Source: Ruminiclostridium herbifermentans (GTDB lineage Bacteria > Bacillota > Clostridia > Acetivibrionales > DSM-1351). From it: DNA of 64,000 nt. Position 1 is the stretch's first letter; each line of letters starts with the position of its first letter. A model generated the notes under the pieces. The model had not been told where the DNA came from. It saw only the letters and a list, made by a program, of their open reading frames with translations, and did not search any database. Of the stretch, positions 1 to 64,000 are shown piece by piece. The DNA is taken from positions 372,001 to 436,000 of the forward strand of contig NZ_CP061336.1 in the NCBI RefSeq assembly GCF_005473905.2. Direction: 5' to 3'. Position numbers and translations under genes: made by a program.

Positions 1-1767
1 AAGTATAGTCTGAATAAGGAAAGTATAGGAAATGCTTATGTAATGCTAGCCCAGACATACTTGGCGTTATTGAAATCAACGCATACATTGCGAAAGGATT
101 TTAATAATAAAGAATTAAGCAAAGTTTTAAAAGCATGTATTGTTGCTATGAATATTACTCGCATATGGCCTAATATTTATGGTGCTTCATTAAGAGTCAT
201 GGCAGGATACTATGCTTTAAGAAAGAAGAATAGGATTTCTGAAAAGTTATATAAAAAAAGTATTAGACACTATAAAGCAATGAATAGGAGATATGAACTA
301 GGATACAGTTTGTTTGAATACGCAGGTTTTCTTAAAAACATTAAAAGGGAAAATGACTATCATAGAAATATCAAAAAAGCCTATGATATATTTGCTGAAA
401 TAGGGGCTAAAGAGTACATAAAAAAATGCGACGAAGCAATAGGATGCAATTTAGAAAAATTCTATGGACATAATGAAGACAAAAATATAGATTTGCTGAT
501 TGCAAGCAATAAATTTGATGCTATTGTTAGGACAGGCCGTGTTATAAGTTCAATATTAGATATTGACATACTGCTTGAAAAAATAATGGATAATGCTATC
601 GAGTTATTAGGAGCACAGAGGGGTATTGTGCTGCTCTATCCAGAGAAAGGCGAAAAAAAGCTTGAAGTAAATGTTGTACGAAATATTAATGGTTATGAAA
701 TAACAAATTCATCATATGAGTTAAGTAAAAAAATTATTTCACAGGTTGAAAAGGAGTTAAAACCTATTATCATTTATGATGCATTGGCGGATAGTCAACT
801 AAATATGCAGCACAGTGTTATTTCTCAGGAAATTAGATCTGTTATTTGTGCTCCAATTATAAATAAAAAAGAACTTTTAGGAGTAATTTATCTCGATAAT
901 AAGCTAATGTCAGGATTATTTGATGAGGAAGACAAAAAGGCTTTAGAGTTGATTTGCAGTCAGGCAGGAGTATCAATTGAAAATGCGCGCCTTTATAAAC
1001 GCTTGAAAAAATATTCCGAGGAGATTGAGAAGTGGAGTTTTACCCTTGAACAAAAAGTCTGTGAAAGGACGGAGCAGTTAAATAAAAAGAACGAAGAACT
1101 TGAATATATGATCAAGCAATTAAGAGAGTATACAAAAGTAGTTGAGGAATTGGCTGCCGAAAAAGAAAGGAATAGGATGGCCAGGGACCTTCATGATACA
1201 CTAGGTTATGCTATGACCTTAATAATAACACAACTTGAGGTTTGCAGCAGGACATGCCTTGAAGACCCTAAAAAGGCAGTGGAAAAAATAGATGCTGTAA
1301 ATCATACTGCAAAGGCAGGACTAAGAGAATTAAGAAGATCGATTAAGGGTTTTGGACCTAAAGATCTTGAAGAAAATAATTTAATTAATTCTCTACGAAA
1401 ACTAGTTATAGATTATAGTTATTTAGGAATAGAAATAGACCTGAATATTGACGACGATAGAACTAGATTTTTATCTGAATATAACGAGATTATATATAGA
1501 ATTTGTCAAGAGGCTATTACAAATGCTGTACGTCACGGAAAAGCGAAAAAGGTAATAATATCACTTGTTATTGAAAAGGATTCTATTAGACTTTTTATAA
1601 TAGACAATGGCATTGGCAGTAGTCATATAAAAAAAGGCATGGGGTTAATTGGAATGGAACAAAGGGTTAAAGCGGTTAATGGAAAACTTATTTATGGTTC
1701 TAGCGGTGAAGGTGGATTTAATTTGAATGTTTATATTCCTTTAGAAGAGGAGGTTCATTGCGATTGA
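1..1767 (+). CDS. Cytosolic GAF-domain sensor histidine kinase (HisKA_3/NarX type), 5' partial
   Basis: The reading frame is open from base 1, so the true start lies upstream; the first in-frame ATG is at 43. Counting from that ATG, residues about 1-150 are helical and TPR-like, about 155-318 form a GAF sensor domain, about 320-375 are a charged coiled coil, and the kinase core follows. The phospho-acceptor His (about residue 384) sits in the motif RMARDLHDTLG typical of HisKA_3 kinases; the N box (EAITNAVRHG) and G box (DNGIG, GMGLIGM) of the ATPase domain are present. No membrane segment or signal peptide is seen, so it should sense a cytosolic signal. The stop overlaps the start of the downstream response regulator, which makes a two-component operon. 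In related clostridia such C-termini can belong to longer Ser/Thr kinase-AAA-GAF hybrids; whether this one does cannot be seen here. The signal is unknown. Confidence 0.85.
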   Translation, partial: KYSLNKESIGNAYVMLAQTYLALLKSTHTLRKDFNNKELSKVLKACIVAMNITRIWPNIYGASLRVMAGYYALRKKNRISEKLYKKSIRHYKAMNRRYELGYSLFEYAGFLKNIKRENDYHRNIKKAYDIFAEIGAKEYIKKCDEAIGCNLEKFYGHNEDKNIDLLIASNKFDAIVRTGRVISSILDIDILLEKIMDNAIELLGAQRGIVLLYPEKGEKKLEVNVVRNINGYEITNSSYELSKKIISQVEKELKPIIIYDALADSQLNMQHSVISQEIRSVICAPIINKKELLGVIYLDNKLMSGLFDEEDKKALELICSQAGVSIENARLYKRLKKYSEEIEKWSFTLEQKVCERTEQLNKKNEELEYMIKQLREYTKVVEELAAEKERNRMARDLHDTLGYAMTLIITQLEVCSRTCLEDPKKAVEKIDAVNHTAKAGLRELRRSIKGFGPKDLEENNLINSLRKLVIDYSYLGIEIDLNIDDDRTRFLSEYNEIIYRICQEAITNAVRHGKAKKVIISLVIEKDSIRLFIIDNGIGSSHIKKGMGLIGMEQRVKAVNGKLIYGSSGEGGFNLNVYIPLEEEVHCD

Positions 1768-2423
1768 TAAAAGTGCTGATTACAGAGGATAAGCGGTTAA
1801 TAGGCGAAGGGTTTAAATTTATTATTGAGAGTGATGAAGAGATTAATGTTGTTGGACTAGCTTTGAATGGTTATGAGGCACTTGAGATGTGTAAAATACA
1901 CAAACCAGATCTTGTGCTTATGGACTTGAAAATGCCTTGTTGCGACGGAATTGAAGGAACGAAATTGATAAAGTCTTTTTCAGCTAACATAAAGGTTCTT
2001 GTTCTTACAACGTTTGATGACGATGAAATGGTGTCGGCAGCTCTTAAAAATGGTGCTGATGGATACATTCTGAAGGATATAAATGCAGAGAAATTGATAT
2101 CTACTATAAAAGGTACTGTAGAAGGTCTTAATGTTATTGATGAGAATGTTTATCAGAATATAGTTAATAAGTTTAACCAGCCTGATAATCAGAAACCAGA
2201 ATATGCATTGACAGATAGAGAAATAAAGTTAATAGAGTTAGTGGTTTATGGGAAAAGCAATAAGGAAATAGCTGCTAATCTTAATATTACAGAGGGGAGA
2301 GTTAAGAATATTATCACAAGTATACTAAGTAAGCTTGGACTTTCGGATAGAACCTCTTTAGCAGTGTATGCTGTGAAGAATAAGTATATAAATAAAAGGT
2401 TTGAGTCTGATAATGTATTATAA
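1764..2423 (+). CDS. NarL/LuxR-family response regulator
   Basis: Receiver domain at the N-terminus (acidic pair E8/D9, phospho-acceptor D54 in LVLMDLKMP, conserved T in VLTTFDDD, K in YILKD) and a LuxR-type helix-turn-helix at the C-terminus (LTDREIKLIEL through LGLSDRTSLAVYA). It should bind DNA when phosphorylated by the overlapping upstream kinase. The start is a TTG. I prefer 1764, which gives the usual MIKVLITED beginning, lies 10 nt after the GAGGAGG sequence at 1747-1753 and overlaps the kinase TGA by 3 nt; a TTG at 1758 in the same frame is the alternative but sits only 4 nt from the ribosome binding site. About 220 residues, normal for the family. Its targets are not shown by the sequence; control of the nearby cellulosome genes is only a guess from position. 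Confidence 0.88.
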   Translation: MIKVLITEDKRLIGEGFKFIIESDEEINVVGLALNGYEALEMCKIHKPDLVLMDLKMPCCDGIEGTKLIKSFSANIKVLVLTTFDDDEMVSAALKNGADGYILKDINAEKLISTIKGTVEGLNVIDENVYQNIVNKFNQPDNQKPEYALTDREIKLIELVVYGKSNKEIAANLNITEGRVKNIITSILSKLGLSDRTSLAVYAVKNKYINKRFESDNVL

Positions 2424-3618
2424 AAAAATGTAATAACTTCTTTTGAACTCTTATTATGGATAAGTCTATCGTTAAGTCTATTTTTCTTTCAAATAATTTA
2501 CGGAATGATGTTATGTTGTTAGTAGATAGAACTAATAAGGCTTTGATGTACTATATGTATATATTGTACTTTTTTTGCCAACTTCCATTTCACTGGTATT
2601 GCCATCGACACAAGTAGTAGTTAAAAATACGATTAGTAGTTTAAAATACGAAGGAAACGATGAATGCACAAATGTTAATTTCACATTTTTCAAATTAATG
2701 TCTCTTCTATACTATACACAACTTATATGTTTTACGACAGATAAAAAATAGAATAGAATGAATAATACAGCGTTGCTTAAATATGCAGAGAGTTTGAGTG
2801 AAAATTCAACGGTATTTTCTTTAAAAAACTTGAAAATAAGCTTGAAAAGAGCGCTAATTTCGCGTATAATTTTGACTATATGTAAAAAATGTAAAAATAT
2901 AGAGAAATATGAAAAGAATTTGCAAAAACTATGGCATTTGGACGTGTATTATGGTAAAATATAGTACTGGGTTTTGTATGTTAAAATATTAAAAGTGAAA
3001 AGAGAGGATGCTTATGCTGGTTAATTGCCTTGAAAGCGGTACAAATAGCTATAATCTTATATTGATAGATACTTTTATGTAGTATTAATAAACTAGTGAA
3101 TCAAGTTAACTATGTATTAAGACTTTGGGTGTAAATTGTTTTTAGAATTGCACAAAATTTTGTCATAAAAACTGTAATATATAAAGAAAAAAATATGGAA
3201 CTGTCCCATTATGGTGCAAAAAATTGCTATAATGTGTAATTTGTTGGCGATTAAAACAAAAACATATACAAAATATTCTACTTATGGTAGTATGCACTTA
3301 TAGTCTTATATGGGATTAAATGTATTCAATAAAGGAGGCAAATTTATCGTTGCGTGTTAGTATAAATTCATTGTCTTCGATTATTTGAATTCAATTTGAT
3401 TCAGTGAAAGTTTAATATTAAACAACATATACCTTACCTACAACTATTCTTCTATTCTAACTTATATTCGTTAAACTAAAGCTACTTCGCCTTCAGGGTA
3501 TATGAGTTTTTTAGCAGAGGGCTTTAACTCATAGAATATCTTTGATTTCAATTACTTAGTTTGTCATAAATCTATTATTAATTTTTTATTATTTGTAGTT
3601 TAGGAGGGATACAAACGC
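2424..3618 (+). other. 1.2-kb intergenic region before sigI
   Basis: This stretch is very AT-rich and no convincing gene is seen. A 68-codon ORF (2758-2964) lacks a ribosome binding site and has a composition like noncoding DNA. A 22-codon ORF at 3014-3082 (begins MLVNCLESGTNSYN) is preceded by AGAGAGG and could be a small peptide, but nothing else supports it. A stem-loop near 3501-3533 is listed separately. The region presumably holds the sigI promoter. Confidence 0.5.
3501..3533 (+). other. Stem-loop in the sigI 5' region
   Basis: TATGAGTT (3501-3508) pairs with AACTCATA (3526-3533), and AGC (3513-3515) pairs with GCT (3521-3523) inside. It lies about 85 nt before the sigI start and has no T-tract after it. 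It may be a 5' UTR structure; no function is shown. Confidence 0.35.
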
Positions 3619-4365
3619 TTGAAAGTAGAATATTTGAATCAAAATGTTAACTATTCAAATAATATTAACACTATTTTTGAGAAGATAAAAAATGGTGATA
3701 ATGTGCTTAAAAATAAATTCATTAATGACTATAAGCCATACATATTGAAAACATTATCCCATTTGGTTGGGAGATATGTAGACGAAAACAATGAGGAATA
3801 TAGCATTGGCTTATTAGCGTTTAATGAGGCAATTGATCTTTATGATATAAAGAAGAACTCAAACTTCTTTAAATATGCAGAGATGGTTATAAGACATAGA
3901 ATAATAGATTACATCAGATTCAACAAAAAGTATTTAAAAGACGTTCCATTTTCATATTTTGAGGATGATGAAGGGTTCGAAGAAAGATACCTGATATGTG
4001 ATTCTTTTAATCAATATGAAAAGATTGAAATTAGAGAAGAAATATTGCTATTTGAACAGCAGTTAAGAGAATACGGAATCACTTTAGAGGAATTAGTCGA
4101 ATGCTCTCCTAGACATAAAGACTCACGTGGTTTGTGCATTCAAATTGCAAAAATAATAGCTGAGAATGAGATATTAAATGATAAATTGGTAAGAAAGAGA
4201 ATGTTACCTTTATCAGATTTAATGAAACTAGTTAATGTACATAAACGGACAGTTGAAAGAAATAGAAAATATATCATTGCAGTTACAATAATTTTAAAAA
4301 GCAATCTTGAGGGAATTAAAGATTTTTTTACAAATACTGATGAAAAGGGAATGTATCTTCAATAA
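3619..4365 (+). CDS. sigI: SigI-family RNA polymerase sigma factor
   Basis: The 248-residue product has the two conserved blocks of the SigI family. The N-terminal sigma-2-like part (about 30-105) contains FINDYKPYILKTLSHLVGRY, SIGLLAFNEAIDLYD and MVIRHRIIDYIRF. The C-terminal part (about 145-240) contains REYGITLEELVECSPRHKDS and HKRTVERNRKYIIA. In Acetivibrio (Clostridium) thermocellum, SigI/RsgI pairs sense extracellular polysaccharide through the RsgI carbohydrate-binding domain and control cellulosome genes, so a position just upstream of a scaffoldin operon fits that role. Start TTG at 3619, 10 nt after AGGAGGG. No RsgI gene follows: the 490 bp downstream hold no coding sequence and the next gene is the scaffoldin. 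Its anti-sigma factor must be elsewhere or absent. Family assignment is firm; control of the cellulosome cluster is inference. Confidence 0.88.
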   Translation: MKVEYLNQNVNYSNNINTIFEKIKNGDNVLKNKFINDYKPYILKTLSHLVGRYVDENNEEYSIGLLAFNEAIDLYDIKKNSNFFKYAEMVIRHRIIDYIRFNKKYLKDVPFSYFEDDEGFEERYLICDSFNQYEKIEIREEILLFEQQLREYGITLEELVECSPRHKDSRGLCIQIAKIIAENEILNDKLVRKRMLPLSDLMKLVNVHKRTVERNRKYIIAVTIILKSNLEGIKDFFTNTDEKGMYLQ

Positions 4366-4403
4366 ACATAGAAAAAAAGACAAAAAAATATGAAATCATA
4401 GGT

Positions 4404-4564
4404 ACCAGCGTAAACTAAAGATAATAATAGACTTAAAAACTTATGAAAATGTTATGATTTTTAGGAAATAAAAATAAGCTATTCATTTTAAATATTGGGT
4501 AAGCTTATTTTTATTTGACCAGCGTAAATGAGGGGTATTTTAACGCATGTCTATATTGGGAAAT
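4404..4564 (+). promoter_or_regulatory. Direct repeats and AACGCAT motif upstream of scaffoldin 1
   Basis: ACCAGCGTAAA occurs twice on the same strand (4404-4414 and 4518-4528), 114 bp apart, on either side of the sigI inverted repeat. After the second copy comes TTTTAACGCATGTCTATAT (about 4548-4566). An AACGCATRTA-like motif also occurs before scaffoldin 2 (about 41080) and twice before scaffoldin 3 (about 49618 and 50030). Sharing between paralogous scaffoldins suggests a common promoter or regulator site. SigI promoters are described with CG-containing -10 elements, which makes SigI a candidate, but the match is not decisive. Confidence 0.4.
4466..4516 (+). terminator. Inverted repeat, probable sigI terminator
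   Basis: A perfect 15-bp AT-rich inverted repeat: AAATAAAAATAAGCT (4466-4480) and its complement (4502-4516), loop 21 nt. The right arm is T-rich, as in an intrinsic terminator, though the stem has few G-C pairs. It lies 100 bp after the sigI stop. Confidence 0.5.
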
Positions 4565-4663
4565 ACTCTTATACTTTTTTAGGATTATTTCTTCAAAATA
4601 GTATCTGTGAAAACCATTAAATTTGGTGAGTTTAGATAACCCACTCAGCCAATAAAAATAAAA

Positions 4664-4824
4664 AAAGGGGGTGAAATAAATAATTCAGTTAGTTCGTTAC
4701 GGCAAAAGGGGATAAATTATTATTTAAACCATGCACGAACAAATAATAATGACTGTGCTGTTTCGATAATGTGACTGAATGTGCGTGTTACCCCGACAGG
4801 CTTTGTGGAAAAGATGGTTTTCAT
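4664..4824 (+). promoter_or_regulatory. Scaffoldin 1 leader conserved with scaffoldin 2
   Basis: The leader has blocks shared with the scaffoldin 2 leader: GGGGGTGAAATAAATAATTCAG followed by TTAGTT (from about 4667) matches GGGGGTGAAATTATAATTCAG followed by CTAGTT (from about 41197), and GACTGAAT ... GGTTTTCAT (4773-4824) matches 41290-41346. The GGGGGTGA block looks like a ribosome binding site but no ATG, GTG or TTG follows at the right distance. It may be a structured or regulatory 5' UTR. Confidence 0.4.
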
Positions 4825-4855
4825 AAAAAAATAATATAACAGGAGGTATTTATTA

Positions 4856-7800
4856 ATGCGAATGCGTAAAAAGGCAACGTCTATCTTATTGGTACTATCA
4901 ATGTTGGTAACATTATTTGCATCCGGACTTACTGCTTTTGCGGCTTCAAGTCTAGATGTCAAATTTAGTAACAATGGAAGTTCAGAAACTTCAGCAAATA
5001 CAATAAACGCGAACTTCCAAGTGACTAATAATGGTAGCTCAGCTGTTAATTTGGCAGATCTCAAATTAAGGTATTACTTTACTAAGGACAATGACACTGC
5101 ATTAAATTTCTACTGCGACCATGCAGCAACAATGGGTCCTAATGGAAGTGATTATACTGGTATTACAAGCAATGTAACAGGTAAGTTTGTACAAATGAGC
5201 TCACCTACTTCAAATGCTGATACATACATTGAAGTTGGCTTTACATCCGGTAGTCTTCCAGCTGGAGGAACATTAACAGTTCAGACTAGAACTTCTAGAA
5301 CCGATTGGACAAACTTTAATTTAGCTAACGACTATTCATACCTTTCTTCAGGTTCATTTGTAGCTAATGAGAAAGTTACTGCTTATTTAGGCGGTAGCCT
5401 TGTATCAGGTAAAGAGCCAGGCGGAACACAAACACAGGATCCTGCAATAGCTCCAACATCTGGAACTTTTGACAAGACAGCTCCTGCTGACTTATCAATA
5501 ACTTTGACACCTAATGGAAATACATTCAAAGGCATCACAGGTTTAATTAATGGTACTGACTACACAGTATCAGGCAACACAGTTAAAATCTTAAAGAGTT
5601 ATATGTCAAAACTTTCAAATGGTACATATAACTTAACATTTGATTTTGGTGCATCAAAAAATCCTGTATATACATTAACTGTTAAAGGTGATGTAGTAAC
5701 AGATGGACTTAAAGTAGAAATAGGAAAAGTAACTGGTAAAACAGGTGAAACTGTAACAGTACCTATAACTATGGCAAACGTAGCTAAAGTAGGTAATGTT
5801 GGAACATTCAATTTCTATGTTGGATATGATAAGGCTCAGTTACAAGCAGTATCAGTAACAGCTGGTAATATAGTTAAAAATGCAGCTGTTAATTTCTCAA
5901 CACAGATTAAAGATGGAACAATTAGTTTCGTATTCCTAGACAACACAATAGGTGATGAGCTTATTACTTCTGATGGAGTATTAGCTAACATTCAGTTCAA
6001 GATAATAGGAACAAAAGATACAGTAACAACAGTTAAGTTCAACGAAGGCGGAGCTTTTGGTAATGGCAACATGTCAAAAATAAACAGCGTTGACTTAATT
6101 AACGGTAGCGTAACAATAAAGGGAGATACAATCCCAACACAAGGATTAAAAGTAGAAATCGGAACAGCATCAGGTAAAACTGGTGATACAGTAACAGTGC
6201 CAATCACTTTTGCAGATGTAGCAAAGGCTGGTAATGTTGGAACATTCAATTTCTATGTTGGATATGATAAGGCTCAATTACAAGCAGTATCAGTAACAGC
6301 TGGTGAAATCGTTAAGAATGCAGCTGTAAACTTCTCAACACAGATTAAAGATGGAACAATTAGCTTCGTATTCCTAGACAACACAATAGGTGATGAACTT
6401 ATTACTGCTGATGGAGTAGTAGCTTACATTAAGTTCAAGATAATAGGAACAAAAGATACAGTAACAACAGTTAAGTTCAACGAAGGCGGAGCTTTTGGCG
6501 ATGGAAACATGGCTAAAATTTCTGACGTTGCATTTACAAATGGTAGTGTAACAATTAAAGCAGATGTTATCCCAACAGATGCATTAAAAGTAGAAATCGG
6601 AACAGCATCAGGTAATACTGGTGATACAGTAACAGTGCCAATTACTTTTGCAGATGTAGCAAAAGCAGGTAATGTTGGAACATTCAATTTCTATGTTGGA
6701 TATGATAAGGCTCAATTACAAGCAGTATCAGTAACAGCTGGAGAAATCGTTAAGAATGCAGCTGTAAACTTCTCAACACAGATTAAGGATGGAACAATCA
6801 GCTTCGTATTCCTAGACAACACAATAGGTGATGAGCTTATTACTGCTGATGGAGTAGTAGCTTACATTAAGTTCAAGATAATAGGAACAAAAGATACAGT
6901 AACAACAGTTAAGTTCAACGAAGGCGGAGCATTTGGCGATGGCAACATGGCTAAAATATCCGACGTTACATTTACAAATGGTAGTGTAACAATAAAGGGA
7001 GATGTAATCCCAACAAAAGGACTTAAAGTAGCAATTGGAACAGCAGCAGGTAATACTGGTGATACAGTAACAGTACCTGTAACTTTCGCAGATGTAGCAG
7101 GTGCAGGTAATGTTGGAACATTCAACTTCTATGTTGGATATGATAAGGCTCAATTACAAGCAGTATCAGTAACAGCTGGTGAAATCGTTAAGAATGCAGC
7201 TGTAAACTTCTCAACACAGATTAAGGATGGAACAATTAGCTTCGTATTCCTAGACAACACAATAGGTGATGAGCTTATTACTGCTGATGGAGTAGTAGCT
7301 TACATTAAGTTTAAGATAATAGGAACAAAAGACACAGTAACAACAGTTAAGTTCAACGAAGGCGGAGCATTTGGCGATGGCAACATGGCTAAAATATCCG
7401 ACGTTACATTTACAAATGGTAGTGTAACAATAAAGGGAGATGTAATCCCAACAAAAGGACTTAAAGTAGCAATTGGAACAGCAGCAGGTAATACTGGTGA
7501 TACAGTAACAGTACCTGTAACTTTCGCAGATGTAGCAGGTGCAGGTAATGTTGGAACATTCAACTTCTATGTTGGATATGATAAGGCTCAATTACAAGCA
7601 GTATCAGTAACAGCTGGTGAAATCGTTAAGAATGCAGCTGTAAACTTCTCAACACAGATTAAAGATGGAACAATTAGCTTCGTATTCCTAGACAACACAA
7701 TAGGTGATGAACTTATTACTGCTGATGGAGTAGTAGCTTACATTAAGTTCAAGATAATAGGAACAAAAGATACAGTAACAACAGTTAAGTTCAACGAAGG

Positions 7801-10800
7801 CGGAGCATTTGGCGATGGCAACATGGCTAAAATATCCGACGTTACATTTACAAATGGTAGTGTAACAATAAAGGGAGATACAATCCCAACAAAAGGATTA
7901 AAAGTAGAAATCGGAACAGCATCAGGTAATACTGGTGATACAGTAACAGTACCTGTAACTTTCGCAGATGTAGCAGGTGCAGGTAATGTTGGAACATTCA
8001 ACTTCTATGTTGGATATGATAAGGCTTTGTTACAAGCAGTATCAGTAACAGCTGGTGAAATCGTTAAGAATGCAGCTGTAAACTTCTCAACACAGATTAA
8101 GGATGGAACAATCAGCTTCGTATTCCTAGACAACACAATAGGTGATGAGCTTATTACTGCTGATGGAGTAGTAGCTTACATTAAGTTTAAGATAATAGGA
8201 ACAAAAGACACAGTAACAACAGTTAAGTTCAACGAAGGCGGAGCATTTGGCGATGGAAACATGGCTAAAATATCCGACGTTACATTTACAAATGGTAGTG
8301 TAACAATAAAGGGAGATGTAATCCCAACAGATGATTTAAAAGTTGAAATCGGAACAGCAGCAGGTAAAACTGGTGAAACAGTAACAGTACCTATAACTAT
8401 GGCAAACGTAGCTAAAGTAGGTAATGTTGGAACATTCAACTTCTATGTTGGATATGATAAGGCTCAGTTACAAGCAGTATCAGTAACAGCTGGTGAAATC
8501 GTTAAGAATGCAGCTGTAAACTTCTCAACACAGATTAAGGATGGAACAATTAGTTTCGTATTCCTAGATAACACAATAGGTGATGAGCTTATTACTGCTG
8601 ATGGCGTATTAGCTAACATCAACTTCAAGATAATAGGAAATATTGATACTACAACAGTTGTTAAATTCAACGAAGGCGGAGCTTTCGGCGATGGCAACAT
8701 GGCAAAAATAACTAAGATTGAATTTGTAAATGGTAGTGTAGCTATAGATGGTGATGGAAAACTTCCAGCAACAATAGCTCCTACAACTGTAAACGTTAAT
8801 TTAAATAATCCAGCAGATGTTGTTGTAACACTTACTCCTAACGGAAACACATTCGCTGGTATCAAAGGCTTAGCAAGTGCTAACTATAAAGTATCTGGAA
8901 ATACAGTTACTTTATTAAAGAGTTACATTGCAACTCTTCCAGTAGGTAAGACATCACTTGAATTTGACTTTGGTATGGATTCAAATCCTGTATTGACAAT
9001 CAATGCTACTAAAGTTGATTTAGGTTCAGATCTCTATGTAACAATAGGTGATGGAGCAGGTAAAAAAGGTGATGTAATAACAGTACCTGTAACTATGGCA
9101 AACGTAGCTAAAGTAGGTAATGTTGGAACATTCAACTTCTATGTTGGATATGATAAGGCTCTTCTAAAGGCTACTAAAGTAGAAGCAGGAGAGATTGTTA
9201 AGAATGCAGCTGTTAACTTCTCAACACAGATTAAAGAAGGAACAATCAGCTTCGTATTCCTTGATAACACAATAGGTGACGAGCTTATTACTGAAGATGG
9301 CGTAGTAGCATACATTACATTTGAAGTATTAGGCGCTTACAAACAGACTACACCTGTAGCATTTAAAGAAGGTGGAGCATTTGGCGATGGCAACATGGCT
9401 AAGATTACTAAGATCAAATTTGAATCTGGTAGCGTGGCTATAGATGGTGAAGAGCTTCCTTCTAAACCAGCAACAATAGCTCCTACAGCTGTAATATTTG
9501 ATAAGTACGCTCCAGCTGATATCAAAATAACATTGACACCTAATGGAAATACTTTCGTAGGTATCACTGGTTTAACAAAGGGTACTGATTACACAGTATC
9601 AGGAGACACTGTAACACTCTTAAAGAGCTACTTAGCTAAACAAGCTATTGGTTCACAATCACTTACATTTGACTTTGGTACAACAAGCAACCCAGTATTA
9701 ATAGTGACATATGTTGATACAACTCCACAACAGAGCAAAGACCTAGTTGTTATGTTCCACAACAACAACATGGCAGCAACAGGCAACACTATTACTGGAA
9801 GCTACAAGATAGTAAATAAAGGTACAAGCACAATTAACCTAGCAGATGTTAAAGTAAGATACTACTTTACTTCAGATTCTGCAGCAGAAAACGTATTCTA
9901 CTGTGACCATGCAGCAGCAACTGATGCAAACGGTGGAAACTACACTGCATTAACAAGTGCTGTAAAGGGTTCATTCGTTAAGATGAGCACAACTACTTCA
10001 AATGCAGATACTTACCTTGAAATTAGCTTCTCTTCAGGTAGTATTCCAGCAGGTGGATCAGTAGAATTACAGGCAAGAGTAGCTAAGACTGACTGGAGCA
10101 ACTACAACATGGCAAATGACTACTCATATAAAGCTGCTGGTTCATATACAGAGTGGGAAACAATTACAGCTTACAAAAATGGAACACTTGTATTTGGTAA
10201 AGAGCCAACATCAACTCCAGAAATTAAGCCAGCATCAATAACTCCTACAACTGCAACATTTGATAAGTATGCTCCTAAGGATGTAGTAGTTACTATGACT
10301 CCTAACGGAAATACATTTGCAGGTATTACTGGTTTAACAAATGGTACACAATACACAGTATCAGGAAACACTGTAACAATTAAGAGCAGTTATCTTGCTA
10401 CTTTAACTACAAATACTACAAAGACATTAACATTTGACTTTGGAACAACAAGCAATCCTACATTAACTATCTCAATTAAGGATTCAAAACCAGTTGAAGG
10501 TCTTGATGTAACAATTGGAACAGCTTCTGGAACAGCTGGTGATGTAATAACAGTACCAGTAACTTTTGGAAATGTTGCAAAGGTAGGTAATGTTGGAACA
10601 TTCAACTTCTATGTTGGATATGATGCTACTAAATTAGAAGCAGTATCAGTAACAGCTGGTGAAATCGTTAAGAATGCAGCTGTAAACTTCTCAACACAGA
10701 TTAAAGACGGTAAAATCAGCTTTGTATTCCTAGACAACACAATAGGTGATGAGCTAATTACTGCTGATGGAGTATTAGCAAACATCAAGTTTAAGGTATT

Positions 10801-13648
10801 ATCAAAGACAGCAGGAACAACAGCAGTTAAGTTCACTGATGGCGGAGCTTTTGGCGATGGCAACATGGCTAAAATATCAGCTATTAACTTCAAAGATGGT
10901 AGCGTAACTATAACAGAAGGTCCTGTTGTAGCTCTTAATGTAGCATTAGGAAAAGCAGCTGGAACAGCTGGTGACATAGTAACAATACCAGTAACTTTTG
11001 CAGACGTAGCAAAAGTAGGTAATGTTGGAACATTCAACTTCTATGTTGGATATGATGTTGCTCAATTAGAGGCAGTATCAGTAACAGCTGGTGAAATCGT
11101 TAAGAATGCAGCTGTAAACTTCTCAACACAGATTAAAGACGGTAAAATCAGCTTTGTATTTCTAGACAACACAATAGGTGATGAGTTAATTACAGCTGAT
11201 GGTGTATTAGCAAACATCAAATTTAAAATAGTAGGAACTAAAGCTACAACTACAACAGTTAAGTTTACTGAAGGCGGAGCTTTTGGTGATGGCAACATGA
11301 CTAAAATCTCAACAGTTAACTTCACAAATGGTAGTGTAACTATAACAGAAGGTCCTGTTGTAGCACTTAACGTTAAGATAGGAACAGCTATAGGATCAGC
11401 TGGTAATGAAATAACAGTACCAGTAACTCTTGCAGACGTAGCAAAAGTAGGTAATGTTGGAACATTCAACTTCTATGTTGGATATGATAAGAATCTATTA
11501 GAAGCAGTATCAGTAACAGCTGGTGAAATCGTTAAGAATGCAGCTGTAAACTTCTCAACACAGATTAAAGACGGTAAGATCAGCTTTGTGTTCCTAGACA
11601 ATACAATAGGTGATGAGTTAATTACAGCTGATGGTGTATTAGCAAACATCAAATTCAAAGTATTAGGAACACAAGAAGTAACAACACCTGTAGTTTTCAC
11701 TGAAGGCGGAGCTTTTGGTGATGGCAACATGAAGAAGATATCTGTAGTTAATTTTGAAAATGGTAGTGTAACAATTAAAGAAAGTGTAGCAGATCCAATA
11801 TCAGAAATAAATCCTACATCAGCAACATTTGATAAGTATGCTCCAGATGATATCAAAGTTACTTATTCAGCTAACGGAAATACTTTCAAAGGTATTACTG
11901 GTTTAGTAAGCGGAACTGATTACACAGTATCAGGAAACACAGTAACAATATCAAAGGCTTACCTTTCAACATTAAGCTTAGGAACTACTTCATTAACATT
12001 TGATTTTGGTTCAAGTAGAAACCCTGTATTAACTATAACTGTAAAAGATACAACACCAGTTCCTACTGAAAACCTTATCGTTGAATTAGGAACAGCTACA
12101 GGTAAAGCTGGAGATACTGTTGTAGTACCTGTAACAATGAAGAATGTTGCAAAAGTAGGTAACGTTGGAACATTCAACTTCTATGTTGGATATGACGTTG
12201 CACAATTAAAAGCAACAAAAGTAACAGCAGGTGATATAGTTGTAAATGCACCTGTAAACTTCTCAACAAAGATTGATACAGCTAAGGGAACAGTTAGCTT
12301 CGTATTCCTAGACAATACAATAGGTGACGAACTAATTACTACTGATGGTGTATTAGCAAATATTACTTTTGAAGTAATAGGAACTGAAGAAGGAGAAACA
12401 ACTGTTAAATTCAACGAAGGCGGAGCTTTCGGAAATGGTAACATGGCAAAGATAGCTGATGTTGAATTAAATAATGGTAGTGTTGCTATAAAAGGAGCTC
12501 CTGTAATAGTACCAGCAACATTAAGCGCAACAACTGCAAACTTTGATAAGTTTACTCCTGCAGATGTAGTAGTTACTTATACAGCTAACGGAAATACTTT
12601 CAAAGGTATTACTGGTTTAGTAAGTGGAACTGATTACACAGTATCAGGAAACACAGTAACAATATCAAAGAACTACTTATCAACATTAGCAGTTGGTACA
12701 AAAGCACTTACATTTGATTTTGGTACAGCAGATAAAAACCCTGTATTAACTATAACTATAAAAGATACAACACCAGCTGCAAAGCTTAGCGTTGAAATAG
12801 GAACAGCATCAGGAAAAGCTGGAGACGTTATTACAGTACCTGTAACAATGAAGAATGTTGCAAAAGCAGGCAACGTTGGAACATTCAACTTCTATGTTGG
12901 ATATGACGTTGCACAATTAAAAGCAACAAAAGTAACAGCAGGTGATATAGTTGTAAATGCACCTGTAAACTTCTCAACAAAGATTGATACAGCTAAGGGA
13001 ACAGTTAGCTTCGTATTCCTAGACAATACAATAGGTGACGAACTAATTACTACTGATGGTGTATTAGCAAATATTACTTTTGAAGTAGTTGGAACTGCAA
13101 AGACAACAACAGTTGTTAAATTCAACGATGGCGGAGCTTTCGGAAATGGTAACATGGCAAAGATAGCTGATGTTGAATTAAAGAATGGTAGTGTTGCTAT
13201 AGATGCATCAACACCAGTTCCTACTGGATTAGCATTAGAAATAGGAACAGCACAAGGAACTGCTGGTACTACAGTTACAGTACCTGTAACAATGAAGAAC
13301 GTATCAAAGGTTGGAAATGTTGGTACTTTCAATTTCTACATGAACTATGATCCTACATTACTAACAGCAACAAAAGTAACTGCTGGAGACATAGTTGTAA
13401 ATGCACCAGTTAACTTCTCAACTAAGATAAACGCTACAGCTGGTACAATAAGCTTTGTATTCCTTGACAACACTATAGGAGATGAGCTTATCACTACTGA
13501 TGGAGTATTAGCAAATATTACATTTACAGTATTGGGAACAGGTAAAACTGCTGCTGTTTCCTTCACAGAAGGCGGAGCTTTCGGTGATGGCAATATGGCA
13601 AAAATTAAGGATGTTTCATTTACAAACGGTAGTGTGAAACTAAACTAA
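4856..13648 (+). CDS. Primary cellulosomal scaffoldin 1: 14 type I cohesins, 2 CBM3, 6 X2
   Basis: A secreted 2930-residue scaffold. Signal peptide at 1-29 (cleavage near AFAA), CBM3 at about 30-185, X2 at about 195-280, cohesins 1-7 in tandem (about 283-1300), X2, cohesin 8, X2 (to about 1620), a second CBM3 (about 1627-1782), X2, cohesins 9-11 (about 1880-2310), X2, cohesin 12, X2, then cohesins 13 and 14 to the C-terminus. Most cohesins carry the core [12 protein letters not shown] and [11 protein letters not shown]. The CBM3 modules bind crystalline cellulose and the cohesins bind enzyme dockerins; X2 modules are reported in related species to help solubility and cell-surface attachment. 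There is no dockerin, SLH domain or sortase signal, so it is a primary-type scaffoldin like CipC or CbpA but longer. Start ATG after AGGAGG. It heads a cip-cel type operon. Cohesins 2-6 are nearly identical at DNA level. Confidence 0.97.
6141..8755 (+). repeat. Tandem 438-bp cohesin repeats (cohesins 2-7)
   Basis: Six consecutive cohesin units with a 438-bp (146-codon) period, start points near 6141, 6579, 7017, 7455, 7893 and 8331. Units 2-6 are almost identical down to synonymous positions; the units from 7017 and 7455 differ at only a handful of bases. Unit 7 differs more in its N-terminal part. Other cohesins in the same gene are clearly more diverged. This pattern points to recent unequal crossing-over or gene conversion, and copy number here could vary between strains or be miscollapsed in assembly. 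Confidence 0.92.
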
Positions 13649-13672
13649 TAGTTCTGATTTAATATATTTCTT

Positions 13673-13702
13673 GCCTTCATGGTTGTTTTCAACCATGAAG
13701 GC
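13673..13702 (+). other. Perfect stem-loop between scaffoldin 1 and GH48
   Basis: GCCTTCATGGTTG (13673-13685) pairs fully with 13690-13702 across a TTTT loop: 13 bp. No T-tract follows, so full termination is unlikely. In C. cellulolyticum, intergenic stem-loops of the cip-cel mRNA mark processing sites and protect 3' ends, setting the ratio of scaffoldin to enzymes; this one is in the matching place. Confidence 0.85.
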
Positions 13703-13760
13703 GAAGGAATATTGTTAAATAAGTTACAACAAAAAATTATAGAAAAGGGGAAATGCAAAG

Positions 13761-15938
13761 ATGAGAAAAGGTATTAAGAGAATTAGTGCAATGGCCGTTG
13801 CAGCTTCAATGTCATTATCAGTAATGGTTCCTTCAGCTGTATTAGCAGCACCTGGTGATGAAATCACAGGTCCAGTGAACCCAATATATGCTGAACGTTT
13901 TAACACTATGTATAGTAAAATAATGGCTCCAAATAGCGGATATTTCAGTCCAGATGGAGTTCCATACCATACAATTGAAACAATGAACGTAGAAGCTCCT
14001 GATTATGGTCACGTAACTACAAGTGAAGCTTTCAGTTATTACATGTGGTTAGAAGCTATGAACGGAAGATTAAATGGAGATTTCTCCGGATTTAAAAAAT
14101 CATGGGAGATAGCTGAAAAGTATATAATCCCATCAGAATTGGATCAGCCTGAAACTAGTATGAGCAGATATGATCCTAACAAACCAGCTACATATGCTCC
14201 AGAATGGCAGGACCCAAGCAAGTATCCAGCACAGCTAGACACCAGTGCTCCTGTTGGAAGAGACCCAATAAATAGTGGATTAAAATCAGCTTATGGAACT
14301 AGCATGATATATGGTATGCACTGGCTCCTAGACGTTGATAACTGGTATGGATTTGGTAACAGAGGAGATGGAACTTCTAAGAATTCATACATCAACACAT
14401 TCCAAAGAGGTGAGCAGGAGTCAACTTGGGAAACAATACCACAACCATGCTGGGATGCAATGAAGTTTGGTGGTAGAAATGGATTCCTCGACCTGTTTAC
14501 AGGTGACAGTTCATATGCACAACAATTTAAGTATACAAATGCTCCGGATGCAGATGCTCGTGCCGTTCAAGCTACTTACCTTGCAAATCAAGTAGCAAAG
14601 GCAAAAGGTATAAATATAAGCACTTATGTACAAAAAGCATCTAAGATGGGTGACTATTTAAGATATGCAATGTTCGATAAGTATTTTAGAAAAGTAGGAG
14701 ATTCAAAACAAGCAGGTACAGGATATGATGCTTGTATGTACTTGCTCTCATGGTATTATGCATGGGGTGGTGGAGTTACTTCACAATGGTCATGGATTAT
14801 TGGATCAAGCCACAACCACTTCGGATATCAGAATCCATTTGCAGCTTATGTTCTATCAGCAGATGCTGACTTTAAACCAAAGGCAGCTAACAGTTCAGCT
14901 GACTGGGCTAAGAGTTTAGATAGACAAATTGAATTCTATCAATGGTTACAGTCTGCTGAAGGTGCTATAGCAGGTGGAGCTAGTAACTCATACAATGGTC
15001 GTTACGAGACATGGCCAGCAGGAACATCTACATTCTATGGTATGGGTTATGTAGAAAATCCTGTATATGCTGACCCAGGTAGTAATACATGGCCTGGTAT
15101 GCAAGCATGGTCAATGCAGCGTATAATGCAATTATATTACGAGACTGGCGATTCAAGACTTAAGAACTTAGCTGATAAATGGGCAGCATGGATTATCTCA
15201 GAAATTAAATTTGAAGATGGAACATTTACAATTCCTACAACAATAGATTGGGAAGGACAACCTGATACATGGAATGGATTCTCATCATTCACTGGTAATC
15301 CAAACTTACATGTAATAGTAACAGCTCGTGGAAGAGACTTAGGTGTTGCTTCTTCAATTATCAATGCATTAACTTACTATGCTGCTGCATCAGGAAATCA
15401 AGCAGCAAAAGAAACTGCTAAGAAACTTCTTGATACTATATGGGTTAACTATGCAGATGAAAAGGGTATAGGAGCACCAGAAACACGCTTAGACTATAGC
15501 CGTTTCAATCAGGAAGTATATGTTCCTGCAGGTTGGTCAGGAACAATGCCTAATGGTGACAAGATTCAACCAGGTATTAAGTTTATAGACATTCGTTCAA
15601 AATACAAGCAGGATCCTAACTGGCCTCAGGTTGAAAGATACTTGCAAACAGGAAGAGATGAAGATGCTCCAACAATCACATATCACAGATTCTGGGCTCA
15701 AGCTGAGTATGCTGTTGCTTGTGGTGTTTATGCAATGTTATTCCCAACTGATGGTCCATCACTAAAAGGTGATGTTAACGATGATGGTTCAGTTGATGCA
15801 TTAGACCTTGCAGCAATGAAGATGTATCTATTAGGAAATAATGTTGCATCATGGAATGCTGCTAATGCAGATGTAAATGATGATGGATCAATTGATGCTA
15901 TCGATTTTGCAGCAATAAAGAAGATATTACTTTCTTAA
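13761..15938 (+). CDS. GH48 processive cellulase (exo-type) with type I dockerin
   Basis: The 725-residue secreted enzyme has a signal peptide (1-30), a GH48 domain (about 35-655) and a C-terminal dockerin (about 663-725) with two Ca-binding repeats ([12 protein letters not shown] and [12 protein letters not shown]). GH48 enzymes such as CelF, ExgS and CelS move along cellulose chains and release cellobiose, and are usually the most abundant cellulosome enzyme. The catalytic acid Glu is visible in [16 protein letters not shown]. It is the second gene of the operon, exactly as celF follows cipC in C. cellulolyticum and exgS follows cbpA in C. cellulovorans. The ATG follows AAAAGGGG. A second GH48 gene (47101) in this window is a close paralogue. 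Confidence 0.97.
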
Positions 15939-15993
15939 CCAATAATTATAATTGTCTTTAAGATAATATAGTCTTTATTTAAGAAATAATTAT

Positions 15994-16042
15994 AGTCCGG
16001 ATAAGTATTTGGAATGATTTCCATCCCGGTACTATCCGGACT
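15994..16042 (+). other. Stem-loop after GH48
   Basis: AGTCCGGATA (15994-16003) pairs with TATCCGGACT (16033-16042); GTA/TAC and TGGAA/TTCCA pair further inside. The following TTAGTTTTATATT is only weakly T-rich, so this is either a leaky terminator or an mRNA-stabilising 3' structure within the operon. Confidence 0.75.
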
Positions 16043-16113
16043 TTAGTTTTATATTCATTGAATTAAATGACTATATGGCTACTAAAAATAAAATAAAGGA
16101 TAAGGGTAAAAGT

Positions 16114-17499
16114 ATGATGAGTAGCATGAAATTTAAAAGCGCTAAGACGTTCGTAATGACAGTAGTACTTTTAATATCTTTGATATTGCCAACTATTCTT
16201 GTAAATGCAGCAGATGCAGCTCCATTCCCATATAATGCAAAGTATCCATATGGTGCGTTCAGTTCGTTGGCAGATGACCAATCATCAGCTAACCAGCTTG
16301 TAAAAGCAGAGTGGGAATCTTGGAAGAGCGCACACATAACAAGTAATGGAGCAAGAGGTTTTAAAAGAGTTCAGAGAGATGCTGCTACTAACTATGATAC
16401 CGTATCAGAAGGTCTTGGATATGGTATGTTACTTGCAGTATATTTCGGAGAGCAGCAACTATTTAATGACTTATATGGATATGTAAAATGTTATTTTAAT
16501 TCAAATGGATTAATGTCTTGGCATATTGATGCAAATGGAAATATAATAGGCAATGATGGAATAGGTGCAGCAACTGATGCTGATGAAGATATTGCAGTTG
16601 CGCTAGTATTTGCTCATAAAAAATGGGGTTCAAACGGTTCAGTTAACTATGAATCAGAAGCGAAGTCATATATCAGTAAGATTTACAACCACATGGTTGA
16701 AAGAGGTACATATATAATTAAAAACGGTGATACTTGGGGAGGAACTAGTTGTGTAAATCCATCATATTTTGCGCCAGCATGGTATAGGATTTACGCAGAT
16801 TTCACAGGAAATTCAGAATGGCTTAAAGTTGCTGATAAGTGCTATGAGATAATAGACAGAGCTAAAAATCCAAATACAGGTCTTGTTCCAGACTGGTGTA
16901 CTGCAGCAGGTGGACCAGCAAACGGAATGGGTTACGACTTCTTATACGATGCAATCCGTTATCAATGGAGAACAGCAATAGACTACAGTTGGTACGGTAC
17001 TGCAAAAGCGAAAACAAACTGCGATCAAATATCTAATTTCTTTAAGAAAATAGGTATCACAAATATTAAAGATGGATATACAATAACAGGAAATCAGATA
17101 AATTCAAATCACACAGCTACATTTGTATCTTGCGGAGCTGCAGCAGCTATGACAGGTACAGACAGTGAATATGCAAAAAGTGCTTATAATGAAAATGTAA
17201 AAGTAAAAGATCAAGGTTCTTATGTATATTTTGGAAATTCACTAAGAATGCTTGTACTACTATATACAACCGGAAACTTTCCAAATCTATATAACTACAA
17301 AGTAGAAATTCCTACATTTACAAAAGGTGATGTTAATAAAGACGGATCAGTAGATGCACTAGATTTTGCAGCATTAAAGAAAGCTCTTTTGTCACAATCA
17401 TTCAATGAAATAGACACAAAAGCAGCAGATATGAATGAAGATGGAAACATAGATGCTGTTGATTTTGCTAACTTAAAAATATTTTTGCTTAGCAAATAA
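16114..17499 (+). CDS. GH8 endoglucanase with dockerin (CelC-like)
   Basis: Secreted enzyme of about 461 residues: signal peptide (hydrophobic run MTVVLLISLILPTILV, cleavage near NAADA), GH8 domain, then a dockerin in the last 60 residues ([24 protein letters not shown]). The GH8 catalytic acid is in DTVSEGLGYGMLLAV and the conserved ATDADEDIAVAL block follows. It should cut internal beta-1,4-glucan bonds. The frame extends to an ATG at 16075, but that site has no Shine-Dalgarno; the ATG at 16114 lies 7 nt after AAGGG and gives a normal signal peptide, so I use it. Gene order after GH48 matches celC of C. cellulolyticum. Only 36 bp separate it from the next gene. Confidence 0.93.
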   Translation: MMSSMKFKSAKTFVMTVVLLISLILPTILVNAADAAPFPYNAKYPYGAFSSLADDQSSANQLVKAEWESWKSAHITSNGARGFKRVQRDAATNYDTVSEGLGYGMLLAVYFGEQQLFNDLYGYVKCYFNSNGLMSWHIDANGNIIGNDGIGAATDADEDIAVALVFAHKKWGSNGSVNYESEAKSYISKIYNHMVERGTYIIKNGDTWGGTSCVNPSYFAPAWYRIYADFTGNSEWLKVADKCYEIIDRAKNPNTGLVPDWCTAAGGPANGMGYDFLYDAIRYQWRTAIDYSWYGTAKAKTNCDQISNFFKKIGITNIKDGYTITGNQINSNHTATFVSCGAAAAMTGTDSEYAKSAYNENVKVKDQGSYVYFGNSLRMLVLLYTTGNFPNLYNYKVEIPTFTKGDVNKDGSVDALDFAALKKALLSQSFNEIDTKAADMNEDGNIDAVDFANLKIFLLSK

Positions 17500-17535
17500 A
17501 AATGCTAGTAAGAGTTTAAGGGAGGTAATAAAATA

Positions 17536-19707
17536 ATGCGCAAAGTTAATAATGCAGTGAAGAAAATTATGGCTGTTACAGTAGCAGCTGCACTGATTTT
17601 AACACTGATTCCAAAACCACAAGCAACTGCTGCTCCTACCTTTAATTATGGTGAAGCATTGCAAAAATCAATTATGTTTTATGAATTCCAGCGTTCTGGA
17701 GCTCTCCCAGCTGATAAACGCGATAACTGGAGAGGTGACTCTGGATTAAAAGATGGTTCAGATGTAGGACTTGATCTAACTGGTGGATGGTATGATGCTG
17801 GAGATCACGTAAAATTTAATTTACCAATGTCTTATACATCAACAATGTTAGCTTGGTCATTATATGAAGATAAAGAGGCATATGAAAAAAGCGGCCAATT
17901 GAAATACATAAAGGATGCTATAAAATGGGCTAATGACTATTTTATAAAATGTCATCCTTCACCAAATGTATACTATTATCAGGTTGGAAATGGTACAGTT
18001 GACCATGCATGGTGGGGCCCTGCGGAAGTAATGCAGATGGACAGGCCTGCATATAAGCTAGACAGTTCAAACCCTGGAACAGCTGTATCAGCTGGAACAG
18101 CTGCATCATTAGCAGCAGCGGCAATAGTATTTAAAGACAGTGATCCAGAATATTCTGCTACATGCTTAAAACATGCAAAAGAACTATTTGCTTTTGCTGA
18201 TGCAACAAGAAGCGATACTGGATATCAAAAGGCAGCTGCTAATTTCTATAGTTCTTCTGCATTTTGGGATGAATTATCTTGGGCAGCAACCTGGATTTAT
18301 ATGGCAACAAACGATAGCACTTACTTAACTAAAGCAGAATCCTATGTGGATAATTGGGGAAGAGAGCAGCAGTCAGAAACTATAGCATACAAGTGGGGAC
18401 AATGCTGGGATGATGTACACTATGGTGCTGAATTACTGCTAGCGAGAATTACAAAAAAACCAATTTATATTGAAAGCATTGAAAGACATTTAGATTATTG
18501 GACAACTGGAGTTGATGGACAGAGAATTACATACACTCCAAAAGGATTAGCATGGTTATTCCAATGGGGTTCACTAAGACATGCTACAACAACAGCTTTT
18601 CTTGCTGGAGTTTGGGCAGAAAGTGAATTATGTACACCATCAAAGGTTTCCATATATAATGACTTCCTTAAGAGTCAAGTTGATTATGCCCTTGGAAGTA
18701 CAGGAAGAAGTTTTGTGGTAGGATATGGTGTAAATCCACCTAAGCATCCACATCACAGAACAGCACATAGTTCATGGACTGATCAAATGACTAATCCAGA
18801 TTATCATCGCCATACAATATATGGTGCACTAGTTGGAGGACCTGACAGTAAGGATGCTTATTCTGATAAAATAGATAATTTTGTAGATAATGAAATAGCA
18901 GATGATTACAATGCTGGTTTTACTGGAGCATTGGCAAAATTGTATGAAAAATACGGTGGAGATCCAATTCCAAACTTTAAGGCAATTGAAGAGATAACAA
19001 ACGACGAAATAATTATTAAAGCAAGCTTAAATTCAACTGGTCCTACTTATACTGAGATAAAGGCTGTTGTATATAACCAGACAGGATGGCCTGCAAGAGT
19101 GACAGACAAGCTTTCATTCAAATACTTTATGGATCTTACAGAAGTTGTAAATGCTAATGTTGACCCATTAAGCCTTGCAGTTAGAATGAATTATTCAGAA
19201 GGTAAAGGAATTACAATATCCAAAGTATTACCTTGGGATACTTCAAAAAATATTTACTATGTCAATATAGATATGACAGGTGAGAATATTTATCCAGGTG
19301 GACAATCTGCACATAGAAGAGAAGTACAATTCAGGATATCAGCACCTGATGGAACAAATTATTGGGATCCAACAAATGATTTCTCATATAAGGGAATCAA
19401 AGCTGGTAGTACAGTAGAATTAACTCAATACATTCCTGTTTATGATAATGGCGTTAAAGTATTCGGTACAGAGCCAGCAGGAGGTACACCACCTGTAGAA
19501 GATGTTTTATATGGTGATGTTAATGACGATAAGAGCGTTGATTCAATTGATTTAGCAGTATTAAAGAAATACTTGCTAGATAATAGTACAACAATCAATT
19601 TAAAAGCTGCTGATACATACAAAGATGGTAGCATTGATTCACTAGACTTTGCTACTTTAAAGAAGTATTTGCTAGGCACTACTACAGAGTTGCCTGTAAA
19701 AGCTTGA
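17536..19707 (+). CDS. GH9 endoglucanase with CBM3c and dockerin (CelG-like)
   Basis: The 723-residue protein has a signal peptide (1-32), GH9 catalytic domain (about 34-480), CBM3c (about 495-650) and dockerin (about 660-723). Catalytic Asp residues are in GGWYDAGDH (D87, D90), with HPHHRTAH and the acid Glu in [16 protein letters not shown]3c modules fused to GH9 feed a single chain into the active site and allow processive cutting. The ATG follows GGGAGG. The dockerin is unusual here: its recognition positions read SVDSIDLA and SIDSLDFA, Ser where every other intact dockerin of the window has Ala (or Val in one repeat), and the second calcium loop is DTYKDGSID with Tyr in place of Asn. It may have a shifted cohesin preference or weaker calcium binding. 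Confidence 0.94.
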
Positions 19708-19785
19708 TAATAATTTAGATTAGTAGAAATGATAAAAGTTAATTGTTATAGTCCCTTAGTAAAGGTTATGTAACTGTTTATAAAA

Positions 19786-19865
19786 GCGGATAGAAAATCT
19801 GTATTTTCAAACCCACTATGGATTAATGCTATCCAAATTTATAAAAGATATTGCTTAATATCCGC
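19786..19865 (+). other. Long-range stem-loop after the CelG-like gene
   Basis: GCGGATA (19786-19792) pairs with TATCCGC (19859-19865), extended by AAA/TTT beyond a mismatch; the inside is AT-rich with small possible helices. No T-tract follows. It lies in the 405-bp gap between two GH9 genes, 78 bp after the stop. Confidence 0.45.
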
Positions 19866-19980
19866 CTTTCATAGCAAAAATTATTTTCTTAAATTTAGCT
19901 ATTTACATATAGGAATGAGGGACTGATATTGAATATGTAAGCTAGTAAAATAGCACATTATCCAGTTATAAAGTATGATA

Positions 19981-20071
19981 CTGTTGCGATACATATTCCA
20001 ACCACAAAACTTGGCATGTTAATGCGCTGAATATCTCACAACGAATGTGGTTACGTGATGAATTGCAACAG
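19981..20071 (+). other. Structured leader upstream of the CelE-like GH9 gene
   Basis: CTGTTGC (19981-19987) pairs with GCAACAG (20065-20071), and AACCAC (20000-20005) with GTGGTT (20047-20052) inside it: a nested imperfect hairpin of 91 nt ending 41 nt before the next start codon. It may be a 5' protecting structure made by mRNA processing, or a regulatory leader; it matches no riboswitch class that I recognise. Confidence 0.5.
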
Positions 20072-20112
20072 CATCAGGCTTTAAATAAAACCAAAAATTA
20101 TAGGAGGTAAGT

Positions 20113-22704
20113 ATGAAAAAAAGGCTATGCAAAAGAATTTCATTATTAGTAGCAGTAGTTATGCTACTAACAAGTGCATTTAGTTCAGCAGTATTTGCAG
20201 TAGAGTACACTGGTAACTACTTCAGTGTTGGTGAACTAATTCAAGAAAACACATTTGATTCAGGAAAAGGCCTTCCATGGCACGTTGTTGAATCAGACCA
20301 AGGTAAGGCTGATTTTGACATTTCAGGTGGAACATACAACGTAACAATCAAGAACAAAGGTGTTAACAGATGGGATGTTCAGTTACGTCATAGAGGTCTA
20401 AGACTAGAAAGCGGTCACAGATATACTGTTAAGTTCTCAGTAACTTCAACAGCAAATTGCCAAATATATCCTAAAATAGGTGACCAAGGTGAACCTTATG
20501 AGGAATATTGGAACTACAATAACAGAAGCTGGGCTAAAGTAGATTTACAGGCAGGCGTTAAGAAGACTGTAACAGAAACTTTCACAGCTAATACTACTAA
20601 GGATACTATCGAATTTGCTTTCCATTTAGGTGGAGATTGTGTTACTTCAGCAACTCCATACACATTAAAATTCGATGACATTTATTTGTCAGATCCTCAG
20701 TTCAAGGGATATCCTGAGCCAGTGCCAGAACCAACAAATGCAATTCGTGTAAATCAGGTAGGATATTTCACTAACTTAGCTAAAGTTGCAACTTTAGTAT
20801 CAAGTTCAACAACTCCACAAAACTGGTCATTAAAGAACAGTTCTGGAACAGTTGTTGCTACAGGAAAAACAACTGTAAAGGGCTTTGATAAATCATCTGG
20901 TGATGATGTTCATATTATTGACTTCTCAACATATAATGTTGAAGGCAAAAATTATAAATTGGTTGTAGGTTCTGATGAGAGTTTACCTTTTGATATCGGA
21001 ACAGATTTATATACTAAATTGAAATATGATGCAATTAAATATTTCTATCATAACAGAAGTGGTATAAAGATTGAGATGCCATATGCTGACCGTCAAGATT
21101 TAACACGTCCTGCAGGACATCCAAACGATGTACTTAAGCCAGACCCAACAAAGAATTATCAAGCTAATTATTCATTGGATATAACTGGTGGTTGGTACGA
21201 CGCTGGTGACCATGGTAAATATGTTGTTAATGGCGGTATTTCAACATGGACAGTACAAAATCAATATGAGCGCGCAAAGTATTTAGGAGATGTATCTATA
21301 GCTCCTTATGCAGATGATACAATGAATATTCCTGAGAGTGGAAATGGCTTACCTGACATTCTCGATGAATCACGTTACAACTTAAAGACTTTATTGAAGA
21401 TGCAAGTTCCAGCTGGTAATACTTTAGCTGGTATGGTTCACCATAAAGCACATGACGAAAAGTGGACAGCACTTGCTGTACGTCCTGACCAGGATGAACA
21501 ACCACGTTGGTTACAACCACCAAGTACAGCAGCTACATTGAATCTTGCTGCAATAGCTGCACAGGGTTCACGTCTATGGAAAGAATTTGATGCTTCCTTT
21601 GCTAATACATGCTTAACAGCAGCAGAAACAGCATGGGATGCAGCAGTTAAGAATCCTAATATATTAGCTCCTATGGAGCAGAGTTCCGGTGGTGGAGCAT
21701 ACGGTGACGATTATGTTCTAGATGATTTCTACTGGGCAGCTTGTGAATTATATGTTACTACTGGAAAAGCTAAATATTTAGATTATATTAAGACTTCAAA
21801 GCATTATCTTGAAGAACCAAGTTCATTAACTGGTGGAGAAGCTCTTGGAGTTACAGGATGTTTTGACTGGGGTAATACTGCAGGTCTTGGAACAATTTCA
21901 CTTGCACTTGTTCCAAATGGTTTACCAGCAGCTGATGTTGCTACAGCTAAGGCTAATATAAAGAAAGCAGCAGATGATTTTATAGCTATATCTAATAAAC
22001 AAGGTTATGGAGCACCAATTGAAGAGAGCAGAGTTGCTGTTAACGGAATAGAAATAATTGGTTATCCATGGGGTTCAAACTCATTTATTGTTAACGAAGC
22101 AATTGTTATGGCATATGCATATGAATTCAGTAACGATGCAAAATATCTAAACGGTGCAGTTACAGCTATGGACTATATCTTAGGACGTAACCCTAATGTT
22201 CAGAGCTATGTAACAGGTTATGGTGATAATCCACTTGAAAACCCACATCACCGTTTCTGGGCTTATCAAGCAGATAATTCATTCCCAACAGCACCTGCTG
22301 GATGTTTATCAGGTGGACCTAACTCTGGATTACAAGATCCTTGGGTTAAGGGATCAGGTTGGTCTGCAGGTTCAAGACCACCACAAAAATGCTTCATGGA
22401 TCATATCGAATCATGGTCAACAAACGAAGTAACAATTAACTGGAATGCTCCTTTAGCTTGGATAACATCTTACCTTGATGAAAAAGCAAACGATGAAGGT
22501 GGATCAAATCCAGGTGGATTATTAGGTGATGCTAATGGTGATGGCAATGTAGATGCATTAGACTTTGCCGCTGTTAAACAGTACATGTTAACAGGTAAAG
22601 AAATAAATATGAAGAATGCAGATGTTAACGGTGATGGCGATGTAAATGCTCTTGACTTCGCAAGAATTAAGCAGTATTTATTAGGTGCTATTACTAGCTT
22701 CTAA
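20113..22704 (+). CDS. CBM4-Ig-GH9 cellulase with dockerin (CelE-like)
   Basis: The 863-residue enzyme has a signal peptide (1-30), CBM4 (about 35-200, starting NTFDSGKGLPWHVV), an Ig-like module (about 212-298, starting NAIRVNQVGYF), GH9 domain (about 305-790) and dockerin (about 800-863). Catalytic parts are complete: [13 protein letters not shown] (D363, D366), NPHHRFW (R714) and STNEVTINWNAPLAW (acid E772). This build is shared with C. cellulolyticum CelE, C. cellulovorans EngK and A. thermocellum CbhA/CelK, which act as cellobiohydrolases or processive endoglucanases. The ATG follows ATAGGAGG. It is the functional reference for two decayed paralogues at 33888 and 35471. Confidence 0.95.
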   Translation: MKKRLCKRISLLVAVVMLLTSAFSSAVFAVEYTGNYFSVGELIQENTFDSGKGLPWHVVESDQGKADFDISGGTYNVTIKNKGVNRWDVQLRHRGLRLESGHRYTVKFSVTSTANCQIYPKIGDQGEPYEEYWNYNNRSWAKVDLQAGVKKTVTETFTANTTKDTIEFAFHLGGDCVTSATPYTLKFDDIYLSDPQFKGYPEPVPEPTNAIRVNQVGYFTNLAKVATLVSSSTTPQNWSLKNSSGTVVATGKTTVKGFDKSSGDDVHIIDFSTYNVEGKNYKLVVGSDESLPFDIGTDLYTKLKYDAIKYFYHNRSGIKIEMPYADRQDLTRPAGHPNDVLKPDPTKNYQANYSLDITGGWYDAGDHGKYVVNGGISTWTVQNQYERAKYLGDVSIAPYADDTMNIPESGNGLPDILDESRYNLKTLLKMQVPAGNTLAGMVHHKAHDEKWTALAVRPDQDEQPRWLQPPSTAATLNLAAIAAQGSRLWKEFDASFANTCLTAAETAWDAAVKNPNILAPMEQSSGGGAYGDDYVLDDFYWAACELYVTTGKAKYLDYIKTSKHYLEEPSSLTGGEALGVTGCFDWGNTAGLGTISLALVPNGLPAADVATAKANIKKAADDFIAISNKQGYGAPIEESRVAVNGIEIIGYPWGSNSFIVNEAIVMAYAYEFSNDAKYLNGAVTAMDYILGRNPNVQSYVTGYGDNPLENPHHRFWAYQADNSFPTAPAGCLSGGPNSGLQDPWVKGSGWSAGSRPPQKCFMDHIESWSTNEVTINWNAPLAWITSYLDEKANDEGGSNPGGLLGDANGDGNVDALDFAAVKQYMLTGKEINMKNADVNGDGDVNALDFARIKQYLLGAITSF

Positions 22705-22724
22705 GATTCTAGGATTTTAAAAAT

Positions 22725-22761
22725 GGAACTATAGAAATGCTTCATGCATTTCTATAGTTCC
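22725..22761 (+). other. Perfect 16-bp stem-loop after the CelE-like gene
   Basis: GGAACTATAGAAATGC (22725-22740) pairs fully with 22746-22761 across a 5-nt loop (TTCAT). Only TATCTGTATAAATTT follows, with no run of T. It is the strongest hairpin of the gap and fits the intra-operon 3' stabiliser pattern, though partial termination is possible. Confidence 0.8.
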
Positions 22762-23488
22762 TATCTGTATAAATTTAGAAGCATTGTAGTTTGTTTCAAA
22801 TCATTTCTAAGTTGATTTTTCAAAAAAGTATGAAATAACGTGTGCGAATTCTGCATAAAGAATGTCGGGTTTTAAGATAAATCTAAATAATCTATATCTC
22901 ACTGGTATCGACAGTGACACACAAAATAATAATAGTGTATGGTCATTGCTTAACTTATTCAAAATGCGATAAGAATGATTAATGCACCAAAATCTATACA
23001 TCGCATTTTTTAAGCTTATCATACATATTCAAAAATGTAATAAAACGTATATTGCTTTTTAGTGTTTTAAATGCACTATGTTTGCATAATCTTATTTTTT
23101 AATGTTTTAAGCTATTCTCCAATACAAATGGAAAATTTATGAGTATACAATCTGCCTAAAAGTTTGTAGAAAAAGGCAGTCTGATTTCAAAATAATAATC
23201 ATATATTTTGGTGTTAAAAGGCTAACTCCATATACGCCGACGACATTTAAAATATGAATTTATTATCTTAATTTGCATAATAGCTAAAGTATTATTTCAT
23301 ATTGTAGAACTGGCTCTGATTAAGCAGGCGCTATGAGATAGCAATTAATATATAGGAATATAAGCAGAAAGAAAAACTAGTTATTTTATTCTATATATAA
23401 TGTGTAGTTACATCAGAAGGATTAAATGGTTATATAACCAAAGTCTATTCTGTTAATTAAAAAAATCATCAAATGAGGAGATAAGGAC
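22762..23488 (+). other. Gap before orfX, no gene seen
   Basis: AT-rich with scattered stops in all frames; a 71-codon reverse ORF (22807-23022) has no ribosome binding site or recognisable product. With a hairpin at its 5' edge, the length could accommodate a separate promoter for orfX, but I cannot point to one. Confidence 0.4.
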
Positions 23489-24142
23489 ATGAAAAAAACT
23501 ATATTAATCGTATCAATTATTATTGTTTGTGGATTAGCGATATTTGGGATAGTGAAGCTAACATCTAATTCTGATAATTCATCAGTAGCTGATAATGCAG
23601 CTGCAACAATTACTGTAGATGATCAAACTACAGCATCAAATTCTGAATCAGATACGAAGGATACAAATGATGCATCAACTAGTAGCACAGATGCAGCAAG
23701 CAATGAAGTAGTAAAAGGTGACGTAGAGATAACTATAGGTTCTGCTACTGCTTCAGCAGAAGAAACAGTAATAATCCCTGTGAAGGTAGAGACTGTTCCT
23801 GAAGCTGGTATAGGAAGTTGTAATTTTAATATTAAATATGATACTAATGTACTTGAGGTAGTAGAAGTATTGCCAGGAGATATTACAGAAAATATAGATT
23901 CAAGTTTAGAATATTCAGTTATTGAAACAACAGGTATGGTAAGTTACTTATATACAAGTAGTAGTAATGGTAAGGATACAATAACTAAGCCTGGTATAAT
24001 TTCGAATATAAAGTTCAAAATTAAAAAAGATGCACAAAAAGGTACAACAACAATAACAAACGGTACTGCAGGCGCGTTTGGAGATAACTCCTTAAATAAG
24101 ATTACTGCTACATTCACTAGAGGCGAAATAAATGTACAATAG
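23489..24142 (+). CDS. orfX: OrfX-type membrane-anchored single-cohesin protein
   Basis: The 217-residue protein has an N-terminal membrane segment (about 4-24, KTILIVSIIIVCGLAIFGIV) without a clear signal peptidase site, a low-complexity Ser/Thr/Asp/Asn linker (about 27-75) and one type I cohesin (about 78-217: VEITIGSATASAEETVIIPV, SCNFNIKYD, GAFGDNSLNKI). OrfX homologues of C. cellulolyticum and C. acetobutylicum are anchored this way and are thought to hold dockerin enzymes at the cell surface during cellulosome assembly. The position, between the CelE-like and CelH-like genes, is the same as in the cip-cel operon. The cohesin lacks the [11 protein letters not shown] core of the scaffoldin cohesins (YLYTSSSNGKDTI instead), so its binding strength may differ. 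Start ATG after GAGGAG. Confidence 0.9.
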   Translation: MKKTILIVSIIIVCGLAIFGIVKLTSNSDNSSVADNAAATITVDDQTTASNSESDTKDTNDASTSSTDAASNEVVKGDVEITIGSATASAEETVIIPVKVETVPEAGIGSCNFNIKYDTNVLEVVEVLPGDITENIDSSLEYSVIETTGMVSYLYTSSSNGKDTITKPGIISNIKFKIKKDAQKGTTTITNGTAGAFGDNSLNKITATFTRGEINVQ

Positions 24143-24207
24143 GTAATTGCTAACTTAATAATGATTTTAATATAGTTTTAAAAAGTAAAATGAGTGGAGG
24201 GTGTACA

Positions 24208-26754
24208 ATGGCTAAAGTAAAAAAAAGTAGAATCTATGCCCTTATCCTTGCTGCATCATTGATAGTAACTCAATTTGGAATTCAATCTACAACGTCAGCT
24301 GCTCCTTTATTTAACTATGGAGAAGCTTTACAGAAATCAATTTTATTCTATGAGGCTCAACGTTCTGGAGCTATATCAACATCAGATATTCCAACAAGAC
24401 TTCCATGGCGTGGAGATTCTCAGTTAACTGATGGACAAAAGGAAGGTATTGATTTAACTGGTGGATGGGTTGATGCAGGTGATAATATTAAGTTTGGTAT
24501 AACTTGTGCTTATACTGCCAGCTTACTTGCATATGGTGCTATAGAATATAAGGATGCGTATGTTAAAAGTGGACAAATGAAATGGCTTCAAAACCAGTTA
24601 AGATGGGTAAATGATTATTTCATTAAGTGTCATACAAGTGAAAATGTTTTTTGGGCACAGGTTGGTATGACTGCAATGGATCATAATAACTGGATGCCAA
24701 TAGAAGTTACACATATTACCAATGACAGAACTGCAATAAAGCTGGATAAAGACAATCCTGGAACAGAAGTAGCAATGGGAACAGCTGCTGCTATGGCTGC
24801 ATCATCAATAGTTTTCAGAGATTCAGATCCCACTTATGCAGACAAGCTTTTAACTCATGCAAAGCAACTATATGATTTTGGTGATAAATACAGAGGAAAG
24901 TTCTCCGATGTTATCAAAAAAACTGATCCACAGGGAGCAGCAGCATATACCTCTCATAGTGGTTATAATGATGAATTGGTTTGGGGATCTATATGGCTTT
25001 ATAAAGGAATGGAAGCTCAGAAGGCAGGAAGCGGAGCTAGCTATTTAAATAAGGCAAAAGAGTATTATAACGGAATTGGTAAAGAAGCAAATCAATCGGT
25101 ACATAAATATAAATGGGCACATTGCTGGGATGATCAATCCTTTGGATGTTATGTATTGATGTCTCAGATAGACCCTACTAATGCAGAATATTCACAGGAC
25201 GCTGAACGCTGGTTAAATTGGTGGACAGTTGGCGGTACAGAGCATAATGCAGACGGAACAAAAATTACATATACTCCTGGTGGGCATGCAAAACTAGACG
25301 ATTGGGGTTCATTTAGATATGCATCAACTACAGCATTGTTTGCATTTACTTATTCAGACAAATTAGCTGATGCTACTAAAAAGGCTCGCTATCATGACTT
25401 TGCTGTAAAGCAAATAAATTACATACTAGGAGATAATCCACGTAAAGCAAGCTATATGGTTGGTTTTGGTGAAAATTATCCTCAACATCCACATCATCGT
25501 ACAGCACACAGTTCATGGGGACAAACAATGGATGTTCCATCTGAACACCGTCATATACTATATGGAGCCCTTGTTGGAAGCCCAACTGCAACAGATGGCT
25601 TTAATGATTTAGTAAGCGATTACATATGTAATGAGGTTGCAATAGATTATAATGCAGGTATAACAGGAGCTCTTGCTAGAATGTATGCAGAATTCGGCGG
25701 AAATCCTATTCCAGACAGCAGTTTCCCATTGCCAGATAAGCCTTATAGTGAAAAGGATGAATTCCCTGTATTTGCAAAGACATATTTTAACGGTACATCA
25801 GGAACTCAGTTTTCATTGACAGTTGAAAACCGCTCTGCATGGCCTGCTCGTGCTAAGAATAATTTAAAATTACGCTATTTCTTTACACTCGATACAAATG
25901 ACATCAGCGATGTAAGTATAAAGTCTCAAAAATGGTCTAAGGTAACTGGACCTACTGTATGGGATAAAGAAAATAAAGTATATTATTTTACAATCGATTT
26001 ATCAGGTACAGACATTTATCCAGGCTATGGCTGGGAAGTGGGAGGTCCTGAAGTAGACTTTACTGTAAGTTCTGCATCTAATCAATGGGATGTAACTAAC
26101 GACTGGTCATATATGAATTGGGATAAGACTTACGTAAGTGGAACTAGAAGCTATGCTCCAAATTTTGTAGTGTATGAAGGTGATAACTTCATAAGACTAG
26201 CTGGAAAAGAACCAGCAGGTGGAGCTTCAGTTACACAAACAATATTAAAGCCAGTGTACCCTGAAGGGAAAAACTATTTTGATATTTCACAGGGATCTTG
26301 TGAAGCAAAATTCAAGCTTACTGATGCATCAGGAAGTCCACTTAAGGGAATGCAGATACATTGGTCTTCAAAAGATGTTGAGCCTGGTTTTGTAATTCAT
26401 ATGAGATCTTCTTATACTGATGGAGAAGGTATTGCAAAAGTAAATATAAATATACCAGATACCATGCTTAATAATGAAGTTAGTGTGGATAGCTATATAA
26501 CTGCAAATTTTGCTGGTACTGATAGTTACCAGGCAGCATTATCTGAAGGCAGAGTTATGGGCAAATTTAGCACTGGCTTTGAAATTGGAGATATCAATAA
26601 TGATAAAAGTGTTGATGCAATAGATTTTGCTCTCTTAAAGAAATATTTACTGGATAATAATGTTGAAATAAAACACATGTATGCAGACATGAACAGTGAT
26701 GGAAATATAGATGCAATTGACTTTGCATTATTGAAAAAGAAGCTTTTAAACTAA
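24208..26754 (+). CDS. GH9 cellulase with CBM3c, Ig-like module and dockerin (CelH-like)
   Basis: About 848 residues: signal peptide, GH9 domain (about 35-500), CBM3c (about 515-680), an Ig-like module (about 685-780, starting [16 protein letters not shown]) and dockerin (about 787-848, [16 protein letters not shown] and [16 protein letters not shown]). The catalytic Asp pair is in GGWVDAGDN (the usual His is Asn), substrate contacts in [11 protein letters not shown], acid Glu in [14 protein letters not shown]. Frame continues to an ATG at 24190, but GGAGGG sits 6 nt before the ATG at 24208, which I use. It follows orfX by 65 bp, so the two are probably cotranscribed. The insertion of an Ig-like module between CBM3c and dockerin sets it apart from the CelG-like enzyme. 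Confidence 0.92.
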
Positions 26755-26840
26755 CCAATATTAACGAATATATTTATTTGTTTATCTAAGGCTTATAAAT
26801 CATTATGTAGCAATATGTATAATTTTTTCTATTAGATTTG

Positions 26841-26879
26841 GTGTGTACCTACTCATTATAAATAAATAGTAGGTACCAC
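26841..26879 (+). other. Stem-loop between CelH-like and CelJ-like genes
   Basis: GTACCTAC (26845-26852) pairs with GTAGGTAC (26869-26876); past one bulged T the stem extends with GTG/CAC. Loop 16 nt, AT-rich, no T-tract after. It ends 37 bp before the next start. Confidence 0.65.
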
Positions 26880-26915
26880 TGCATCTATAGATTTATTGAA
26901 AAGGGGGAATTAATT

Positions 26916-29210
26916 TTGAAAATGAAAAGGTATATTGGAAAAACGATAGCTTTTCTTACCGCAGTATCTGTTATATCAACATTGTTTACTGGTATAAATA
27001 TTGATACTGCAACAGCTGCTTCAACAGGAACTCCATATATCAATTATGCCGAAGCACTTCAAAAATCAATGTATTTTTATGATGCAAATAAGTGCGGTCC
27101 TGGAATAACAGGAGGAAGGCTTGAGTGGAGAGGTGATTGTCATGTTGAGGATTGTGAAGTACCACTTACTCCAATGACTGCGAAGAAAACTGGAACAAAT
27201 ATGTCGCAGTCCTTTATAGACAAAAATAAAAAGTTCTTAGATCCAGATGGAAATGGAACCTTGGATTTACGTGGGGGATACCATGATGCAGGAGACCATG
27301 TTAAATTTGGATTGCCGCAGACTTATGCAATATCTACAATAGGATGGGGATTCTATGAGTTCAGAGAATCCTATCAAAAAATTAATGAAGAAGATCACAT
27401 GATAGATCTTCTAAAATGGGGAAATGATTATTTACTACGTTCAACTTTCCTAGATGATAAAGGTGAAGTTGTTGCCTTCTGTTATCAGGTTGGAGAAGGA
27501 AACGAGGATCATAACTGGTGGCAGCCACCTGAATTAAATGTTAAAGAATTAGTTCCACGTCCTGCTTATTTTGCTACTGAAGAAACACCTGCTAGTGACC
27601 AATGTGCAGGCGCAGCAGCATCTATGGCTATTCATTATTTGAATTTTAAGGATACTGAACCAGAGTATGCAGCACCATTCCTTACAGCTGCAAAAGCACT
27701 TTACAAGTTTGCAGTTGAAAATCGTGGTTTAGGTTATTCTGGTGGTTTCTATGGTTCGAGTTTTGATGAAGATGAATTATCATGGGCAGCTGTATGGCTC
27801 AATATTGCTACAGGTGAACAGTCATATATTGATGATATAATTTCTACTAGTGATGACGGCGTTTATACTGGGTATATGGGAAGAATTATTAAGAACACAC
27901 AGAATACATGGCAGAATATCTGGGTACATTGCTGGGATACAGTATGGGGAGGAGTTTTTGCTAAATTAGCTCCTATAACAAATACAGAGAGAGATTGGTA
28001 TTTATTTAGATGGAATCTTGAGTATTGGTCAGGGATACCGCATGCTGACAAAACGGATAATACATTCTTAGCAAAGACCCCTGCAGGTTTCAGTATGCTT
28101 AACAATTATGGTTCTGCTCGTTACAATTCAGCAGCTCAGTTATGTGCAGTAGTATATACAAAATATACTGGCAATATGGATGTCACTGATTGGGCAAAAA
28201 CACAGATGGATTATATATTAGGAGATAATCCATTAGGCAGAAGCTATGAGGTTGGTTATTCTGATAATTATGCTTTACACCCACACCACCGTGCTGCACA
28301 TGGATCAAAGACTCTTAACATGGATGTTCCTGAACAGCACAGACATACACTTTGGGGAGCTTTGGTTGGTGGACCTGATTCGGATGATTCGCATAATGAT
28401 GAAACAACAGACTATATTTCCAATGAGGTTGCAGTTGACTACAATGCAGGTTTTGTAGGTGCATTAGCGGGAATGTACAAGTACTTTGGTGAAGGTATGG
28501 AGCCTCTTGAAAATTTCCCTCCAAAAGAGCCTTATGAGGATGAATTCTATGCAGAAGCAAAGCTAGAGCAGGAAAACAAAGAAAGAACGCAGATAACAGT
28601 AAATATCCATAATGAAACTTCAAGACCTCCTCAATTTGTTGATGGATTATCATTTAAGTATTTCTTTGATATTTCAGAACTTATTGAAGCAGGACAAACA
28701 TTAGAGGATGTTCGTGTGGATGTAATGTACGATGAAGCAAAAGCAAATGAGAACAAGCCAGTAGCAGTTAAAGGCCCATATATGTGGGATGAAGAAAATA
28801 ATATTGCATACTTTGAAGCTGACTGGTCTGGAAATGCATTCTATGGTGACAGAGAGTTCCACTTTGGCCTAGTTGCAAACCTAGACAAGGATTGGAAACC
28901 ACATTGGGATCCTACTAATGACTGGAGTAGAGAAGGTATTAGTAAAGAATATTCAATAACTAAAAAGATTACTGTTTACAGAAATGGTAAGTTAGTTTAT
29001 GGAGAGGAGCCTGCAAAAGGTGCTTCTGATAAGCTTTTAGGTGACTTAAATGGGGATGGAAACATTGATGCTATAGACTTTGCAGCAATGAAAAAGTATT
29101 TGCTGGATCCATCTACAGGTATTGACATTGAAATAGCTGATATGAATAAAGATGGAGAAGTTAATGTTTTAGACTTAGTTGCATTAAAGAAGATATTACT
29201 TGATGGCTAA
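26916..29210 (+). CDS. GH9 cellulase with CBM3c and dockerin (CelJ-like)
   Basis: The 764-residue secreted enzyme has a signal peptide (1-35), GH9 domain (about 40-545), CBM3c (about 550-695) and dockerin (about 702-764). Catalytic Asp residues lie in [14 protein letters not shown]; a roughly 40-residue insertion (CEVPLTPMTAKKTG to PDGNGTLDL) sits just before this motif, as in the CelJ-type GH9 group. LHPHHRAAHG and the acid Glu in SNEVAVDYNAGFVG are intact. The second dockerin repeat reads EVNVLDLVALK, where Val replaces the usual Ala at the recognition position. Start is TTG at 26916, 8 nt after AGGGGG; the ATG two codons later is too far from the ribosome binding site. Confidence 0.93.
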   Translation: MKMKRYIGKTIAFLTAVSVISTLFTGINIDTATAASTGTPYINYAEALQKSMYFYDANKCGPGITGGRLEWRGDCHVEDCEVPLTPMTAKKTGTNMSQSFIDKNKKFLDPDGNGTLDLRGGYHDAGDHVKFGLPQTYAISTIGWGFYEFRESYQKINEEDHMIDLLKWGNDYLLRSTFLDDKGEVVAFCYQVGEGNEDHNWWQPPELNVKELVPRPAYFATEETPASDQCAGAAASMAIHYLNFKDTEPEYAAPFLTAAKALYKFAVENRGLGYSGGFYGSSFDEDELSWAAVWLNIATGEQSYIDDIISTSDDGVYTGYMGRIIKNTQNTWQNIWVHCWDTVWGGVFAKLAPITNTERDWYLFRWNLEYWSGIPHADKTDNTFLAKTPAGFSMLNNYGSARYNSAAQLCAVVYTKYTGNMDVTDWAKTQMDYILGDNPLGRSYEVGYSDNYALHPHHRAAHGSKTLNMDVPEQHRHTLWGALVGGPDSDDSHNDETTDYISNEVAVDYNAGFVGALAGMYKYFGEGMEPLENFPPKEPYEDEFYAEAKLEQENKERTQITVNIHNETSRPPQFVDGLSFKYFFDISELIEAGQTLEDVRVDVMYDEAKANENKPVAVKGPYMWDEENNIAYFEADWSGNAFYGDREFHFGLVANLDKDWKPHWDPTNDWSREGISKEYSITKKITVYRNGKLVYGEEPAKGASDKLLGDLNGDGNIDAIDFAAMKKYLLDPSTGIDIEIADMNKDGEVNVLDLVALKKILLDG

Positions 29211-29303
29211 AAAAGCCGTACATGAATAATAATTATATTATTTTTCAAGGAAGCAAATGTAGTTAGAGTTTACTTTATCATATCAATATCTAAGAATAAG
29301 CGG

Positions 29304-29353
29304 ATTTCTAAGATTCATTGAGATTTATATAAATCCATATGAATCTTAGAAAT
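29304..29353 (+). other. Perfect 15-bp stem-loop after the CelJ-like gene
   Basis: ATTTCTAAGATTCAT (29304-29318) pairs fully with 29339-29353; GATTTA/TAAATC can pair inside the loop and AAGC/GCTT outside. No T-tract follows. It is part of the recurring intergenic hairpin set of this operon. Confidence 0.8.
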
Positions 29354-29457
29354 TGCTTGCTATGATAAGTAAAAATATTGATAAATATGAAAATTTTACA
29401 TCTAAATTTTTGTTTTTATCAATGAGTTAAAAAAATCATAAGGGGGATGACTGCAAA

Positions 29458-31068
29458 ATGAAAAAGTTAGCTAAAAGAATTGGAGTTGTATTACTCAGCG
29501 GAGTATTGTTTACTACCTCGCTTGTACCAGCAGGAAGTGCATTTGCTGCTAGTGCAAATGACTACTCAATTGCTTTGAAAGATTCCATTGTATTTTACGA
29601 TGCAAATAAATGCGGAAAAGATGTTGCTAATAATAATTTCTTCGATTGGAGAAGTGCTTGTCATGTAAATGACGGTGCAGATGTTGGGTTGGATTTAACA
29701 GGTGGTTACCATGATGCTGGTGACCATGTAAAGTTTGGATTACCTCAGGGCTATACAGCGGCTGTATTGGGATGGGCACTATATGAATTTAAGGACTCAT
29801 TTGATGCTACTGGAAATACAGCGAAGATGTATGAACAGTTAAAGTATTTTACTGATTATTTTCTAAAATCACATCCAGATGCTAATACCTTCTATTATCA
29901 AATTGGAGAAGGTAATGATGATCATACCTATTGGGGGGCTCCAGAAGTTCAGCCAAATCCAAGGCCAGCATTATATAAGGCAGACCCAAGTCATCCAGCA
30001 TCTGATATTTTAGGGGAAACTTCTGCAGCATTAGCTTTGATGTATTTAAACTATAAAAACAAAGATGCTGCATATGCAAACTCTTGCTTAAAGGCAGCTA
30101 AGGAACTTTATGAACTGGGAAAAGCAAATCAAGGTGTTGGACAAGGACAGTCCTTTTATATGGCAACTAGCTATGGAGATGATTTAGCATGGGCAGCTAC
30201 ATGGCTATATACTGCTACAAAGGATGAAGCATATATTGCAGATGCTGAAAAATTCATTGTTTTAGGCAACACTATGAATGAAGATAAGCTAAAAGATAAA
30301 TGGACAATGTGCTGGGATGATATGTATGTTCCTGCAGCATTGAGACTTGCACAGATAACAGGTAAACAGATTTATAAAGACGCTGTGATGTTTAATTTTA
30401 ATTATTGGAAAAATGAATTGACAACTACACCAGGTGGATTAAAGTACCTTGCAAACTGGGGTGTTTTAAGATATGCAGCAGCTGAATCTATGCTTATTTT
30501 CGTATATTGCAAAGAAAATCAAAATACAGAGCTGCTTAATATGGCAAAAAAACAGATTGATTATATATTAGGTGAAAACCCAGCAAAAATGTCCTACATA
30601 ATTGGATATGGAAGTAATTGGTGCATACATCCTCATCATAGAGCGGCAAATGGTTATACATATGCAAATGGGGATAATGCTAAGCCTGCAAAACATTTAT
30701 TGACAGGAGCTTTAGTTGGTGGACCTGATCAAAATGATAGATTTTTAGACGATGCAAATCAGTTCCAATATACAGAGGTTGCAATTGACTACAACGCAGG
30801 ACTTGTAGGAGCATTAGCAGGTGCATATAAGCTTTTTGGGGGAGCGATGCCTGAGAATCCAGAAGACCCAGAGGATCCAGAGGACCCTGATATTAAAATA
30901 GGTGATTGCAATGGTGACGGCAGTGTGGATGCAATTGATTTGGCTACAATGAAAAAGTATCTTTTAACCCAAGATGCTACAAGTATCAAATTAGAAAATG
31001 CAGACATGAATAGTGATGGAAATATTGACGCAATTGATTTCGCATTGCTAAAGAAAGCTTTACTTTAA
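29458..31068 (+). CDS. GH9 endoglucanase with dockerin, no CBM (CelM/EngL-like)
   Basis: The 536-residue secreted enzyme has a signal peptide (1-31), GH9 domain (about 34-460), a [11 protein letters not shown] linker and a dockerin (about 476-536). The catalytic Asp pair is in [25 protein letters not shown] and the acid Glu in [14 protein letters not shown] are present. It lacks CBM3c and Ig modules, like Cel9M of C. cellulolyticum and EngL of C. cellulovorans, which act on soluble or amorphous glucan. The ATG follows AAGGGGG. It is the last intact gene of the classic operon block; in C. cellulovorans the mannanase gene manA follows engL, and here a mannanase fossil follows. Confidence 0.93.
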
Positions 31069-31142
31069 TAAATAGCTAGAACTGCACTATGTTAACTGGG
31101 GGGATAACAGAGGTCAATTACTGTTTGAAGACTATGTTTGAA

Positions 31143-31214
31143 CATTGCTTGAATATGCCAAGTTTACACTTAATTTAGCATTGTTTGCTTGGCATTTTAA
31201 GCAATCAAGCAATG
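31143..31214 (+). other. Nested stem-loop at the end of the first operon block
   Basis: CATTGCTTGA (31143-31152) pairs with TCAAGCAATG (31205-31214), and TGCCAAG (31156-31162) with CTTGGCA (31188-31194) inside. No clear T-tract follows. It could be a 3' protecting structure or a rho-independent-like stop before the decayed mannanase gene. Confidence 0.7.
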
Positions 31215-31420
31215 ACTATACACTTTTAAATTATTATTTGTGTATGGGTAAATGGAGATTAGCTTGAATAACATGCTTTTCAAGTTGGTTTTGGCTTTAA
31301 GTTATTGTTCATTAAAGGAAGCTTTAGCTTTTAACCTAGCCATAAGTTTAAACTAACAGTAATTGATATAAGTGTGGTTCTAGCTTTTTATAAATTAATT
31401 TATATTTCGGGAGGTGATTA

Positions 31421-32160
31421 ATAGAACAAGAGAATTAGTATGTGTTTGCAATTCTTCTTATTCTGCAGATATTATGTATTTTGCCCAATATAATTAATAG
31501 TTCTGTAGCTGCTGCCGGAAATGCAATGGTTACTATGAATGGAATATAATATGTTTTACAATTTAGCCTTTTCGATTTGCAGGATGTACTAATCATGATT
31601 TATTTATGGTGATGGATTAATGAATAAACTCAAGAGGATACAGAAACCAAATTTTTGGATAAGTTCTGGGGAAAGTACCATGATAAGCTAAATGATTGAG
31701 AAGGGGATTAATGATAATAAAAACATGGGAATTTTTTATGAGTCTGGTATTGTTTTGGAACAAAGAAAGTAAAGTAGAGTGCAAGTCACGCGCTTTGACT
31801 ATATCTTTGAACTGGAAGGGAGAATAATATTAGAGTCATTATCTACTTGAAAAATATTGGGAAGCATATAGTGGCATTGATACTTGGGTTAGTAGAAGGG
31901 ACTGCCTTATGTATCACATTCCAATAGAATCAGTATTCCTCACTAATGAATGTTATAAGAATGAATTGAAAACTATAGAGTATTTTTTAATAGGATTAAT
32001 TACTATACAAATGAATCCTGCAAGGATGCTCTGACTATTTTTCTTGGAACATAAAAACATTGGATTTACCCTGATATGGTTATATCAGACTCACACGGCT
32101 TTGATTTGAATCAAGTTGGGCAAATTGGTTCTAAACTTAGCAAAATTAGAAAATATTTAT
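31421..32160 (+). pseudogene. Decayed GH5 mannanase gene (Man5K/ManA-like fossil)
   Basis: A ribosome binding site (GGGAGGTGATTA) is followed by a start broken by one inserted base (ATAG), then codons for NKRIS and, after a frameshift, a signal peptide (FAILLILQILCILPNIIN, then SSVAAAG) and NAMVTMNG. Further fragments in shifting frames read RFDYIF, YWEAYSGIDTWVS, VFLTNECYKN, and RINYYTNESCKDALTIF. The last resembles the RINxYTNxxYKDDPTIF block of GH5 beta-mannanases, just before their catalytic ANEP motif. Many stops and frameshifts interrupt it, and no C-terminal part or dockerin is left. A mannanase gene in this place is known in C. cellulovorans (manA after engL) and near it in C. cellulolyticum (man5K). 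Family call is from memory of these motifs; a translated search would settle it. Confidence 0.7.
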
Positions 32161-32201
32161 AAGACAATTTAGAATCAAAATTGAAAGGTGAGGTGTTTTT
32201 T

Positions 32202-33620
32202 TTGAAATTAAGAAAATTATGTTCAGGTTTATTAGCAGTAGCCGTTTCTGTATCTGTATTATTACCTGCAAGTAATCAAGCTCAAGCAGCAGGAGCATAT
32301 GAGACAGGAGTTTACAGAAACTTATTTGTGGAGATTGGAAAGACACAAGCACAGGTTGATGCAAAACTACAGGCAGCATGGGATAAACTGTTTTATGGAA
32401 ATGATAACAATGAGAGATTATATTACCCTGTAGGAAATGATATGGCTTACATAAAGGACGTTGCTAACGGTGATGTTAGAAGTGAAGGTATGTCATATGG
32501 TATGATGATTTGTGTACAGATGGACAAGCAGAAGGAATTTGACAATTTGTGGAGATGGTCAAAGAGATATATGCAGCATCAAAGTGGTGCATTAAAAGGC
32601 TTCTTTGCATGGCAGTGTAACTTCAATGGAGGAATTATGGACTCTACTCCAGCATCTGATGGTGATGAATATTTTGCAATGGCACTGCTTTTTGCGTCAA
32701 AGCGTTGGGGAGATAACAGCACAGGAATTGACTATAATAAAGAGGCTCAGATAATACTTGATGCTATGCTTCATCAGTCAGATGACGGACAAGGCTATAA
32801 CATGTTTAATAAAAATGCTAATCAAGTTGTATTCTGTCCAACTGCTGGTAACTACGATTTCACAGATCCATCCTATCACCTTCCTGCATTCTATGAATTA
32901 TGGGCATTATGGGATGATTCAGACAATGCACTTTGGTCAAAGATTGCAGCAACTAGTAGAGATTTCTTCAAAAAGACTACACATCCAACTACGGGCTTAT
33001 CACCTGACTATGCTGAATTCAGCGGTGCTCCAAAAGAAGTATCATGGAGCAGCGGACATGGAGATTTCCGTTATGATGCATGGCGTACTGCATCAAATAT
33101 AGCAGTGGATTATGCATGGTTTGGAAAAGACTCCTGGGCAACTACTTTCGCAGATAGATTACAGAATTTCTTCTATGGACAAGGTATAAAGACATATGCA
33201 AGTAATTATACATTATCAGGTTCAAAATTAAACAATGACCATTCACCAGGACTGGTTGCTATGAATGCAGTAGCATCATTGGCAACTAATACATCAAGGT
33301 CAAAAGAATTTGTAGAAGAACTCTGGAATACTGCAATACCAAGTGGCCAATACCGTTATTATGACGGAATGCTTTACTTCCTTGGAATGCTTCACGTTAG
33401 CGGTAACTTCAAGATGTGGGGAGTTCAATCAGCACCACAAGTTACTCTCGGGGATGCAAATGATGATGGAAAAGTAGACGCATTAGACTTTGCTGCAATT
33501 AAAATGTATCTATTAAATTCAAGTACTTCTATAAACTTAAAGAATGCAGATATGAATGAAGATGGCGCAGTTGATGCATTAGACTTTGCTACACTTAAGA
33601 AGGTACTTTTAAATAATTAA
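32202..33620 (+). CDS. Secreted GH8 reducing-end exo-oligoxylanase-like enzyme with dockerin
   Basis: About 472 residues: signal peptide (cleavage near NQAQAAG), GH8 domain (about 30-400) and dockerin (about 408-472). Sequence blocks RLYYPVGNDMAYI, DVRSEGMSYGMM (acid Glu), DGDEYFAMALLFASKRWG, FTDPSYHLPAFYELW, FRYDAWRTASNIAVDYAWFG (base Asp) and RYYDGMLYFLGMLHVSGNF closely resemble the reducing-end xylose-releasing exo-oligoxylanases (Rex). Those are usually intracellular and trim xylo-oligosaccharides; here a signal peptide and dockerin place it on the cellulosome. It could instead be a GH8 xylanase of the same subgroup. The frame reaches a TTG at 32181, but the TTG at 32202 lies 6 nt after GGTGAGGTG and gives a normal signal peptide. 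Confidence 0.85.
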   Translation: MKLRKLCSGLLAVAVSVSVLLPASNQAQAAGAYETGVYRNLFVEIGKTQAQVDAKLQAAWDKLFYGNDNNERLYYPVGNDMAYIKDVANGDVRSEGMSYGMMICVQMDKQKEFDNLWRWSKRYMQHQSGALKGFFAWQCNFNGGIMDSTPASDGDEYFAMALLFASKRWGDNSTGIDYNKEAQIILDAMLHQSDDGQGYNMFNKNANQVVFCPTAGNYDFTDPSYHLPAFYELWALWDDSDNALWSKIAATSRDFFKKTTHPTTGLSPDYAEFSGAPKEVSWSSGHGDFRYDAWRTASNIAVDYAWFGKDSWATTFADRLQNFFYGQGIKTYASNYTLSGSKLNNDHSPGLVAMNAVASLATNTSRSKEFVEELWNTAIPSGQYRYYDGMLYFLGMLHVSGNFKMWGVQSAPQVTLGDANDDGKVDALDFAAIKMYLLNSSTSINLKNADMNEDGAVDALDFATLKKVLLNN

Positions 33621-33685
33621 TAAATAATACAATAAAAAATTAGATTATATAGCATTTAATATATTTTTGCTGGCAGAAAATTTAG

Positions 33686-33725
33686 AATCAACTTTCCTGG
33701 TTAGTAATAGCTGGGAAAGTTGATT
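33686..33725 (+). terminator. Stem-loop after the GH8 Rex-like gene
   Basis: AATCAACTTTCC (33686-33697) pairs fully with GGAAAGTTGATT (33714-33725), extended by a T-G wobble; loop about 16 nt. AGTATTTGTC follows, without a strong T-tract, so it may be a weak terminator or an mRNA-stabilising hairpin. Confidence 0.6.
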
Positions 33726-33887
33726 AGTATTTGTCTAAAACTCGAAAAAACACTGTAACTTGTTTTGTTTCATTGCAGGCTTTGACTTAATGACAAATAT
33801 ACGTAAAAGCAAATTTGATTCTTTATATAAGTTATAATTCAGCAGCCTTCGTTAAGACAATAGTCTTAAAAATAAAGGAGGTAAGGT

Positions 33888-35158
33888 ATGACAAAATTTC
33901 TAAATAGAAAAATAGCATTATTATTAGCATTTGTAATGTTTATATCTGTTTTCCCTATAACAGAGTCATTTGCAGCTCATGAATTAATTAGTAATAATAC
34001 CTTCAATGAAGGAGTAGGTCTTCCGTGGCATATTGTAGTAAACGACCCAGCCAAAGCAAGTTTTGATATTTCAGGTGGTATACAACATTACAGTACAAAA
34101 TCCAGGGGATAATAGAATATGGAGATGACTATGTAGGTGATGAATTCTATTGGGTTGCCTGCGAATTATACATTACAACAGGTAAAGACAAATATTTAGA
34201 TTATATAAAGAATTCAACACATTATTTAGAGATTCCTACAACTTTAACTGGAGGGATAGATGCAGATACAACAGGCTGTTTTGACTGGTGCAATACTGCA
34301 GGATTGGGAACGTTATCACTTTCTATGTTCACAAATGGACTATCTGCTTCAGATGTTGCTACAGCTAGAGCTAATATAATAAAAGCTGCTGATGAATTTA
34401 TATTAATAGCAAATTCACAAGGCTATGGTGTACCAATTAAGGAATGCACAATAGATGGATTAATAACAAATAGCAATGGTGAAGTTTCAAGTACAGTTGG
34501 TTTCCCATATAACTCAAATTCGTTTATATTGAATGAAGCTATTGTTATGGCTTATGCATTTGATTACAGTTATCAGAACAATAAATATTTGAATGGTATG
34601 GTTGAAGCTATGGATTATCTATTAGGACGTAATCCTAGGAATCAGAGTTACATAACTGGATATGGTGATAAGCCTCTTGAAAATCCACATCACATCTTTT
34701 GGGATTACCGAAATGATGACTCTTTACCTCACCCCCCTGCTGGTTGTTTATCAATCGGACCTAACTCTGGGTTACAAGATGATTGGACTAAGGGTGCTGG
34801 ATGGAAAGTAGCAGAAATTCCACCTGAGAAATGCTTTATGGATTGTGCAGAATCATGGTCAACAAATAACTTAGATATTAATTTAAATGCACCACTGGCA
34901 TGGGTATCAGCATACTTAGATGAGAATATTATTAAACCACCACCACCACCTTTATTTGGAGATGTTAACGAAGATTATAGTATTGATGCATTAGATATAA
35001 CTATAATTAAACAATTTCTTTTAACTCAAAATGAGTCGCTGATAATTAATAGATTTAATGCAGATGTAAATGGAGATAGTTTTATTAATGCACTGGATTT
35101 TGCATTAATAAAAATGTTTTTATTAGGTAGTATTACTACTTTTCCAGTAGGAGGCTAA
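33888..35158 (+). pseudogene. CBM4-GH9-dockerin pseudogene with large internal deletion
   Basis: The 5' part (33888-34112) encodes a signal peptide and the start of a CBM4 (NTFNEGVGLPWHIVV); a frameshift near 34080 ends it, although another frame continues the CBM4 pattern as YNITVQNPGDNRI. At about 34115 the sequence jumps into the late GH9 domain (EYGDDYVGDEFYWVACELY) and runs in frame to a dockerin (DVNEDYSIDALD, DVNGDSFINALD) and stop at 35158. Compared with the paralogue at 35471, about 1.3 kb is missing (rest of CBM4, the Ig-like module, the GH9 N-terminal half with its catalytic Asp). The residual GH9 part also lacks the HHR Arg (NPHHIFW) and the acid Glu (STNNLDINLN). A 3' ORF from an ATG at 34304 exists but has no signal peptide, so it is not a working cellulosomal gene. 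Confidence 0.9.
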
Positions 35159-35470
35159 GTGCAGCTTTCGTAATGGATTAATATTTACTATAGTTAAGCA
35201 AGCCATAATTGAAAAAAGCTTTTGATTATAGAAATTTGGCTTATATATAAAAGGGAATACAGATATTGAAAATTTGTAAACTCTTTAATAATATGAAACA
35301 GGAAACTATAATCTGGGGGAATTGATATTAATTGCATGTCAAGCTAGTGGTAATGATGGAACTTTGAGCAAATGACTATTAATTAGACGAAATTTGAGAA
35401 GAGGAATTAATAATGGGTTTTTATTATTAGAAAACATCTTCAAAATCAATAATTAATTAGGAGGGGAATT

Positions 35471-38041
35471 ATGAAGAGTTTTATTTTTAAGAAAGCTGCA
35501 TTTTTACTGGCAATTGCAATATTAATTTCTGCGTTTCCTATAACAGATTCATTTGCATATTGGGAAGTAATTGCAAGCAACTTTGACAAAGGAGAGGGCC
35601 TTCCATGGCACGTAGTAGTTAATGAACCAGCTAAAGCTATTTCCGACATTTCAGATGGCAAGTACAAAATTACAATATTAAATGCGGGATTGAACAGATG
35701 GGATATTATGTTTCGCCATAGGGGGCTTACAATTGAAAAGGGTCACCAGTATAAAGTTAAATTTACTGTAGTTGCATCAGAAAATTGCAAGATTTATGCA
35801 AAAGTTGGTGACCAAGGAGAACCTTTTGAAGAATACTGGAATTATAATAACAGAAGCTGGTCTCCAATAAATTTACAGGCCAATGTACCTTTAACGGTTG
35901 AAGAGAATTTTACAATGTATAATGCTACAAAAGATGTTTGTGAATTTTCTTTCTTTCTAGGAGGAGATATGAGTTTATCTGAGCAGCAGTATACAGTAGC
36001 TTTTGATGATATATATCTTATAGATTTATTAGCACCGCCGCCTCCGCCACTTCCATCCGAGCCAACTAATGAAATTCGTGTGAACCAAGAAGGATATTTC
36101 CCAACATTAAATAAGATTGCTACTTTAGTTTCTGATTCAACAACTCCTGTAAGTTGGAATTTAGTAAATAGTGCAGGTAAGATTGTCGCATCAGGCAGTT
36201 CAAAAGTAAAAGGGCTTGATACCTCATCAGGCGACAATGTACACATAATAGACTTTTCGTCGTACATGACTGTAGGTAGTGGCTATAAGCTGATTTCAGG
36301 AGAGTTTGAGAGTCTGCCTTTTGATATTAGTAATGAATTATATTCAGATTTGAAATATGATGCTATAAAGTATTTCTACCATAATAGGAGTGGAATTAAT
36401 ATCCAGATGCCTTATGCAGACAAAAGTGAACTCTCACGTAGTGCGATAAATCCAAAGGATGTTGTTAGTCTTGATCCTAGAAATAGTAATACTGATAATT
36501 ACACTCTTGATATTACTGGTGGATGGAATGATGACGAAGGCAACGGAAAGTGTGTGGTTAATAGCAGTATAGCAACATGGACTTTGATGAATAAATATGA
36601 GCAAGCATTGTATAATGGAAATGTTGAAGTTTCACCTTATGCAGACATTACTATGAATATTCCGGAGAGCGGAAACGGTATTCCAGATATTCTTGATGAG
36701 GCACGTTATAATTTACAGGCAATGCTAAAAATGCAAGTGCCCGCAGGTAAATCATTATCAGGAATGGTACATCATAAGGTGAGCGATAGACGTGTTCTTT
36801 CCTTGACAGGAGTAGAAACAGTTCGTTTTTTACAGCCACCAAGTACTGCTGCTACATTGGATTTAGCTGCAGTTGCGGCTCAAGCTTCACGTCTCTTTAA
36901 AAATTATGATAGCGAATTTGCTAACCAATGTCTTGTAGCAGCAGAAACAGCATGGGATGCAGCTATTGCTAACCCGGAACTATTTGTACCATTCACATAT
37001 GGAGTTTTAGATAAGGAATATGGTGATGATTATGTGGGCGATGAATTTTACTGGGCAGCAAGTGAATTATATATTACAACAGGAAAGGCTAAGTACTTGG
37101 ACTATATAAAGAATTCACAGCACTTCTTAGAAGTTCCTACTAAGCTAACAGAAGGTATAGACATTGACACAACAGGTTGCTTTGATTGGTGTAATACTGC
37201 TGGAATGGGAACGCTATCACTATCTATGGCTCCAACTAAATTAACAGTTTCAGATTTTAAAACAATTAAAGAAAACATAATAAAGGCTGCTGATAAGTTT
37301 ATAGCTATAGCTGATTCACAGGGATATGGTGTGCCAATTGAGGAATGTGCTATTGATAATTCTGGTTCGAGGGGCTTCCCATATTGCTCAAACTCATATA
37401 TTTTGAATGAAGCTATTGTAATGGCTTATGCATATGAGTTAAGTGGAAATATTAAATATTTAAATGGAATGACTAGTGCTATGGACTATATCTTAGGAAG
37501 AAACCCTATGTTACAGAGTTACATAACTGGATATGGAGATAATCCACTTGAAAATCCACATCATATGTATTGGTCATACCAAGATGACAATTCAACACCT
37601 AAACCACCTGCAGGTGTTCTGTCAAGTGGACCTAATTCTGGGCTGCAGGATTCTTGGGTTAAGGGTACTGGCTGGAACTCAAGGACGAGACCGCCAGAGA
37701 AATGCTTTATGGATAATATATATTCTTGGTCAACAAATGATTCTGAACTTAATTTAAATGCACCACTGGTATGGGTATCTGCTTACCTAGATGAGAATGT
37801 TATTAAGACACCGCCGCCACCACCACCTTTCTTTGGAGATATTAATGATGATGATAGTATAGATGCATTAGATTTAGCGGCTGTAAAGAAATACTTGTTA
37901 TCACAAGGTGATTTTTTATTAAATGTAGAGAGAGCAGATGTAAATGGAGATGGTTCTGTTGATGCTTTAGATTATGCATTGCTCAAGCAGTATTTATTAG
38001 GAATCATTAAGTATTTCCCGGTAGAAGAAATGAGAGTATAA
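35471..38041 (+). CDS. CBM4-Ig-GH9-dockerin protein with degenerate active site
   Basis: Full-length 856-residue paralogue of the CelE-like enzyme: signal peptide (1-28), CBM4 (about 30-190), PPPPPLP linker, Ig-like module (about 200-290), GH9 domain (about 295-775) and dockerin (about 790-856). The frame is intact and the ribosome binding site (AGGAGGGG) good, but key residues are gone. The motif that reads [11 protein letters not shown] in the 20113 protein reads GGWNDDEGNGK here, so the catalytic base Asp is Gly357. NPHHRFW is NPHHMYW (Arg to Met699). STNEVTINWNA is STNDSELNLNA (acid Glu to Asp757). Loss of base, acid and substrate Arg together argues that it cannot hydrolyse cellulose. 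It may serve as a cellulose-binding, dockerin-docked accessory protein, or be an early pseudogene without stops. Confidence 0.88.
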   Translation: MKSFIFKKAAFLLAIAILISAFPITDSFAYWEVIASNFDKGEGLPWHVVVNEPAKAISDISDGKYKITILNAGLNRWDIMFRHRGLTIEKGHQYKVKFTVVASENCKIYAKVGDQGEPFEEYWNYNNRSWSPINLQANVPLTVEENFTMYNATKDVCEFSFFLGGDMSLSEQQYTVAFDDIYLIDLLAPPPPPLPSEPTNEIRVNQEGYFPTLNKIATLVSDSTTPVSWNLVNSAGKIVASGSSKVKGLDTSSGDNVHIIDFSSYMTVGSGYKLISGEFESLPFDISNELYSDLKYDAIKYFYHNRSGINIQMPYADKSELSRSAINPKDVVSLDPRNSNTDNYTLDITGGWNDDEGNGKCVVNSSIATWTLMNKYEQALYNGNVEVSPYADITMNIPESGNGIPDILDEARYNLQAMLKMQVPAGKSLSGMVHHKVSDRRVLSLTGVETVRFLQPPSTAATLDLAAVAAQASRLFKNYDSEFANQCLVAAETAWDAAIANPELFVPFTYGVLDKEYGDDYVGDEFYWAASELYITTGKAKYLDYIKNSQHFLEVPTKLTEGIDIDTTGCFDWCNTAGMGTLSLSMAPTKLTVSDFKTIKENIIKAADKFIAIADSQGYGVPIEECAIDNSGSRGFPYCSNSYILNEAIVMAYAYELSGNIKYLNGMTSAMDYILGRNPMLQSYITGYGDNPLENPHHMYWSYQDDNSTPKPPAGVLSSGPNSGLQDSWVKGTGWNSRTRPPEKCFMDNIYSWSTNDSELNLNAPLVWVSAYLDENVIKTPPPPPPFFGDINDDDSIDALDLAAVKKYLLSQGDFLLNVERADVNGDGSVDALDYALLKQYLLGIIKYFPVEEMRV

Positions 38042-38112
38042 ATTTGAATTGAGTGATACTTGAAGAATGGGTTTTTGCATCAAAAAAACTGGAAGATTGA
38101 GTTTACCTGAAG

Positions 38113-38209
38113 AGGGCTGTTGTATAAGCAGATTAATCAAATTTTTGATTGTATTCTGATTTATTATTAATAGATACATAATGATTAAGAACTGCTGTGC
38201 AACAGCCCT
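38113..38209 (+). repeat. Inverted-repeat element (MITE-like or hairpin), 97 bp
   Basis: The ends read AGGGCTGTTGTATAAGCAG and, from the other side, AGGGCTGTTGCACAGCAG: imperfect terminal inverted repeats. A related element lies at 46995-47068, and both are preceded by GAAG. GGGCTGTTGCA-type ends occur on some insertion sequences, so a miniature non-autonomous element is possible; no clear target duplication is seen. It sits between an intact GH9 gene and an orphan dockerin fragment. Confidence 0.5.
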
Positions 38210-38224
38210 AACGAAATTAAGAAT

Positions 38225-38416
38225 GGTTAAAAATGCTTTACAAGATTTATTTTTGCACTTCTAAAAAAATTCCTATTAACACAGGATACATCATTAATAA
38301 AAGATTTAAGGTCAGCAGATGTAAATGGGGATGATTCTGTTAATGCGCTGGATTATGCTTTGATAAAAAGGTATCTATTAAAAGATATCACTGTTTTTCC
38401 TGTTGAAGGACATTAA
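38225..38416 (+). pseudogene. Orphan dockerin fragment
   Basis: One frame reads FALLKKFLLTQD, then DLRSADVNGDDSVNALDYA followed by LIKRYLLKDITVFPVEGH and a stop at 38416: the end of a first dockerin repeat and a complete second repeat. Its tail (ITVFPVEG) resembles the ends of the two CelE-like paralogues before it (ITTFPVGG, IKYFPVEE), so it is probably the 3' remnant of a third copy. There is no start codon, signal peptide or enzyme domain. Confidence 0.85.
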
Positions 38417-38895
38417 GCATGGATATATGGTTATGTCATAATTCAAATTTATTTAACATATAATACTGAAAACATGCAAAATATTTAGTATTTCTACAAA
38501 AATATGTATTTTGAACTTGAATTGTTATGCTATATAGGGTAAACTTAAATTAGGTATATTGTGCCAAATGTTATTAGACAAAATAGCATAAGAACAGCTT
38601 TATATGCTGAACTTTAGTGGAATTTGTACATTTATGAAGCATAGACATAATTATTATCATCATATACAATTGGTTCTTACTTATCACATTTGAAATTGAA
38701 ACAGAAATTGAAAGAGAATGTGTTCAGTGAACCACTAAAATTCAAGTTTTGATTAACATAGGAAGCATAATTATACTCTTTCTAAGAAAGGAGGCTTTTA
38801 ATAAAAAATTAATTTGTATGCGCACTATTATGCTGCTTATTGTTAGTGATTGTAATACTTTATAATTTTCAATTACTTTTGGAGGGAATGATTCT
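38417..38895 (+). other. Gap before the GH5 gene
   Basis: AT-rich noncoding DNA with many stops. I see no hairpin, repeat or short gene that I can support, other than a strong ribosome binding site (GGAGGG) at its end. The GH5 promoter is probably here. Confidence 0.4.
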
Positions 38896-40557
38896 ATGAA
38901 AAAAGGGAAAAAAATTATATCGCTATTTACTGCACTTGCTTTAACTTCTACTATTTGTTTAACAAGTTTAGGAACTAATGTTAATGCAGTTGATAGCAAT
39001 AATGATGACTGGCTTCATTGCGTGGGGAATAAGATATATGATATGTATGGCAATGAGGTTTGGCTGACAGGTGCTAACTGGTTTGGCTTTAACTGTAGTG
39101 AAAATGTATTTCATGGCGCTTGGTATGACGTTAAAGATATTTTAACAAGTGTAGCAGATAAAGGAATAGGATTTTTAAGAATTCCTATTTCTACGGAATT
39201 ATTATATAGCTGGATGAAAGGCAAGCCAAATCCAGTTTCCAGTGTAACTGCTAGTAATAATCCACCTTATCATGTTTGTAATCCAGATTTTTATGATCCT
39301 ACAACTGATGATGTAAAAAACAGTATGGAGATATTTGATTACATAATTGGATATTGTAAAGAACTTGGAATAAAAGTAATGATAGATGTACATAGTCCAG
39401 ATGCTAACAATTCAGGACATAACTATGAATTATGGTATGGAAAAAGTACATCTACAGCAGGAGTAGTTACTACTGATATGTGGATAGATACTTTGGCTTG
39501 GCTTGCTGATAAGTATAAAAATGATGATACTATTTTGGCATTTGATTTAAAAAATGAACCACACGGTAAACGTGGATATACAGGAAATAAGTGTCCTTCT
39601 GATATTGCTAAATGGGATAATTCTACAGATGAGAATAACTGGAAGTATGCTGCTGAGAAATGTGCAAAGGCAGTACTTGCAAAAAATCCAAAACTGTTAA
39701 TAATGATTGAAGGTATTGAGCAATATCCAAAGACTGAAAAAGGTTATACATTTGATACTCCTGATATTTTTGGAGCATCTGGTGACGCTTCTCCATGGTA
39801 TGGAGCATGGTGGGGTGGTAACTTAAGAGGTGTAAAGGACTATCCTATTGATTTAGGTCCTCTAAACAGTCAGATTGTATACTCTCCACATGACTATGGT
39901 CCATCAGTATATGCACAATCATGGTTTGAAAAAGACTTTACAACACAAACATTATTAGACGACTATTGGTATGATACTTGGGCATATATTAATGACCAGG
40001 GAATAGCTCCTCTTCTCATAGGTGAGTGGGGAGGACACATGGATAAAGGCAAGAACCAAAAATGGATGACACTTTTAAGAGATTATATGATTGACAATCG
40101 TATTCATCACACGTTTTGGTGCATAAATCCTAATTCAGGTGATACTGGAGGATTAATCGGAAACGATTGGTCAACATGGGATATGGAGAAGTATGGACTC
40201 TTAAAGCCTGCATTATGGCAAACAAAATCAGGTAAGTTCATCGGACTTGACCATGTAATACCTCTTGGTAAAAATGGAATCTCTCTAGGTGAGTATTATA
40301 ATACACCAGATCCAGAAGACCCAGTAGATCCTCAGGACCCTGAAGAGCCAGAAGATCCTCAAGATCCAGATCCAATTGTTAATATTGGTGATGTAAATGA
40401 GGATGGTACTATTGATGCCATTGACTTTGCAGTATTAAAGCAGCACTTATTAGGCATTACTGTAAAAATTAATTTAAAGAATGCTGATATGAACGATGAT
40501 GGCAGTATAGATGCAATTGACTTTGCAAAGTTAAAAGTATTGCTGTTAAACAACTAG
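38896..40557 (+). CDS. GH5 cellulase with dockerin (GH5_1-like)
   Basis: The 553-residue secreted enzyme has a signal peptide (1-31), a GH5 domain (about 35-460), an acidic proline linker ([20 protein letters not shown]) and a dockerin (about 492-553). The opening block [20 protein letters not shown] and GANWFGFN, the acid Glu in DLKNEPHG and the nucleophile Glu in LIGEWGG mark GH5; the overall pattern is closest to subfamily 1 cellulases such as the CelO and Cel5N types. It should cut cellulose, endo- or exo-acting not decidable here. The ATG follows TTGGAGGG. A strong terminator follows at 40603. It stands after the decayed genes and before the second scaffoldin. Confidence 0.93.
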
Positions 40558-40602
40558 ACTATAAATAAAATAAATATCTTTATTATATATATTAAATTAT
40601 AG

Positions 40603-40635
40603 GATACACAGGTTAGTGCTTGTGTATCTTTTTTT
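40603..40635 (+). terminator. Rho-independent terminator after GH5
   Basis: GATACACA (40603-40610) pairs with TGTGTATC (40621-40628), loop 10 nt, followed by a run of seven T. It ends the first cellulosome block and separates it from scaffoldin 2. Confidence 0.9.
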
Positions 40636-41374
40636 GTTACGTGCGTCCAGCGAAGCTAGAGCACATTTGCTAGTATAAGTCTAGTACGGGAAATTACCAA
40701 AAAGCCCATTTATCTAAGTTGTACCTGCGTACCAGAGAAAGGAATAGGTAGTTACCTGCGAATTTAGGTTAAAGTAAACTAGCATAACGAGATAAATTAA
40801 TGCGTTAGCTAATTAATTCATGAACCTCACGGGGTAAACTATAGTATTGGCTTACTGGTACTCCCGTATAAACTTATTTAAATTGTATACTCCTAGTAAT
40901 TTATCAGCGAGCTAAGTTCAAATAAGCACAGCGAGTTAAAGTTAACTAAATTTAACTAAATATAAGATTAGTTGAAGTAAAAGCTAAAGAGGAAATATTT
41001 ACTGATGTAAATTAAATTAGAAAATATTTACAAAATTATAAAAAAATATAAATTTGACCATCGCAAGGTAAATTTTTCCAACGCATATATATATCAGCAT
41101 AAGTAAAAATATGTAAGTGGTTACATATTTTACTTAAATAAAAGCTAAATAAAATTTAGTAGTTATGAAAAACCAACTAGCCAAAATTATATTAAGGGGG
41201 TGAAATTATAATTCAGCTAGTTATCAATCTTTAATTACTAAAAGTTTATTTGATAAAAGCCTTTCAAATAACTGTAATGGATTGTGAACGACTGAATACA
41301 TGAGAAAAGCCTAAAAGATACAAATGGCGAAATGTTTGGTTTTCATACACATAAAAACAACAGGGAGGTACACT
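40636..41374 (+). promoter_or_regulatory. Long regulatory region of scaffoldin 2
   Basis: No gene is seen in 740 bp. CAGCGARnTWA-like words occur three times in the same direction (40648, 40905, 40929). The first lies just after the terminator in GTCCAGCGAAG, like GTCCAGTGAAG after the terminator before scaffoldin 3 and GACCAGCGTAA after the inverted repeat before scaffoldin 1. CCAACGCATATATATAT (about 41078) matches the motif of the other scaffoldins. From 41197 the GGGGGTGAAAT block and from 41290 GACTGAAT ... GGTTTTCAT are shared with the scaffoldin 1 leader. AACTAGC (41175-41181) can pair with GCTAGTT (41216-41222) around the GGGGG block. The frame of the scaffoldin runs up to an ATG at 41324, but that is leader sequence. 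Confidence 0.45.
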
Positions 41375-44300
41375 ATGCGGAGAAAAATATTATCTTGTCT
41401 TATGGTGCTATGCATGTTAATAACAATATTTGCATCTGCAATCAATACTTTTGCAGCAAGTACAAGCTTATCAGTACAGTTTAATAACGGTAATTCAGCA
41501 ACTACGTCTAATACGATAAATGCAAGAATTAAAGTTACTAATAGTGGTAATCAAGCAGTTAACTTAACAGATATAAAGTTAAGGTATTATTATACTGCAG
41601 ATTCTGATACAGCTCAAACTTTTTGGTGTGACCATGCGGCTTTGATTAATAACGGAAATTATTCTGCTGTTACAAGTAATGTAACAAGTAAATTTGTAAA
41701 GATGAGCACAACAACATCAACTGCAGATACTTATTTTGAAATAGGTTTTTCAGGTGGAGGAAGCTTATCACCTGGAGGAACAGTTGAGATACAGAGCAGA
41801 GTGGCTAGAAATGATTGGAGCAATTATAATCAGTCTAATGACTACTCATATAAAGCATTAGGCGAATATGCAGATTGGAATCAAATAACTGCATATATAG
41901 GTTCAGAACTAGTATATGGTAAAGAACCAATACCTGGTGGTGAACAGAAGGATCCAACAATTAGCCCTTCAACAGCATCATTTACACAAGGTAGTGCATC
42001 AGATATAAAAGTAACTCTAACACCTAATGGTAATACCTTCAAGGGGATAACAGGATTAACACAGGGTACAAATTATACAGTATCTGGTACTACTGTAACA
42101 ATACTTAAGAGTTATCTTAATAGTCTTACAGCAGGAACAAAATCTCTGACTTTTGACTTTGGTGTATCAAATAATCCAAAATTAAACATAACAGTATTAC
42201 CTGTTAATAATAATAATTTATCGGTTACAATTGGTACAGCATCAGGAAAGTCCGGTGCAACAGTAACAGTACCTGTAAGCTTTTCTAATGTATCTAAAGT
42301 AGGAAGCGTAGGAACCTGTAATTTCTATGCAACTTATGATACAAGCTTATTGGAAGCTACAGAAGTAACAGCAGGTCCAATAGTGAAAAATGCTGGTGTT
42401 AACTTCTCAAGCAGTATTAATAATGGCTCAATAAGCTTCCTATTCCTAGATAATACTATAGGCAGCGAGTTAATTAAGGAAGATGGTGTATTTGCCAATA
42501 TTACCTTCAAAATAAAGGATACAACAAAGGAGGTTACAACGCCTATAGCATTTAAGGCAGGTGGAGCCTTCGGTGATGGAGATATGAAAAAATTGGATCC
42601 AGTTAACTTAATAGATGGTGCTGTTTCAATAAATGGCCCAATTTCTGGACCGACAATCACTCCTACATCAAAATCATTTGTACAAGGCACTAGTTCAGAT
42701 TTAAAGGTAACCCTGTCTGATGCTAGTTCATTTAAAGGTATTACTGGCTTGTCAGAAGGTACAAATTATACAGTGTCAGGAAGTACTGTAACTATACTTA
42801 AGAGTTATCTCAATAGCCTTGCAGCTGGAACAAAAACTCTTACCTTTGATTTTGGGACAGCAGGAAGTGCAGTATTGACATTAACAATTACACCACCTGA
42901 TACTAAGAACCTGAATGTAACAATTGGAACAGCAGCTGGTAAATCAGGAGATACAGTAACAGTACCAGTTAGCTTTGCAAATGTATCAAAAGTAGGAAAT
43001 GTAGGAACATGTAACTTCTATGCAACCTATGATACTAGCCTATTAGAAGCTGTAGAAGTAAAAGCTGGTCCAATAGTAACAAATGCAGGAGTAAACTTCG
43101 CAAGTAGTATTAATAGCGATGGTTCAATCAGTTTCTTATTCCTTGATAATACTTTAGGTAATGAATTGATTAAAACAGATGGTATATTTGCTTATATTAC
43201 CTTTAAGATAAAGAACACAACAAAAGAAGTTGAGACACCTATAGCATTTAAGGCAGGCGGAGCATTCGGCGATGGAACAATGACTAAGATTACAACAGTT
43301 GTCTTAAATGACGGTAGTGTTGAAATAAACATGATTGCCAAGCCATCAATCAGCCCTGCTTCAAAATCCTTTGTACAGGGTACAGCATCTGATTTAAAAG
43401 TAACACTTACACCTAACGGAGGTACCTTCAAGGGTATAACCGGCCTAAAAGAAGGAACTGACTACACTGTATCAGGAACAACTGTAACAATACTCAAGAG
43501 TTATTTAAATAGCCTTGGAGAAGGAACAAAAGCACTAACCTTTGACTTTGGGACAGCAGGAAGTGCAGTATTGACATTAACAATTACACCACCTGATACT
43601 AAGAACCTGAATGTAACAATAGGAACAGCAGCAGGAAAATCAGGAGAAACAGTTACAGTTCCAATTAGCTTTACAAATGTCGCGAAAGTGAATAATGTGG
43701 GAACTTGTAATTTCTACGTGACTTATGATAGCAGCTTGCTGGAGGTTTCAACAGTAACAGCAGGTCCAATTGTAAAAAATGCAGCAGTGAACTTCTCAAG
43801 TGGTACTAATAAGGATGGATCAATCAGCTTACTATTCCTTGACAATACAATAGGCAGTGAGTTGATTACTGAAGATGGTGTGTTCGCCAATATTGACTTT
43901 AAGATTAAGGATACAACTAAACAAATTGCAACACCTGTAGCATTTACGACAGGAGGAGCCTTTGGCGATGGTACAATGTCAAAGCTTTCAACAGTGGTAT
44001 TTATTGACGGTAGTGTTGAAATAAACATGAACGACAATAAGCCTACAATCAGTCCTACGTCAAAATCCTTTGTACAGGGCACAGCATCTGATATAAATGT
44101 AACACTTACACTTAACGGAAGCACCTTCAATGGTATTACCGGCTTAAAAGAAGGAACTGATTACACTGTATCAGGTAACACTGTAACAATACTTAAGAGC
44201 TATCTCAACAGCCTTGCAGAAGGAACAAAAGCACTTACCTTTGACTTTGGGACAGCAGGAAGTGCAGTATTGACATTAACAATTACGCCAGCTGATACCA

Positions 44301-46897
44301 AAAACTTGAATGTAACAATAGGCACAGCAGCAGGAAAATCAGGAGACACTGTTACAGTTCCAATCAGCTTTGCAAATGTTGCAAAAGTAAATAATGTAGG
44401 AACATGTAACTTCTATGTGTCTTATGATGATAGCTTGCTGGAAGTTTCAAAAGTTTATGCAGGCCCAATTATAAAAAATGCAGCTGTAAACTTCTCAAAT
44501 GGTATTAATAAGGATGGTTCAATAAGCTTCCTATTCCTCGATAATACAATAGGCAGTGAGTTGATTACTGAAGATGGTGTATTTGCATATATTGACTTTA
44601 AGATTAAGGATACAACACAAGAGGTTGTTACACCTGTGGCATTTAAAGCAGGCGGAGCATTTGGCGATGGTTCAATGGCTAAGTTAACAACAGTTAACTT
44701 GTTTGATGGAAGTGTTGAGATAAATAAGGTAATTGCACAAGATCCAAAGATAAGTGTTGAAACAGCAGCAATTATCAAAGGAACAGCAGGTGACTTAAAG
44801 GTTGAACTTACACCTAACGGAAATACTTTCAAGGGTATTACAGGCTTGACAGCAGGCACAGACTATACAGTAACAGGAGACACTGTGACTATACTGAAGA
44901 GTTACTTAAATAGCCTTGCAGCAGGAACAAAAGTTCTTACCTTTGATTTTGGTGTAGCAAAGAATCCTGTATTAACAATAACAGTTACTGAAATTACTGG
45001 TACTTTGAATGCAACAATAGCATCTGTAACCTGTAAGGCAGGAGAAACAATTAAGGTTCCTATTAGTCTATCAGATGTAGCAAAGGTAGGCAAAGTAGGA
45101 GTTGGTAATATAGTATTATCATACGATGCTAGCATACTTGAAGCAACAGCAGTAACTTCAGGTTCAATAGTTCCAAATGAGGCTGATAACTTCTTCTATA
45201 ATATTAATGATAACGGTACAATCAGCATTATCTACATAACAGCCACAGAAACTGGATTAATTGAGGCTGATGGTGATTTTGTAAATATTGAGTTTAAGGT
45301 AAATGAAGATGCATTGCCTGGTACAATACCAGTAGAATTCAAGTCTGGAACCTTTGGTAATGCAGATTGGACTAAGATAAAGGATGCTATATATACAAAT
45401 GGATGTGTTGTAATAAAAGATACTAATCCATCAATTACTCCTACTGCAACAACCTTTAACAAAGCGGCTCCATCAGATATAGTAGTAAGTTTGACCTTTA
45501 ATGGTAACAATTTTAAAGGTATTACTGGATTAACAATAGGTACTGACTATACTTTAATAAATAATAGGCTGACAATATCAAAGAACTATCTTTCAACTCT
45601 TCCTGTAGGTAAAAATGAGCTTATATTTGATTTTGGTGTAGGAAGTAAAAATCCAGTTTTGACATTAAATATAATAGATTCATTACCTAAAGATCCATCA
45701 GTTACTCCTACTTCTGTAACCTTTGACAAAAGCGCGCCAGCAGATGTGACAGTAACATTAACCTATAACGGTAATACACTTAAGGGAATTACTGGATTAA
45801 CAAAGAATGTAGATTATTCTTTATCAAAAAATCAAGTAATATTCTCAGTAAAATATCTGTCAACTCTTGCTGTAGGAACAAATGAGATAGTATTTGATTT
45901 TGGATTAGAAAATAATCCTGTACTGAAAATAACAGTAGTAGATACAAAACCTGGGATTCCATCAGTTAATCCTACTTCTGTAACCTTTGATAAAAAAGCG
46001 CCAGCAGACGTTACAGTAACATTAACCTATAACGGGAATACACTTAAGGGAATTACAGGATTGACAAAGAATGTAGATTATTCTTTATCAAAAAATCAAG
46101 TAATATTCTCAGTGAAGTATCTGTCAACTCTTGCTGTTGGAACAAAGGAGATAGTATTCGATTTCGGATTAGAAAATAATCCTGTATTGACAATTAATGT
46201 AGTAGATACAAAACCTGAACCTGCAACAATCAGTCCTGTTACTGCAACATTTGACAAATATGCTCCTGCAGATGTAGTAGTTACATATACAGCTAATGGA
46301 AATACTTTTAAAGGTATTACAGGCTTAACTAATGGAACTGACTACACAGTATCAGCAAACACAGTAACAATATCAAAGAACTACTTATCAACCTTAGCTG
46401 TTGGTACAAAAGCACTTACATTTGATTTTGGAACAGATAGCAATCCTGTAATTACATTGACGATAGTAGACACAACTCCTACTATTAAAGGACTAGGTGT
46501 AATAATAGGAAAGGCTTCAGGTAATGTTGGGGATACAATAACAATACCAATTACCTTAGCAAATGTAAGCAAGGTTGGTAATGTTGGAACATGCAATTTC
46601 TATATAAGCTATGATAACAAAAAACTTGAGGCTCAAAAGGTAATTGCTGGCTCTATAGTAAAAAATGCAGCAGTAAATTTCTCAAGCAGTATTAATAATG
46701 GCACAATAAGCTTTCTTTTCTTGGATAACTCTATAGGCAATGAACTAATTACTACAGATGGTGTATTGGCTACAATCACCTTCAAAGTAATTGACAGTTC
46801 GAATACTGTTTTAAACTTTAAAGAGGGTGGAGCTTTTGGTGATGGTAATTTCAGTAAGCTGGCTGAAGTAACTTACATTGAAGGCAGCGTAAATTAG
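41375..46897 (+). CDS. Scaffoldin 2: CBM3, 9 X2, 6 cohesins
   Basis: The 1840-residue secreted scaffold has a signal peptide (1-27), CBM3 (about 29-184), then alternating X2 and cohesin modules: X2-Coh1 (282-420), X2-Coh2 (511-652), X2-Coh3 (744-885), X2-Coh4 (978-1119), X2-Coh5 (1209-1349), four X2 in a row (1351-1702) and Coh6 (1706-1840). Cohesins 1-4 and 6 keep the core ([23 protein letters not shown]-like) but with Cys where scaffoldin 1 has Phe. Cohesin 5 is strongly diverged ([29 protein letters not shown]) and may bind a different dockerin or none. Start is the ATG at 41375 after GGGAGG, not the ATG at 41324. The regular X2-cohesin alternation recalls CipA of C. acetobutylicum. It is followed by a GH48 gene, repeating the scaffoldin-GH48 order of the first operon. 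Confidence 0.95.
45706..46205 (+). repeat. Near-identical tandem X2 pair in scaffoldin 2
   Basis: Two adjacent X2 modules (about 45706-45951 and 45958-46205) are nearly identical in DNA and protein ([20 protein letters not shown] against [20 protein letters not shown]). The other X2 modules of the gene are much more different, so this pair is a recent duplication. Confidence 0.85.
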
Positions 46898-46994
46898 TCT
46901 TTAATATGATAGTTGATTTACATGAGGAGGCAGTCCATGCTGGTAGATTAGTGGAGTAATGCTATATGTGGACGTGAATGTGATTTAAAGGAAG

Positions 46995-47068
46995 AGGGCT
47001 GCTGCATAACATTTTGACTCAACTTATATAAAGTAAAAAAGGTGAGCAGTTAAGTTATGCAGCAGCCT
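46995..47068 (+). repeat. Inverted-repeat element between scaffoldin 2 and GH48-2
   Basis: GGCTGCTGCATAAC (46997-47010) pairs perfectly with GTTATGCAGCAGCC (47054-47067), 14 bp, interior 43 nt. An A-rich, not T-rich, stretch follows. The left end resembles that of the element at 38113 (GAAGAGGGCTGYTGYATAA). Read as RNA it is a stem-loop between a scaffoldin and a GH48 gene, the same place as the hairpin at 13673. Confidence 0.65.
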
Positions 47069-47100
47069 AAAAAACAAAATAGAAAGGATGGCTTGTTTCT

Positions 47101-49257
47101 ATGAAAAAAGAGCTAAAGAGGTTTGGAGCAATTGCCTTAGTTGGCGCAATGTCCTTATCAATAATTACTTCTTCAAGTACATATTCAGCTGTTGATGATC
47201 CTGTAAATGAAGAGTATAAAAGCCGCTTCGAAACTATGTATAAAAAGCTGAAAGATACCTCAAATGGGTATTTTAGTCCTGATGGCGTTCCGTATCATTC
47301 AATTGAAACACTGATGGTTGAGGCCCCTGACTATGGACATGTTACCACAAGTGAAGCATTCAGCTATTATATGTGGCTAGAAGCAGTAAATGGTAAGTTT
47401 ACAGGAGATTTTTCGGGCTTTAAAAAATCATGGGATATTGCTGAAAAGTATATAATTCCATCTTCTCAAGATCAACCTAATTCTGCTATGAGCAGATATG
47501 ATCCTAACAAGCCTGCGACTTATGCGCCAGAATGGCAGGATCCCAGCAAGTATCCAGCACAGTTGGATTCAAGTGCCCCTGTAGGTAAGGACCCAATATC
47601 TTCTGGATTAAAAAGTGCTTATGGAACCAGTATGATCTACGGTATGCACTGGCTTTTAGACGTAGATAACTGGTATGGCTTTGGAAATAGAGGCGATGGA
47701 ACTTCAAAGAATTCATATATAAACACCTTCCAAAGAGGTGAACAGGAATCCACATGGGAAACTATTCCTCAGCCATGCTGGGATGCGATGAAGTTTGGAG
47801 GACCGAACGGTTATTTAAACCTCTTTACAGGAGATAGTTCATATTCAAAGCAATTTAAATATACAAATGCTCCTGATGCTGATGCTCGTGCAATTCAGGC
47901 TACTTATTGGGCAAATGTATGGGCTAAGGAAAGAGGTGCTGATATAAAGACCTACGTTTCTAAAGCATCAAAAATGGGTGACTATTTAAGATATGCAATG
48001 TTTGATAAGTATTTCAGAAAGATTGGGGCTTCTTCAACAGCAGGTACAGGATATGATGCTTGTCATTACTTGTTATCTTGGTACTATGCATGGGGAGGCG
48101 GAGTTGAAGCCGATTGGTCGTGGATAATAGGATGCAGCCATAATCACTTTGGGTATCAAAACCCATTTGCTGCTTGGGTATTATCATCAGATTCTGATTT
48201 CAAACCAAAGGCAGCAAATAGTGCTACAGATTGGGGTAAAAGCTTAGACAGGCAGTTAGAATTCTATCAGTGGCTTCAATCTGCTGAGGGTGCTATAGCA
48301 GGTGGAGCTAGTAACTCATATAATGGTCGTTACGAGACATGGCCAGCAGGAACATCTACATTCTATGGTATGGGTTATGTAGAAAACCCTGTATATGCTG
48401 ATCCAGGCAGTAATACATGGATGGGAATGCAAGCATGGTCAATGCAGCGTATAGCTGAATACTATTATCGCACTAAAGATGAAAGAGTAAGGGCTCTATT
48501 AGATAAATGGGCAAAATGGGTTAATTCTGTAATAATATTTAATGCAGATGGAACCTTCCAGATTCCTAATACAATTGATTGGGAAGGTCAGCCTGATACA
48601 TGGAATGGGCAGTATACTGGAAATCCAAATTTACACGTATCAATAGTTAATTATGGTACTGACCTTGGAGTTGCATCTTCGCTTGCAAACGCCTTAACCT
48701 ATTATGCTAAAGCATCAGGGGATGAAACCTCAAGAGTTAGTGCTCAGAAGCTGTTAGACGGTATGTGGAACAACTATCAGGATGAAAAGGGTATTTGTGT
48801 ACCAGAGCCTCGTACAGATTATAGCCGCTTTAATCAGGAAGTATATGTTCCATCAACATTCTCAGGTAAAATGCCTAATGGTGATGCAATTAAACCAGGT
48901 ATCAGGTTCATAGACATTCGTTCAAAATACAAACAGGATCCTGATTGGCCAAAAGTTGAGGCATATTTAAATGGCGGAGATGTTCCAACCATGAGATATC
49001 ACCGTTTCTGGGCTCAGAGTGAATTTGCGATAGCAAATGGTATTTATGCTATGCTATTCCCAGAGTCTGTTAATGTTACATTAGGTGATGTGAACTCAGA
49101 TGGAAATATTGATGCTATAGATTTTGCGATTTTAAAGATGTACATTTTAAATAATTCAACTGCTATAAATAAGGAAAATGCTGATATGAACAAGGATGGA
49201 TATATCGATGCATTAGATTATGCAAGGCTAAAGATATATCTATTAACTGGGCAATAA
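47101..49257 (+). CDS. Second GH48 processive cellulase with dockerin
   Basis: The 718-residue paralogue of the GH48 at 13761 has a signal peptide (1-29), GH48 domain (about 33-650) and dockerin (about 657-718: [24 protein letters not shown]). The catalytic acid region [16 protein letters not shown] is unchanged and long blocks are identical between the two proteins, so it should be active. The ATG follows AAAGGA. Two GH48 genes in one cellulosome cluster are unusual, since most cellulosome producers carry one dockerin-bearing GH48 or keep a second one elsewhere. It forms a short operon with scaffoldin 2 and ends at a terminator at 49486. Confidence 0.96.
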
Positions 49258-49302
49258 TTCTAGATAATTATAAATGGATTTTTGTCTAGTATAATTAAAT
49301 AA

Positions 49303-49460
49303 ACTTTCGTACATGAAATTTTATTTATGCAGGAGAATTAGCATTGATTTGCTGCTGAGGTAATTGCAAGAAATTAGTAATGGTCTAATTCATGCAATTA
49401 TTTATAACTCAACTTTTCATTGGTAATTCTCATCTGCCTGCAATTTCCAACTGCGAAAGT
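49303..49460 (+). repeat. Long imperfect palindrome after GH48-2
   Basis: The arms (about 78 nt each) start with ACTTTCGTA on the left and ACTTTCGCA on the complement of the right, share AGAATTA and TAATTGCA blocks, and meet near TAATGGTCTA at about 49380. Mismatches are scattered through the arms. It could fold into a long hairpin RNA or be an old mobile element. A normal terminator follows directly. Confidence 0.55.
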
Positions 49461-49485
49461 AATGTTTAAGTTTAATGATGATAAA

Positions 49486-49525
49486 AGCTGTAGAATAGAG
49501 TTTTTCAGTTCTACAGCTTTTTTTT
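49486..49525 (+). terminator. Rho-independent terminator of the scaffoldin 2 operon
   Basis: AGCTGTAGAA (49486-49495) pairs with TTCTACAGCT (49509-49518), followed by a run of T to 49525. It is a classic strong intrinsic terminator. Confidence 0.92.
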
Positions 49526-49735
49526 GTGCGGAAGTGTCCAGTGAAGATGAATCACACTAGTGATCAAAAGTATATACTAACAAAAAAGTTAAATCAGGCT
49601 AACTAAAGGGGAGTTTACTAACGCATGTATATAAGTGAAGAATAAAGTTTTTTTCGAGCTGTTGTTTCCGCATATATTCTACAACTTTCTTGCCGACGAA
49701 CCTCTAAAGTACTACCGCAATAGCATTGCAGTAGG

Positions 49736-49825
49736 AAAGAAAATGCTGACACAAACTATGACGGCAAAATAGATGCACTTGATTATGCAAAGTTGAAGAT
49801 TTATCTTCTAACTAAGAAATTGTAA
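49736..49825 (+). pseudogene. Orphan second dockerin repeat
   Basis: The frame reads KENADTNYDGKIDALDYAKL then KIYLLTKKL and a stop, very like the end of the GH48-2 dockerin ([20 protein letters not shown]). It is the 3' remnant of a lost dockerin gene or of a partial duplication of the GH48-2 gene end. No start or enzyme domain is attached. Confidence 0.85.
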
Positions 49826-49847
49826 GAGATTTTTAATAAAGAGTTGT

Positions 49848-49907
49848 CCAAAATATCAGCCGTGAGCGCATAGCTTGCGGCTGTTGTGCGGAACCAGATA
49901 TTTTAGG
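49848..49907 (+). other. Two-level stem-loop after the dockerin fragment
   Basis: CCAAAATATC (49848-49857) pairs with GATATTTT-A-GG (49897-49907), and CAGCCG (49857-49862) with CGGCTG (49878-49883) inside. It is probably the old 3' structure of the lost gene; no T-tract follows. Confidence 0.5.
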
Positions 49908-50550
49908 TAAATAATATTAGGAAAGATAAAACAATATCCGTATAAATAGTTGGATTTACCCATAATTAATCTGTATATTTAAAATAATGTATTATATTAC
50001 CATATTAAAAAGAAAAATACAAACGCATATAACTATTAGAAGATATAATTATTTTACTAAATAATATTAATTTTACTTATTGTTTACTTGCTTTAGTCGA
50101 CTATAGTTATCTATTATACATATTACGCTTACTTTGTCATTTCCAGATTAGATTATAGATTTTAAGTTAACTTAATTGGCAGCAATTGAGTTTGATAGCC
50201 GGACTATTTTGATTTCAATATTAAACAATTAAATGTGATTCTATGAACAATTTTTGTGACACTTAAGATTTATTATGTTTAGTAAACTTAATTTACTTTT
50301 AATTATATTAATTTAAAACAAATAAATCAGCTTTCTCATTTAAAAATTACGGGTATTCAGCTTCTCAAATGAAAGAATAGATAATTTTGTGAATTATTTT
50401 AAGCAAACCATTGATAAGCTTGAACACTTATAGACTTTTATGTGGAAAAGTTGGGTAAGTAGCTTTTATTTTTCAGCATGTCAAAACAGTTACTAAGCTT
50501 CAGAAAATTTAAGTAGGTATCAAATACAAAAAATGTGAGGTGATAAAAAG

Positions 50551-50598
50551 CTGATTAAAAGTAAAGAAAGTGGTATTACCAGACAAAATAACTATTAG
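50551..50598 (+). CDS. Possible leader peptide upstream of scaffoldin 3
   Basis: A 15-codon frame (xIKSKESGITRQNNY) ends in TAG, whose bases are part of the scaffoldin Shine-Dalgarno (TAGGAGG). GAGGTGA lies before it, but the only codon at the right distance is CTG, a poor start. The same peptide with a proper ATG exists before scaffoldin 4 (56564), so this copy may have lost its start. Overlap of stop codon and ribosome binding site suggests translational coupling. Confidence 0.35.
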   Translation: MIKSKESGITRQNNY

Positions 50599-51535
50599 GA
50601 GGTTTTAGTAATGTTAAAAAAGAAGATACTTTGCTTAATTGCACTATTAATGGCATTATCTGTTTTTACTCCAAGATTGTATGCACAAACAGCAGGTGAT
50701 TTACAAATATTGTTTAATAATAATGGAAATGCATCAACATCAAGTAATACGATAAATGCTAATTTTAAGGTGATTAATAACGGAAGTTCAAGTATAGACT
50801 TAGCAGATTTGAAATTAAGATATTATTACACTGCAGATTCTGATACGCCACAGAATTTCTTTTGTGATCATGCAGGTATGTTAAATGGATGGACGTACAC
50901 TGGTGTTACTGATAAGGTAACAGGTACATTTGGCAAATTAAGCCCTGCTGTCGCAAAAGCCGATTCATATTTTGAAGTAGGTTTCAAAGATGATGCTGGA
51001 ACTCTTTCAGCGGGAGGCTATATTGAAATCCAAACCAGAGTGGCAAGAAATGACTGGACAAATTATGATATGTCAAATGACTATTCATTTATGACTTTAA
51101 ATACATATGGTGACAACGATAAAATTTCCGCTTATATGAAAGGAGTTCTCATATATGGCGGTGTAACTAATATCAGTACTTCAACAATAACACCTACAGT
51201 TTTTACATATGACAAGTATACATCTTCAGATGTAACAATAACTCTATTACCATTTGGGAATGCATTTAAAGGAATAGTTGGACTGACAGAGGGAGAGGAA
51301 TACTCATTATCAGGAAACATTGTTACTCTAAAAGAAGAATATCTTAACAGCTTACCAATTGGAAATATAAAGCTTACCTTTGATTTTGGCGAAACAAATA
51401 ATCCAGAACTTACATTAACGGTTAAGGATACCACTCCAAAGGTTCTTTTTGACGCAAAAATTGGAACGGCTACGGGTTTACCAGGAGATACAGTAACAGT
51501 ACCTATTACATTTGAAAATGTAGCAAGGGCAAGTA
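50562..51535 (+). repeat. Duplicated scaffoldin 5' segment, copy A
   Basis: About 970 bp (leader, signal peptide, CBM3, first X2 and the start of cohesin 1) is nearly identical to 56581-57554. Identity is highest up to about 51405 and falls sharply within the first cohesin, beyond which the two genes are clearly different. This indicates recent duplication or gene conversion limited to the 5' part. Confidence 0.9.
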
Positions 51536-54500
51536 AAATAGGATCTCTTTATTTTTACATAAGCTATGATAATACCTTGTTAGAAGCAGTATCAATAGCA
51601 CCAGGTTCTATTGTACCAAATCCAGTAAGTAACTTTGCAACAAAAATAGATTCAAGCAAAGGTCAAATTAGTTTTATATTCCTAGATGTCACTATAGGTG
51701 ATGAGATGATTGAATCAGATGGTGATTTTGCCCAGATGACTTTTAGAATAAAGTCTACTGCACCAGCTATTACAACGCCAGTAAAATTTGATGAAAAGGC
51801 ATATGCTATGCCTGGTAGTATTGAATCAATGGCGAATACATATAATGGCAGTGTTGTTATAACGATTCCTGACTATGCAGCAATATCTCCTTCATCTGCC
51901 ACATTTGATAAAGGAGCACCTGAAGATGTTATAGTAACAGTAGAGTCTAGCGGATATACTTTCAATGGAATCACTGGATTAACAAATGGAACTGACTATA
52001 CAATTTCTGGTAATACAGTAACAATACTAAAGGAGTATCTTAATACTTTGCCAAAAGGTACAAAGGAACTTACCTTTGATTTTGGTGCAGCAAAAAATCC
52101 AAAACTTACATTAACAATTAAGGATACAAGACCAAAGCCTAGCTTTGATGCAATAATTGGAACGGCTGTGGGATTACCAGGTGAATCAGTAACCATACCA
52201 GTTTCATTTGAAAATGTAGCAGAAGCTGGCTATGTAGGTATGGGCGATTTTCTCATAGGGTATGATAATACTTTATTGGAAGCAATATCAGTAGTACCAG
52301 GTTCTATAGTAACAAATCCTGCAATAAATTTTTCGAGTAAAATTGAATCAAGCAAGGGTTTAATTAGTCTTGTTTTCCTAGATTACACTATAGGTAATGA
52401 GTTGATTAAAACAGATGGAGATTTCGCTTTAATTACTTTTAAAATAAAAAATGACGCCATTGCAACTACAACACCATTGGAATTTAAGCCATTAGAATTT
52501 GGTAGTGGTGCGAATACAATCAATGGCAGCATTACTATAAAAAGTCCTGAAATAGAAGCACCCAAAATAACTCCGACAAGTGCATCCTACATTTATGGAT
52601 CAGCATCTGACATAATAGTAACTCTTACTCCAAACGGAAATGTATTTAAGGGTATAAGCGGGCTGACTAAGGGAGTGGACTATATAGTATCAGGAGATAC
52701 AGTAACATTACTTAAAAGTTATCTTAATAAATTACCAACAGGTACAAAGATGCTTACCTTTGATTTTGGTTTGGAAGTAAATCCTACTTTGAAACTAACT
52801 ACTGAGATGTTAGCTTGTCCTACAACTGTAGGAATTGGAACTGTTTATGGTGCGCCAGGAGACATTGTAACTGTTCCTATTACTATTTCAGGTGTTAGAA
52901 ATGTAGGAGGAGTAGGAACCTTTAACATCTACGTGGGATATGACAAAACTTTACTTGAAGCAGTATCTGTTGAACCAGGTAATGTTATTATAAATCCCAA
53001 TGTAAACTTTTCTAGCAGAATTGATTCAAATACTGGTAAAATCTCAGCTGTATTTCTAGATAATACAATCGGAGATGAACTTATTTTATCCGATGGTATA
53101 ATAATGAACATGACATTTAAGGTGTTAAAAGCTGTAGGTACCTCAATTCCGATAGTATTTAATGATGGTGGAGTTTTTGGAGATTGGAATTTTGCTAAAA
53201 TAAGAGATATTGACTTTCACAATGGAAGTATTATGATATATAAAACTATTATACTTAATGTATCAGCTGGAAAGGTAACTGGACAAGAGGGTGAAATAGT
53301 AAGTGTACCTATTAGCTTTGATAATGTAACTGAAATGAATAATGTCATGGCTTGTGATTTTAAAGTGGGTTATGATTCTAATTTGCTAGAAGCAGTTTCA
53401 GTAGAGCCAGGCTCTATAGTTACTAATGCAGGAGTTGACTTTACAGCTGATATCAGTGCAGCTAGTGGAGTTATCAGCTTATTCATTAATTCAACAGAAG
53501 ATAGCCAATCCATTAGCGAAGATGGAGTATTTGCTAATATTAACTTTAGGTTAAAGACTCCTTCTGCAGCTGAAGTCATAACACCAGTAGAAATTAAAGA
53601 AATTGGAGATTTTACTGGACTAAATCTTAATCAAATTGCAATAAATAAAACAAATGGCAGTGTTACTATCATACGCACAACTGTTGTTGAGTCTCAAATA
53701 AACCCTTCAAATACATCTTTTGTAATAGGCAGTACAGATAGCCTTAAAATAACTCTTACTCCAAACGGTAATACTTTCAATGGCATTTCTGGATTGAGGC
53801 AGGGAACTGATTATACTGTGTCAGGAAATACTGTAACAATACGTGATAGCTATCTGAGAAGTCTTGAAGTGGGAATATTCAAACTAACTTTTGATTTTGG
53901 CATTGGTGAGAAAAATCCTGTTTTAGAAATAACAGTTAATGCAGGAACACCAGCTATATATCCTAATTATAGGTATGTATTTATAGATGATCTTACAAAC
54001 TTAGATATAAATATTGCTCCAAATGGAAATACCTTTTATGGAATTATTGGATTAACAGAGGGTACTGACTATACCGTATCAGGTAATAGTGTAACAATAC
54101 TAACAAATTATTTGGCTAAACTGTCGTTGGAAACAAAGGAACTTACCTTTGATTTTGGTATGCAAGTCAATCCTGTTTTAACAATATATCCAGTAATAGG
54201 GGAACGGTTCCCGCTAGATGTGAAAGTCGGAAATGTAACAGGTATTGAGGGTGATATTGTAACAGTACCAATCACACTTTCACATGTGAAGGATGTTAAT
54301 AATGTTGGAACCTTTAACTTCTATGTGGACTATGATAAGAATCTTTTAAAAGCAGTGTCAGTAGAACCGGGTGATATTATTACAAACCCTATTACAAACT
54401 TCTCTTCATTAATTAATGCTAATAATGGTTTTATATCATTTGTATTTTTAGATTATACTATAGGCGATGAAATTATCACAACCGATGGAGTATTAGCTAA

Positions 54501-56292
54501 TATAACATTTAAGATATTGGGAACTTCAGGAACAACAGCACCTTTAGTATTTAGACAAGGTGGAGCTTTTGGAAATGAAAATATGGCAAAAATAAACTCC
54601 ATTACTTTTACCAATGGAAGCGTTACTATAGATAATACCAGCAAACTCAAGATATCAATTGGAGACGTAACTGGTAATGAGGGTGAAGTAGTATCAGTGC
54701 CTATTAGCTTTGAAAATGTAGCACAATTAGGTAATATAGAGTTTTGTGATTTCAAAGTGGCTTATGATGCTAATTTGTTAGAAGCAATATCAGTAGAGCC
54801 TGGTTCTATAGTTACAAATGCAAATGATAATTTCAATAGTTATATTAATACAACAGATGGAGTTATTAGCTTCTTGTTTCTTGATAACACAGCAGGAAGT
54901 GAATTGATTAACACAGATGGTGTGTTTGCAAATATTAACTTTAAGCTCAAGAATCCTTCTGAACCTAAAATTACAACGCCTGTTACAATTCAGGAAATCG
55001 GAACTATTGGTGGTCCAAATCTTAACATGATGCCAATAAATAAAATAAGTGGAAGTGTTACTGTAATACGCACTACTAGTCCTGAGTATAAAATTAATCC
55101 TTCAACTGCATCTTTTGTATTAGGCAGTACCGATAACTTACAAATAACTCTTATTCCAAATGGAGATGACTTCTTTGGAATTCCACTTTTGTTGTATGGT
55201 ACTGATTATATAGTATCAGGAAATACTGTAACAATATCAAAGGATTACTTAAACAGTCTAAATGTTGGAATAAAGGAATTAACTTTTGATTTTGTCTACA
55301 GTGATAAAGATCCTGTGCTTGAGATAGAAATAAAAAAAGGAACACCATCGATATCTCCTACTAATAAGAATATGTATATAAATGCTTTTACAGACATAAG
55401 TGTCAATATTACTCCAAATGGAAACACTTTTAAAGGAATTGTGGGGTTAACAAAGGGAATTGACTACACAGTAGCTGGAAATAAAGTAACAATACTTAAG
55501 AGTTATGTGGATAGCCTTGAAATTGGAACAAAAGAATTGACTTTTGATTTTGGCATTGGTGTCAATAATCCTGTATTTAATATAAATGTTAAGCCAGGAA
55601 TACCATCTATAAGTCCTAATCTTGCTACAGTAGATAAATATAATTTTACAAGCTTATTTGTGAATATTACTCCAAATGGAAATACTTTTAAAGGAATTGT
55701 AGGGTTAACAGAGGGTGTTGACTATACAGTATCGGGAAATACAGTAACGATACTTAAAAGTTATATTGATACGCTGCAATTAGGTTTAAAGACACTTATA
55801 TTTGATTTTGGTATAGCAAACAATTCAAATTTGAATTTAAATGTAATTGATTCAGGCTTAGATCTTCCTCTTAAAGTAAGCGCAGGAATGGCACAAGGTT
55901 ATATAGGTCAAACAGTTACTATACCAATAATCTTTACAAAGGTTGTTAATGCAGGCAATATTGGAACATGCAATTTCTATTTAGTATATGACCCTTCTAA
56001 GGTAGAAGTGGTATCAGTAAATGCAGGTCCAATAGTTAAATCTTCAGCCATTAACTTTTCTAGTAGAGTTGATGCTGCTAAGGGGAAAATCAGTTTTGTA
56101 TTCCTTGATAATACCATAGGTGATGAATTGATTAAAGAGGATGGTATTTTTGCAAGTGTAACGTTTAAGATTATAGGCGGTCATGGTACAACAGTACCTA
56201 TCATCCTTGAAGAGGGCGGAGCTTTTGGTGATGCTGTTTTTTCTAAGATTAATAATGTTATAAGAGAAGATGGATTAATAATAATTAATTAA
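50611..56292 (+). CDS. Scaffoldin 3: CBM3, 8 X2, 7 cohesins
   Basis: The 1893-residue secreted scaffold has a signal peptide (1-26), CBM3 (about 29-185), X2, Coh1 (280-420), X2, Coh2 (512-647), X2, Coh3 (735-875), Coh4 (880-1023), two X2 (1027-1195), Coh5 (1200-1342), Coh6 (1345-1487), three X2 (1492-1749) and Coh7 (1752-1893). The cohesins are far more diverse than in scaffoldin 1. Coh3, 5 and 7 keep [11 protein letters not shown] or a close form. Coh4 and Coh6 form a separate subtype with ACDFKVGYD or FCDFKVAYD and a C-terminal block EIGDFTGLNLNQI or EIGTIGGPNLNMM in place of GGAFGDGNM, which suggests a different dockerin specificity. No dockerin, SLH or sortase signal. Start ATG after TAGGAGG. 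Confidence 0.94.
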   Translation: MLKKKILCLIALLMALSVFTPRLYAQTAGDLQILFNNNGNASTSSNTINANFKVINNGSSSIDLADLKLRYYYTADSDTPQNFFCDHAGMLNGWTYTGVTDKVTGTFGKLSPAVAKADSYFEVGFKDDAGTLSAGGYIEIQTRVARNDWTNYDMSNDYSFMTLNTYGDNDKISAYMKGVLIYGGVTNISTSTITPTVFTYDKYTSSDVTITLLPFGNAFKGIVGLTEGEEYSLSGNIVTLKEEYLNSLPIGNIKLTFDFGETNNPELTLTVKDTTPKVLFDAKIGTATGLPGDTVTVPITFENVARASKIGSLYFYISYDNTLLEAVSIAPGSIVPNPVSNFATKIDSSKGQISFIFLDVTIGDEMIESDGDFAQMTFRIKSTAPAITTPVKFDEKAYAMPGSIESMANTYNGSVVITIPDYAAISPSSATFDKGAPEDVIVTVESSGYTFNGITGLTNGTDYTISGNTVTILKEYLNTLPKGTKELTFDFGAAKNPKLTLTIKDTRPKPSFDAIIGTAVGLPGESVTIPVSFENVAEAGYVGMGDFLIGYDNTLLEAISVVPGSIVTNPAINFSSKIESSKGLISLVFLDYTIGNELIKTDGDFALITFKIKNDAIATTTPLEFKPLEFGSGANTINGSITIKSPEIEAPKITPTSASYIYGSASDIIVTLTPNGNVFKGISGLTKGVDYIVSGDTVTLLKSYLNKLPTGTKMLTFDFGLEVNPTLKLTTEMLACPTTVGIGTVYGAPGDIVTVPITISGVRNVGGVGTFNIYVGYDKTLLEAVSVEPGNVIINPNVNFSSRIDSNTGKISAVFLDNTIGDELILSDGIIMNMTFKVLKAVGTSIPIVFNDGGVFGDWNFAKIRDIDFHNGSIMIYKTIILNVSAGKVTGQEGEIVSVPISFDNVTEMNNVMACDFKVGYDSNLLEAVSVEPGSIVTNAGVDFTADISAASGVISLFINSTEDSQSISEDGVFANINFRLKTPSAAEVITPVEIKEIGDFTGLNLNQIAINKTNGSVTIIRTTVVESQINPSNTSFVIGSTDSLKITLTPNGNTFNGISGLRQGTDYTVSGNTVTIRDSYLRSLEVGIFKLTFDFGIGEKNPVLEITVNAGTPAIYPNYRYVFIDDLTNLDINIAPNGNTFYGIIGLTEGTDYTVSGNSVTILTNYLAKLSLETKELTFDFGMQVNPVLTIYPVIGERFPLDVKVGNVTGIEGDIVTVPITLSHVKDVNNVGTFNFYVDYDKNLLKAVSVEPGDIITNPITNFSSLINANNGFISFVFLDYTIGDEIITTDGVLANITFKILGTSGTTAPLVFRQGGAFGNENMAKINSITFTNGSVTIDNTSKLKISIGDVTGNEGEVVSVPISFENVAQLGNIEFCDFKVAYDANLLEAISVEPGSIVTNANDNFNSYINTTDGVISFLFLDNTAGSELINTDGVFANINFKLKNPSEPKITTPVTIQEIGTIGGPNLNMMPINKISGSVTVIRTTSPEYKINPSTASFVLGSTDNLQITLIPNGDDFFGIPLLLYGTDYIVSGNTVTISKDYLNSLNVGIKELTFDFVYSDKDPVLEIEIKKGTPSISPTNKNMYINAFTDISVNITPNGNTFKGIVGLTKGIDYTVAGNKVTILKSYVDSLEIGTKELTFDFGIGVNNPVFNINVKPGIPSISPNLATVDKYNFTSLFVNITPNGNTFKGIVGLTEGVDYTVSGNTVTILKSYIDTLQLGLKTLIFDFGIANNSNLNLNVIDSGLDLPLKVSAGMAQGYIGQTVTIPIIFTKVVNAGNIGTCNFYLVYDPSKVEVVSVNAGPIVKSSAINFSSRVDAAKGKISFVFLDNTIGDELIKEDGIFASVTFKIIGGHGTTVPIILEEGGAFGDAVFSKINNVIREDGLIIIN

Positions 56293-56399
56293 ATGTAATA
56301 ATAGTTGCTTAGCGGCATTAAAGAATATCAGCTGAAAACTTAAATGAGAGGTAATGTTAAATTCTATAAATAATGACCGCGAGCGTGAAGTTATGAGAA

Positions 56400-56499
56400 G
56401 ACCTCCAACAGTTAGATTAATTATATAAACCCCCTTTACTGGGAAAAACCAGCAAAGGGGGTACATATCAAATAATTAACAATTGGAGGTCGGTTTTTT
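56400..56499 (+). terminator. Structured terminator after scaffoldin 3
   Basis: Outer stem GACCTCCAA (56400-56408) with TTGGAGGTC (56483-56491), followed by GGTTTTTT. An inner hairpin, CCCCCTTTACTGG with CCAGCAAAGGGGG (56430-56461), has one A-C mismatch. A second copy lies after scaffoldin 4 (60965). Terminator function is likely; the extra inner hairpin is unusual. Confidence 0.75.
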
Positions 56500-56563
56500 G
56501 GCTGTGCACACCCTATACATGAAGTTAAGCAGGTATTAAATTCAAAAAATGAGGGGGTGATTA

Positions 56564-56617
56564 ATGAAACTGAAATCAAATAAAGAAAGTGGTATTACCA
56601 GACAAAATAACTATTAG
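56564..56617 (+). CDS. Leader peptide (17 aa) upstream of scaffoldin 4
   Basis: ATG after GAGGGGGTGA (spacing 6 nt) opens a 17-codon frame, MKLKSNKESGITRQNNY, ending in TAG that forms the start of the scaffoldin ribosome binding site TAGGAGG; the scaffoldin ATG is 12 nt later. The frame is kept in the copy before scaffoldin 3, although a 3-nt length difference occurs inside it. The arrangement suggests translational coupling or ribosome-mediated control of scaffoldin synthesis. It is too short for homology evidence, and the high local identity of the two copies also explains conservation. Confidence 0.45.
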   Translation: MKLKSNKESGITRQNNY

Positions 56618-57554
56618 GAGGTTTTAGTAATGTTAAAAAAGAAGATATTTTGCTTAATAGCACTATTAATGGCATTATCTGTTTTTACTCCAAGATTGTA
56701 TGCACAAGCAGCAGGTGATTTACAAATATTGTTTAATAATAATGGAAATGCATCAACATCAAGTAATACGATAAATGCTAATTTTAAGGTGATTAATAAC
56801 GGAAGTTCAAGTATAGACTTAGCAGATTTGAAATTAAGATATTATTACACTGCAGATTTTGATACGCCACAGAATTTCTATTGTGATCATGCAGGTATGT
56901 TAAATGGGTGGACGTACACTGGTGTTACTGATAAGGTAACAGGTACATTTGGTAAATTAAGCCCTGCTGTTTCAAAAGCCGATTCATATTTTGAAGTAGG
57001 TTTCAAAGATGATGCTGGAATTCTTTCAGCGGGAGGCTATATTGAAATCCAAACCAGAGTGGCAAGAAATGACTGGACAAATTATGATATGTCAAATGAC
57101 TATTCATTTATGACTTTAAGTACATATGGTGACAACGATAAAATTTCCGCTTATATGAAAGGAGTTCTCATATATGGCGGTGTAACTAATATCAGTACTT
57201 CAACAATAACACCTACAGTTTTTACATATGACAAGTATACATCTTCAGATGTAACAATAACTCTATTACCATTTGGGAATTCATTTAAAGGAATAGTTGG
57301 ACTGACAGAGGGAGAAGAATACTCATTATCAGGAAACATTGTTACTCTAAAAGAAGAATATCTTAACAGCTTACCAATTGGAAATATGAAGCTTACCTTT
57401 GATTTTGGCGTAACAAATAATCCCGAATTAACATTAACAATTAAAGATACCACACCTAATCTTCCTTTTGATGCAAAAATTGGAACGGCTGTGGGTTCAC
57501 CAGGTGATACAGTAACAGTACCTATTACATTTGAAAATGTAGCAAAAGCAGGTA
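56581..57554 (+). repeat. Duplicated scaffoldin 5' segment, copy B
   Basis: Partner of 50562-51535. It covers part of the leader, signal peptide, CBM3, first X2 and the beginning of cohesin 1. Differences are few single bases until about 57424, then increase. Confidence 0.9.
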
Positions 57555-60500
57555 ATGTGGGAATTTGTAATTTTTACATAGGTTATGATAATACTTTATT
57601 AGAAGCAGTATCAGTAGCACCAGGCTCTATAATTAAAAATTCGCAAAATAATTTTTTCAGCACAATTAATTCAAACAAGGGTGAAATTAATTTTATATAC
57701 CTAGATAGCACTATAGGTGATGAGATGATTGAATCAGATGGTGAGTTTGCTCTAGTGACCTTCAAAATAAAGACCACTGCGACAGCAAAGACAACACCAT
57801 TGGAATTCGTTAAGAAACCATATACTGACCCTATTGGTGTACTTGAATTAATGGCAAATACAATCAACGGAAGCATTACTATAAAAAGTCCTGAAATATT
57901 GCCCACAATTTCACCTTCATATATAAAATTTGAAAAAGATACTTCTCTCGACGTAGTAGTATCAATAACACCTAATGGCAATACATTCAAAGGTATTATG
58001 GGTTTAGTACCTGAAATAGACTATACAATATCAGGTGATAAGTTAACAATATCAAAGGACTATCTCAACAAACTTCCAACAGGAACTATACAGCTTACCT
58101 TTGACTTTGGTTTAACAATAAATCCTGTATTAGCAATAACAGTTATGCCCGGACACGATCATCCTCTTACTTTAAAAATAGAAAATGTCATAGGTGAGCC
58201 AGACAGTATAATAAATGTACCGGTTACGCTTACAGGTATAGAGTATTGTGGAAATGTAGGAACCTTTAACTTTTATATAAAATATGACAAAGCATTTTTA
58301 GAGGCAGTGTCTGTGACTGCTGGAGAAATAATAAAAAATCCTAATGTTAACTTTTCTACAAACATCAATACCGATAAGGGGACAATCAGTTTTGTATTTC
58401 TTGATAATACCCTAGGTGATGAGTTGATTACTTCTAATGGGGTTTTAGCAAATATTCAATTTAAAACGTTATTGAGCGGAACAACTACTGTGAAATTTGA
58501 TGATAAATTTGCTTTTGCAGATGGCTCTATAAACGTAATACCTTATGTAAATCTAACCCCAGGAAATATTGACATAACGGCGATAGAATTATTCCCTAAA
58601 ATTAACCCAACTTCAGTCTCATTTGATATGTATAGCGTAACAGACATACCTGTAACTATTACACCAAATGGACATACTTTTAGAGGCATAACTGGACTAA
58701 CAAAGGGAATTGACTATACAGTATCAGGAAATACCGTAACTATTCTTAAGAGTTATCTAAAAACACTGGTATTGGGGACAAAGGTACTTACCTTTGATTT
58801 TGGTGTAGCAAAAAATCCTGTCTTAATATTAGAAACCAAAACAAGCCCACATAAGTTTTTGAATGTGAGAATTGGGACTGCAACTGGTAATAAAAATGAT
58901 ATGGTAACAGTGGCGGTGACACTTTCAAATGTGAAGGATGCAGGAAATGTGGGAACCTTTTTATTTGATGTTAAGTATGATAATACTATTTTAGAAGCAG
59001 TATCAGTGACCCCGGGTGACATTATTATTAATCCTGATGTGAACTATAGCACAAAAATTGATTCTAGTACTGGCACAATTAGAATGCTATTTTTAGATAA
59101 TACAATAGGTGATGAACTTATTACAACTGATGGAATATTAGCAAACATTACATTTAAGATATTAGAATCTGTAAATAACAAAACACCTATAACATTTAAA
59201 GAGGGTGGGGTATTTGGAGATGGAAAGTATGAAAAGATAGTAAATGTTAATTTCAACAATGGCAGTGTTGTCATAGAAGACAATCTAAGCCTTAATTTAT
59301 CAATTGGAGAAATAACTGGAAAAGAAGGTGAAATGGTAAAAGTTCCTATTAGCTTCAATAATGTTGCTAATTTAGGCAATATAGCGAGTTGTGATTTTAG
59401 AGTAGGTTATGATACTAACTTACTAGAAGTAGTATCTGTTGAACCAGGTCCTATAGTAACAAATTCAGAAGTGAATTTTGGTACTAATATTAGTACAACT
59501 AGTGGAGCTATCAGATTTTTATTTGTTGATTATACATCAGGAAGTGAATTAATTAACCAAGATGGTGTATTTGCAAATATCAATTTTAAACTCAAGACTC
59601 CTGCTGAAGCAAAAATTTCAACGCCTGTTACAATTATGGATATTGGAGCGTTTGTAGATTCCAACGTAAATCAAATGCCTGTAAGTTCGGGAAATGGCAG
59701 CGTTACTATTTATCGTACTTCTCTTTCTGAGGCTAAAATAAATCCTTCAGTTATATATTTTAAATTAGGCACTTCAATAAGCACATTAATAGAACTTACT
59801 CCAAATGGGAATAAATTTATTGGTATTTATGGCTTGAAAGTAGGCTATGATTATTCAGTGTCATTGAATACTTTAACACTACATAGTAGTTATCTTAACA
59901 GACTTGAACCTGGTAAAAATAGACTGATTTTTGACTTTGGTCTTGATGATAAAAATCCTGTGTTAGTAATAGAAGTTAGTGCAGGAACACCAACAATAAA
60001 TCCTAATTATAATATAGTAGATAAAAATGATTTATCAAACATAGTTGTAGAGCTCACTCCAAATGGAAATCCTTTTAATGGAATTATAGGATTGACAGAG
60101 GGAACTGACTACACGGTATCTGGAAATACATTAACATTACTTGCAAGCTATATAAACAATCTTGAGTGTGGTACAACGAGACTTATCCTTGATTTTGGTG
60201 TAACAAACAATCCAATTTTGAGTGTAAAAGTTATTGATTCAAGCGTAGAACTTCCTCTTGAAGTAACAGTAGGAACAGCAAAAGCTAGCCTAGGTAATAT
60301 GGTTAGTATACCAATTACATTTACAAATGTTGCTAACGTGGGAGATATTGGAACATGTAATTTTTATATAAGCTATGACCCTTCTATAGTTGAAGCGGTA
60401 TCAGTACAGGCAGGCTCAATAGTTAAAAATCTAGCAGTAAACTTTTCCAGTAGGGTTGATAATTCTAAGGGCGTAATCAGTTTTGTATACCTTGATAATA

Positions 60501-60688
60501 CCATAGGCGATGAATTGATTGACGAGGATGGTGTTTTTGCTTATATTACGTTTAAAGTTAAAGACTACTCTTCTACAATATCTCCTATCATCATTAAAGA
60601 GGACGGAGCTTTTGGTAATGCCACTTTTTCTAAGATTAATAATATTATAAAGGAAGATGGATATATATCCATTTATCGTCAAATGTAA
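56630..60688 (+). CDS. Scaffoldin 4: CBM3, 5 X2, 5 cohesins
   Basis: The 1352-residue secreted scaffold has a signal peptide (1-26), CBM3 (about 29-185), X2, Coh1 (279-420), X2, Coh2 (511-649), X2, Coh3 (743-882), Coh4 (886-1030), two X2 (1034-1204) and Coh5 (1206-1352). It is a shorter paralogue of scaffoldin 3: Coh4 is of the SCDFRVGYD subtype seen in scaffoldin 3 Coh4 and Coh6, and the last module matches scaffoldin 3 Coh7. Compared with it, one Coh-Coh and X2 block is missing in the middle, so in-frame module loss or gain has occurred. Coh1 is aberrant (NFIYLDSTIGDEMIESDGEF). ATG after TAGGAGG, 12 nt from the leader peptide stop. No anchoring module. Confidence 0.94.
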   Translation: MLKKKIFCLIALLMALSVFTPRLYAQAAGDLQILFNNNGNASTSSNTINANFKVINNGSSSIDLADLKLRYYYTADFDTPQNFYCDHAGMLNGWTYTGVTDKVTGTFGKLSPAVSKADSYFEVGFKDDAGILSAGGYIEIQTRVARNDWTNYDMSNDYSFMTLSTYGDNDKISAYMKGVLIYGGVTNISTSTITPTVFTYDKYTSSDVTITLLPFGNSFKGIVGLTEGEEYSLSGNIVTLKEEYLNSLPIGNMKLTFDFGVTNNPELTLTIKDTTPNLPFDAKIGTAVGSPGDTVTVPITFENVAKAGNVGICNFYIGYDNTLLEAVSVAPGSIIKNSQNNFFSTINSNKGEINFIYLDSTIGDEMIESDGEFALVTFKIKTTATAKTTPLEFVKKPYTDPIGVLELMANTINGSITIKSPEILPTISPSYIKFEKDTSLDVVVSITPNGNTFKGIMGLVPEIDYTISGDKLTISKDYLNKLPTGTIQLTFDFGLTINPVLAITVMPGHDHPLTLKIENVIGEPDSIINVPVTLTGIEYCGNVGTFNFYIKYDKAFLEAVSVTAGEIIKNPNVNFSTNINTDKGTISFVFLDNTLGDELITSNGVLANIQFKTLLSGTTTVKFDDKFAFADGSINVIPYVNLTPGNIDITAIELFPKINPTSVSFDMYSVTDIPVTITPNGHTFRGITGLTKGIDYTVSGNTVTILKSYLKTLVLGTKVLTFDFGVAKNPVLILETKTSPHKFLNVRIGTATGNKNDMVTVAVTLSNVKDAGNVGTFLFDVKYDNTILEAVSVTPGDIIINPDVNYSTKIDSSTGTIRMLFLDNTIGDELITTDGILANITFKILESVNNKTPITFKEGGVFGDGKYEKIVNVNFNNGSVVIEDNLSLNLSIGEITGKEGEMVKVPISFNNVANLGNIASCDFRVGYDTNLLEVVSVEPGPIVTNSEVNFGTNISTTSGAIRFLFVDYTSGSELINQDGVFANINFKLKTPAEAKISTPVTIMDIGAFVDSNVNQMPVSSGNGSVTIYRTSLSEAKINPSVIYFKLGTSISTLIELTPNGNKFIGIYGLKVGYDYSVSLNTLTLHSSYLNRLEPGKNRLIFDFGLDDKNPVLVIEVSAGTPTINPNYNIVDKNDLSNIVVELTPNGNPFNGIIGLTEGTDYTVSGNTLTLLASYINNLECGTTRLILDFGVTNNPILSVKVIDSSVELPLEVTVGTAKASLGNMVSIPITFTNVANVGDIGTCNFYISYDPSIVEAVSVQAGSIVKNLAVNFSSRVDNSKGVISFVYLDNTIGDELIDEDGVFAYITFKVKDYSSTISPIIIKEDGAFGNATFSKINNIIKEDGYISIYRQM

Positions 60689-60964
60689 TTATGGTGGTTT
60701 AGCGGCATAAAAGGATACTAACTGAAAGCTTAAATGAGAAGAAATGTTATATGTCAAATTTAAATGAAACAGTATATTAATCTCTCATATGATACGGGAA
60801 AAATAGAATAGGCAGTAGTGTTACTAGGAGTAAAAGAAACTTCTATGATGTTATGATATATATTTCGCAGGCTAATATCTGCTCAATGAGATAGTGTTTA
60901 TTTATAGCTAATAGTTTTAATAAAAATCTAATATTCTTTAACCGAGAGAATGAAGTTATGAAGA

Positions 60965-61057
60965 GACCTCCAACAGTTATAAATGATATGTACTCCCTTT
61001 ACTGAGCAAATCCAGCAAAGGGGGTACATATCAATAACAATAGTGGGTCGGTTTTTT
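60965..61057 (+). terminator. Structured terminator after scaffoldin 4
   Basis: Second copy of the element at 56400: GACCTCCAACAGTT, then GTACTCCCTTTACTG (from 60990) pairing with CAGCAAAGGGGGTAC (ending 61027), then GGGTCGGTTTTTT. The outer stem is partly eroded (GACC/GGTC only). From 60689 to 60964 there is further noncoding sequence that partly matches the spacer after scaffoldin 3 (AGCGGCAT, CTTAAATGAGA, GAATGAAGTTATG). Confidence 0.7.
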
Positions 61058-61319
61058 ATTGTATATAAAATATCAAATATAGTAGTAACCAGTGGGGATT
61101 GATATGGCTAAATACACTTTTAATAAAAGTGGTTTGAGATTATCTTAATTGCCAAGGTTGGAGTACTAATTTGTAAAAGATATATATTATATTAAGTTCT
61201 AAAACTCAAAAAAGTACTGTGGGTGGTTATTTAAATTACAAAAGTGTAAAGTGTGTTAAAAATCCTATGATAAAATAAGTTTACTGTTTTTATAAAATTA
61301 GGAAGGAAATTGTAATATT
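61058..61319 (+). other. Gap before the coiled-coil membrane protein
   Basis: AT-rich. It contains a 14-codon ORF (61104-61148, MAKYTFNKSGLRLS) after GTGGGGA, which could be a peptide or chance. Nothing else is recognised. Confidence 0.3.
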
Positions 61320-61799
61320 ATGTGGAAATTACATAAGTATAATTCCTACATAGGAGACAGTACTGTGGATAAACGATTTTTAACCTTTTTGATTGTATTA
61401 ATTATGATTATTTTTGTAGCTGGTTCTTTTCCAATGGTAACATTTGCAGAAAATTTTGATTATTCTAGTAAAATAAATGAGTTGTCTGAGCGAAATGAGC
61501 AACTGAGTAAAGAGAATAAAGAACTTAGAATATTACTAGATAATATAAATAAGGAGAGTATAAGAAAAGAGGATATCATTAAGTCTTTAGAGGATAAAGA
61601 AGGCAATCTTATTGCTACGGCAGAGCACACTATTAATCGTGTAAACTTTTGGCTTACTTTTTTAGGTATTTTTATATCTGTTTTAGGTTTATTTAGTGTT
61701 ATTGTATGGCTCTTAAAAATGACTGTCCTGTATGGGAGTTTGTTGAAGAGGATTAAGTATATAAGAAATACATCAATGAACTTAGATTTATTGAGTTGA
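61320..61799 (+). CDS. Small coiled-coil membrane protein, unknown function
   Basis: The 159-residue product is not recognised. It has an N-terminal hydrophobic segment (about 20-42, possibly a signal peptide ending near TFAEN), a charged heptad-like coiled coil (about 48-90, SERNEQLSKENKELRILLDN), and a second hydrophobic segment (about 108-132, FWLTFLGIFISVLGLFSVIV) with a short basic tail. The likely layout is a membrane protein with an extracellular coiled coil. Start is uncertain: ATG 61320 lies 13 nt from AGGAAGG, while GTG 61365 lies 8 nt from AGGAG and leaves a shorter N-terminus before the first hydrophobic segment. No partner gene or link to the cellulosome is visible. Confidence 0.6.
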   Translation: MWKLHKYNSYIGDSTVDKRFLTFLIVLIMIIFVAGSFPMVTFAENFDYSSKINELSERNEQLSKENKELRILLDNINKESIRKEDIIKSLEDKEGNLIATAEHTINRVNFWLTFLGIFISVLGLFSVIVWLLKMTVLYGSLLKRIKYIRNTSMNLDLLS

Positions 61800-62165
61800 T
61801 TAATAAGTACAAAAGATAAAGATAAAAGCTAATAACTCTCAGTTAAAAAGATTTGATTATCCGATACTAACAAACTGATATTAGACAATAGTAACTATAT
61901 GAAAGATGTAGTGTTTAAACTAATTTTGTTGACATTATCAATATTTACCATTATAATTAAAAGTATATTGACATTGTGTTTGCTTTATGATACCATATAA
62001 GACTGTATTTTGGATGCTGTAGTGAATTATATATTATATGAGTGTCAATAATAATCATATTCTATTATAAATATGAATATGATTTTAATGTTATTATATG
62101 AGGAATACTATCTAAGTGTTATTTGAGTATCTATTTTAGTAAATATTTAAAAGGAGCATAATCTT
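61800..62165 (+). other. Gap, nothing recognised
   Basis: AT-rich noncoding sequence of 366 bp. It ends in a good ribosome binding site (AAAGGAG) for the next gene; no hairpin or short gene that I can support. Confidence 0.4.
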
Positions 62166-62564
62166 ATGCATTCAATAGTTGAAAATAATAGTGTTAAGGT
62201 TTTTTCTGCAATAGATTTTCTTAGCACTTTTTTTTCTATTTTAAAAACTAAAAATATTAACGTTGTATCTAGTAGTAAATTATTTTCTGTGGTAGGAAAA
62301 TATAGAGAACGATTTATCGATTTGTTTATTGATATTGATATAATTGATAATTGTGGAACAGTATGTTCCCATGATTTAGAAGAAGGAATTTCTATGCTTC
62401 AGATTTTAGGTGCGATAAGCAAGGCAAATCCTAGGTATGAAAGAATAATACTAAAAATGCACAAAGAATCAGCAAATGAAATGATTCAAGATTGCCCTGA
62501 GGAATATCGTGCTGAAATAGAGGAGTTTACAGAAGTATTTATAAAAGAAATAAACTGTAAATAG
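62166..62564 (+). CDS. Hypothetical protein, 132 aa
   Basis: Not recognised. It is a soluble, acidic protein without signal peptide or membrane segment (blocks FLSTFFSILKTKNINVVSSS, YRERFIDLFIDIDII, EEYRAEIEEFTEVFIKE). The ATG follows AAAGGAGC at good spacing and codon use is normal for the region, so it is likely a real gene. It ends 23 bp before the HD-domain gene and is probably cotranscribed with it, which suggests a linked role that the sequence does not define. Confidence 0.65.
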   Translation: MHSIVENNSVKVFSAIDFLSTFFSILKTKNINVVSSSKLFSVVGKYRERFIDLFIDIDIIDNCGTVCSHDLEEGISMLQILGAISKANPRYERIILKMHKESANEMIQDCPEEYRAEIEEFTEVFIKEINCK

Positions 62565-62587
62565 ACAAATGAGTGGCGGTGTATTGT

Positions 62588-64000
62588 GTGGTTACAAAAA
62601 TAGAAGCAAATGTTGATGAAAATATTTACTCTTCTTTCTTGGAAAGAATTAATGATATTGTTAAAGAGTATTTGAGTGTTCATGCAGGGACTGATTATCA
62701 TCAGTTCTCTGAAGATAAGGTGATAAATGATCCAATATGGGGTTGCGTTAAGTTTAATAGTTGGGAAATTGCAATAATAGATACTCCTTTATTCCAAAGG
62801 TTACGGGATATATATCAAGTCGGTTTAGGGGTATTTACATATCCAGCTGCAAGACATTCTAGGTTTGAACATTCACTTGGAGTAGTGGCAATAGCATCTC
62901 GAATGATTGAAAGTCTTAGAAACCAAAAATTAGGGTTTATTAATATATCAGATTATGAAGTAATGGATGTGAGGCTGGCAGCCTTATTACATGATATTGG
63001 CCATTGCTTTTATTCACACCTATCAGAAGCATTTTACGGTACACTTCCTGAATTTATTATGCTACAAAAATACTTTAATAAAAAGTTCGGAGTAAAACCT
63101 AAGCCTCATGAGATTTTTTCGTACATAATTATTAATACAGATGCATTTAAAGCATTTTTAACGCATAACAGTATACTAAATAGTCAATACATATCTGCAT
63201 CAGGTACAATTAATGACTTAATGGTTAGAATTGGGAATATGATAATTGGAGTGCCCAATTATGGACGAAGATCTGAAGGCAAGCATGGAAAAAAGTATTC
63301 GTTTCTGACTAGAATTATTAATGGTGATATTGATGCTGATAAATTAGATTACATAAAGAGAGATAGCTATACATCAGGCTTACCTCTAACTTTTGATATA
63401 GAACGTTTGTTATATAAAATTACAATCAGAGAACCAGAAAATACAAATGAGTATCAATTAGTAGTTGATATTGCTGGAATAACAGCTGTAGAAGAAATAA
63501 CATTTAGTAAATTAATGCTTAACAACTATATTTACCACCATCAGAAGGTTTTAGCAACAGAAGTTATGGCTAAAGATATAGCTCTTGCATTAATGGAATT
63601 AAATATTGTAAAACATCCATGTGATTTTTTATGGTATACAGATAAAACTATTGAAGCACTGGTTGAGGATAGCAGAATACCTTTCAATAAGTATAACTGT
63701 ACTCATGATTTGGGTTTTTTTGTAAGAAGAGTCAAGAACAGATATTTACCAAAGAGATGCTTTGAAATAAATAGTAGAGTATTGGAGCCCGATTGTACTG
63801 AAATCCAAAAACAAGAATATGAAAAAGAGTACATAGAAAAATGTATAAATGAATTGGAAAGTGAACAAGACAGAAATAAAAAGGCAGAAATACTTTTAAA
63901 TTTTGCTACAGATTTGTTTGAGTTTACTGATATACAGAAAAATTATATAGCACAATATAAGAGTTTTATTGCTAATTTTAGTAAAAAGAACTACAAGGAG
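62588..64000 (+). CDS. HD-domain phosphohydrolase (dNTPase/SAMHD1-like), 3' partial
   Basis: The frame starting at GTG 62588 (VVTKIEANVDENIYSSFLER) stays open to the window end, so at least 471 residues are present and the stop is outside. HD-superfamily metal ligands are visible: first His in HSRFEHSLGVVAIA, the HD pair in AALLHDIGHCFYSHLSEAF, and a distal Asp in DIDADKLDYIKRDSY. WGCVKFNSWEIAIIDTPLFQ and RLRDIYQVG before the first His are typical of the COG1078 group that includes dGTPase-like and SAMHD1-like nucleotide hydrolases. The C-terminal part (about 395-440) is charged and helical. Such proteins control dNTP pools or act in defence; which applies here is not shown. The start codon is chosen by frame and a weak GGCGGTG upstream. 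Confidence 0.8.
   Translation, partial: MVTKIEANVDENIYSSFLERINDIVKEYLSVHAGTDYHQFSEDKVINDPIWGCVKFNSWEIAIIDTPLFQRLRDIYQVGLGVFTYPAARHSRFEHSLGVVAIASRMIESLRNQKLGFINISDYEVMDVRLAALLHDIGHCFYSHLSEAFYGTLPEFIMLQKYFNKKFGVKPKPHEIFSYIIINTDAFKAFLTHNSILNSQYISASGTINDLMVRIGNMIIGVPNYGRRSEGKHGKKYSFLTRIINGDIDADKLDYIKRDSYTSGLPLTFDIERLLYKITIREPENTNEYQLVVDIAGITAVEEITFSKLMLNNYIYHHQKVLATEVMAKDIALALMELNIVKHPCDFLWYTDKTIEALVEDSRIPFNKYNCTHDLGFFVRRVKNRYLPKRCFEINSRVLEPDCTEIQKQEYEKEYIEKCINELESEQDRNKKAEILLNFATDLFEFTDIQKNYIAQYKSFIANFSKKNYKE

Follow-up and report, generated by a model that had tools for sequence, protein, structure and literature searches.

Four unevenly evolving scaffoldins and a SigI gene without a recognisable RsgI partner in a probable cip-cel cluster of Ruminiclostridium herbifermentans

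Introduction

Passages of PMC10701907 describe Ruminiclostridium herbifermentans as having four scaffoldins and R. sufflavum as having three, every one primary and possibly the product of gene duplication, and give a gene order of one scaffoldin, enzymes together with orfX, a second scaffoldin, a second GH48 and two scaffoldins more. Likewise, passages of PMC11557425 count R. herbifermentans among the producers of simple cellulosomes, its four primary scaffoldins being encoded by one operon and carrying "5 to 14 Coh1 modules" each, and credit C. cellulovorans with three primary scaffoldin proteins, just one of them in the cluster. Two copies of both cip and GH48 were noted for R. sufflavum in 2017 (passages of PMC5748583). 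A preliminary description of the locus assigned one primary scaffoldin to described mesophilic cip-cel clusters, a view that is out of date, as R. sufflavum and R. herbifermentans contradict it in these portions of PMC10701907, PMC11557425 and PMC5748583. Titles and abstract openings of papers on R. herbifermentans mention no expression study of its scaffoldins.

Materials and Methods

The source sequence was the R. herbifermentans genome, a single contig of 4,817,678 bases; the window is the whole stretch of 64,000 bases that was analysed (C1:372001-436000). Domain calls in the scaffoldins and genome-wide counts used Pfam at E <= 0.001, and module orders were rebuilt from the match coordinates. 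The genus comparison covered 11 genomes (R. herbifermentans and 10 others), among which we take G002 to be R. cellulolyticum, while G004 and G007 are presumably R. josui and strain BNL1100.

Results and Discussion

Four scaffoldins built of CBM3, X2 and cohesin modules (Pfam) are encoded in the window:

4856..13648, + strand: scaffoldin 1 (S1), 2930 aa; N-terminal CBM3, 14 cohesins, 6 X2 and an additional, internal CBM3
41324..46897, + strand: scaffoldin 2 (S2); 1 CBM3, 6 cohesins and 9 X2, including 4 consecutive X2
50611..56292, + strand: scaffoldin 3 (S3), 1893 aa; 1 CBM3, 7 cohesins and 8 X2
56630..60688, + strand: scaffoldin 4 (S4), 1352 aa; 1 CBM3, 5 cohesins and 5 X2

A signal peptide recognised by eye suggests that the true start of S2 is at ~41375. 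Read after the N-terminal CBM3, with C for cohesin and X for X2, the module orders are XCCCCCCCXCXXCCCXCXCC for S1, XCXCXCXCXCXXXXC for S2, XCXCXCCXXCCXXXC for S3 and XCXCXCCXXC for S4. The window contains 28 of the genome's 29 X2 modules. Pfam bears out the modular make-up and the 14, 6, 7 and 5 cohesins given in the preliminary description, as well as its total of 33 (32 in the scaffoldins and one in OrfX) and the lack of dockerins, no dockerin match being found in the four scaffoldins at E <= 0.001. All 33 cohesin matches exceed the Pfam cut-off and are free of stops. Pfam found no SLH domain in the four scaffoldins or in OrfX. Matches of the scaffoldins to Pfam SERRATE, DUF4131, NgoMIV, LTD and DUF1307, and to NCBIfam entries (GerQ and similar), were dismissed as products of chance or composition.

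The cellulosomal genes that accompany the scaffoldins are as follows:

13761..15938, + strand: GH48 cellulase with dockerin, copy A
16075-17499, 17536-19707 and 20113-22704 (block 16075..22704), + strand: GH8 with dockerin, GH9-CBM3 with dockerin and CBM4_9-GH9 with dockerin
23489..24142, + strand: OrfX, with one cohesin and a hydrophobic N-terminus (by eye)
24190-26754, 26916-29210, 29458-31068 and 32181-33620 (block 24190..33620), + strand: three GH9 enzymes and one GH8 enzyme, dockerin-bearing
34304..35158, + strand: truncated GH9-dockerin remnant, matching GH9 profile positions 287-443 of 444
35471-38041 and 38896-40557 (block 35471..40557), + strand: CBM4_9-GH9 and GH5 enzymes with dockerins
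38252-38380: partial dockerin match, between the CBM4_9-GH9 and GH5 genes
47101..49257, + strand: GH48 cellulase with dockerin, copy B
49718..49810, + strand: dockerin remnant with an internal stop

The region is highly repetitive, so one could ask if assembly created the extra scaffoldin copies, but the probability of this is close to negligible. The longest exact repeat within S1 measures 300 bases or more but less than 350, and the genome forms one contig, which together make such an artefact unlikely. S3 and S4 differ by ~20-40% in most of their aligned stretches beyond the N-terminus, and S2 and GH48 copy B are also present in the independent assembly of R. sufflavum.

The locus shares with simple (mesophilic cip-cel) cellulosomes an N-terminal CBM3, X2 modules, type I cohesins and dockerin-less scaffoldins, and also a scaffoldin gene followed by dockerin enzymes of families GH48, GH8, GH9 and GH5 and by orfX. 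It departs from them in having four primary scaffoldins where a single one is usual, not required. The traits of complex (Acetivibrio-type) cellulosomes, dockerins on the scaffoldins and SLH domains on scaffoldins or OrfX, are absent. We consider it very likely that the window carries the cip-cel cluster of R. herbifermentans (or of a very near strain), encoding a simple cellulosome with four primary scaffoldins in parallel. Among the species described, four scaffoldins are reported for R. herbifermentans alone, and the published gene order agrees with that of the window. The earlier reading of parallel primary scaffoldins outside any adaptor/anchoring hierarchy was right, and it is also the reading published in passages of PMC10701907; that they may be alternative or condition-specific, as the preliminary description also suggested, is conjectural. 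The four-scaffoldin cluster is real, had been correctly outlined and was already known.

Scaffoldins of this family are secreted, with a CBM3 that binds cellulose and X2 modules that may hold to wall or substrate. By family likeness, each of the four would be secreted, sit on cellulose through its CBM3 and perhaps on wall or substrate through X2, and dock enzymes presumably drawn from one genome-wide pool. The preliminary description had set 33 cohesins against 11 intact dockerin proteins. The latter number stands, as the window holds 12 dockerin proteins including one truncated GH9 (34304-35158), but the cohesin surplus is only local. Genome-wide there are 37 cohesin matches (Pfam, E <= 0.001; 33 in the window and 4 outside) versus 85 dockerin matches (E <= 0.001; 84 above the cut-off), so the imbalance is a matter of gene location. 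The cohesin matches outside the window comprise a further protein that combines one cohesin with a hydrophobic N-terminus (C1:2696792), and weak matches in three proteins, which carry Kelch, laminin-G/FN3 or Big_2 domains. A whole-protein Pfam scan repeated the cohesin match only in the first of these; in the third, a Pfam dockerin lies behind the cohesin-like stretch.

Cohesins were compared across species. Matches per genome number 37 in R. herbifermentans, 17 in the next genome (R. sufflavum) and 1-10 in the others. A quick tree was built from 77 cohesins belonging to 6 of the 11 genomes; it has few columns and leaves 30 of its 72 inner branches open. In it, S1_C14 groups with A_C8 of R. 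sufflavum (support 100), S2_C5 with B_C5 (support 100) and S2_C6 with B_C6 (support 99), while most S3/S4 cohesins pair among themselves on long branches. The tree leaves aside one 49-aa R. sufflavum cohesin clipped by an N run, the three weak R. herbifermentans matches and the cohesins of five of the 11 genomes. The GH48 found behind the second scaffoldin of R. sufflavum shares 88% identity with copy B, versus 74% identity between copies A and B. Because of these cohesin pairings and GH48 identities, S2 and GH48 copy B appear older than the split between R. herbifermentans and R. sufflavum. A duplication of scaffoldin and GH48 before that split would have given rise to S1 and S2, and a further, probably lineage-specific step to S3 and S4. 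Comparison with five other species showed no counterpart of S3 or S4; R. sufflavum, one of the five, is a draft assembly with a run of 520 N bases inside scaffoldin A. Two cohesin-rich frames were found in that draft, versus three published scaffoldins; the published third, shorter one may be the portion of scaffoldin A beyond the gap.

The divergence of S3 and S4 is uneven along their length. Over 50605-51354 (signal peptide, CBM3 and X2) they are 97-99% identical, versus 60-80% in most other aligned stretches. Recent gene conversion is the simplest reading of this pattern: the N-termini would have been homogenised recently while the cohesins diverged. For paired S3/S4 cohesins pN/pS is 0.42-0.73 (6 pairs), versus 0.12-0.30 (5 pairs) in the S1/S2 comparisons, a tendency rather than a formal test given that the pairs are unmatched for age and that two of the six S3/S4 pairs share S4_C4. 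The S2_C5/B_C5 value of 0.30 comes close to the lowest S3/S4 value. In all 11 pairs pN is below pS. Of 39 columns without variation among 32 reference cohesins, a set from which S2_C5 and R. sufflavum B_C5 were excluded by choice, the S3/S4 cohesins retain 24-35, and their changes at these columns include the NFY and FLDN stretches. S2_C5 and B_C5 themselves retain 26 and 25 of the 39, so a divergent cohesin has also been kept across species. Judging from these substitutions, binding by some S3/S4 cohesins may be weak or directed at another partner.

There was no sign that S3/S4 cohesins were imported from another genus, as far as S3_C6, the one searched, is concerned. Its closest relatives are S4_C4 (64%) and S3_C4 (61%), then cohesins of the same genus (<= 55%); within the order, 30 of the 58 genomes searched gave a match. 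The nearest solved structures are 1g1k and 2vn5/2vn6, which we take to be R. cellulolyticum cohesins.

The raised pN/pS would fit S3 and S4 being redundant copies under relaxed selection and heading for loss, and the decayed genes nearby indicate that the cluster sheds parts. We regard this explanation as possible but doubtful, since the frames stay open across 1893 and 1352 codons with a pS of 0.29-0.65 between paired modules, and pN remains below pS in each of the six S3/S4 pairs.

Dockerin specificity is presumed to be set by positions 10-11. The residue table covered 82 of the 85 dockerin matches, the other three being two partial matches in the window and one below the cut-off. In 70 of the 82, both segments read [AS][LIV] at positions 10-11; among the window dockerins this holds for 12 of 12 first segments and 11 of 12 second segments. 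With presumed specificity residues of one kind in so many dockerins, a single enzyme pool common to all scaffoldins is suggested, and no sign of scaffoldin-specific partners was found among the 82. The only sizeable variant has AT at positions 10-11 (7 of 82). It was ruled out as a class private to S3/S4, given that its DNA pattern has matches in 9 of the 11 genus genomes: here, where the 7 matches are the 7 AT dockerins, and in 8 of the 10 others, where the matches are to the DNA pattern only. R. sufflavum and one further genome (G008) lack the pattern, and a reversed-pattern control gave no match in any of the 11. The proposal that S3 and S4 have become specialised, their diverged cohesins binding another subset of dockerins to form distinct cellulosomes, draws on the long branches and separate pairings of most of their cohesins, the pN/pS tendency and the changes at invariant columns. 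It is nevertheless unlikely, as no scaffoldin-specific dockerin class was seen among the 82, the DNA pattern of the AT variant is widespread in the genus and relaxed constraint accounts for the same rates.

That the four scaffoldins have evolved unevenly is a modest addition to published knowledge; passages of PMC10701907 and PMC11557425 discuss neither the N-terminal identity of S3 and S4 nor the cohesin rates. One organism here holds conserved S1 and S2 beside the faster-diverging S3 and S4, a natural test of the effect of extra backbones on enzyme loading.

Upstream of S1 lie regulatory genes and elements:

1..1767, + strand: kinase, C-terminal part of a 1707-aa protein with Pkinase, AAA, TPR, GAF, HisKA_3 and HATPase_c domains; the gene starts upstream, outside the window
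1758..2423, + strand: response regulator with LuxR-type output domain
3619..4365, + strand: SigI, a sigma-I factor without recognisable RsgI partner (NCBIfam NF006173 and TIGR02895 above cut-off)
4466-4479 / 4503-4516 (element block 4466..4527), + strand: conserved inverted repeat upstream of S1
4514-4527, + strand: TTTGACCANCGYAA element, copy 1, upstream of S1
41053..41066, + strand: TTTGACCANCGYAA element, exact copy 2, upstream of S2

The SigI gene follows the kinase and response regulator and is separated from the downstream S1 by 490 bp. Identity to the R. sufflavum counterparts is 80% across 572 aa for the kinase, 86% across 216 aa for the regulator and 94% for SigI. RsgI_N (PF12791), a profile that could overlook a strongly diverged RsgI and that matched, as expected, Bacillus subtilis of 14 control genomes, has no match in the whole R. 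herbifermentans genome. SigI is above cut-off in 9 of the 11 genus genomes. In seven of these nine, RsgI_N lies directly behind SigI (9 of 9 genes); the other two, with no PF12791 match, are R. herbifermentans and R. sufflavum. The two genomes without an above-cut-off SigI (G003 and G004) lack RsgI_N as well. By tblastn against 10 loci, no kinase, regulator or SigI was found near other cip clusters, more than 2 kb upstream being visible in four (L178, L179, L181 and L182).

The upstream region of S1 is strongly conserved relative to R. sufflavum. TTTGACCANCGYAA has exactly two exact copies in the window; with up to two mismatches there are 3 matches versus 2.41 expected, which is chance level; all that counts in its favour is the two exact copies and their positions. 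Loci L178-L182 of other species contain no exact copy, and R. sufflavum has one only upstream of scaffoldin A. Published sigma-I promoters, in the parts of the literature consulted, have a -35 element that contains an A-tract and a -10 element with CGWA. A sigma-I promoter upstream of S1 was considered and rejected: the conserved stretch contains CGTA, but by eye no suitably spaced AAAA precedes it. Site counts over 41000-60999 were uninformative, with 10 terminator-like sites versus 8.4 expected and 113 promoter-like sites versus 95.8 expected (sd 10.8).

A SigI without RsgI beside a kinase/regulator and a scaffoldin is mentioned neither in titles and abstract openings nor in passages of PMC5748583, PMC6056542, PMC10575876 and PMC11557425, and PMC10701907 has no word starting with 'sigma' or 'SigI'. 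This regulator without RsgI is our best lead and a modest addition to published knowledge. One could imagine that in the two multi-scaffoldin species SigI lost its RsgI sensor and came under the adjacent kinase and response regulator as a rewired switch for the scaffoldin(s), and that the diverged cohesins of S3 and S4 load another enzyme subset, giving two kinds of simple cellulosome. As a whole this scenario, drawn from gene arrangement and sequence comparison, is speculative and quite improbable.

Comparison with Known Cellulosome Clusters

The CipC cluster of R. cellulolyticum resembles the locus in its CBM3-X2-cohesin scaffoldin and OrfX, and its first enzyme is a GH48 as well (passages of PMC10701907). 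It differs in having one scaffoldin frame with 8 cohesins and in that SigI forms a pair with RsgI at another chromosomal site; of the 5 X2 modules in that genome, the CipC frame contains 2. R. sufflavum DSM 19573 shares the kinase-regulator-SigI-scaffoldin block and a second scaffoldin followed by a second GH48, and differs in its smaller number of cohesin matches (17 versus 37) and in that no S3/S4 counterpart was seen. The cip-cel cluster published for R. herbifermentans MA18, as far as passages of PMC10701907 and PMC11557425 describe it, showed no difference from the window: it has four primary scaffoldins with 5-14 cohesins and a second GH48 followed by two scaffoldins, as here, and is very probably the same locus.

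Scaffoldins 2, 3 and 4

The N-terminal stretches of scaffoldin 3 (50605-51354) and scaffoldin 4 (56624-57373) share 97-99% identity, whereas identity between the two genes is mostly 60-80% elsewhere, a difference that suggests recent gene conversion of the N-terminal stretch. Scaffoldin 2 carries four consecutive X2 modules (45380-46438), and 28 X2 modules are present within the window. Decayed GH9-dockerin and dockerin fragments (34304-35158, 38252-38380 and 49718-49810) lie amid the intact genes of the cluster, and a gene encoding an AgrB-type protein is found 3' of it (L174:694-1341).

Cohesin matches outside the cluster

Four further loci of the same genome, all outside the cip-cel cluster, encode proteins matching cohesins:

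L168:11787-12542 (G000:C1, the single contig, ~2.697 Mb), second OrfX-like protein, with a single cohesin and a hydrophobic stretch at the N-terminus
L170:6260-7540, weak cohesin match near the C-terminus, Kelch context
L171:5344-7185, weak cohesin match near the C-terminus, laminin-G/FN3 context
L172:7880-10525, weak cohesin match near the C-terminus, Big_2 context, with a Pfam dockerin

The cohesin of the second OrfX-like protein retains 37 of the 39 columns that are invariant in 32 reference cohesins.

Comparison with R. sufflavum

In the R. sufflavum draft genome, the scaffoldin A gene is interrupted by a run of Ns (G009:C20:43859-44378, L177), and the third scaffoldin of this species in the literature may be this same gene, divided by the run.

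Adjoining scaffoldin 1 is the following gene:

3619-4365, SigI, no recognisable RsgI partner

RsgI_N (PF12791) directly follows SigI in all seven other genomes of the genus with an over-cut-off SigI. Upstream of scaffoldin 1, a perfectly matched 14-base inverted repeat was located at 4466-4516. In R. sufflavum, a SigI gene likewise lies beside a scaffoldin gene without a recognisable RsgI, and the inverted repeat is conserved.
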